From Ianthella basta (Eukaryota > Porifera > Demospongiae > Verongiida > Ianthellidae), in NCBI GenBank assembly GCA_964019415.1, contig OZ025875.1:6765306-6829305 (forward strand): DNA of 64,000 nucleotides, written 5' to 3'. The translations under genes were made by a program, and so were the position numbers. Of the stretch, positions 1 through 64,000 are shown piece by piece; the first letter of the stretch is position 1, and every line of letters starts with the position of its first letter. The notes beneath the pieces are model-generated. The model saw only the letters and a program-made list of their open reading frames with translations. It searched no databases and was not told the origin of the DNA.

Positions 1-249
1 GAGTAAAGTATGTATAAGTGACCTTGTAATGATTATACAGTAGATGCATGAGATGTGTATACTTGTAGGTAGCTTACTTGAGTAGGTAGATGTACATGTG
101 GTATAGTATAATATATTATTCATTCTGTGTTATGATGTAAAGATGTTATTCATGCATTTGAGATTAAAGTTATACCAGTTTATGGGTTGACACTTTTGTT
201 TAACAAGTAATTTGTATGACTATGTATGCAGCAGCTGCTGTGGCATTAC

Positions 250-3200
250 CTGTTGTGTTCAGTGGTACAGTTGGTGTATGAGAACCTGTGCTTGTACTAG
301 ATGGTCCAGGTGGTTTAGCCATACTTGTACTTGATGTACCTGTCAGTGCATTGGAGCTAGTGTTTGGGTGTCCAGGTGGTGTAGGTGAAGTTGGGTCTGG
401 ACAATTATGGAATTATAAATTTTAGTAATAAGTGATTCAGAAAATATTAAACCTGACAATAACACTAGTATTATTATTATGAATGCATAAACATCTCTAA
501 AAAGTAAAATTGATGTAAAATTTATACAAACTTAATATTATGACATAATTTGACAAATGCACATTAGTTGTTCCTGATGTGTCTGAATATTTGAATAGGG
601 ATGAAAACAAAGCAATAAAAGCATACCACATACATGTACACTAGTACTCACCAGGTGGTGTGTGGTTGTTCTGTGCTATTACTGCACTCCTGTCTGACAT
701 CCCAGCTGAGTTGACAGCCTGTACTGTAATGTTGGTGTACACTCTGTTCCTCTCAAGTCCTGTCAAGTTGTAGTGGGTCAGGTTGCTCCCAGTGTCAATT
801 GACTGTTCAATGCCACCTTCTGGTGTGCAGTATATGACATAGTGCAGTACCTCTCCATTGGGTTCAGTAGGAGGTAGCCAGTTCAGTTCTATTCCATCAT
901 CAAACACCTTCGTAACAGATAAGTGCCTTGGTGGTGATGGTCCTGCAGTGAATCACCAATATACTTAGTGTAGCTGAAAGAGAGGAATAGCCTACAGCTA
1001 CTTAGTTGTGTATTGTTGCATTTAAGTAGGGTGCTGCAGTATATTTCATATATGCCATAATGTATCATGACCCAAACCCCAATGGCCAACAACCATTGAA
1101 TGATGTAGGGCTCTCATCTGTGATGATTTGTGATTCTAACTGTATTACAGTATACATACTTTTAGGAAGATGTTATTATAGACACTTTTATTAATATTAT
1201 TATCTAATTACTGTCAACTTGTATGGTAGAATACAGTGTGTGTTGCCAAAGTGAGGAATCTGTGCTCTTGGCATATTGCTGCATGCTTTCTATTCCTATC
1301 CTCTAACTCTCTGATGAGTATAGTGTACATCTTGTATATATCGAGTGCCTATATAATTATCCTTATTATCCTAATTATTATGAAGCTATCCAACATGCAG
1401 GGTGAACATAGTAGATTGCATAACTCACTTGACTCTCCAGTAGTAACACGCTTTCTTGCTGGTGTTGCACTCCTCCTAGTACCACTGTCAAGTGCCCATG
1501 CTGTAATCCTGTACTGAGCACCTGGTACTGCAGGGTTGATTGTAACTTTACTCCGTTTTTTTGCATTCGCATACTTTCCTATCATTGGTACTCCAAAGCG
1601 GAATACCTTGTATCCAGCAATAACAAGAGTTGTTGCCATGTCACTCCTCTCCACATGGTACTCCACACCTGTACTGGTAACTGTGTTGACAGTGAGTCTT
1701 GGGACACTGAGAGGATCTGAATAGTAAGTAATGTAACATAATGAAATAATACTCATCTTATGTGACACACACAGCAAAAGTATACAAGAAATAATAATAA
1801 TTTTCTACAAAAATAGTAAGAATGTAGGGATGGCAAAAAAGTACAGAAACAAGTAAAGGCTGTTACACAGTGGAGCATTAACCATGGTCCCTACATGCAA
1901 GAATGTCACATCGTATATATATAGTCCTACACCCTTGAATGTAGGGACGATAGTTAATGCTCCACTGTGTAACAGCCTTTACTTGTTTCTGCACTTTTTA
2001 TGCCATCCCTACATTCTTACTATTATAATTGTAGAAAATTTCTATTATTTTCTGTTTTTGCACTTCTTATAGAACATGAGCTAAGAGGCACAATAATATT
2101 ATAGCTATCTAACTTCCTTGTATAGCTCCTGATAGAATTAGCTGCAGTTTGCATTTAAGAAATGGCATTGACATTGTAAATAATTCATTCCACAAGCCAA
2201 ATGCCACGCTAAGTAGTAGAGCAAGGCGAAGCAAAACAACGGAAGAAGGAGCCTCCGGAAGAAGGAGCCTCCGGAAGCTGTACGCAGCTGCTCGCAATGG
2301 CACCCGACTGTTTCATTCTGTTGAATTACGTAAGGTAAAAATGGCGTTCGCCCCACTCGGCTAAGCAACATGGCGGGAGTCGTGGCAAGCGTGTCTTCCG
2401 CACTAAATTGCTCATCCCCGGAGGAACAGCCCAGGCTGCCCAGGCCATGGAATGACCAGATTTTTAGGTCTTCCCTTTTTCATAGTTAAGGTACTTCCTG
2501 GCCTGTGCAACTGGCCATCAAGGATAAATAGCTAATGTTCCGACTTGGCCTGACCACCTTTAAAGTGCTTCCTCCGGGCATTATCCTGGTCCCATTGGAG
2601 TGCACGCTGCAGCAAGCAAATGTAAGCTTACCTAAGGGCATGCCATTGAATTGAGGGTGCGTGGGAAGAAATTCAATGGCATGCCCTTAGGCAAGTTACA
2701 TTTGCTTGCTGCAGCGTGCACTCCAATGGTGGCGGTGCAGGTTCTGACCAGCTGTAACTTGCGCTGGTGGTCTTTTTCTTCAGCCATCGAGCGCATTTAC
2801 TTTCTGGCACATGTGGTGGTGCGAATGGTGCTGGTGCCACTGTAACTTGCACTGGTGGTCTTTTTCTATGACCAACTAGTGCAGATACTCTACTGGCACA
2901 TGTGGTGGTGGCTACTGTAACTTGCACTGGTGGTGCTTTTTTTCTATGACCAACTAGCACAGATACTTTACTGGCACAGGTGGTGGTGGCTGCGATATTG
3001 TAACTTGCACTGTGTGGTGGTGGTAGTGGTGTTTTTTTCTAGAGCAATGGCACATATACTGAATGCATGCGTTGTACTGGCACCATGTGGTGGTGGTGGT
3101 GGTCATTTTCATCTAGGAATGCATGTGGTGGCCGTAATACTGTAACTTGCACTGTGTGGTGGTGGTGGTAGTAGTATGTGGTAGCAGCGCCTGATGTGGT

Positions 3201-6200
3201 GGTCTGTTTTCTTGCAGCTCTAGCACATAATATTATACTGGTGTGCTCATTGCAACTTCCACTGTGGTGGTGGTGATGGCAGTTGTATTTATCTATGTGG
3301 TGGTGTAGTAGCTGGATATTGTGGCTGGATAGTTGTGAGCAAGTGTACATGTTGGTGCTGCTCTGCTCCAGCATAGCGGCAAATGCCTACAAATTGGTTT
3401 AAAAATGTGATTGTTCAAAACATCGCCTCCATTTTGTGACTAATTAAGCAATACTGCTAATGACATGAGGAAACTGGTCATCTAACTTCATCCACTTAGT
3501 ATCATGGCTTAGCAGGGCTGGGTCGGTAAGATATGCAATGAACCTCATTTTTCTTGGCCATTTTGCAACTAATTAAGAAATCCTGCTAATGACATGAACA
3601 GTTGGATTATCTGGCTAGGTCCATCAAGTGTCATGACTGAGCGGGCCGGGCTGGTTGAATACATCATACACCTCGCATGTCGGCCATTTTGAGACTAATT
3701 AAGAAATCCCGCTAATAACATAGGAAGGTGGACCACTTGGATGTGTCCACCAAGTTTGACGTCTCAACGAGCCCAGTTGCATTAATATACAAGATACCAC
3801 TATGCATCAATATAAATGCACCATACAATAAGTGTTATGCTATGCACATTTATATTAGGATTTTGCGGGCTGCTTGTACAAGAACGAAGACCTAATTAAA
3901 AATTCTGCCTCATTTAAAAGTCTTAAAATCTCCCATACTTCAAAGGCACACCTATCACATGTTCGTGAGGGGTGCCTAACCCCCCGGGAATTATATTATA
4001 TTATATTATATTATATTATATTATATTATTTACTTTAGATTAGTGGTGTATATTGTAACTTGCACTGTATATACGTATATATAAACACATTCACACACTG
4101 AAGAAGTTCCCAAATTGAATTACTTGCTAACTTTGCATGTAATCACGTGTAGTGTATGTACTAACTTGTGCTTGAGATGAACAGATAGAAAAAGTTGGTA
4201 GCAGACGAAGTGCAGTACAGGTCCCTGTTGTAATTTTAATAACATTACATGCAATCACGTCTACTGTGTCTACTAACTTGCACTTGAGATGAACAGATAG
4301 AGGAAGTTGGTATTGATATTGGTGCAGTACAGGCCTCTGTTTTGGAAACTGCCAGCATCAGTTGTATTCACTACTAGTGTTGCTGTAGCTCCATTTCTTG
4401 TCTGAGTCACTCCTCCAGTTTCTAGTTGTCCTCCATTGGCAACAAACCAAGCTGTTCCACTGCTGACAGTGCAGGTGATTCTCCCAATCCTTTCTGGACC
4501 AGATATCTGTTGTGAATCAGTTATGGGGAACTCATGAGGTATGAGTCTCCCAAGGCCGTGGACGACACTACCACCTACAGGGTTTGAGAGGATACAAAAT
4601 TAAAAGTGCAACGGCTATTTCATTGAGCAGGTATGAACACATGAGAAGAACCCCATCTAGGAGAAGACATAGTACCATACTTCACTAGCCAATATGAAAT
4701 GATTATTGACAGACGCACCTTTCTGTTTATAACTATGGCCACTGAAGAAGACAACCACATGCATGCATGATTTCCAAAGCAGTACAATACAATACAGTCA
4801 ACTCAATGAAGCAGAAGCAGTACAATTGGCAATACAAGTTAGCTAGTATCTGGATTAGAAACAAATCGGCATGAAAGTGCAACTTACATACCACTGACAC
4901 TGAACGTGAAGCTCCCATTAGCTTTCTGTCCTTCTGTAGCTGTCACCTGACAGGTGTATGTCCCTCCACCACTTGTGGAAGTTGTGTTGACAGCCAAGAT
5001 GTGTTCATTGTAGACCTTTCCACCATAATACCCTTCTAGTTCACATAGTCCATTTGGACAGGTCCAGGTGTAGCTGAGTGGTGTTCCATAAGGTAGACCA
5101 ACAACCTGACAGACTAGGAGGAGTTGAGTTCCAAGGGGAACTGTGTCCCCAGACATGAGGATACTGTTGATTGTGTAGCCATCAATCACAGCTGTAGGAG
5201 ATTCTATTATCAAATCAATACAGTTAATGTGCACTGACATATGACTTGTGCATGCACTCTGTAAATTATCCTATGCTTGTATGTAACCAGCCAAGGTACC
5301 TGTTGCTGAAGGAGGCATTGTCTACTCACGGAGGGAGATGTATTTTGCTCCCTAGTACTGTAATTATTGGTTAAACTACACAATGTGATTCAGCACGATC
5401 CCACCTAGCCACTCAGAAATTCACAGTAAGATACAAGATACTAGACTGAAGTTACATACTCTTTTCTATTTACTCTACATGTGTACCATCAGCGGTCAGA
5501 CATGTTTGCAATCGCGTATTTACAATATCTGTGCTTGCACTGATGTACTCATCGTTATCTACAAACTTCTGAGTGTTTCCATCAGCCCATGTTTGGAGCT
5601 GTTGATGATAACTTGTAATGGACACAGCTGGTGGTATTCTGAACTACGTAGGTAATTAGAATGGAGTGGAGTGGAGTGGTCACTATAGTAGCACACTGTT
5701 TGTACATTGTGCAAGAGTAATGTATAGACAATGAATGCATGTATTTCCATGTTTTAGCCTGATAGAGAGCTATATTGTAGCTGATGCTACTGTAGCAATC
5801 ACTACTTTGCACCATTTTAAGTGTGTAAGTCTGTAAGTACATTAACTCCAGTACAATGAACGGCATTCGCTGATGACACAACCGTATTTCTATCTGGGAA
5901 GGACATTTTCAAGTTGAATGAAGCTCTACAAACCTGTCTACACAATGTCAATACATGGATGGTAACCAATGGTCTGAAGTTGAACCTATTCAAAACCAAT
6001 TCAATGTTGATTCACTCCTATCGCAGAAAGAACCTGCAACTACTCCTTCTACAGCTAAATGGAACCACTATAGAACAGGTGCGTGTCTTCAAATTTCTGG
6101 GTGTTTTAGTCAATGACACCCTCACATGGAGTGACCACACTGATTATGTCACCTCTAAGGTTGCTCGAAACATCCACCTTCTTCGAAGATTGTCTTGGTT

Positions 6201-6952
6201 TCTACCCCGTCAAATCTTGGTTTAGTTCTTCAAGTCTTACATTATGCCATCTATTGACTATTGCGTTGTGGTTTGGGATGTGTGTACCAAGCATGAGGCT
6301 GAGCATCTAGAGAGACCACAAAACTAGGTGCATCCTTAGAAGACGATGCGGCACTCCTCTGCCACTGAAGCCAGGAAACAACTGAATCTGAGTACCCTGC
6401 AGTCCCGACGAACTCTCCTTCTTGCCCAGTGTACAGTACATACAAATCTATATCAAAGGCCACAAGCACCATCCTGTCTACCTATTGGAGTAGTTTAGTA
6501 TCCCTGGCCATCAGCATAACACCAGAAATTTGGTAAATAATATCAATCTATCGCTGAAGAAGTCTGGTTTTGGCCAGCATGATTTTAGCTTCCAGGGTGC
6601 CTCAATTTTAGCGTTCACTGCCCAAATCTGCTAGGGATGCATCGTCACTCGACACAAACTTGATAAACACATCTAGAGTATTTGAGCATGATTGAAAATA
6701 CTACAATTTTACGAATAATACTACACTCACACTCATCACACTATGTATATAATTGATGTCATTCTCATATCCAACTGTTGCTCTTGATTCACCTGGACTA
6801 TTTGCTCTTTTTTTCCTTTTACTGTATAATTATCTGTCCTGGGCGCCTAGCATAGTAGCCCTTTTGGGCTAAAGGCTAACCAAATAAATAAGAGTACAAA
6901 CAAACAAGCATACCCATCAATGTGCATTAAGAGCGTGTTTATGTGTGTGTGT

Positions 6953-7007
<55 letters not shown>

Positions 7008-7423
7008 TTGATTGTCACATAAAAGAGGAGTATATGATAATCATAACTTGGTAACATACACCCAATTACTCATGACAATAAAGATTATACAGTACATAAA
7101 CACCAATAAGTCACTTTGTATTGTAATGTATTGACAGCTTTAGTGTACACAAATGCCACATAGCTTATTTCTCAATTCTGCAGCTAATACATTATGTGTT
7201 AGTCCCTGAAATGGCTACTTCTAAGACTATTCATTGTGTGAATTTGCCTCCACACTCAAACTGCCAAAAGTGGGGTAATGAGCTGGAATACTCTTGTGTG
7301 TGTCTGAAGAAGGTATTCAGCTTTATAAACAATGAATATTATCTCACTTGTTACACAACACCCTGACAGCAGTCCAGCTACCAGTGGAAGAAGACACCAG
7401 ACTGAGCCTACTCCTCTCTCCAT
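250..7423 (-). CDS. Ig2-FN3-2 transmembrane receptor, array copy A (3' end off window)
   Basis: Coding exons on the minus strand, in transcript order: signal peptide 7423-7348, Ig1 5203-4892, Ig2 4574-4278, FN3a 1716-1429, FN3b 942-652, linker 396-250. The membrane/tail exon must lie just left of position 1, because bases 1-100 match the flank of the tail exon in copy B (about 9390). The signal peptide starts MERGVGSVWCLLPLVAG. Ig1 has VCQVVG, YTWTCP and GGTYTC around the two core cysteines. FN3b has the family's NWLPPTEPNGEV and LTGLERNRVY motifs. Donors are GTGAG, GTATGT, GTTAGT, GTGAG, GTGAG and GTAAT; the exons sum to 470 codons plus one base, matching phase 1 throughout. The linker (49 codons, Ser/Thr/Pro-rich) is the longest intact one in the array. 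A type I surface receptor is inferred. Intron Ig2-FN3a carries repeats and insertions, and intron 1 carries a LINE. Confidence 0.8.
397..651 (-). other. Intron between FN3b and linker of copy A
   Basis: AT-rich intron with no recognised repeat. The donor is GTGAGTACTAG after the FN3b exon and the acceptor is TTGTCCAG before the linker. Confidence 0.7.
943..1428 (-). other. Intron between FN3a and FN3b of copy A
   Basis: Ordinary AT-rich intron; donor GTGAGTTATG, acceptor CACTGCAG. No mobile element was recognised in it. Confidence 0.65.
1787..2053. mobile_element. Foldback (MITE-like) element with arms of about 90 bp
   Basis: The left arm around 1787-1905 is repeated in inverted orientation around 1930-2053; for example GGAGCATTAACCATGGTCCC on the left pairs with the complement of the right arm, and both ends carry TTTTCTACA. 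There is no coding capacity. It lies in the Ig2-FN3a intron of copy A, and the same element sits at the homologous place in copy F (about 44488-44754), so it predates that duplication. Confidence 0.7.
2054..2591. other. Intron sequence shared by copies A and F, CpG-richer than its surroundings
   Basis: From about 2100 to 2580 the sequence matches 44760-45300 closely, including a GAAGGAGCCTCCG block that is doubled here and single in F. It contains GGCGGGAGTCGTG and other CpG-rich stretches that look like an old transposable element, but no protein or structural hallmark allows a family name. Confidence 0.5.
2592..2729. repeat. Near-perfect palindrome of about 138 bp
   Basis: CCATTGGAGTGCACGCTGCA at the left end is the complement of the right end (TGCAGCGTGCACTCCAATGG). 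The arms continue inward through CAAGCAAATGTAA and GGGCATGCCATTGAATT around a short loop near 2655. It is absent from the corresponding place in copy F. Confidence 0.85.
2730..3370. repeat. Degenerate minisatellite, unit roughly 80-130 bp
   Basis: CTGTAACTTGCACTGGTGGT or a close variant recurs near 2752, 2838, 2916, 2999 and 3139, with GTGGTGGTGG runs and ACTGGCAC between copies. Open frames here are products of the repeat. The block lies inside the Ig2-FN3a intron of copy A. Confidence 0.65.
3428..3790. repeat. Three tandem copies of a ~127-bp unit
   Basis: CCATTTTG(T/C/A)(G/A)ACTAATTAAG followed by CTGCTAATGACAT recurs with starts near 3429, 3558 and 3684. The copies differ by scattered substitutions. 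It is absent from the homologous intron in copy F. Confidence 0.75.
3990..4030. repeat. (TTATA)n pentanucleotide microsatellite
   Basis: About eight uninterrupted copies of a five-base unit. Confidence 0.9.
4166..4230 (-). pseudogene. Duplicated 3' end of the Ig2 exon with its own donor
   Basis: These ~65 bases repeat the last part of an Ig2 exon (CTCAAGCACAA before a GTTAGTAC donor) and break off after CAGGGAC. They closely match copy F at 46819-46880, whereas the real Ig2 exon beginning at 4278 has sequence closer to copies D and G. Without an acceptor it cannot be spliced in as an exon. Confidence 0.65.
5204..5844 (-). other. Intron 1 of copy A, acceptor-side part
   Basis: Holds the block CCCATGTTTGGAGCTGTTGA with TGGACACAGCTGG (about 5586-5632), which recurs in intron 1 of copies B, C, D, E, F and G. 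Its recurrence may be common ancestry alone; a splicing or regulatory role is unproved. Confidence 0.5.
5845..6905 (+). mobile_element. 5'-truncated LINE (reverse transcriptase C-terminal half)
   Basis: From 5863 the plus-strand frame reads AFADDTTVFLSGKD, containing the FADD catalytic box of non-LTR reverse transcriptases, then LNEALQTCLHNVNTWM and FKFLGVLVNDTLTWSDH, and stops at a TAG at 6223-6225. The frame resumes with FFKSYIMPSIDYCVVVWD. The 3' end is a non-coding tail ending AACCAAATAAATAAGAG. It is inserted in antisense orientation in intron 1 of copy A and has a counterpart in copy F, so it is dead and older than the duplication. Confidence 0.85.
6938..7008. repeat. (TG)n microsatellite in intron 1 of copy A
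   Basis: About 70 bp of alternating TG with two GAGTG interruptions; it lies directly after the LINE tail, as in copy F. Confidence 0.95.
7348..7423 (-). CDS. Signal-peptide exon of copy A
   Basis: The exon runs from the ATG to a GTGAGATAAT donor and encodes 25 residues plus one base. It has Met-Glu-Arg, then WCLLPLVAGLLSG as the hydrophobic core, then CCVT. Identical length and near-identical sequence in eight other places of the window support it as the true first coding exon. Confidence 0.85.
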
Positions 7424-8330
7424 CGCTCTCTGTAAACTAGGTCCAACTGTGTCTATACTGAAATCGTTTAGTGGTTATATGGTCTACATACTACATTTCG
7501 CAGTTATGGCACCTCAAAGTCTATATGTTTATTTTCATGTTCCTGAGAATGGTAGCTTGCACTTAGGTTTGTTGATGCTATGGCTAATTCCCAAGAGTGA
7601 GCTGGGTGCATTAGACTAATGGATATGTATGCAGCATATGCCCGTGCCTAATTTGAATGCATAAGCTCAAGGCACTGCTTCACTCAAACTGCAAGGTGCA
7701 GCTACACCTGATGGAGTGGCAGCTCTAGAGGTAATGTATTCACATCAATAAAAATCATTGGTATTGTACTAAGGAGAACTCTTCAAAGAAACAACACTAC
7801 TACACAATCTGTGATGAGCACAAGGTATTCAGGATAGGAGACTATACTGAGAGGTGAAGTCAGAGGGAATGCATGGTTGAGCATGGGAGACATGTGGTTT
7901 GATATCTAAACCTTGGATGCATCACAGAGGACAACCCAAAGTCAGTGGACATGTATTGATGCCTCATTGCCTGAAATGTGAGCATCGACACAGGCAGTGA
8001 AATGTGTGTTGCCAACTGCATAAATTGTAAAAAGCTATTTGTTGTCTATTTGTTATATTATGTCACATGTTACATGACACTGAGCTTAGGAACCAATGAA
8101 CACATGTACTCCATGCATTGACTGCATTCAGTGCATAGCCAACATTAATCCAGTTCACAATAACTAAATAGCTTTCATGCACACTTTGAAATGATGCATT
8201 CTTGAAAGAAGTACCCTAAATAACTCATACCCTGTTGTTATTTTGTAAGTGCACATCACTATACTACAATGTACTGTATTTATATGGTATATAAGTCACA
8301 CTTTCACCCTGACTGGTGTAGTACTGTTAC
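7424..8330 (-). promoter_or_regulatory. Conserved intergenic/promoter region between copies B and A
   Basis: This is the interval between the stop codon of copy B and the ATG of copy A, so it must hold the 3' UTR of B and the promoter and 5' UTR of A. Blocks such as CCCAAGAGTGAGCTGGGTGC and AGGTGCAGCTACACCTGATG (plus-strand reading) recur in every intergenic interval of the array. Nearer the ATG the minus strand has CCACTAAAC followed by GACACAGTTGG. No canonical TATA box is conserved across copies; the exact start site is not resolved. Confidence 0.6.
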
Positions 8331-9295
8331 TCATTTCTGCTGCCTGTCCACCACAGCATAATCATAGTTGCCATCCTGAGTTGGAGGTACAGCTCCACCT
8401 TTGGTGTTGTAGTACTGTTCCCCATCAGGGACAAAGGGAGGGGGTACTTCAGGAATGTCTTCATTATCCTCGTCTGCCTCTTGCATCACTTCCACATGCT
8501 TCTTGTAGGGAAGGGGTGGTGTAGGAACAGGCTTCCTCTCCTCACTCTCCTCACTCTCCTGCTCCAAGTGCTGCTGGCTTCTCTTGTCCTTCTTCTTGGT
8601 CATGTCTGGTTTGGCATACAAATCATCACATGGGGCTGGTACGTCTTCACTGGTGACTTCAATGTCTTTTTCTGTGCTCATATTCTTTTTCCTGTTCTTT
8701 GCCTTGTCAGGTTGGGCATAAAGCTCTTCTGGCTTCATCACTTTGGTGCTGGCATTCTTCTTCTTCTTCACTTTGTCAGGCTGAGCATAAAGTTCCTCTG
8801 GTGTTGCCACTTTAGAACTGTCCTTCAAAGCAGATTGCTTCTGCTTTGAAATGGTATCTTTCGCTGAGTCTTCATGACACCCCCCACTACCCCATTTCTG
8901 CTCAACTTTAACCTCTTCACAGTGACCTTCCCCACCTGCAGCAAACAGTCTTTGATCCATCTCACTGTAATTGGCAGAGTCATACACATTAGCGCTGAAG
9001 GAAGCAGTGGCAGATGCTGGGTTGATGAAGATGTTCTCAGCAGTGGCATAGTCATGTGCATCCTCATTGTGTCTTGAACTTTCAGAGGGTTGATGTCTTG
9101 CATCTTGGCAAGTGTAAGCATTGTCTGCAATGTCTTCAATTTTAGGTGGTCTATCTTCTTCATCGGGTTGAGACTCAGCAGTTTGCTTAGTCTTCACCTT
9201 TCTCCTTGCCTTCACCACAACTGCTAGCACTCCCCCCACCAGTGAGAGGAGGAGGAGGACCACCAGGAGGGAGACCACCACACCAGCTATAAGGG
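8331..9295 (-). CDS. Membrane and cytoplasmic-tail exon of copy B
   Basis: Begins after acceptor TTCTCCAG with ALIAGVVVSLLVV, a transmembrane helix of about 25 residues, then the stop-transfer sequence KARRK. Tail motifs by exon residue: DYATAENIF near 83, VYDSANYSEV near 105-110, three YxxP motifs (YAQP 170, YAQP 193, YAKP 227) each followed by D and a lysine cluster, PVPTPPLPYKK near 256-266, PEVPPPFVPD near 283-292, EQYYNT near 295, and NYDYAVVD near 311-317. pYxxP is the ligand type of Crk-family SH2 domains and pYxN of Grb2; the proline runs suit SH3 domains. Those partners are inferred from motif knowledge. The 5' half of the tail is acidic and the YxxP part is strongly basic. Confidence 0.85.
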
Positions 9296-12200
9296 CTGGA
9301 GAATAAAACAGAGATGGCTAGGTATGCACATAGCTGTGATGGGCTTAAGGCTAAACACAGTATACATCTGCTACACTGATACAATAGCTCTAACTGAGTA
9401 ATGTATGTAGAAGTGACCTTGTAATGATTATACAGTAGATGCATGAGATGTGTATACTTGTAGATAGCTTACTTGAGTAGTAGATATAGTGTGGTAGTAT
9501 AATATATTATTCATTCTGTGTTATGATGTGAAGATGTTATTCATGCATTTGTGATTAAAACTATACCAGTTTATGGTTTGACACTTTTGTTTAACAAGTA
9601 ATTTTGTATGACTATGTATGCAGCAGCTGCTGTGGCGTTACCTGTTGTGTTCAGTGGTATAGTTGGTGTAGGAGAACTTGTGCTTGTACTTGACGGTACA
9701 GGGGGATGCATGTCTGGTACATCTGACAGTTGGAGGAAGGTGTAAGAGGACAAAGTACTCTCTTTCAACAAGTGTATTACACCATTGCTAGGTACACTGC
9801 AGCTATAATCCATCAACCAATGTGGTGTATCAAGTTAAGATGATAAGCAAAAGGTGCCACCTTTCTTCCAGCCCTGTGCCACTCCAAACATCTATGGACA
9901 GTAATAGCCCCGATTGAGTCTTAATTAGACATGTCACCTATCCACCTGTCCACCTATCTATCCATCTTCTGATGTAGCCCATTCCACTGGAACTAATTTT
10001 ATTACGCTTAAGACTCACACAGCAATTATCCTGTAATCTAGCAACAACACGGCTATACACAGAGCACTATGTAGCTCCCTAGGTTACTACCTTTCACTTG
10101 TACAGTTACATTAGCACACAGTACCTAGCTGTACAGACAGCATTATCTGGCAGAGGCAGAGATTGACATATGTATGCACAACAGTTTGATTATGCATTCA
10201 AGTGCATAGAATTATTAATGCATGAACAGCATACAACTGTATGTACGGTACTCAGTGAATGCTACATCATTACCTGCTGTGCTAGTTGGTGGTGTAGGGG
10301 AAGTTGTGCTAGATGGTCTAGGTGGTGAAGGGATAGCTACACTTGATCTACCTGGTGGGGCATTGGAGCTAGTAATTGGGGTTCAGGTGTACGTGGTGCA
10401 GAGATGCTCGTGTTTCCCAGTCTAGGTGATATAGTGGAAGCTCTATTTGATGGTCCAAGCGGTGTAGGGGTCTGGATAATTATGGAATATGTATAATTAC
10501 AGTAATATGTGAACAGATTAAACCTGACACTAACACTATTATTAATACATAAACCTCTCTAAAGTCTAAATCCAATACAATAATACGTATGACATAGTAT
10601 GATAATTGCATATTTTTATATATTATATAATTGAAATCTCGGGCCAATGAATTAATTGCAGCATAAATTCCAGATGTGTCTGCATATCTGAATAGGGATC
10701 AAAGTTGCAAATGAGTTTTCAAAAGCAAAGCATTGAAAATACACCACACACTTGTACATGAGCACTCACCAATTGGTGGTGTGTGGTTGTACTGTGCTAT
10801 TACTGCACTCCTGTCTGACCTCCCAGCTGAGTTGACAGCCTGTACTGCAATGTTGGTGTACACCATGTTCCTCTCAAGTCCTGTCAAGTTGTAGTGGGTC
10901 AGGTTGCTCCCAGTACTACTGTTCTGTTCTGAGCCACCTTCTGGTGTGTAGTATATGACATAGTGCACCTCTCCATTGGGTTCAGTAGGAGGTAGCCAGT
11001 TCAGTTCTATTTCATTCTCTAATGCCCTAGTTACAGATAGGTACATTGGTGGTGTTGGTGCTGTAGGGTGGACAGTGTTGTACATGGTATGAGTGACCAA
11101 ATAGAACTGGCGAAGAGTGATGGTGGTATATAGTAGCTGGAATGATGCTATTGAATCCCAATACATAGCTTGGAATACCACAGCTAGATTCATTAGCAAG
11201 TTATGTATATTATTGTCTTGCACATTATGCCCATTACTGCTGTGGCTGCTACACATGTGATGCATATTATACAAAATGCTCAGTCGAGTCTACACTCACT
11301 TGTTCCTCCAGTGGTAGCACTCTTCACTGCTGGTGTTGCACTCCTAGTACCACGGTCAAGCGCCCATGCTGTAATCCTGTACTGAGCACCTGGTACTGCA
11401 GGGCTGATTGTAACATTCCTCCCTTTACCAGTATTTACATACTCTCCTATCATTGTTACTCCAAAGTGGAATACCACATATCCAGTAATGACACGAGTTG
11501 CTGCAGTGTCACTCCTCTCCACTCGGTACTCCACACTTGTACTGGTAGCTGTGTTGACAGTGAGTGTTGGGACACTGAGTGGATCTGAATAGTATAAGCA
11601 GTGCATTAGCTGCAGTACAAGTGTCACACACAAGCACATACACAAATGTAGCTGTAGCACATGCTTGAATATATGACAATATGTACATAAATTATTCAAC
11701 TGTCATGTTCTACAGTAGCTCTTTTTGGGGCGCCGAAGGCGCCCCTATATTGTTTTCAGATTTAGGTCTTCGTATGGCTTCATGTTCGTATATATATATA
11801 TATATATATTTCTGTCATTTTGCAAATGGCGGCGCTCACGTCGTTCTTTACAAAGCTTTAAACCCTCTCTAATGACGTTTCGCCGTGTTTGAATCGAACG
11901 ATATGTGGTCATAAACATGTGTTAATAGAGTGATACTAATAAAAAGCCTAAGGAACGTCTCTTCTGCGAGATACAGCTCCAATTATCACTGACGGACATT
12001 GTAAAATGGCCGCGCGCTCGACGCTTTCTGTTTGCTAGGCTCAAAACCATTCTCTTTAGATTTCGCCGTGTATCCAAAGAACGCAAAGTGTTTCTAGAAG
12101 ATGTTTAAGTAATATTATTGTGGTAGGAAGCTTACTTAACTGTTTTTCTGCGAGGTACAGTACAGCCCAAAATACAACAGAAGTCTAGTGACACGTAGGC

Positions 12201-15200
12201 CAATAATGGAGGACCAGCGAGTCATGACATAATTATAGCCATGATTCGCTCATATAGTCATCATAGGGTAGCCTTTTAGCCAGCACACTCCTCCAGGCAC
12301 AAAGTAACAATTGCTCATTTAGAATGTCATATAGATCAAAAAGCAGTAGGCAAACATTTGACAGTTTGGTAGGGATGCTTTCACTGGATATGACTGGCTG
12401 CTCTGGAGACTTGAAACTTTTGCAAACCCAACGGTCTAGTGTGTCTTGATGTATCTTTCAGGCCAACAACAATACTGTACCCCCAACTATCTGATTTACT
12501 GAACGTACATGGGAAAATTGCTAGCAAGTAGTTCGAGGTTCAGGGGCGCCCTGGCGCCCCACGAGTTTTTTAACTCGAAATACTTGTTGTCTCAATATTA
12601 TTGGTAAAAAGTTCGTAATCAATATACAATGGTATGCTGTCTCAGAATGGCACTGTGTTTAGCTGCCACCTCCCAAAAAAACAGACAGCCTCCCTGGCCC
12701 CAAGTAGCACTAAAGCATTGCAATCTACCTCTATAGAGCGGCCACCCCTCTATAAAGTTAAGTTAGAACTGGACAACAGGCACGCGGTTGTTCTAGACAG
12801 GTATTATGATAGCATTTTCGCCACATATGTACACCATGCAGACAGATCATGAATGTAAATCATCAACACAGGTCTCCAGCCCCATCATCAGTTTCAATTC
12901 AGGGCTTTCATTCACTTTTCAACCTTCTCTTGCCACAACATCATTTACTATGTATTACTGGTATTATACTTACTGCCATGTTCAGTTTCATATAATTCAC
13001 TAATATGTACTAATGCAAGCCCTCACAGTCATAGAATCCTGTTGAAGCTTGATGCATTGAAATTTTGCTCAATATTCCTTATTACAAAGTGCATGGCATT
13101 GTCATTAATGTTCCTTAATTCATTTTACTCAGCATCAGTCAGCATGTAGCTGTTGTGAACACTAGTATTATTGCATAGAATGAATAGACTGGCATGTTTT
13201 GGTAGTACTGACGAGACAAAGAATGGATACGTATGAGAACAGAAAAACTCAATGTCTTCTCTACACTATCTTCAGAGCAACTTTACGACATGCTGAATAC
13301 TACTCTAACCATACTCTAACCATATGCACACTTTCTGATGATGCATCATAATCTATGACATCACACTGTCATTCAAGCAAAATCAACTCTTAGATTATTC
13401 AATCTGGCAAAGGAAACATTCCACAACCACACCTTCACACCTGAAATCATGTACAATAACAACACTTGGATGGAAGGTTGCACAATGTGTACACTACATT
13501 TAATCATGTGTACTAACTTGCACTTGAGATGGACAGAGAGAAGAAGTTGGTAGCAATATTGGTGCAGTACAGTTCTCTGTTTTGGAAACTGCCAACATCA
13601 GTTGGATTCACTACCAGTGTTGCTGTAGCTCCATTTCTTGTATGAGTCACTCCTCCAGTTTCTAGTTGTCCTCCATTGGCAACAAACCTAGCTGTTCCAC
13701 TGCTGACAGTGCAGGTGATCCCCCCAATCCCATCTGGACCAGATATCTGTTGTAGATCAGTTATGGGGAACTCATGAGGTATGAGTCTCCCAAAGCTGTG
13801 GACAACACTACCGCCTGAATGTTGAGAGTGTAAGAGTGCAATTATTATATACATACGTAGGAACACACCACTTGCTCATGTGCTTATTAGCATACAGCTA
13901 TACATAGTAATCACATACCAGTGACTCTGAGTGTAAAGCTTCCATTAGCTTTCTGTCCTCCTGTAGCTGTCACCTGACAGGTGTATGTCCCTCCATCACT
14001 GATGGAAGTTATGTTGACAGCCAAGATGTGTTCATTGTAGACCTTTCTACCATAGTACCCTTCTACTTCACATGGCTTGTTTGGATAGGTCCAGGTGTAG
14101 CTGAGTGGTGTTCTATATGGTAGACCAACAACCTGACAGACTAGGATGAGTTGAGTTCCAAGGGGAACTGAGTCTCCAGATGTGAGGACACTGTTGTGTG
14201 TGTAGCTGTCAAGCACAACTGCAGGAGACTCTACTGTATATTAAAATCATTACAAATTGCATACTGGGAATTAGCATGTTCCTAGCAATTTAACAGTCTA
14301 TTATTCTGCAAGGGACATATTTTGCTCGGAGTCACTACTTTATAGTACTGGAAGTACCCTAAGGCTACTAATTTCACTGATACTGATTTCAGCACATCTT
14401 GCATGTAGTGAAAACTTTGCTAAAACTTTGTCTCCTAAAATTTTAATGGTAATGCAGGCAAAATGTTTATGCACAGAAACACTTAAAAATGTTAAAATTA
14501 CCGGTAGTACCCACAAATTCCTGGACTTTCAAAACACTAAATTATATTGTCATGAAAATTTGTATATACCCTTAATTAAGGTAACTATTATTAATGGTGA
14601 CATGGCTGTCATTGGCACTTCCATCTTTGATAGCTTAAGGAACAATCCCTGATCATAATTACCACTCAATAAAACTGAGTGCACAGTTACCACATGCAAT
14701 CGCTACCCCTAACAATGGTTGCCAGTAAATGATCACGAGAAAGGTTCTAAGCAGATTAATCTTCCGCCTCTGCTCTATGAACTCTATACACCTAGCTGCA
14801 TACACATCCCTCTCTGATGAACATGATTCTGAATGTGTATCATCTGGCCATTGGACTCTGTGTGTATTTACATCAGCATTATCCATGCACTAATGTTCTC
14901 TTTGTTATCAGTCTACAAGTCCTGAATGTTTACTTCTGCCCATGTTTGGAGCTATTGATAATCGATGGTACACAGTTAATCTTATCTCTTGCAACTAAGT
15001 GGAGCTAGAAAATGGTTCAGCATGTACAGCTGCATCTGTTTTATATATAGTATTTGTGTACACACACTCTGTATATATGTATGGACTGCTGCAGTATACA
15101 CTTCCGGTCACATGCCCGAGGTTGCAGCTTTGCGCAGATTCAAGGTTTGCGCACAACATATACATTGCATGAGTCTGGCATGCATGTAGGGGACTGTGCA

Positions 15201-15806
15201 TGATGCTGCAGCTGGATGCATGGATAGGTAGTCATAGATGCTGCTATGTGCAGTAGATTTATTAGTGGGTATATTCTGTAAGACTTGGTACATGAGACCC
15301 AGTATAATCATCACAGAGTGAATGGCATGCTCATTCACTTTGTTCAAATCACTGGGAGTAGTCATTACCATGCAGCAACTTTTGTAGTAACCATTGTGAA
15401 GAATTGCCAGTGATCAGTAGGTCTGATCTGTTATTTCATGTATCACATGTTGCTGCATAAAATAACCATACATCAAAGCAAGCTACAACTTTGCATCTTC
15501 AGGGTGAAAAAGCAGCCAGGGCCAGTATGGCCATGTTATATCAATTACCTCCATACAGTACAATAAAGTGTAATTAGCACACAGCCTATAGTAAGTACAT
15601 GGTCTTCACTGTGACAGTGGCATACAGTAGATGAAATTGTATGAGAGGCAATGATATGGTGAAGGGTAGACAACTCAATGCATCAGTTTGCACTGGAACA
15701 CATTCCTTCTTTATTGTATGTATCTAATTCCAGGAATTAAAGTATATCCAACAGCCTAGCTAGTCAGGATATGTTGCGCAGATGTTACATATACTGTATG
15801 GTGCAG

Positions 15807-15901
<95 letters not shown>

Positions 15902-16297
15902 TGTGTGTGTGTGTGTGTACATCTATCTGCCAATACTGCAGTATACATTTTTGCATGTCACATGAAAGAAGAATAAAATAAATATACTGATCATAGCTTA
16001 GTAGCATGCACTCAATCATTCAATATGCATACACACTAATAAGTCACTTCATATTCTAGTGTATTCAGTTTTTGTTTGCTGATTGACAGTGTACACAAAT
16101 GACGCATACCTAATCTCTCAATTCTACAGGTAAATAATATGTGTTTGTCCCAGAAATGACTAGAATTAAGTCTCCTCATTGTGTGAATTTGCCTCTACAC
16201 CCAAAGTAGCCGATTACTCACCAGTTGCACAACGCCCTGACAGCAGTCCAGCTACCAGTGGAAGAAGACACCAGATTGAGTCTACTCCTCTCTCCAT
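8331..16297 (-). CDS. Ig2-FN3-2 transmembrane receptor, array copy B (complete)
   Basis: Coding exons in transcript order: signal 16297-16222, Ig1 14230-13919, Ig2 13814-13518, FN3a 11584-11300, FN3b 11060-10770, linker 9722-9642, membrane/tail 9295-8331. They join in phase 1 with GT-AG borders to a frame of 768 residues. The signal peptide begins MERGVDSIWCLLPLVAG. Ig1 has the extra cysteines of its C-strand region as CEVEGYY, but the usual CPNGPC pair reads YPNKPC, so one cysteine is missing. Ig2 has NCTVSS/ITCTVSS and LYCTN but no core tryptophan. The protein should be a type I surface receptor: two Ig, two FN3, short mucin-like stalk, one helix, long tail. A second linker exon (10274-10471) is present but unusable. 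The Ig2-FN3a intron carries a transposable element missing from copy G. Confidence 0.82.
9642..9722 (-). CDS. Linker (stalk) exon of copy B
   Basis: Twenty-seven codons rich in Ser, Thr and Pro (DVPDMHPPVPSSTSTSSPT and onward), with acceptor AACTGTCAG after a pyrimidine tract and donor GTAACGCC. It probably forms an O-glycosylated stalk next to the membrane. Confidence 0.75.
9723..10273 (-). other. Intron between the distal and proximal linker exons of copy B
   Basis: AT-rich intron. Compared with copies D, G and H it lacks several hundred bases near 9830, where GTGGTGTATC joins directly to AAGTTAAGATG, indicating a deletion here or insertions in the others. Confidence 0.5.
10274..10471 (-). 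pseudogene. Dead distal linker exon in copy B
   Basis: The sequence is clearly a Ser/Thr/Pro linker (repeated CCTACACCACC/TCTAGCACA blocks) with acceptor TTATCCAG and donor GTAATGATG, but in the phase-1 frame shared by all other exons it reaches TAG after nine codons, and an internal indel shifts frame again. Because neighbouring exons share phase, it can be skipped without harm. Confidence 0.65.
11585..13517 (-). other. Ig2-FN3a intron of copy B
   Basis: Carries a hairpin-ended insertion at about 11722-12588. The remainder (12589-13517) is ordinary sequence shared with copy G at 56110-56840. No coding potential was recognised in it, despite short chance frames such as 12634-12852. Confidence 0.6.
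11722..12588. mobile_element. Non-autonomous element with GC-rich terminal hairpins (copy 1)
   Basis: The left end has the hairpin GGGGCGCCGAAGGCGCCCC followed by TATATTGTTTTCA and a TA tract. The right end is a nested palindrome: CAAGTAGTTCGAG pairs with CTCGAAATACTTG around GGGGCGCCCTGGCGCCCC. Copy G has an empty site at about 56108-56130 (TGTCATGTTCTGGCTCCTTT then GTCTCAATATC), so this is an insertion of about 870 bp. No clear target-site duplication was seen. Terminal hairpins without target duplication recall Helitrons, but the diagnostic CTRR end was not found. A relative lies at 32730-33950. Confidence 0.65.
14231..16221 (-). other. Intron 1 of copy B
   Basis: Shares nearly all its length with intron 1 of copy G (57552-59489). 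It contains the conserved CCCATGTTTGGAGCT block near 14939 and a long TG tract at 15809-15918. Nothing coding was recognised. Confidence 0.6.
15809..15918. repeat. (TG)n microsatellite in intron 1 of copy B
   Basis: About 110 bp of TG with one TACG interruption; the homologous tract in copy G is at 59003-59141. Confidence 0.95.
16222..16297 (-). CDS. Signal-peptide exon of copy B
   Basis: Twenty-five codons plus one base, ending ...LLSGRCAT before a GTGAGTAATC donor. The start is the only ATG in frame with the hydrophobic core. Confidence 0.85.
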
Positions 16298-17220
16298 CGC
16301 TCTCCATATAACAAGGTCCAACTGTGTCAGTAGTGAAAATTGTTTAGTGGTTATGTGGTCTACATACTACATTAGCAATGTTATGGTACTGCAAAGTCTA
16401 TATGTTTATTTTCATGTTTCTCAGTACGGCTGGCACTTAGGTTTGTTGATGCTATGGCTATTTCCCAAGAGTGAGCTGGGTGCATTAGACTAATGGATAT
16501 GCAGCATATGCTCATGCCCAATTTGAATGCATAAGCTCAAGGCAGTGCTTCATTCCAAACAGCAAGGTGCAGCTACACCTGATGGAGAGGCAGCTCTGGA
16601 GGTAATGTATTCACAGCAATAGAAATCATTGCTAGTGTACTAAGGAAAACTCTTGAAAGTAACAACACTATCACACCATCTGTTATGTGCAAAAGTTATA
16701 TTCAGGAGTAACATTGGAGACTACACTGAGAGGTAAAGTTAGAGAGAATGCATGGTTGAGCATGGGAGACATGTGGTTAATGAACCTCGACATCTAAAGC
16801 TTAGATGCATCACAGAGGAGAAACCAAAGTCAGTGGACATGTATTGATGCCTCGTTGCCTGAAATGTGAGCATCAACACAGGCAGTGAGATGTGTATTGC
16901 TAATTGCATAAATTGTAAAAAGCTATTTGTTGTCTATTTGTTGTATTATGTCACATGTTACATGCCGTTGAAGTACATGCCAATGAGCACATGTACTCCT
17001 TGCATCGACTGCATTCCTTCAGTGCATGGCCAACATGAATCACGTTCACAATAACTAAATAACTTTTGCACTTTGAAATGATGCATTCTTTAAAGAAGTA
17101 TCATAATTAACTCATACCCTGTTGTTATTATGTAAGTGAACATCACTGTGCAGCAGATCTAATGTGCTGTATATATATAGTAAGTCACACTTTTCACCCT
17201 GACTAGTGTAATACTGTTAC
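16298..17220 (-). promoter_or_regulatory. Conserved intergenic/promoter region between copies C and B
   Basis: Contains the 3' flank of C and the 5' flank of B. It shares with the G-H interval the variant TGAAGTACATGCCAATGAGC (about 16969-16988), which the other intervals lack, marking these two as the same duplicated junction. Confidence 0.6.
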
Positions 17221-18176
17221 TCATTTCTGCTGCCTGTCCACCACAGCATAGTCGTAGTTACTATCCTGAGTTGGAGGCCAAGCTCCACCTCTTGTGTTGT
17301 AGTACTGTTCCCCATCACGGACAAAGGGAGGGGGTACTTCAGGAATGTCTTCCTCATCCTCATCTGTCTCTTGCTTCATTTCCAAATGCTTCTTGTAGGA
17401 AAGGGGTGCTGTAGGAACAAGCTTCCTCTCCTCACTCTCCTGCTCCCATTGTTGCTGGCTCCTCTTGTCCTTCTTCTTGGTCATGTCTGGTTGGGTATAC
17501 AAGTCATCACATGGTGCAGCTACTTCTTCACTGGTGACTTCAATGTCTTTTTCTGTCTTCATATTCTTCTTCGTTTTCTTTGCCTTGTTAGGTTGGGCAT
17601 AAAGCTCCTCTGGCTTCATTGCTTTGGTGCTGGCAGTCTTCCTCTTCTTCACTTTGTCAGGCTGAGCATAAAGTTCCTCTGGTGTTGCCACCTTAGAACT
17701 GTCCTTCGAAGCAGATTTCTTCTGCTTTGAAATTACATCTTTTACTGAATCTTCATGACATCCTCCACCACCCCATTTCTGCTCAACTTTAAACTCTTCA
17801 CAGTGACCTTCTCTACCTGCAGCGAACGATCTTTGATCCACCTCACTGTAATGGGCAGAGTCATAAACATTAGCACTGAAGGAAGCAGTGGCAGATGCTG
17901 GGTTGATGAAGATGTTCTCAGCAGTGGCATAGTCATATGTGTCCTCATTGTATCTTGAACTTTCAGAGGGCTGATGTCTTACATTTTGGCAAGTGTCAGG
18001 ATTGTCCACAATGTCTTCAACTTTAGTTGGTCCAACTTCTTCATTGGATTGAGACTCAATAGCTTTCTTAGCATTTATCTTTCTCCTTGCCTTCACCACA
18101 ACTGCTATCACTCCCCCCACCAGTGAGAGGAGGAGGAGGACCACCAGGAGGGAGACCACCACACCAGCTATAAGGG
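17221..18176 (-). CDS. Membrane and cytoplasmic-tail exon of copy C
   Basis: About 318 residues. The helix and KARRK stop-transfer are followed by IESQSNEEVGPTKVED, a membrane-proximal stretch nearly identical to copy D but different from B, G and H. It then has DYATAENIF, HYSEV, three YxxP motifs (YAQP, YAQP, YTQP), EQYYNT and NYDYAVVDRQQK. The three-repeat arrangement matches B and G, so the tail is B-like in its distal half and D-like near the membrane. Confidence 0.85.
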
Positions 18177-19740
18177 CTGGGAGAATAAAACAGAGATGGC
18201 TGGGCATGCACATAGCTGTGAGGGGCTTAAGGCAAACACAGTATACATCTCCTACACTGATACAATAGCTCTAACTGAGTAAAGTATGTAGAAGTGACGT
18301 TGTAATAATTATATAGTAGATGCATGAGATGTGTATGGTAGATGTACATGATGTAGATGTATGATGTGAAGATGTTAGTATGCATTTAGGATTAAAGCTA
18401 TACCAGTTGATGAATCGACTCTTTTGTTTAATAAGTAATTTTGTATGACTATGTATGCAGCAGCTGCTGTGGCATTACCTGTTGTGTTCAGTGGTACAGT
18501 TGGTGTAGGGGAACCTGTGCTTATACTTGATGGACCAGGTAGTGTAGGGGTACTTGTACTAGACAGTACAGGGGGAGGTATGCCTGTGGAAAGTGTAAGA
18601 GGACAAAATACTCTCTTTCAACAAGTGTATTACACCATTGTTATGTACACTTGCAGCTATAATCCATCAACCTAACAACTGAATGCAGGACGTTTCAGCC
18701 CGAAGGCCTTCGTCAGCTGCGTACAAAACTGAGAATGTAGTGTGATTGAATATACATTCTCAGTTTTGTATGCAGCTGACGAAGGCCTTTGGGCCGAAAC
18801 GTCCTGCATTCAGTTGTTGAATAATCTGCTACATATTGCCCACAAACTACGTATTCACCTACATATATATCAAATGATCACATCATTCTATGCAATTCGT
18901 TGCAGAATTTTGCCAATGCATTTGAATAGGAGACAAGATTCTGTATATGAGTATTTCAACATTACCTCAATGTTGAAAGTATACCACTTACACTAGCACT
19001 CACCAGGTGATGCGTGGTTGTACTGTACTATTACTGCACTCCTGTCTGACTTCCCAGCTGAGTTGACAGCCTGTACTGCAATGTTGGTGTACACTCTGTT
19101 CCTCTTAAGTCCTGTCAAGTTGTAGTGGGTCAGGTTGCTCTCAGTGTCAATTGAATATTCTGTGCCACCTTCTGGTGTGTAGTATATGACATAGTGCAGT
19201 ACCTCTCCATTGGGTTCAGTAGGAGGTAGCCAGTTCAGTTCTACTCCATCCTCAAATTCCCTGGTAACAGTTAGGTGCTTGGGTGATGATGGTACTGTGG
19301 GGTAGGCAGTTCAGTACATAGTCAGATAATAGAAGGAGCAAGTTGTATGGAATCAATGCTCACTTGTTTCTTTAGCCATAGCACTCTTCACTGCTGGTGT
19401 TGCACTCCTCCTAGTACCACTGTCAAGTGCCCATGCTGTAATCTTGTACTGAGCACCTGGTACTGCAGGGCTGATTGTAACTTGCCTCTTTCTCATTTGA
19501 GCATTCACATACTCTCCTATCATTGGTACTCCAAATCGGAACACTTCATATCCAGTAATTACACGAGTTGTTGCAGTGTCATTCCTCTCCACTTGATACT
19601 TCACACTTGTACTGGTAGCTGTATTGACAGTGAGCCTTGGGACACTGAGTGGATCTAAGTAATAGACATATTAATGAACTATAATTTAATGCTCACACAT
19701 GTGTGCACACACACATGCACACACACACGTACACACACGT

Positions 19741-19783
<43 letters not shown>

Positions 19784-22704
19784 TTCAAGCACACACAACA
19801 TGCACACACACCACACAACACAGACAGACAGACTGACACACACATGCATGCACATAAAGGCACATGAATATAGACACATGTGTACACACACTTACTATCT
19901 ACAGTATATATATTTCTTGTCACGCTTATCAATGAATCAAAACATCAGTAGACACTCATCTATATCTGTCACCAAGGTTCAATAGCTCAATGAAATGGTG
20001 GTATACCTAAACACCTACTGCATGTACCACTACCACTCACAAGTGGTAAAATCATGACTACCCAACATATAAACTAATATATGTTCAGTATATAGTCACA
20101 CACTCACCACTAGAAGTCATGACTGCATTTTATCTCTATCACACTAGTGTACAATGTTTACTTTGCATGTTATCATACATGCACTAACCTGCACTTGACA
20201 TGGACAGAGAGAAGAAGTTGGTAGCAGAATTGGTGCAGTAGAGCTGGAAACCACTACTGTCAGATTGGCTCACTACTAGAGTAGATGAAGCGCCATTCAT
20301 TGTCTGAGTCACTCCTCCAGTTTCAATCAATTTTCCTCCATTGGCAACAAACCTAGCTGTTCCACTGCTGACAGTGCAGTTGATCCTCCCAATCAAAACT
20401 GTACCAGATATCTGTTGTAGATCAGTAATGGGGAACTCATGAGGTATGAGTCTCCCATAGCTGTGGACAATACTACCACCTGCAGTGTATGGTTCAGAGG
20501 GTATAATACAAAGCACCTTTCATAACCTGTTCACTTATCGTACAGCTATAGTGCAACACATACCACGGACTTTGACTATTAAGCTTCCATTATCTTTCTG
20601 TCCTCCTGTAGCTGTCACCTGACAGGTGTATGTCCCTCCATCACTTGTGGAAGTTGTGTTGACAGCCAAGATGTGTTCATTGTAGACCTTTCTACCATAA
20701 TACCCTTCTAGTTCACATGGTCCATTTGGACAGGTCCAGGCGTAACTGAGTGGTGTTCCATAAGGTAGACCAACAACCTGACAGACTAGGATGAGTTGAG
20801 TTCCAAGGGGAACTGAGTCTCCAGATGTGAAAGTACTGTTGTGTGTGTAGCCCTCAATCGCAACCGTAGTTAAGTCTATACAAAATTGATATGACAAAAT
20901 ATATAACATACAGGTACTATATAGGTATATATGCATAAGCACCTACTGTATAGGGTGGCAGCTAACATGACTATTCTCATCACCAGACCGCTCTAGAAAG
21001 GTGTAGGGACTATAGCCATGACGATGCTAAAGGCTAGTTGGTATAATTCATTGAGTAATGTTATTTATCTGTAGCAAAGTTCAGATAACATTCCCTATGT
21101 ATAGATACTTCAATATTTATCAAAAGCATCTTTGTTTCAGAGATAATTAAAACCCTCTCAATCAAACGTACTTACATAAATGGTTATATATAAAAGTCCT
21201 TTAATCTTTCAGTTTACCATTCCTGCTCTAGCTGCTTATATACATAGTGCATAAGAACTGGGTTGATGCTAACCCACAATATTAACTTTGTGAGCCTGGA
21301 ATGGAAGGGTTTCAGAGTGGCCCAACTTGACTACCTCTTGTGTTGAATGACAGTTATGGCTAACTATTCTAGTATAAACAGCAACCAGGAAATCTGATCC
21401 TCTCTCTATCTCACTCACAGCATGTGTACCATCTCGTCATTGGACTGTGCAATTGCATAAAATTTTAAATGCTTTATTTCATCAGTTGTGCTAATGCACA
21501 CATTTATCTACAAGCCCTGAGTGTTTACTTCAGCCCATGTTTGGAGCTGTTGATGATAACTCCTAATGGACACAGCTGGTGTTGTCTCTTAACTAAATGG
21601 ATCTCAAACTAGAAATGAACCAACAGTTACTATTTTTCTTGTATGCAGTAGCTGTGAAGACACTCTTTGTATACATACTCATGCATGCAATGTCATGAAT
21701 GGTAGCTCTTGTATACCGTAGTATGAAGGAGATCTCTAGTGAGGTTAACTTTTGTGGCAGACACTATTTTATATAGCATGCAATAACATAAGTATTCATA
21801 TTACCCTTGGGGGTGAATTAGTTAGTGTATACAGTGATCACAGATCATGAGTGAATCAGTTCTCTAGTGAAGGCTTTGGGGTAGTGACTTTGTGAAGAAA
21901 TTCCACCCATCTGCATGTATGACTAGCTCTGGTTTGTTCCCCCATGTATTAGTTACCATTTAAAAAATGATACATTAGCTGTAATTAACACCTAGTCTGT
22001 GGTGAGCACAGGCCTCTACTGTGACATGAATAAATGTACATTAGAGGAAATGGATGCTAAAGACAACTAACTGTAACTAGCACATGCAGGACCACTGCAG
22101 CTGTATAGTCTTGCATCTCAGATGTGCAACTGAGTTGTGTCCAGCAACAGATTGTCAGATTATAATTAGCTCGGTTGACTCTCGTAACTCTCCTTGCAGA
22201 CTGATGCAAAAATAAGAAATGTTGTTATTATGGTTGTTCCATACCCCACATGACTACTGTTCACTAAGGCTAAAAACACAATTATCTAGTGATCAATAGA
22301 GCTTAACAAGTCGAATCTCATTCCGTATAGGTGAACTTCCTAAGTCATGAAGCAAGGACATAGGCAAGGGAGGGTATTAATGGTCCCATTTGGGTTATGC
22401 TGCTCCATTGTTTGAAACTCTGCCTTATATAAAGTGTAGCTACGTAGTTGTGCTGGTGGTAAGTATAGTATAATTATATACCTTAGCTCTCCATTTCTAT
22501 GTGGTATATAGTCACAGAAATGGCAATTATACACATGGTTCAGGAACAGGCTGTTCAAGTTGTAGTACTGGTAAATACTCTGTGTCTGCCTGAAGAAGGT
22601 ATTCAGTTTTTCAAGTGATCTATCTCACCTGTTGCACAATACCCTGACAGCAGTCCAGCTACCAGTGGAAGAAGACACCAGATTGAGCCTACTCCTCTCT
22701 CCAT
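17221..22704 (-). CDS. Ig2-FN3-2 transmembrane receptor, array copy C (complete)
   Basis: Coding exons: signal 22704-22629, Ig1 20875-20564, Ig2 20479-20189, FN3a 19654-19364, FN3b 19294-19004, linker 18583-18479, membrane/tail 18176-17221. They sum to exactly 774 codons including the stop, giving 773 residues. Ig1 contains CPNGPCELEGYYG, giving two cysteines beyond the canonical pair. Ig2 differs from the others where the second cysteine strand is reached (SDSSGFQLYCTN), two codons shorter than its relatives. FN3b reads ...NWLPPTEPNGEVLHYVIYY and has no stop. This is the most compact unit (5.5 kb) because its linker-FN3b intron lacks the ~1 kb block present in D and H, and carries a different foldback. 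Confidence 0.83.
18479..18583 (-). CDS. Linker (stalk) exon of copy C
   Basis: Thirty-five codons (GIPPPVLSSTSTPTLPGPSS and onward), acceptor TTTCCACAG, donor GTAATG. Its start differs from the DVPDMHPP type of copies B and G and matches copies D and H. Confidence 0.75.
18674..18818. mobile_element. Foldback element, arms of about 65 bp
   Basis: AACAACTGAATGCAGGACGT at the left is the complement of ACGTCCTGCATTCAGTTGTT at the right; the arms continue through GAAGGCCTTCGTCAGCTGC and TACAAAACTGAGAATGTA with a very short loop. It lies in the linker-FN3b intron of C and is absent from D and H. Confidence 0.85.
19683..19900. repeat. CA-rich microsatellite in the Ig2-FN3a intron of copy C
   Basis: A pure CA core around 19744-19782 is flanked by ACACATG/ACACGT variants. 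Frames through it encode only His-Thr or Cys-Val repeats. Confidence 0.9.
20876..22628 (-). other. Intron 1 of copy C
   Basis: The conserved CCCATGTTTGGAGCTGTTGA block is near 21535. Unlike the other copies there is no TG tract and no LINE. Nothing coding was recognised. Confidence 0.6.
22629..22704 (-). CDS. Signal-peptide exon of copy C
   Basis: Twenty-five codons plus one base, ending ...LLSGYCAT with donor GTGAGATAG. Confidence 0.85.
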
Positions 22705-23628
22705 CACTCTCCATACAGGTCTGACTGTGTCTGTACTAAAAATTGTTTAGTGGTTAAGTGGTCTACATACTATGTTTGTAGTCATGATACAGTACTTCAA
22801 AGTCTAAGTTTATTTTCATATTCCTGAGTATGGTAGCTTGCACTTAGGTTTGTTGATGCTATGGCTATTTCCCAAGAGTGAGCTGGGTGCATTAGACTAA
22901 TGGATATGTATGCAGCATATGCCCATGCCTAATTTGAATGCATAATTAAGCTCAAGGCACTGCTTCATTCCAAACAGCAAGATGCAGCTACACCTGATGG
23001 AGAGGCAGCTCTAGAGGTAATGTATTCATATCATTAGCAATCATTGGTACTGTACTTAGGAGAACTCTTCAAAGAAACAACACTATCACACCATCTGTGA
23101 TGAGCACAAGGTATTCAGGATTAAGATAGGAGACTACACTGAGAGGTGAAGTCAGAGGGAATGCATGGCTGAGCATGGGAGACATGTGGTTTATGAGCCT
23201 CGACATCTAAACCTTGATGCACCACAGAAGACAACCCAAAGTCAGTGGACATGTATTGATGTCTCATTGCCTGAAGTGTGAGCATCAACACAGGCAGTGA
23301 AATGTGTGTTGCCAACTGCATAAATCATAAAAAGCTATTTGTTGTCTATTTGTTATATTATGTCACATGTTACATGACACTGTGCTTGAACACATGTACT
23401 GCATGCATCGACTGTATTCATTCAGTGCATGGCCAGCATTAATCCAGTTCACAATAACTAAATAGCTTTCATGCACACTTTGAAATGATGCATTCTTGAA
23501 AAAAGTACCCTAATTAACTCATACCCTGTTGTTATTTTGTAAGTGCACATCACTATGCTACAATGTACTGTACTTATATGGTAAGTCACACTTTCGCCCT
23601 GACTAGTGTACATATATAATACTGTTAC
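22705..23628 (-). promoter_or_regulatory. Conserved intergenic/promoter region between copies D and C
   Basis: Same arrangement of blocks as in the B-A interval, including CCCAAGAGTGAGCTGGGTGC and AAGATGCAGCTACACCTGAT on the plus strand. Contains the 3' UTR of D and the promoter of C by position. Confidence 0.55.
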
Positions 23629-31116
<7,488 letters not shown>

Positions 31117-31936
31117 CACCCTCTGTGTAGCCAGGCCTGACTGTGTCTGTACTAGAATTGTTTAGTGGTTGTGTTCTACATAACCACTAAATTACATACT
31201 ACATTTGCAGTGTTATGGTACTGCAAAGTCTGTGTTTATTTTCATGTTCCTGAGTACGGAGGCTTGCACTTAGGTTTGTTGATGCTATATATGGCTGTTT
31301 CCCAAGAGTGAGCTGGGTGCATTAGACTAATGGATATGTATGCAGCATATGCTCACTGCCTGTTGTAAATGCATAAGCTCAAAGCACTGCTTCATTCCAA
31401 ACAGCAAGGTGCAGCTACACCTGATGGAGAGGCAGCTCTAGAGGTAATGTATTCACATCAGTAGCAATCATTGGTACTGTACTTAGGAGAACTCTTGAAA
31501 GAAACAAACACTACCGCATCATCTGTGATGAGCACAAGGTATTCATAATTAACATTGGAGACTACACTTAGAGGTGGACATGTATTGATGTCTCATTGCC
31601 TGAAATGTGAGCCTCAACACAGGCAGTGAGATGGGCAGTGTCAATCGCATAAATTGGTAAAGCTACAGTATAATATGTCACATGTTACATGACACTGGAC
31701 TTAGGGAGCAAGGAGCACATGTACTCCATGCATTAGCTGCATTGATTCACTGCATGGCCAACATGGATCAAGTCCACAATAACTGAACCAGCTTGCACAC
31801 TTTAAAATATGCTACATTCCTGAAAGAAGTACCCCAATTCACTCACACCCTGTTGTTAGTTTTGTAAGTGCACATCACTGTGCTACAAATCTATAGTAAG
31901 TCACACTTTTCACACTGACTATTGTTATACAGTTAT
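31117..31936 (-). promoter_or_regulatory. Conserved intergenic/promoter region upstream of copy D
   Basis: The usual conserved blocks are present (for example AAGGTGCAGCTACACCTGAT near 31405). Its right end is the 3' flank of the remnant unit R, so the arrangement is preserved even though R has decayed. Confidence 0.5.
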
Positions 31937-32032
31937 TCATTTCTGCTGCCTGTCCACCACAGCATAATCGTAGTTGCCATCCTGAGTTGGAGGTCCAGCT
32001 CCACCTCTGGTGGTGTGATACTGTGCCCTATC
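31937..32032 (-). pseudogene. Tail-exon stub of remnant unit R
   Basis: The last ~96 bases of a tail exon: TGA stop, VVDRQQK, NYDYA and the PPTQDG region, followed upstream by a shifted GGAGCTGGACC match that ends near 32032. All further upstream parts (helix, linker, FN3, Ig) are missing from 32033 to 35421. Confidence 0.8.
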
Positions 32033-32854
32033 TTATAATCACTGACATGGAAATCACTATTGCATGTGAGCTGAACTGCTAGAGGGTGCAGCCTATACAA
32101 GATGGATCCTTGGTATATAAGGAGCCTTTATTTACAAGCATGCAGCAGTATGGGTATATGACCATGGAGAAAATTATGATGACTCTTATGCTACCTGAGT
32201 GTACACAGCAATTTGGATAAGTTGAAAGATGTAAATGATTGGAAATGCATGATGTATTGCACCATTAAACCTCCCTCGTTTACTCTTCCCATGCAAGTTT
32301 AACTTTTTGGGTTAGGGCTATATGCTGAGGGACTGCTCACTTTCACAAAACTGGAAATAAGGACAGGGGAGGGTGTTTCGTGCACATCTCCTTTCCTTAC
32401 TTCCAGTTTCGTGAGCATGCAAAAGTGATTAGATGACCATCAGTTTCATTGAATGACAAAGGCATGCATCAAGCAAGATTCCATAGTGGGTTTACTTCCC
32501 TACAGTATTTTACTCTACAGTACTTGTGTGCCAGCAGTCCCGTATAGACCAGATCATTTCTCCCTTACATTCTTACATTCTGCCGTCAGTGGAAACAAGG
32601 ATTCTGACTACACAAGACTATGCATGGGCCATGTCATTTCCAGCTATTATCTTACTTAAGTTTCAGTTAATAAGAATTTGAAGGAAGGATGCATAGTACA
32701 TAACAACACTGAGTGTTACTTCCATCAAACAAGTATTTCGAGTTAAAAACTCGTGGGGCTGCCGCCCCAACTCAAAATACTTGCTCCCTTCGGTCGCTGC
32801 TCTGTCACTCACAATAGGTAAACATGACATCCCGTCACAATACCTCAGTAACTT

Positions 32855-33199
<345 letters not shown>

Positions 33200-33841
33200 C
33201 CACAACACATGCACAGAGAAATGTCCAGCAGACAGACACATGACTGCTTATAGCACGTGCATTTACAGTGAGTAATTACAGAAACATAATGTACCAAGGA
33301 ACCCACAGTCGACAGAGTAGCTAGTGGTCTGTGGTGGCAAAAGCTACGTACGTTTGCTACAGCGCAGTACGCGTGGGCCAGGTTCTGAAGAGCATTTAGA
33401 AGGGCAACCGTGCGAGTTAAGCTTTTCAACGCTAGAAACGGTTGAAGAACGTTAGCGTGTACATATCACGGCGTTCACCAGTTTCTACGTTACTCCTGTC
33501 ATGTGTTCCAGGCGGCGGAGTGAAGTCCTCCGAGGCGGCGCGGCCATTATCGAAGAAGGCGCGGGGCGAAGTCGATGACCTGTTGGGCGCTGTCTCGAAG
33601 CTGTGTCTTTGCCCGTCGACCAGAAGTGCTGTAGGAGTCTGTTCCAGGATCAGAGGCGAAAGAGAACGTCCAAAGTTCGCTAAAACGTCGTTTGGAAGCC
33701 GGTTTTCAAAGTCCCTTGGCCTCGCACACGGTCCACTTCCGGCCGAATAAAATGGCCGACAATATAAATTCCCTATACCCAATACTTCGCCCAATACATT
33801 CAATATAAATGTAAGCATTGACGTACAACCGTAGGTTGGCG

Positions 33842-33844
<3 letters not shown>

Positions 33845-33878
<34 letters not shown>
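33845..33878. repeat. (TA)n microsatellite
   Basis: Pure TA run inside the right end of the hairpin-ended element; the related element has TA at 11789-11808. Confidence 0.95.
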
Positions 33879-33883
<5 letters not shown>

Positions 33884-34042
33884 AACATGAAGCCATATGA
33901 AAACGTCAATTTGAAAACAATATAGGGGCTGCCTGCGGCAGCCCCTAAAAATTTTATTGATAACTAACAGAATGGCACAATCAATTGTCCAGTTCTGTAT
34001 ACTTAGCACTATATATATACTGTGCAACAAGGGGTACTATAA

Positions 34043-34395
34043 AATGGGTAGCGTCCTTGGGGGACACTATTAAATGAGTAGCGTCCTAGGGGAACACTGT
34101 TAATTCAGTAGTATCCTTTGGCGGCACTATTAAATGGGTAGTACCCAAGGGGGACACTATTAAAAGGGTAGTACCAAAAGGGGGCACCGTTAATTGGGTA
34201 GTGTCTCAATCTGAAAATATTATATGGGTAGTGTCCTCAAGGGACACAATGAAAAATGTCCTAGGGCGACACTATTAAGTGGTCAGCATCCTAATTGGAT
34301 AACATTAAATGGGTAGTGTCCTAGAGGGAGACTATCAAATGGGTAGTGTCCCAAGGGGACACTATTAAATGGGTAGTGTCCTAGGGGAACACCAC
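34043..34395. repeat. Minisatellite with a palindromic unit, ~10 copies
   Basis: Units of roughly 30-40 bp of the form GGGTAGTGTCC-(5-8 bases)-GGGACACTATTAAAT; GTGTCC and GGACAC in each unit are complementary. Spacing and sequence vary between units. It abuts the promoter-like block at 34425. Confidence 0.85.
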
Positions 34396-34424
34396 CTATT
34401 AATAGGTTGTGCAGTTGGTCCGAC

Positions 34425-34740
34425 TGCATCTCTAAAAATTGTTTGGTGGTTGTGTGGTGTACTAACTACATTTGCAGTGTTATGGTACTGCAAATGCTGT
34501 TTTTATTTTCATGTTCCTGAGTACGGCAGCTTGCACTTAGGTTTGTTCATACTATGGCTATTTTCCAAGAGTGAGCTGGGTGCATTGCTCATGCTCATGT
34601 CTGATGTGAATGCATAAGCTCAAGGCATTGCTTCATTCCAAACAGCAAGGTGCAGCTACACCTGATGGAGAGGCAGCTCTAGAGGTAATGTATTCATACC
34701 ATTAGCAATCATTAGTGTTATACTTAGGAGGACTCTTGAA
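34425..34740 (-). pseudogene. Orphan promoter-like block of an array unit
   Basis: Matches the upstream flank of the signal exons elsewhere: AAAATTGTTTGGTGG, TTCCTGAGTACGGCAGCTTG, CCAAGAGTGAGCTGGGTGCA and AAGGTGCAGCTACACCTGAT. The adjoining signal-peptide exon that should follow to the left is absent and replaced by the minisatellite. Confidence 0.65.
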
Positions 34741-35421
34741 AGAAACGTACACTAACACACCATCCAGATATGTGCACTTACACATATTGCACTTGCATAT
34801 ACACTGTGCAACTACACTTGTGTACGTACATATATTATAAACTTGATCACAAGTTATGCTAACTGCAATCAGCACACATGCAGTCTGTCGGCACATAGTC
34901 TACACTTGAATAGGGATCAAAGTACAAGTAGAAGATGAGATGGTGAAATAGAAACAACCAATAGAACCACAGACCTGAATGGCTTTTGTAAGTTAACATA
35001 TGCCAACAACTCGACTGACTAGGATAGGTTCAGTCCAATGGGACTGAGTCCCTGTGTACATGTGTGATGGCACAAGAATGTGTACAAATGTTAAGAATTT
35101 AAAAATATGGTTTGAGCGTAACATATACAAGGAATGTAGTCATAATCGTTGCACTCCATTATTCTCTCTGCCTAAACCATATATTGCAATTGCGTTGCTA
35201 CATACAGTATGTGTGCTATGAGAGTGTACACAAACACAACATGGCTTGTCTCTCCTTGTTTAATGTGCAATGTCTGAAGCTAGTCCCACAAGTTACTACA
35301 TATCTCTTGGACAATATTAAATTGCCTACACAGTCACAGTAGAGGTAGGATTGGAGTACGTATTTATAGTCATTGTGTGTATCAGAAGTGGGTCTTCATT
35401 TTCCCAAGTGATCTATCTCAC

Positions 35422-35497
35422 CTGCTGAGTAACACCCTGACAGCAGTCCAGCTACCAGTGAAATATGACACCAGATTGAGCCTACTCCTCTCTCCAT
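35422..35497 (-). CDS. Orphan but intact signal-peptide exon (unit R)
   Basis: ATG, 25 codons and one base, then a GTGAGATAG donor. It reads MERGVGSIWCHISLVAG, changed from the usual LLP to HIS in the core. There is no Ig exon before the next unit to the left (copy D, Ig1 at 29095). It could serve as an alternative first exon for D, because phase and donor are intact, or be a relic. Confidence 0.6.
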
Positions 35498-36309
35498 CAC
35501 CCTCTGTGCAGCCAAGTTTAACTGTGGCTGTACTAAAATTGTTCAGTAGTTATGTTGTATTCATAACTATTGCACTTTCATTTTGGGGGGTTTATTTTCA
35601 AGTTCCTGTGTACAGTGGCTTGCATTTAGTTTTAATGCTTTGGTCATTTCCCAAGAGTGAGCTGGACTAATGAATGTGCCCATGCCTGTTGTGAATCAAA
35701 TGAAGTAGTTCAAGGTAGTATTTCTATCCAAACAGCATGGTGCTAGCCATATACAAGTACACCTGATGGAGAGGCTATTTATTCACACTGTCAACAATCT
35801 TTGCTGCTGTACTTCAGTAATTCTTGAAAGAAGAAAAACTACCACACTTACCATCAAGTATTCAGGCTTAACATTGAATACTACTCCTTATAGATGTGAG
35901 GACGGCAGGGGAGACATGGCATTGTGGTGTATGAGATTGGGCCTCTACACCTTGCAATTAGATGGCACATGGATAGGATGACTGAAGCCAATGAATACAG
36001 ATGACTAACTGCCATATTTGTGAGGAATATTGAACACATACACTCCATACATTGACAGCACTGATTCCATGCCCAGTCAAACATTAATCCACTTCACAAT
36101 AATCAATTTCAGCTTTCACACTTTATAAAGGTGCATTCAAACTCAAGATAGCTAGTTTAATTCAAACAATGTTGTTAACCACACCACTATGCTATTAATT
36201 ATTATGTATGCAGTAAATTAAGTGACATTTGTCTCCCTGACTACTGTAATACAGTTATACATAATTTTTATTATACTCATTAATGCTGCCTATCCTCCAC
36301 AGCAAATCA
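35498..36309 (-). promoter_or_regulatory. Intergenic/promoter region between copy E and unit R
   Basis: A diverged version of the conserved interval (CCCAAGAGTGAGCTGGACTA near 35652, ACACCTGATGGAGAGG near 35760). It contains the 3' flank of E. Confidence 0.45.
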
Positions 36310-37193
36310 TTATTTGCTGTCCTGAGTTGGAGGTCCACTTCTAGTATTAGAGTACTGTTCCCCATCATGGACATGGAATGGAGGGAGCTTATTCGGAGTG
36401 TCTTCCTCATCCTCATCTATCTCTTGCTTGATCTTCATATGCTTCTTGTAGGGAAGGGGTGCTGTAGGAGCAGGCTTCCTTTCTTCATCCTCTTGCTCCA
36501 AGTGCTGCTGGCCTCTCTCTTCCTTCTTCTTGGTCATGTCTGGTTGAGCATGCAAGTGATCATATGGAGTGGCTACTTCTTCTTCAGTTCCATTGACTTG
36601 GCTGTCTTCCTGTGTATTCCACTTCTTCTTCCTTTTGTCAGGCTGAGCGTAGAGCTCTTCTGAGTTCATTACTTTAGGACTTTCCTTCTTCAAAGCAGAC
36701 TTCATTTGCTCTTCAACTACACTTTTCAGAGCATCCTCATGACATCCTTCACCATCCCATGTCTCCTCAACTCGCGCATCTTCATAGTGATCTTTCCCGC
36801 CTGCAGCAAAAGGTCTTTCAACCACTTCACTGTAGTTGGCAGAGTCATACACATGAGCATTGAAAAATGCCGTAGCAGATGCTGGATCCATGAAGATGCT
36901 CTCAGCAGTGGCATAGTCATTTACAGTCCCATTCTGCATTGGTGTTGGATCAAGTTGACTTTGTTCATTTTGGCATGTGTTGATATTTTCTGTGGTGCCT
37001 CCTCTTTCACATAACTTATTCTGTACTTCAGATTCACAGACATACAGTCTATCTTCCACTTCAGTTTCAGACTGAACTGTCTCCTTAGCTGTTCTCTTTC
37101 TCCTTGCCTTCACCACAACTGCTAGCACTCCCTCCACCAGTGAGAGGAGGAGGAGGACCACCAGGAGGGATACCGCCACACCAACTATTAGGA
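36310..37193 (-). CDS. Membrane and tail exon of copy E, C-terminal motif lost
   Basis: Helix LIVGVAVSLLVVLLLLS, then KARRKRTAKETVQSETEVED and a membrane-proximal segment with extra cysteines and tyrosine (LYVCESEVQNKLCERGG) not found in other copies. DYATAESIF, NYSEV and one ELYAQPDKRKKK are kept. The next repeat reads HLHAQPD, so its tyrosine is gone. The frame ends PPTQDSK with TAA, which removes the NYDYAVVDRQQK end present in other copies; matching codons continue past the stop. Confidence 0.8.
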
Positions 37194-40100
37194 CTGGAAC
37201 AAGGAAGGAAATTATTCGCTGTATCCTGTATTATCTACAAAATATACAAATGAATACATGCTATGGCTGTGGATGGTCACCCTCATCTAAATTAGAGGTT
37301 CATGGTAGCTGCCTCATGCAATTCATTACCAGTACAGATATGTGCACTATGAAATACAGGGATGCAGGCCCCTTGCCCTCAGTGTATTGCCCTCAGTGTA
37401 CAACCCAGCAACTTACCAGACCATCTAAGTGAGAGTGTGATGGTTTTCTATTCACCTCTCTTACTATCTTTGAAGTTTATACGTAGGAAAGTGTCTGTAT
37501 TGTTACCATCCGTGTTATATTATGCGAATTCCACACTCAAACATTTTCTTATTTCCCACCCCCACCCTTTCATCCTGCTCCTGCCCTTTATCACACTCAG
37601 TTTGCTTAAACTTTCTCCTCCTGTCACACATGTAAGCCACCTTGACCTGAATATTGTAACCATTTTACAACTGATGAGGATACCTGGATTGGAGTTGAAA
37701 TGTCTGATTGACTCATAGCTAAATTTAAGTTGCAATCAGATAGATTTGTTTCTATAACACAGCTGTTATATAGATATATGCCAGTACCTAGTCTCTCACA
37801 CCTTTTCAACTTATCCATACAAATGGATCTACTTACAAACTCATAGATTAATAAGAGTTATGCCCAGCAATTTCTAGTGTACATGCAATTGGATGTAGGC
37901 ATGAGCACACAGTACTAGTCCTACATCTTTACCTGCTATGTTTGATGGTCCAGATGGTGTAGGGGAAGCTGTGGTTGATGAACCATTTGGTGTAGAGCGA
38001 TCTGTTCCTGGGGTGATACATAACAAAGATGCACGGACATTTACGGTATAATAATGTGAAGACAGCCTCAACCCACAACCAGTGCGTGCAGTGTGGGCAT
38101 ACTAAAGATAAGCCATCCTGAGACCTTTAGCCTGGTCTACTTGGTAGTGTTAGGTCATTCAGATAACATTCTCTGTGTGTATATGTACATGACACATGAA
38201 TATATACTTCACCTTCACACTGTTGACTGCAATATACATGTGTATGTAACCTTTAGCATATATGCAATGGCACTCACTAGGTGATGTGTGGTTGTACTGT
38301 GCTATTACTGTACTTCTGTCTGACCTCCCAGCTGAGTTGACAGCCTGTACTGCAATGTTAGTATACACTCTGTTCCTCTCAAGTCCTGTCAAGTTGTAGT
38401 GGGTCAGGTTGCTCCCAGTGCCAATTGACTGTTCTGTGCCATCTTCTGGTGTGTAGTATATGACATAGTGCAGTACCTCTCCATTGGGTTCAGTAGGAGG
38501 TAGCCAGTTCAGTTCTACTCCATTATCAAACACCCTCGTAACAGATAGGTGCCTTGGTGGTGATGGTCCTGGTGATGGTGGACAGTGAAGCACACACAAG
38601 AGAGTCAATACGATTATGCAATGGTGTTATGTAATGTATATGTACAATGTCATTTCTTGTGCATGTGTATTATCAATCTTTCCAATATATATTTATAGGC
38701 AATACTTGTGTTGTGACACACAAATAGCATTTAATGTTACTGTATATCTACTACATTGATTTCAATACATTACATAATCTGTTGTGTGTCTACTGTTACA
38801 GTACCTCAAACTGAGGTGCTCTTCTAGAATTATTAATTTCTGATGACATCAACAGTAGTTGACACATCTGGCACTTGCTGTAAATTATATACTTTTGGCA
38901 GTGTGTAAATTAGATCATGCCTGGCTTATATGCCTAGCCACTAGTGTTTTCTGAGGTCCAAGATGAGGACACGAATGTCAAGTGTCAGTGTGGGGCTCAC
39001 TTAATCTTGACCCACTTTCATAATTTAATCATCCTTTGAGCTAGAATATATAACTGGCCATGTATGTAGCCACTCTAGACCTGTTGACAAGTGTCATCCA
39101 ATGTCACACTGAAGCATGCACTGCAGTTGTTCTTACTGCAGTTGTGCAACTTTCAAACAGAGTGGACAGGATTTATGAGATGGGGGAAGGGTTAGTTGGA
39201 AACAAAGACAAATTATCATCATCATCATGCTTGAACACAATTGTAATCTACAAAATATTTAGTATATACATGAGAACACCTGATGCACCCTTAGTTTGTA
39301 TTGCATTAATTTTGTGAGCTTACTAGCTTCTGTGGTCTCAACATTCTCCACTGCTGGTGCTGCACTCCTTCTACCATCATTGCTAAGTGCCCATGATTCA
39401 ATCCTGTAATTCGTACCTGGTACTAAATGGCTGATTGTAACTCTCCTACTAGTACGTACATCATCATACTCTCCTATCATTGGTACTCCAAAGCGAAACA
39501 CCTCGTATCCAACAATCAATGGGCCCATTTCCAAGTTCATGCTGTCTATGTTGTACATTACCTCTACTGCATTTCTTGTAGACATTGTAGTGAAAGTTGG
39601 GGTATTGAGGGGATCTAAAAAGCAAGCAAGCTAGGATTACATTGCAGTTTGTATACATATACATGCAACTATGCTCCTCCCAGTAATTGGGTCTAATGTA
39701 ACTATTATGCAAGCGTAATGTATCCCACATCTCCTAAGCCATACAATTGAGATGATATAAGTGTCTGAGAGGCACATGGGAGATTGCTGGGAATAAATGA
39801 ATAGCATGGTTCTCTAGCTGTTCCAAGCTAGCCAGCTAGTATACATACATACGTATATCCTTGGGAAACATAATAATAATTGTTTTAAGTCTAATGAAAG
39901 TCACGTCTCAGAAGAAATGTTGGAAAGAAAATAAGGGAAAATTGGCACCAGCTGGCAGCCAGACCCAGGGCAACTTACACCCTAACACGGGGTTTCAGCA
40001 GCCCAAGCCAATCAACCAGGCCGGAACAATTCGTCCTTTCTCTCCTTATAGGCTAGTTCCGAACAATGTAATGGTTCAACTAACCTTTGCAGGTGTGCCG

Positions 40101-42958
40101 CTAACTGCTGCCACTTAGAACCTGCGTACAGTTAGCAGCACACCTACATACATTTCAGAAACACCATAAATTTTATTCCTTCCATTCCTTATTTGATACT
40201 GCAGGTTACTATGAGGCACATAGAATACATGTCTGACATGGCTACAGTGTAGATGTATACAGTTTGTCACCATCATGCACATGATCAGCCATCCTTCTTC
40301 ATGTTATATAATTGTTAACTCACTCATAGGCAAAAGAAAGAGGTAGAAAAAACTGGAACTAGAGTTGCAATATATATATTTATTGGTGAAGTTTCCAACA
40401 TTGGTTGTCTTTACTACCAGTGTTGCAAGAGCTCCATTTTCTGTCACATCCACTTCCTCATCTGTTCCTAGCAATCTTCCATCCCGACTATTAAACCTCG
40501 CACTCCCACTGCTTGCAGTGCAGTTAATCCTTCCAATCCCATTTGGACGAGAAATCTGTTGTAGATCTGTTATAGCTGTGGACAACAGTGTGATCTAAAA
40601 GGTCAAAAAGGCAGTACACCAGATTAGGGATGAAGACCTAGATAATACACTTATGTAACACAGTCACATTTGAAAAGAATATATAATAGGCCTTGAAGTA
40701 TAATAGAGCTAGCAGATTAAAGGCTGCTCGTTGAGTGACACTACGCACATGTTGCTTACCTGTGACATTAAGTGTGAAGTTAGCATTAGCTGCAAGCTGT
40801 TCTTTTGTAGCTGTCACCTGACAGGTGTATGTCCCTCCATCACTTGTGGAAGTTATGTTGACAGCCAAGATGTGTTCATTGTAGACCGTTCTACCATAAT
40901 ACCCTTCTAATTCACATGGTCCATTTGGACAGGTCCAGGTGTAGCTGAGTGGTGTTCCATAAGGTAGACCAACAACCTGACAGACTAGGATGAGTGGAGT
41001 TCCAAGGGGAACTGGGTCCTCTGATGAGAGGGTACTGTTATGTGTGTATCCGTCAATCACAACTGTAGGAGATTCTGTATTAAAATCAATACAGTAAATG
41101 GTCACGAGCTGATGTGTGCAGTCTGGAAATTTGTATGTTCTTAATAATGCAAGTAATCAATGGCATAAACAATCAACACAATACTACTGAAGGGGACGTT
41201 GCAAATATAAGTATTCTATTGGCTCTACTCTTGTCCCAGAGAGGCTGTGAGCAATACTTATGTACCTGTGTCAGAGTGGTAGACAATAGCAATTACATCC
41301 TTCATTTAGCAAGGAATCATGTAAGAGCTGTAAACAGCCTTAAGTGAGCTAATCAGCGGAGATCTGTAAAGCTGGACTGCAATCTTCTTAGTCCATCAAC
41401 AGTGCAATCACTTGTGGTTTCTGTGCTGGACCATGCAGATATTGATCTCCATTTCAAACATAATTGGCAGTTAAGCTGATTTTTGGGAGGTATTTGGATC
41501 AGTATCATGGTAGTATGATGGTTCAACCATGAAGTAATATAAGTCATATGTTCCTTATTGTCTCTATAGTAGCTAAATGTGCTTGCACTGGTGGTGGATG
41601 CAGAAGCATTCAGTCTCACTGATTAGAGGCACACAAGTACTTGTATAGCTACGTACTATAGAGCCAATAAAAACACCAGCTGGGAACCATCATAGTGTGA
41701 TACTGATCCAAATACATGTATATAACTCCCTTTAATTCATGAACACACCACAAATGTACCCTGTTTCACTACGTATTGCTCCAAAGCACTCCTATTCCTG
41801 TCTCATCTAACACTGTAGCATGAACCTGAACCACAGACACATTCAGTCTTCCTGATTTGATTATTATAGTTCCATCAGCATACTACACTGATACCTGTAG
41901 CACTTGCATCTTTAGTTAATTACGATCATAGTGGCAGAAAATATTAATGTCCGCTAAATTACTACAAAGCGTGTAGCTCAATGCTGGAGGTGAGATATAT
42001 CATTGGTGACATGAAGCTTTTCATTCACAGGCACACAGAAGTATGGTTTTTTATCACAGAGAAATTTAATTATTATGCTAGCTTAGTGTAGACAGCCAAA
42101 ACAATAAGCTGAAAGGTCTAAGCGACAGGAAATTACTCACCATCCTACTCTCCAAAGGTATTATATGTAACATGTTTGGTTAGGGTTAAACTGGGGAGTG
42201 GATGCTTTTGCATAACCAGGAGTATGGGCAGGGAAGGAACTTGCCTCTCTCTCTTACTCCAGATTCGTGCACAAACATTGAAGATGCATTAGAAGACAAT
42301 CTACTCAGTTTCACTGAGTGACAAAGGCATCATGCAAAAAGTCCATAAAGAATTTACTCCTAATCTGTGTTAGCACTAATGTACTCATTGTTAGAGTGTG
42401 TACAACTCCTGAGTTAGTCACTCTATGTTTAGAGCTGTTGAAACTTCTTACTGGATACAGGTGGTGTTATCTCTTAACTAAATGGAGCTTGAAAATGGTC
42501 CAACAGTATATATTTTCTGTTGTATGTACTTAGCAGTTGTGGGTGCACTCTCTACAGAATGGATGCCGCCACAACATGCGGTGGCATTAGACACTTACGA
42601 GCTATAACAGGTGAATGTTATCGTATTCTTTGTATTCTATTGTACTCTCCTCCTACACTGCATTTTACAATAATTGCTTTGTTATGTGTGCTATGAAAGT
42701 GTGCAAAACACAACATGGCTTGTCTCTCCTTGCTTATGCAATGTCTGAAGTTAGTCCCACAAATGACTACATATATCTTGGACAATTGAATTGCCTACAC
42801 AGTCAGAGCAGATGTGGATTGGGTATGTAAAGACACTGTGTGTATCTGAGGAGGTCTTCATTTCCCAAGTGATCTATCTCACCTGCTGAGCAACACCCTG
42901 ACAGCAGTCCAGCTACCAGTGGAAGAAGACACCAGATTGAGCCTACTCCTCTCTCCAT
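36310..42958 (-). CDS. Ig2-FN3-2 transmembrane receptor, divergent array copy E
   Basis: Coding exons: signal 42958-42883, Ig1 41074-40760, Ig2 40575-40324, FN3a 39614-39324, FN3b 38568-38278, linker 38007-37933, membrane/tail 37193-36310. With a new Ig2 acceptor (GTTGTCCACAG before CTATAACAG) the sum is 728 codons including the stop. At the usual acceptor (40594) the frame would break, because 29 bp of the first Ig2 strands are deleted. Ig1 is almost identical to other copies, while Ig2 (RFNSRDGRLLGTDEE) and FN3a (TPTFTTMSTRNAVEVMYNI) are strongly diverged. The linker is the shortest (25 codons, GTDRSTPNGSSTTASPTPSG). Whether E is functional depends on the new acceptor being used. Confidence 0.72.
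37194..37932 (-). other. Linker-tail intron of copy E
   Basis: Longer than in other copies (about 740 versus 300 bp) and without recognisable shared sequence; no gene or repeat was recognised. Confidence 0.55.
38569..39323 (-). other. FN3a-FN3b intron of copy E
   Basis: AT-rich; a short ATC trinucleotide run occurs near 39214. Donor GTAAGCTC, acceptor CCATCACCAG. Nothing else is seen. Confidence 0.55.
39615..40323 (-). other. Ig2-FN3a intron of copy E
   Basis: Has no CA tract, unlike C, D and F. A block near 39850-40165 ends in a small inverted repeat (CAGGTGTGCCGCTAACTG / CAGTTAGCAGCACACCT) and may be an inserted element; its 85-codon plus-strand frame has no recognised relative. Confidence 0.45.
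41075..42882 (-). other. Intron 1 of copy E
   Basis: The conserved GAGCTGTTGA block is diverged (near 42430). No TG tract or LINE is present; nothing coding was recognised. Confidence 0.55.
42883..42958 (-). CDS. Signal-peptide exon of copy E
   Basis: Twenty-five codons plus one base, ending ...LLSGCCSA with donor GTGAGATAG. Confidence 0.85.
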
Positions 42959-44016
42959 CACTTTCTGTGTAGCCAGGTCTGACTGTGCCTGTACTACGTA
43001 ATTGGTTAACCCCTGTATGGTACGTGTGGTTACAGTTATAGGACTTCCACATCTGCATGAGTTGGTAGAGAGGTGGACTGTAGAGGTGTATGATTGTGTT
43101 CGATTTCAAATTCAGAATATATTATGGCCTGCATCCCATGGCCATGGCCATGAGTGAAAGTAGGTAGAATGGAGTCACCCCAGTTTCACATCGAAGGAGT
43201 CAGACTGGGTTGTCCCATTGTCCCTTGGCTCATCACTGATCACTATGTATTGCTGTGCAGCCAGGTCAGACTGTGTCAACACTAAATTGTTGTAGTGTGC
43301 ATAGTATGTTTTGAAGTTATAGGATTTCAAACATCTGTGCTTACTTTCAAAGTCATGTACGCACTAGTTCATTTGAGTGAGCAGGATGCAGTGGACTAAT
43401 GGATGTGCTCATGTCTGTTGTGAATGCATGAGCTCAAGGTAGTACTTCAATCCAAACATGCAGCACTCTGCTAGCCATAGGTACATGTACACCTGATTGA
43501 GAGGCAGATCTGAAGGCTACATACATACTCACACTGTTAACAATCATTGCTACCGTACTTGGTAAGTATTGAACGGAAGAAGTACTACCACACCGGCTGT
43601 CTGTGATGGGCACAAATATTTATGGTTATCATTGGATACTACAATTACATATAATGCAATTAGGTATGAGGAAGGAAGGACAGTTAGAGCTGGGGAGACT
43701 GATGTACAGTTAGGGCTGGGCCTCCTAGCTTGGATGCATATGATCCAGAGGTTGAACTGTCGCTGGACACAGATAACTCACTGCCTGATCAATTAATACA
43801 GTCCATGCATTGGGAGCATTCATTTCATGCACTATGTCATTATTAATCCAATTCACAACAATTGAATTCAGCTGTCACACTTTACAATGGTGCTATCAAC
43901 AAGGTAGCTTGATTCAAACCCTGTTGTTAACATATAAGTACACACTACTCTGTTACAAATTATAATGTATAAGATAAAAGGCACTCTTTTCACCCTGACT
44001 AGTGTAGTACTGTTAC
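42959..44016 (-). promoter_or_regulatory. Intergenic/promoter region between copies F and E
   Basis: The longest intergenic interval (about 1.06 kb). Only part of the conserved blocks is recognisable (GTACACCTGATTGAGAGGCA near 43488), consistent with E being an old copy. Confidence 0.45.
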
Positions 44017-44487
44017 TCATATCTTCTTTCTGTCCACCACAGCATAATCGTAGTTGCCATCCTGAGTTGAAGGTTCAGCTCCACCTCTTGTGTTGTAATA
44101 CTGTTCCCCGTCCTTATCCTCATCTGCCTCTTGCATCACTTCCACATGCTTCTTGTAGGGAAGGGGTGCTGGAGGAACAAGCTTCCTTTCCTCACTCTCC
44201 TGCTCCAAGTGCTGCTGGCTCCTCTTGCTCTTCTTCTTGGTCATGTCTGGTTTGGCATACAAATCATCACATGGGACAGCTACTTTGGTACTCCAAAACG
44301 GAACACCTCGTATCCAGCAATAACAAGGGTTGTATTAGTGTCACTACTCTCCACTCGGTACTTCACACCTGTACTGGTAGCTGCGTTGACAGTGAGTCTT
44401 GGGACACTGAGTGGATCTGAATAGTAAGCAATGTAATATAATTTAATAACACTCATCTTATGTGACACACACAGCAAAAGTATACAA

Positions 44488-44754
44488 GAAATAATAAAAA
44501 TTTTCTACAAAAATAGTAAGAATGTAGGGATGTCATAAAAAGTACAGAAACAAGTAAAGGCTGTTACACTGTGGAGCATTAGCCATGTTCCCTACATGCA
44601 AGAATTCACACCGTATATGTATAGTCCTACACCCTTGAATGTAGGGACAATAGTTAATGCTCCACTGTGTAACAGCTTTTAATTGTTTCTGTACTTTTTA
44701 TGCCATCCCTACATTCTTACTATTTTTGTAGAAAATTTTTATTTCTTTTTCTGC
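44488..44754. mobile_element. Foldback (MITE-like) element, second copy
   Basis: Counterpart of the element at 1787-2053, with the same arms (GTAAGAATGTAGGGATG and complement) and small differences. Confidence 0.7.
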
Positions 44755-45600
44755 ACTTCTTATAGAGCATGAGCTAAGAGGCACGATAATATAATAGCTA
44801 TTTAACTTCCTTGTATAGCTCCTGATAGAATTAGCTGCAAGTTGCATTTGAGAAATTGTATTGACATTGTAAATAATTCCATTCCACAAGCCAAATGCCA
44901 CGCTAAGTCGTAGAGCAAGTCGAAGCAAAACAACGGAAGAAGGAGCCCCCGGAAGCTGTACGCAGCTGCTCGCAATGGAACCCGTCACGACGGTTTCATT
45001 CTGTTGAATTACGTAATGTAAAAATGGCGTTCGTTGAAATAGGGACTGGCTACGCGAGGCTAACTTGGCTAAGCAACATGGCGGGAGTCGTGACAAGCGT
45101 GTCTTCCGCACTAAATTGCGCATCCCCGGCGGAACAGCCCAGGCTGTCCAGGCCATGGCCTGACCAGATTTTTAGGTCTTCCCTTTTCCATAGTTAAGGT
45201 ACTTCCTGGCCTGTGCAACTGGCCATCAAGGATCAATAGCTATTGTTCTGACTTGGCCTGACCACCTTTAAAGTGCTTCCTCCGGGCAGTATCCTGGTTC
45301 CTTTGGTTCGTGCGCTACGGATGTCAAAGAAGAAGAAAAAGAAAATAAGAAGACGAAACGTGGGAAAATTCGAGGGCGCTCTCTACGTATAGGCGCACTT
45401 TCGCTGGGAAGTAAAGTCAGCTATGTGTACTATTCAGTCCCCGCTTCTTAATGGGAAGCTTCGTTTGCCGTTTTTCGGTCCTGTTTAAGAGTAGCGCTGC
45501 TTTTCGTTTGTATTACAGCATACAAACAACCACTGCCATCCCTACATGGACAGTGCTGTCTGATAGACAGCGTTAAAGCATAATTTTTGAACCCCGTGTC

Positions 45601-45750
45601 TATTGGTCCGGCAGCCAGCTCAGCAAAATTATATAAAATCAACCCTAACCCTAGCCCTAACCCTAATACTAAATAATTTATACAGGATATAATATCGCAA
45701 CCTAAGGTGTTGTTTTATATAATTTTGCTGAGCTGGCTGCCGGACCAATA
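45601..45750. repeat. Foldback enclosing interstitial telomere-like repeats
   Basis: The left arm TATTGGTCCGGCAGCCAGCT (45601-45638 in all) is repeated as its complement at 45713-45750. Between them lies CCCTAACCCTAGCCCTAACC and flanks, four to five copies of the TTAGGG-type repeat. Confidence 0.85.
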
Positions 45751-45986
45751 GCCACTCCGATTTTTGAATACCTTAAAGCTACTCATATTTACAGGTACGT
45801 ACTAATTATATGATTATTATTATATGAGAAAAAAAAGGAAAAAGGAAACAAAAGGTCATATAATACTAAATAATAATATATATGCTGCTAAATTCTTCCT
45901 ACAGTAGATCTGCACTAAAACATGCAGTGGCACAAAAATTGGGGCACAGTCACCTGTGCTCGCATGCAAGTCATAGTAAAATGTAA

Positions 45987-46232
45987 TTAAGAATTGAAAT
46001 CATTTAAATCAAATTGATTGTCCTTGATTGTGCCTAAAACAGCAGCTGCGTTGCCCCTCTGCATGGCAACTGAGATCCTCTGGAAGAGGAATTGAAGGGA
46101 GCGTGGCTCCCCTGTTTCTGCCTTGAGACGGTGTCCTAGTTCGCAGAGGAACTGGAGGGCTTCAGGGCCGCAGACACCTGTGGTCTCTATGGCCACTGGA
46201 ACAAAGTGGTGTACTAATTTAGTGAATTTCAC
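45987..46232 (-). mobile_element. Retroelement fragment (C-terminal part of a reverse-transcriptase polyprotein)
   Basis: About 75 codons: HHFVPVAIETTGVCGPEALQ, then ELGHRLKAETGEPRSLQFLF and QRISVAMQRGNAAAVLGTI. From memory, this motif string ends many invertebrate RT proteins. In-frame stops lie just upstream, so only a stub is present. Confidence 0.7.
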
Positions 46233-46606
46233 TCACTAACATTGTTCCAGCATAATATTCTGTGCAGACAATAACGTTTTATGCATAAAACTTGAAAATC
46301 ACTAAAAATTAATACCCCCAAAAATTATATTTTTGTACCCTTTGAGGTAGTATGCATAATAAGCACGTATCTCTAAAATAGCCCTAAGTGTGAAGTTATA
46401 TACTTATAATTTATGCACATTGGAGCTGCATAGGTCATTTACTGATAGAATTGAAGTGCAAATTGATCAATGTCACTACAGCGTAAAGTGATTCATTATA
46501 ACTATTCCATCCATCAATTCATAAACTGCTTGCACTCCAAGGTCTCCATAAGAAAGAGAGTGATACAGGCCAAATTATAACTATGCACACACATACACAC
46601 AGGCAC

Positions 46607-46736
<130 letters not shown>

Positions 46737-47857
46737 AACACATTCACACACTGAAGAAGTTCCCAAATTGAATGGCTTGTTAACTTCGCATGTAATCACG
46801 TGTAGTGTATGTACTAACTTGTGCTTGAGATGAACAGATAGAAGAAGTTGGTAGCAGACGAAGTGCAGTACAGGTCTCCATTTTGGAAACTGCCAATATT
46901 AGTTGGATTCACTGCCAGTGTTGCTGTAGCTCCATTTCTTGTCTGAGTCACTCCTCCAGTTTCTAGTTGTCCTCCATTGGCAACAAACCTAGCTGTTCCA
47001 CTGCTGACAGTGCAGTTGATCCTCCCAATCCCGTCTGGACCAGATATCTGTTGTAGATCAGTTACAGGGAACTCATGAGGTATGAGTCTCCCAAGGCTGT
47101 GGACGACACTACCACCTACAAGGATTGAGAGGATACAAAATTCAAAGTGCAATGGCCATTTCATTGAGCCCCATCTAGGAGAAGACATAGTACCATACTT
47201 CACTAGCCAACATGAAATGATTATATGTCAGGTTACAATTAATAATAATAAATACAAAGGCACACATGCGCACTGCCTTACATGCTTAGAGTACAACAAT
47301 AGTCAAGTCAAATATACTGTTAAAGAGTGTATGTGATTAGCTAAATCAAGGATAAAATCAAGCACAATGTCAAAGTGAGTTTGAAATGAACATGATTATT
47401 GACAGAAGCACCTTTCTGTTTATAACTATGGCCACTGAAGAAGACAACCACATGCATGCATGATTTCCGAAGCAGTACGTTGGCAATACAAGTTGGCTAG
47501 TATCTGGATTAGAAACAGATCGGCATGAAAGTGCAACATACATACCACTGACACTGAGAGTGAAGCTCCCATTAGCTTTCTGTCCTTCTGTAGCTGTCAC
47601 CTGACAGGTGTATGTCCCTCCATCACTTGTGGAAATTGTGTTGACAGCCAAGATGTGCTCATTGTAGACCTTTCTACCATAATACCCTTCTAGTTCACAT
47701 AGTCCATTTGGACAGGTCCAGGTGTAGCTGAGTGGTGTTCCATAAGGTAGACCAACAACCTGACAGACTAGGATTAGCTGAGTTCCAAGGGGAATTGTGT
47801 CCCCAGACATGAGGATACTGTGGTTTGTGTAGCCATCAATCACAGCTGTAGGAGATT

Positions 47858-48496
47858 CTATTATCAAATCAATACAGTTAATGTACACTGACATATGACT
47901 TGTGCATGCCCTCTGAAAATTATCCTATGCTTGTATGTAACCAGCCAAGGTACCTGTTGCTGAAGGAGACATTGTCTACTCACAGAGGGAGATGTATTTT
48001 GCTCCCTAGTACTGTAATTTTTGGTTAAACTACACAATGTGATTCAGCACCATCCCACCTAGCCACTCAGAAATTCACAGTAAGATACAAGATACTAGAC
48101 TGAACTTACATACTCTTTTCTATTTTCTCTGCATGTGTACCATCAGCCGTCAGACATGTTTGCAATCGTGTATTTACAATAATATCTGTGCTTACACTAA
48201 TGTACTCATTGTTAGCTACAAGTTCTGAGTGTTCCATCAGCCCACGTTTGGAGCTGTTGATGATAACTTGTAATGGACACAGCTGGTGTTATTCTGAACT
48301 AGGTAATTGGAGTGGAGTGGGGTGGAGTGGTCACTACAGTAGCACACTCTTTGTACATTGTGCAAGAATAATGTATAGACAATGAATGCATGTATTTACA
48401 TGTTTTAGCCTGATAGAGAGCTATACTGTAGCTGATGCTACTGTAGCAATCCCTACTTTGCACTGTTTTAAGTGTGTAAGTCTGTAAGTACATTAA
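47858..48496 (-). other. Intron 1 of copy F, acceptor-side part
   Basis: Aligns with 5204-5844 of copy A, including the TTTGGAGCTGTTGATGATAA block near 48247. No gene. Confidence 0.6.
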
Positions 48497-49520
48497 TTCA
48501 AGTATAATGAACGGCATTCGCTAATGACACAACCGTATTTCTATCTGGGAAGGACTTTTCCAAGTTGAATGAAGCTCTACAAACCTGTCTACACCATGTC
48601 AATACATGGATGGTAACCAATGGTCTGAAGTTGAACCTATCCAACCCAAATCAATGTTGATTTACTCCAATCGCAGAAAGAACCTGCAACCACTCCTTCT
48701 ACAGCTAAATGGAACAGGTGCATGTCTTCAAATTTTTAGGTGTTTTAGTCAATGACACCCTCACATGGAGTGACCACATTGATTATGTCACCTCTAAGGT
48801 TGCTCAAAACAACCACCTTCTTCAAAGAATGTCTTGGTTTCTACCCCATCAAATCTTGGTTTTGTTCTTCAAGTCTTACATTATGCCATCCTTTGACTAT
48901 TGTGTTGTGGTTTGGGATGTGTATACCAAGCATGAGGCTGAGCATCTAGAGAGACCACAAAACTAGGTGCATCCTTAGAAGACGGTGCGGCACTCCTCTG
49001 CCACTGAAGCCAGGAAACCCTGCAGTCCCGACGAACTCTCCTTCTTGCCCAGTGTACAGTACATACAAATCTATATCAAAGGCCACAAGCACCATCCTGT
49101 CTACCTATTGGAGTAGTTTAGTATCCCTGGCCATCAGCATAACACCAGAAATTTGGTAAATAATATCAATCTATCGCTGAAGAAGTCTGGTTTTGGCCAG
49201 CATGATTTTAACTTCCAGGGTGCTTCAATTTGGCGTTCACTGCCAAAATCTGCTAGGGAGGCATCGTCACTCGTCACAAACTTGATAAACACATCTAGAG
49301 TATTTGAGCATGATTGAAAATACTACAATTTTACGAATAGTACTACACTCACACTCATGTGTATAATTGATGTCATTCTCATATCCAACTGTTGCTCTTG
49401 ATTCACCTGGACTATTTGCTCTTTTTTTCCTTTTACTGTATAATTATCTGTCCTGGGCGCCTAGCATAGTAGTCCTTTTGGGCTAAAGGCTAACCAAATA
49501 AATAAGAGTACAAACAAACA
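48497..49520 (+). mobile_element. 5'-truncated LINE, counterpart of the one in copy A
   Basis: Same boundaries and 3' tail as at 5845-6905. The catalytic box reads FAND instead of FADD (G to A near 48529). A frame from 48709 reads FKFLGVLVNDTLTWSDH and continues through FFKSYIMPSFDYCVVVWD without the stop seen in the other copy, but earlier small deletions break the frame. Confidence 0.82.
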
Positions 49521-49554
49521 AGCATACCCATCAATGTACATTAAGAGTGTGTTT

Positions 49555-49697
<143 letters not shown>

Positions 49698-50033
49698 TTG
49701 TCACATAAAAGAGGAGTATATGATAATCATAACTTGGTAACATACACCCAATTACTCATGACAATAAAGATTATACAGTACATACACACCAATAAGTCAC
49801 TTTGTACTGTAATGTATTGACAGCTTTAGAGTACACAAATGCCACATAGCTTATTTCTCAATTCTGAAGCTAATACATTATGTGTTAGTCCCAGTAATGG
49901 CTACTACTAAGGCTATTCATTGTGTGAATTTCCCCCCACACTCAAACAGCCAAAAGTGGGGTAATGAGCTGGAATACTCTTATGTGTGTCTGAAGAAGGT
50001 ATTCAGCTTTATAAACAATTAATATTATCTCAC

Positions 50034-50109
50034 TTGTTACACAACACCCTGACAGTAGTCCGGCTACCAGTGGAAGAAGACACCAGATTGAGCCTACTCC
50101 TCTCTCCAT
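50034..50109 (-). CDS. Signal-peptide exon of copy F
   Basis: Intact 25 codons plus one base (MERGVGSIWCLLPLVAG..., ending SGCCVT), donor GTGAGATAAT. Confidence 0.83.
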
Positions 50110-51035
50110 CGCTCTCTGTAAACTAGGTCCAACTGTGTCTATACTGAAATCGTTTAGTGGACACGTTGCCCACATACTACATTTTGCAGTTATGGTACTT
50201 CAAAGTCTATGTTTATTTTCATGTTCCTGAGTACGGTAGCTTGCACTTAGGTTTGTTGATACTCTGGCTATTTCCCAAGAGTGAGCTGGGTGCATTAGAC
50301 TAATGGATATGTATGCAGCATATGCCCATGCCTAATTTGAATGCATAAGCTCAAGGCACTGCTTCATTCCAAACAGCAAGGTGCAGCTACACCTGATGGA
50401 GAGGCAGCTCTAGAAGTAACGTATTCACATCAATAGAAATCATTGGTATTGTACTAAGGAGAACTCTTCAAAGAAACAACACTATCACACAATCTGTGAT
50501 GAGCACAAGGTATTCAGGATTAAGATAGGAGACTAAAGTGAGAGGTGAAGTCAGAGGGAATGCATGGTTGAGCATGGGAGACATGTGGTTTGATATCTAA
50601 GCCTTGGATGCATCACAGAGGACAACCCAAAGTCAGTGGACATGTATTGATGCCTCATTGCCTGAAATGTGAGCATCGACACAGGCAGTGAAATGTGTGT
50701 TGCCAACTGCATAAATTGTAATTTAAAAAAGCTATTTGTTGTCTATTTGTTATATTATGTCACATGTTACATGACACTGAGCTTAGGAACCAATGAGCAC
50801 ATGTACTCCATGCATCGACTGCATTCATTCAGTGCATGGCCAACATTAATCCAGTTCACAATAACTAAATAGCTTTCATGCACACTTTGAAATGATGCAT
50901 TCTTGAAAGAAGTACCCTAAATTACTCATACCCTGTTGTTATTTTGTAAGTGCACATCACTATACTACAATGTACTGTACTTATATGGTATATAAGTCAC
51001 ACTTTCGCCCTGACTAGTGTATATAATACTGTTAC
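50110..51035 (-). promoter_or_regulatory. Conserved intergenic/promoter region between copies G and F
   Basis: Nearly identical to the B-A interval (7424-8330), including CCCAAGAGTGAGCTGGGTGC near 50274, so F's promoter is intact although its coding region is truncated. Confidence 0.6.
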
Positions 51036-59565
<8,530 letters not shown>

Positions 59566-60502
59566 TGCGCTCCATACAACCAGGTCCAACTGTGTCCATA
59601 CTGAAAATTGTTTAGTGGTTATGTGGTCTACATACTACATTAGCAGTGTTATGGTACTGCAAAGTCTATATGTTTATTTTCATGTTTCTCAGTACGGCTG
59701 GCACTTAGGCTTGTTGATGCTCTGGCTATTTCCCAAGAGTGAGCTGGGTGCATTGGACTAATGGACATGCAGCACATGCTCATGCCCAATTTGAATGCAT
59801 AAGCTCAAGGCAGTGCTTCATTCCAAACAGCAAGGTGCAGCTACACCTGATGGAGAGGCAGCTCTACAGGAATGTATTCACATCAATAGAAATCATTTCT
59901 ACTGTACTAAGGAAAACTCTTGAAAGAAACAACACTATCACACCATCTGTTATGTGCACAAGTTATATTCAGGATTAACATTGGAGACTACACTGAGAGG
60001 TGAAGTTAGAGAGAATGCATGGTTGAGCATGGGAGACATGTGCTATATGAACCTCGACATCTAAAGCTTTGATGCATCACAGAGGAGAAACCAAAGTCAG
60101 TGGACATATATTGATGCCTCATTGCTGGAAATGTGAGCATCAACACAGGCAGTGAGATGTGTGTTGCCAATTGCATAAATTGTAAAAAGCTATTTGTTGT
60201 CTATTTGTTGTATTATGTCACATGCTACATGCCATTGAAGTACATGCCAATGAGCAAATTTACTTTATTGACTGCATTCCTTCAGTGCATGGCCTACATG
60301 AATCACGTTCACAATAACTAAAAAACTTTTGCACTTTGAAATGATGTATTCTTGAAAGAAGTACCTAAATTAACTCATACCCTGTTATTATATTATATAC
60401 CCTGTTGTTATTTTGTAAGTGAACATCACTGTGCAGCAAATCTAATATACTGTACGTACATGGTAAGTCACACTTTCACCCTGACTAGTGTAATACTGTT
60501 AC
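59566..60502 (-). promoter_or_regulatory. Conserved intergenic/promoter region between copies H and G
   Basis: Closest to the C-B interval (shared GAAGTACATGCCAATGAGCA near 60238). Holds the 3' flank of H and the promoter of G by position. Confidence 0.6.
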
Positions 60503-61386
60503 TCATTTCTGCTGCCTGTCCACCACAGCATAATCGTAGTTGCCATCCTGAGTTGGAGGTCCAGCTCCACCTCTGGAGTTGTAATACTGTTCCTCATCAA
60601 AGGGAGGGGGTACTTCAGGAATGTCTTCCTCATCCTCATCTGCCTCTTGCATCACTTCCACGTGCTTCTTGTAGGGAAGGGGTGTGGTAGAAACAAGCTT
60701 CCTCTCCTCACTCTCCTGCTCCCAGTGCTGCTGGCTCCTCTTGTCCTTCTTCTTGGTCATGTCTGGTTGGGCATACAAATCATCACATGGGGCAGCTACT
60801 GTAACATCTTTTTTGGTGACTTCAGTGTCTTTTTCTGTGCTCACATTCTTCTTCTTTTTTGCCTTGTCAGGTTGGGCATAAAGTTCCTCTGGCATTGCTA
60901 CTTTACAACTGTCCTTCAAAGCAGATATATTCTGCTTTGACAGTGCACTTTTCACTGAATCTTCATGACACCCTCCACCACCCCATTTCTGCTCAACTCT
61001 AAACTCTTCAAAGTGACCTTCCCCACCCGCAGCGAACAGTCTTTGACCCACCTCACTGTAATTGGCAGAGTCATACACATTAGTGTTGAAGGAAGCAGTG
61101 GCAGATGCTGGGTTGATGAAGATGTTCTCAGCAGTGGCATAGTCATGAGCATCCTCATTGTGTCTTGAACTTTCAGAGGACTGACGTCTTACATTATGAC
61201 AAGTGTAAGCATTGTCTGCAGTGTCTTCAGTTTTAGGTGGTCCATCTTCTTCATTGGATTGTGACTCAACAGTTTTCTTTGACTTCTTCTTTCTCCTTGC
61301 CTTCACCACAACTGCTAGCACTCCCCCCACCAGTGAGAGGAGGAGGAGGACCACCAGGAGGGAGACCACCACACCAGCTATAAGGA
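60503..61386 (-). CDS. Membrane and cytoplasmic-tail exon of copy H
   Basis: About 294 residues, starting VLIAGVVVSLLVV. Membrane-proximal EEDGPPKTEDTADNAYTCHN is of the B/G type. There are only two YxxP motifs (PEELYAQPDKAKKKK and DDLYAQPD), as in copy D. VTVAAPCDDLY shows a small in-frame insertion and PPPFDEEQYYN lacks the VPDG of other copies. NYDYAVVDRQQK ends the protein. Confidence 0.85.
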
Positions 61387-64000
61387 CTAGAGAATAAAAC
61401 AGAGGTGGCTGGGTATGCACATAGCTGTGATGGGCTTAAGGCAAAGCACAGTATACATCTGCTACACTGATACAATAGCTCTAACTGAGTAAAGTATGTA
61501 GAAGTGACGTTGTAATAATTATACAGTAGACGCATGAGATGTGTATACTTGTAGGTAGCTTACTTGAGTAGTAGATATAGTGTGGTATAGTATAATTATT
61601 CTGTGCTATGATATGAAGATGTTATTCATGCATTTGTGATTAAAGCTATATCACTTTATGGATCCACACTTTTGTTTAACAAGTAATTTTGTATAACTAT
61701 ATATGCAGTAGCTGTTGTGACATTACCTGTTGTGCTCAGTGGTACAGTTGGTATATCTGTGCTTGTACTTGATGGACCAGGTAGTGTAGGGGTACTTGTA
61801 CTTGACGGTACAAGGGGAGGTATGCCTGTGGAAAGTGTAAGCGGACAAGTACTCTCTTTCAACAAGTGTATTACACCATTGTTATGTACACTGCAGCTAT
61901 AATCCATCACCCTATGTGAAGTATTACAACTAATATATACCCTATGGCCTAATCAATTGATTGCAGCCGAATGGCACTACTTTGTTGTAATAAGGTGCAT
62001 TGTTGTTACAACAACTTTACATCTGTGGTGTTGACCATAGCCTTCCCCAGTTGCTTCTGTTGAAACCATAAGCATTAATGTAACTTGTAGTAGATTCAGA
62101 AGTAGTTCCTGTCAGTCATATACTAGTAAGTAACCATCAGCACATCACAATGATGAACCCTGAGTAGGATATTAAGGCAAACAGCTGTCTGGGCTCTTCC
62201 GCTAATGGATGACTGGTAGGCAGAATATATGGTTGCCATTAATAGACCATCCCCCGATCTTGCTAAGAGGCTAATAGGTACCATTTGAAGGAGATGCCCA
62301 ATTGCAAGGTAGCCAGTTCATCGCCTTATGGTATGCCATGTATACATATGCCAGCTCAGCCAACCCAACATTGATCAGTTTGCTCAGTACCGTTTAATCA
62401 CGCCTACAATGTAATGTCTGTGACCCTAAGTCATGGTTGTACTAATTTTGCTACAGCATACAGTGGACATGGTTGGAAGGTAAAACTACTAAAACAGTGA
62501 TGTGCGTAGATAATTATGATGCTGGCACAATATCTAACTTTCAACATTCACGTGCCATAGCAATGATATGGCACATGAATGGTGCCACCATTCTTTCCAG
62601 CCCTATATATGCCATTTCAAAGGTCTATGGACAGTAACAGCCGCGATTGAGTCTTAATTAGACATGTCATCTATCCATCTTCTGATGTAGTCCATTCCAT
62701 CGGACCAAACTTTATTATGCTTAAGACTCACACAGCAATTATCCTGTAATCTAGCAACAACACAGCTATACACAAAGCACTACATAGCTCCTTATGAATG
62801 CATAAATGTCTCTAAAGTCTAAAATTCATGTAAAATTTATGCAAACATAAGGCATGAAAGACATTGCTTGAAATTACACATGGTAAGGAAAGAGGGGGGA
62901 GAGAAAAATGGCAGCGAACCAGACCAGCAAAAGCAACCTCTGGATTTCAGCCAACACTTTAGCAGTGGCTGTTGGCAGTGACCAGTGACCCGGCTGCTAA
63001 AGGGTTGGCTAATATGAAGATCTAGAGGTTGTCTTTGCTGGTCCCATTCACTGCTATTTTTCCTCCCCCTCCCCCCTTCTTTCCTTACCATGTGTGGTTC
63101 CAAATGTTGCCTTTCATTCATGTCACCATAGTACATAGACCATCATAAATAGTTAAACATATGACATAATATATATATATATATATAGAATGATTATTAG
63201 AGTGACCGCAGCATGAGAATCAGAGGCTGCTCAGCCAAGGTTGGCTTACTGGTCACTGAAAAAATTTTTTTACAAAAATTAGCTTGCAGGTGAAAGTGGA
63301 TAGGTGAGTATACATAGTGACTATACACTAATTGATGCATAAAAGTGATTGCCTTAAATGGTACATTTGAAGAATAAGGGATATGGTTGTATTATCAGTA
63401 TTCGTTAAGAGGAACTTACATTTGTCATAAGAAGAAAGATTTGTAAATGAGTTTGATAGAGTTAGGCAATGAGAAAATAATTTTTGTCTAACAGAGCTAA
63501 GAGTGTGGCAGATGATTAAAAAGTGATGCTGATCCTCCACCTCCCCACAATTACACAGTCTACACACCCTATCACTACAGGGTGTCCCAGTGTACCTCCC
63601 CACCTCCACCGCCAGGGGCAGGCATCCCGCTCGGAGGCCCGCCATAACTCTCCTACCCCCCAGTGATCTCATAGTGAATAGATAGTCCTCTGTACCTGGA
63701 CCATGTTTAATTTGCCTATATAACACTAGTCTACCACCTGAATCAGAGCCTACTGGAATTTCGCTAATATGACTTATGCATATTAGAAGACATATCAGAA
63801 CAATTATGCTTGCCACAAAAATTCCTGATGTGTCTGAAAATTTGAATAGGGTTCAAAGTTGAGTATGAGTTTTTTCAAAAACAAAGCCTTGAAAACATAC
63901 CACATACTCGTACATGAGATCTCACGAGGTTGCTCATGGTTATTCTGTGCTATTACTGCACTCCTGTCTGACCTCCCAGCTGAGTTGACAGCCTGTACTG
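60503..64000 (-). CDS. Ig2-FN3-2 transmembrane receptor, array copy H (5' part off window)
   Basis: Visible exons: FN3b from 63926 to beyond 64000 (partial), linker 61825-61727, membrane/tail 61386-60503. The FN3b donor reads CCTC before GTGAGATC, weaker than the GTGAGTGC of copy D. Linker and introns follow copy D, while the 3' flank and the membrane-proximal tail follow the B/G type, so the unit is a mosaic. A 5'-truncated LINE is inserted in the linker-FN3b intron. The remaining exons (signal, Ig1, Ig2, FN3a) should lie to the right of the window. Confidence 0.78.
61727..61825 (-). CDS. Linker (stalk) exon of copy H
   Basis: Thirty-three codons, GIPPLVPSSTSTPTLPGPSS and onward; donor GTAATG. 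Confidence 0.75.
62852..63120. mobile_element. MITE-like element with inverted repeats, second copy
   Basis: Counterpart of 25985-26250 with a shorter C run (CCTCCCCCTCCCCCC). Confidence 0.72.
63169..63768 (-). mobile_element. 5'-truncated LINE insertion in copy H
   Basis: The minus strand encodes the end of a non-LTR retrotransposon protein: GLRAGCLPLAVEVGRYTG, then a CRLCNCGEVEDQHHFLIIC cysteine-histidine motif, ending LRQSLLCIN. Its 3' end is a (TA)n tail at 63169-63187. Copy D has the empty site (ATGACATAATATGACTAATG near 26283), and TAATAT occurs at both ends of the insertion as a possible short target duplication. Confidence 0.82.

What the first reader, a model, noticed from the sequence alone, without database searches (positions are those of the whole stretch)
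250..64000. Head-to-tail array of nine Ig/FN3 receptor units with tyrosine-motif tails: candidate recognition gene complex
The sequence directly shows seven-exon units repeated on one strand over 64 kb, running off both edges, each encoding signal, Ig, Ig, FN3, FN3, stalk, helix and a long tail with YxxP, YYNT and YxxV motifs. In established knowledge, clustered polymorphic Ig/FN3 receptors with tyrosine tails mediate self/non-self recognition in colonial invertebrates (for example the Alr cluster of Hydractinia). By inference this could be an undescribed, independently evolved allorecognition or immune receptor cluster.
Basis: partly seen in the sequence, partly recalled or inferred. Interest (0 to 1): 0.92.

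Follow-up and report, generated by a model that had tools for sequence, protein, structure and literature searches.

The report
Sponge cell-surface receptor gene complex
The window is a piece of a very large cluster of probable sponge genes for cell-surface receptors that share one outer part but carry different inner signalling tails, which makes it a candidate for how a sponge tells friend from foe, although no function has been tested.

Summary
The array is real. The window holds seven ectodomain-bearing units, one edge-cut unit and one remnant, all on the minus strand: signal, Ig1, Ig2, FN3, FN3, Pro/Ser/Thr stalk, helix plus tail. Four of the seven look intact. The genome (209 Mb) is very probably a sponge's: its 21 kb mitochondrial contig carries atp9 and nad4. 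The window is a small part of a complex spanning C8 6.26-7.65 Mb, with further blocks on C3, C4, C16 and C20 and at least 178 Ig1 matches. The main finding lies outside the window: the same ectodomain is joined to different tails in different blocks. The window's tails are YxxP/YxN docking tails; others carry tandem YxxL (ITAM-like) or YAVVDKS repeats. In C8 7.26-7.46 Mb, genes with the last two tails alternate (28 of 32 neighbours; shuffle p 5e-6). Strict ITAM and ITIM definitions are mostly not met. Best reading: phosphotyrosine-signalling recognition receptors, a new variant of a known kind. Allorecognition is possible and untested.

The parts
59490..59565 (-). unit A (Ig1 at 57551): signal exon
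   Evidence: MERGVGSIWCLLPLVAGLLSGCCAT, GT donor in phase 1
57240..57551 (-). unit A: Ig1 exon
   Evidence: Pfam Ig_2 3.8e-8; AG/GT phase 1-1
56841..57137 (-). unit A: Ig2 exon
   Evidence: open 98 aa, conserved splice sites; Ig-like model of low confidence
55698..55985 (-). unit A: first FN3 exon
   Evidence: profile of six such exons matches fibronectin chains, best 8e-6; splice sites
55158..55457 (-). unit A: second FN3 exon
   Evidence: Pfam fn3 2.6e-13; splice sites
54628..54714 (-). unit A: Pro/Ser/Thr stalk exon (placement less certain)
   Evidence: chosen by composition between FN3 and helix
51039..51999 (-). unit A: helix and tail exon, frameshifted
   Evidence: matches in more than one frame
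50034..50109 (-). unit B (Ig1 at 47845): signal exon
47546..47845 (-). unit B: Ig1 exon (acceptor may lie a few codons upstream)
46819..47115 (-). unit B: Ig2 exon
44026..44480 (-). unit B: remnant of first FN3 next to the tail's C-terminal part; second FN3, stalk and helix lost
42883..42958 (-). unit C (Ig1 at 41062): signal exon
40760..41062 (-). unit C: Ig1 exon (acceptor may lie a few codons upstream)
   Evidence: Pfam Ig_3 4e-7
40324..40575 (-). unit C: Ig2 exon, normal acceptor not found
   Evidence: 83 aa instead of about 98
39324..39614 (-). unit C: first FN3 exon
   Evidence: Pfam fn3 0.0021, below the curated cut-off
38278..38568 (-). unit C: second FN3 exon
   Evidence: Pfam fn3 1.3e-14
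37933..38007 (-). unit C: stalk exon (placement less certain)
36310..37193 (-). unit C: helix and tail exon, ends before the YAVV motif
   Evidence: 293 aa open; QDSK then stop
35422..35497 (-). solo signal exon of a lost unit
   Evidence: genome 6800727-6800802
31940..32032 (-). solo tail end (YDYAVVDRQQK) of a lost unit
31041..31116 (-). unit D (Ig1 at 29095, intact): signal exon
28787..29095 (-). unit D: Ig1 exon
28207..28503 (-). unit D: Ig2 exon
26965..27255 (-). unit D: first FN3 exon
26449..26736 (-). unit D: second FN3 exon
24848..24976 (-). unit D: stalk exon
23629..24512 (-). unit D: helix and tail exon
   Evidence: 293 aa open; YAQP, YAKP, YYN, C-terminal YAVV
22629..22704 (-). unit E (Ig1 at 20875, intact): signal exon
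20564..20875 (-). unit E: Ig1 exon
20189..20479 (-). unit E: Ig2 exon
19364..19654 (-). unit E: first FN3 exon
19004..19294 (-). unit E: second FN3 exon
18479..18583 (-). unit E: stalk exon
17221..18176 (-). unit E: helix and tail exon, three YxxP
   Evidence: 317 aa open
16222..16297 (-). unit F (Ig1 at 14230, intact): signal exon
13919..14230 (-). unit F: Ig1 exon
13518..13814 (-). unit F: Ig2 exon
11300..11584 (-). unit F: first FN3 exon
10770..11060 (-). unit F: second FN3 exon
10274..10336 (-). unit F: stalk exon (placement less certain)
8331..9295 (-). unit F: helix and tail exon, three YxxP, YYNT, YAVV
   Evidence: 320 aa open
7348..7423 (-). unit G (Ig1 at 5203, intact): signal exon
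4892..5203 (-). unit G: Ig1 exon
4278..4574 (-). unit G: Ig2 exon
1429..1716 (-). unit G: first FN3 exon
652..942 (-). unit G: second FN3 exon
250..396 (-). unit G: stalk exon; its helix/tail exon lies just outside the left edge
   Evidence: tail at genome 6764256-6765205
63858..64000 (-). edge-cut unit: 3' part of its second FN3 exon
60506..61435 (-). edge-cut unit: open frame (310 codons) holding the helix and tail exon, which starts near 61386

Best explanation
These are single-pass cell-surface recognition receptors of a sponge. SHOWN: a shared Ig1-Ig2-FN3-FN3-stalk ectodomain, in tandem arrays over about 1.4 Mb of C8 and in blocks on four other large contigs, with a different tyrosine-bearing tail in different blocks. 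INFERRED: the ectodomain binds a ligand on another cell or a microbe. Ig1 and the second FN3 would be the constant scaffold, kept alike by exon-wise gene conversion; Ig2 and the loops of the first FN3 would be the variable face. Binding would let Src-type kinases phosphorylate the tail. The window's tails would then act as docking tails for SH2 adaptors (YxxP for Crk/Nck types, YxN for Grb2 types, C-terminal YAVV/L; motif meanings recalled). The neighbouring tandem-YxxL tails would act like ITAMs, and the YAVVDKS tails would give a different, perhaps opposing, signal. The alternating genes with near-identical ectodomains would then work as paired receptors. Ligand and biological role (allorecognition, microbe sensing, or both) are unknown.
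For: Exon order, splice phases and open frames in 25 units over 250 kb: 17 with every domain exon at standard length (one of them with a different, short tail), 3 with one odd exon, 5 damaged (my tally; in 4 of the 20 undamaged units the stalk exon was not confidently found). Tail tyrosines among listed tails with a residue there: Y181 100% and Y216 99% of 119, Y94 93% of 118, C-terminal Y 94% of 98. YxxP in 119 of 120 against 70.8 shuffled, YxN in 104 of 120 against 49.1; dN/dS 0.16 at ELYAQPDK. Same ectodomain with other tails: C8 7.19, 7.41, 7.44, 7.46 and 6.36 Mb, C16 and C4; C3 has a shorter relative of the window's tail. Alternation of two tails in 28 of 32 neighbours (positions), read directly in L042. 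Mosaic exons: synonymous distances of Ig1 do not track those of Ig2, either FN3 or the tail (r -0.03 to 0.14), while Ig2 and the first FN3 do (0.66). P0045, on one of them, is 48-58% identical to the near-full-length window-type tails here, so it comes from another genome. SH2 domains, and two SH2-SH2-phosphatase layouts by coordinate, exist in this genome.
Against: No transcript, protein or phenotype was seen. Gene models rest on conserved splice sites only. No unit was tested for ligand binding. The strict ITIM pattern is hardly enriched in the YAVVDKS tails (47 of 120 against 39.4 shuffled; -2 residue Ala in 209 of 230 YAx[VIL] sites), the tandem-YxxL tails match it better (15 of 15 against 7.0), and canonical ITAM spacing is met in only 2 of 15 tandem-YxxL tails, so activating and inhibitory labels are guesses. 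dN/dS on paralogues under gene conversion is only descriptive. In the first FN3, dN is not significantly above dS (pN 0.137, pS 0.127, Fisher p 0.5).
Confidence: 0.72

Rival explanations
1. It is the sponge's allorecognition complex: polymorphic receptors compare self and non-self at tissue contact, using docking, tandem-YxxL and YAVVDKS tails to decide between fusion and rejection.
For: Large linked complex with tandem duplication, exon mosaicism and different tails on shared ectodomains. Botryllus FcoR and Hydractinia Alr genes use comparable logic (PMC12065747, PMC11067881, passages read). ENA contig 510101 carries 28 listed window-type tail clusters; 27 are 59-92% identical to their best match in the 250 kb I read, and one cluster, which spans two contigs, is 99.6%, while contig 878056 has tails up to 100%. 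It could be another haplotype.
Against: Ig1 is conserved, there are no population or phenotype data, and the contig may come from another individual or species; a baseline gene could not be fetched. Low best matches also arise because only 250 kb of the array was read.
Confidence: 0.3
2. It is a microbe-sensing or symbiont-tolerance receptor family, comparable in evolutionary style to expanded NLR and SRCR families of sponges.
For: Copy number with exon-wise mosaicism and more variable Ig2 and first FN3; sponges are known for expanded immune families (PMC12909245 passages; PMC10855680 listing).
Against: No ligand or expression evidence.
Confidence: 0.35
3. They are adhesion receptors for sponge matrix or aggregation factor with no recognition specificity; the copy number is neutral.
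For: The Ig1 profile's best PDB matches are contactin-2, NCAM, titin and other adhesion or muscle Ig chains; conserved Ig1 and second FN3.
Against: Different tail classes joined to near-identical ectodomains and their ordered alternation are not expected of plain adhesion genes.
Confidence: 0.2
4. Assembly artefact or decayed repeat array.
For: 5 of 25 units are damaged (my tally); one recent duplication of about 20 kb at 96.3-96.6% identity.
Against: Exons of different units differ by median dS of 0.17-0.49, with conserved splice sites and purifying selection on tails.
Confidence: 0.02

Closest known systems
Hydractinia Alr genes of the allorecognition complex (Cnidaria)
   Same: Clustered single-pass Ig-superfamily genes; [quoted passage not shown] ITAM/ITIM motifs on candidates (PMC12065747 passages).
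   Different: Here two FN3 domains follow two Ig domains in the whole units, tail classes are sorted into blocks, and two of them alternate gene by gene in one block. Homology was not tested with an Alr sequence; no chain so named is among the 25 PDB matches of Ig1.
Botryllus fester co-receptors (FcoR) at the fuhc locus
   Same: Multigene Ig receptor family (53 loci reported) with tails carrying ITIM, hemITAM or core YxxI/L/V motifs, the core motifs compared there to LAT and SLP-76 sites (PMC12065747 passages).
   Different: FcoRs have a V-type Ig, a sushi and two C2 Ig domains, per that paper; here Ig-Ig-FN3-FN3 and no sushi seen. Here different tails sit on adjacent genes, whereas at some FcoR loci splicing swaps them.
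Vertebrate paired receptors (KIR, LILR, CEACAM)
   Same: Nearly identical ectodomains with different signalling tails in one gene cluster (concept from PMC3533184 and PMC5112662, abstract starts in the listing).
   Different: Strict ITIM and canonical ITAM spacing are mostly not met; tandem YxxL lies in the receptor itself; the sign of the signal is unknown.
Geodia cydonium receptor tyrosine kinase with Ig-like domains
   Same: Sponge surface receptor with Ig domains (mentioned in PMC12018476).
   Different: No kinase domain matched the window tail or the L034, L035 and L042 tails; the short C8/C4 and the C3 tails were not scanned. Geodia Ig adhesion molecules (two Ig domains, recalled) could not be compared by sequence.
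Sponge aggregation factors
   Same: Candidate allorecognition molecules of sponges (cited in PMC12065747).
   Different: Secreted proteoglycan-core proteins (recalled), not Ig/FN3 receptors; no sequence comparison was made.

Membership tests
Paired activating/inhibitory receptors | Near-identical ectodomains joined to different tails in neighbouring genes | tested here: met
   Ig2 92% identical between the two genes of L042 with different tails; 28 of 32 neighbours alternate
Paired activating/inhibitory receptors | ITIM [ILVS]xYxx[ILV] in one partner | tested here: not met
   47 of 120 listed YAVVDKS-class proteins against 39.4 shuffled; -2 is Ala in 209 of 230 YAx[VIL] sites
Paired activating/inhibitory receptors | ITAM YxxL/I x6-8 YxxL/I in or beside the other partner | tested here: inconclusive
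   x6-8 in 2 of 15 (0.4 shuffled), x6-12 in 15 of 15 against 0.8 shuffled
Paired activating/inhibitory receptors | Opposite signals on ligand binding | not testable with these tools
   needs cells
Hydractinia Alr | Linked cluster of Ig-superfamily transmembrane genes | tested here: met
Hydractinia Alr | Tandem Ig ectodomain without FN3 (recalled) | tested here: not met
   FN3 exons in the whole units
Hydractinia Alr | Sequence homology to Alr1/Alr2 | not tested
   no Alr sequence was at hand
Hydractinia Alr | Alleles determine fusion or rejection | not testable with these tools
   no individuals or phenotypes
Botryllus FcoR | V-type Ig, sushi, two C2 Ig domains | tested here: not met
   Ig-Ig-FN3-FN3
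Receptor tyrosine kinases | Cytoplasmic kinase domain | tested here: not met
   no kinase match in the window tail or in the L034, L035 and L042 tails
Immunoglobulin superfamily | Ig fold in the ectodomain | tested here: met
   Ig1: Pfam 3.8e-8, contactin-2 1.1e-8; Ig2 only weakly (E 0.053; best E 0.048)

The most novel reading that the evidence does not exclude
Sponges have a genomically organised paired-receptor system: one Ig-Ig-FN3-FN3 ectodomain family is linked to ITAM-like tails, YAVVDKS tails and a third LAT/Cas-like docking tail. Two of these classes alternate gene by gene in a 0.2 Mb array, and the complex as a whole is the sponge's self/non-self recognition region. That would place paired-receptor logic in an early-branching animal lineage, by common origin or by convergence with Botryllus, Hydractinia and NK receptors.
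Probability: 0.28. Interest if true: 0.95.

Novelty: new variant of a known kind. Interest (0 to 1): 0.8.

Why it matters
[quoted passage not shown] If this complex signals as its tails suggest, it extends that convergence, or its origin, to sponges, and supplies named loci that can be typed in fusion and rejection tests. The ordered alternation of two tail classes on one ectodomain, linked to a third docking-tail class, is a clear, testable arrangement. I saw no description of it in the listings or in the passages of seven papers that I read; most listed papers were not opened and most subscription journals are not in the library.

Tried and rejected
Species name: not found. None of the 11 genome notes listed matches 209.09 Mb (nearest 211.92 Mb). 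A pattern for a recalled silicatein motif gave 9 sites; at the two I read the long open frames are not silicatein. Phylum rests on mtDNA atp9 plus nad4.

Ig1 diversity as the specificity face: rejected.

ITIM label for YAVVDKS tails: strict pattern rejected.

Alternation: my first shuffle, of all 41 tail matches in the block, gave p 0.00035 with 30 of 40 steps alternating; the per-gene count is. Before both I assigned to the A class 11 weak rows of the I query that overlap stronger A matches, assigned one weak A row to the I class likewise, and merged neighbouring pieces of one tail.

Unit 6684808 looked truncated but carries a different, short tail.

Structure of Ig2: single sequence pLDDT 53.7, seven-row alignment 60.8. 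Foldseek's listed matches are mostly Ig domains, best E 0.048, none below 0.001, so only weak support.

Contig 510101 as the other haplotype: left open; a baseline gene could not be fetched.

Limits of counts: 150 of 416 Ig1 candidates and 150 of 189 Ig2 candidates were scored, 138 of 450, 150 of 689 phosphatase candidates. The protein searches list 120 of 157 and 120 of 168 hits and 15 of 15; motif counts use the listed ones only.

Corrected on re-check: 54 long tail loci plus 7 pieces instead of about 55; identity ranges for contig 510101 and P0045; number of papers read.

Full report
WHAT IS THERE. The window is G000:C8:6765306-6829305 in a 209,087,449-base, 96-contig assembly. Exon-sized open frames on the minus strand repeat in the order signal, Ig1, Ig2, first FN3, second FN3, Pro/Ser/Thr stalk, helix plus tail. 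I read 250 kb around it (5 kb of it N). Twenty-five units with Ig1 lie there, all on one strand. Acceptors and donors line up in nearly all copies, and the inner exons are phase 1-1. By my tally, 17 of 25 have every domain exon at standard length, 3 have one odd exon and 5 are damaged; in 4 of the 20 undamaged units the stalk was not confidently found. Ig1 is an Ig domain. Both FN3 domains are supported. Ig2 is Ig-like only weakly.

WHOSE GENOME. Contig C96 is 21,233 bases and carries a 78-residue atp9 followed by a nad4-like frame with TGA as Trp (nad4 named by eye). That atp9 stays in mtDNA only in sponges among animals is recalled knowledge; with Ig/FN3 genes it makes a sponge very likely. 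I did not find the species name.

HOW FAR IT GOES. The window's tail matches 54 loci of more than 500 bases and 7 short pieces on C8 6.509-7.020 Mb, all minus (recounted), and weaker relatives on C3. Two short C-terminal matches lie on the plus strand near 6.27 Mb. Ig1 and Ig2 reach much further: C8 6.26-6.38 Mb (plus strand), 6.45-7.02, 7.18-7.26, 7.26-7.46 and 7.46-7.65 Mb (minus), and C3, C4, C16, C20. The union of two searches is 178 Ig1 matches, a lower bound because only 150 of 416 candidates were scored.

ONE ECTODOMAIN, SEVERAL TAILS. I read nine further stretches with one or two units each (L034-L042). The ectodomain order is the same, but the helix and tail change. Class F (window, C3): long tail with YxxP and YAVV/L, usually YxN. 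Class S (C8 6.26-6.49 Mb, C4, and one unit inside the F block): short tail with HYQELELGTMEGRQYESL or close variants. Class A (C16, C8 7.19-7.55 Mb): YQGLDVGTQDYVSVYxQL and variants, an ITAM-like tandem YxxL. Class I (C8 7.18-7.47 Mb, C16): repeats of AVYAVVDKSKK and EEQHYE. On C20 the ectodomain is followed by EGF-like repeats (named by eye). In C8 7.26-7.46 Mb, 33 ectodomains are followed by I or A tails in near-perfect alternation: 28 of 32 neighbours differ, 16.4 expected, p 5e-6 (positions; the overlapping weak rows that I reassigned are told in Tried and rejected). L042 shows one such A and I pair, the A gene cut within Ig1, and the two Ig2 domains are 92% identical.

CONSERVATION ELSEWHERE. 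The protein search found 157 relatives of the F tail, 168 of the I tail and 15 of the A tail; the listed ones are nearly all in unnamed ENA contigs. Contigs of 4,666,589, 752,796, 1,651,219 and 1,083,021 bases appear in both the F and the I lists, and 542,971 and 209,374 in both the A and I lists, so the classes are linked there too (contig length used as fingerprint). P0045, from the first of these, is 48-58% identical to the near-full-length F copies here (pieces and decayed copies 35-61%), as expected of another species; I infer that most F copies arose after the split. Contig 510101 carries 28 listed F clusters: 27 are 59-92% identical to their best match in my 250 kb and one, spanning two contigs, is 99.6%. 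It may be another haplotype, individual or species; I could not settle which.

SELECTION AND MOSAICS. Median identities between units: Ig1 0.82, second FN3 0.81, first FN3 0.68, Ig2 0.60, tail 0.58 (20-25 units per exon). Median dS is 0.17 for Ig1 and the second FN3, 0.19 for the first FN3, 0.48 for Ig2, 0.49 for the tail. The first FN3 has a dN/dS near 1, with windows up to 3.2, but nearest-pair dN is not significantly above dS (Fisher p 0.5). The other exons are under purifying selection overall (nearest-pair dN/dS 0.54-0.79), the tail most clearly at ELYAQPDK (0.16). Synonymous distance in Ig1 does not correlate with that in any other exon (r -0.03 to 0.14), while Ig2 and the first FN3 correlate at 0.66. 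For one pair, dS is 0.08 in the second FN3 and 1.07 in Ig2. Exons therefore seem to have separate histories, as expected under gene conversion, with Ig1 and the second FN3 homogenised and Ig2 left to vary.

MECHANISM. Shown: conserved tyrosines in class-specific motifs and SH2 domains in the same genome, including two SH2-SH2-phosphatase layouts by coordinate on C16 0.694-0.713 Mb. A Syk-family kinase is known from the sponge Amphimedon (PMC9601881 passages); I did not look for one here. Inferred: ligand binding, tail phosphorylation and adaptor docking; F tails as receptor-borne scaffolds comparable to LAT or Cas, A tails as activating, I tails as modulating. Strict ITIM and ITAM definitions are mostly not met, so I do not file these as ITIM or ITAM receptors.

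COMPARISON. Hydractinia Alr and Botryllus FcoR are the nearest working parallels; both differ in domain order. Vertebrate paired receptors are the nearest parallel for neighbouring genes with different tails. No homology to any of them was shown. Seven papers were read as passages (PMC12018476, PMC11067881, PMC12909245, PMC12065747, PMC11999971, PMC9505182, PMC9601881); all others were seen as listings.

VERDICT. A real, very large receptor complex of a probable sponge, described in none of the papers that I saw: a new variant of a known kind. The allorecognition reading is plausible but untested.

Noticed in passing
G000:C6 5.95-7.09 Mb and C12 5.4-5.9 Mb: Very large expansion of tyrosine-phosphatase domains: 689 candidates of PF00102, 150 scored; most of the listed matches lie on these two contigs.
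   Followed up: no
G000:C16 0.694-0.713 Mb: Two tandem SH2-SH2-phosphatase layouts by coordinate, resembling SHP-type phosphatases.
   Followed up: partly
G000:C4 2.80-3.42 Mb: Cluster of SH2 domains around the C4 receptor block at 2.900-2.924 Mb.
   Followed up: no
L037 (G000:C8:7405000-7412000): One ectodomain followed by both an A-type and an I-type tail exon with no second ectodomain seen between: deletion product or alternative splicing.
   Followed up: partly
L041 (G000:C20:455300-461300): The same Ig-Ig-FN3-FN3 order continued by EGF-like repeats, perhaps the source gene of the ectodomain (EGF named by eye).
   Followed up: no
genome C8 6835377-6855000 against 6855000-6873724: Recent duplication of about 20 kb spanning two units at 96.3-96.6% identity.
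   Followed up: yes
introns between signal exon and Ig1, e.g. genome C8 near 6864250: A conserved element without an open frame recurs in this intron in several units; repeat or regulatory.
   Followed up: no
window 5860-6225 (+) and 63328-63852 (-): Fragments resembling non-LTR reverse transcriptase (by eye).
   Followed up: no
window near 27900, 32830-33230 and 46520-46780: Long (CA)n/(TG)n arrays.
   Followed up: no
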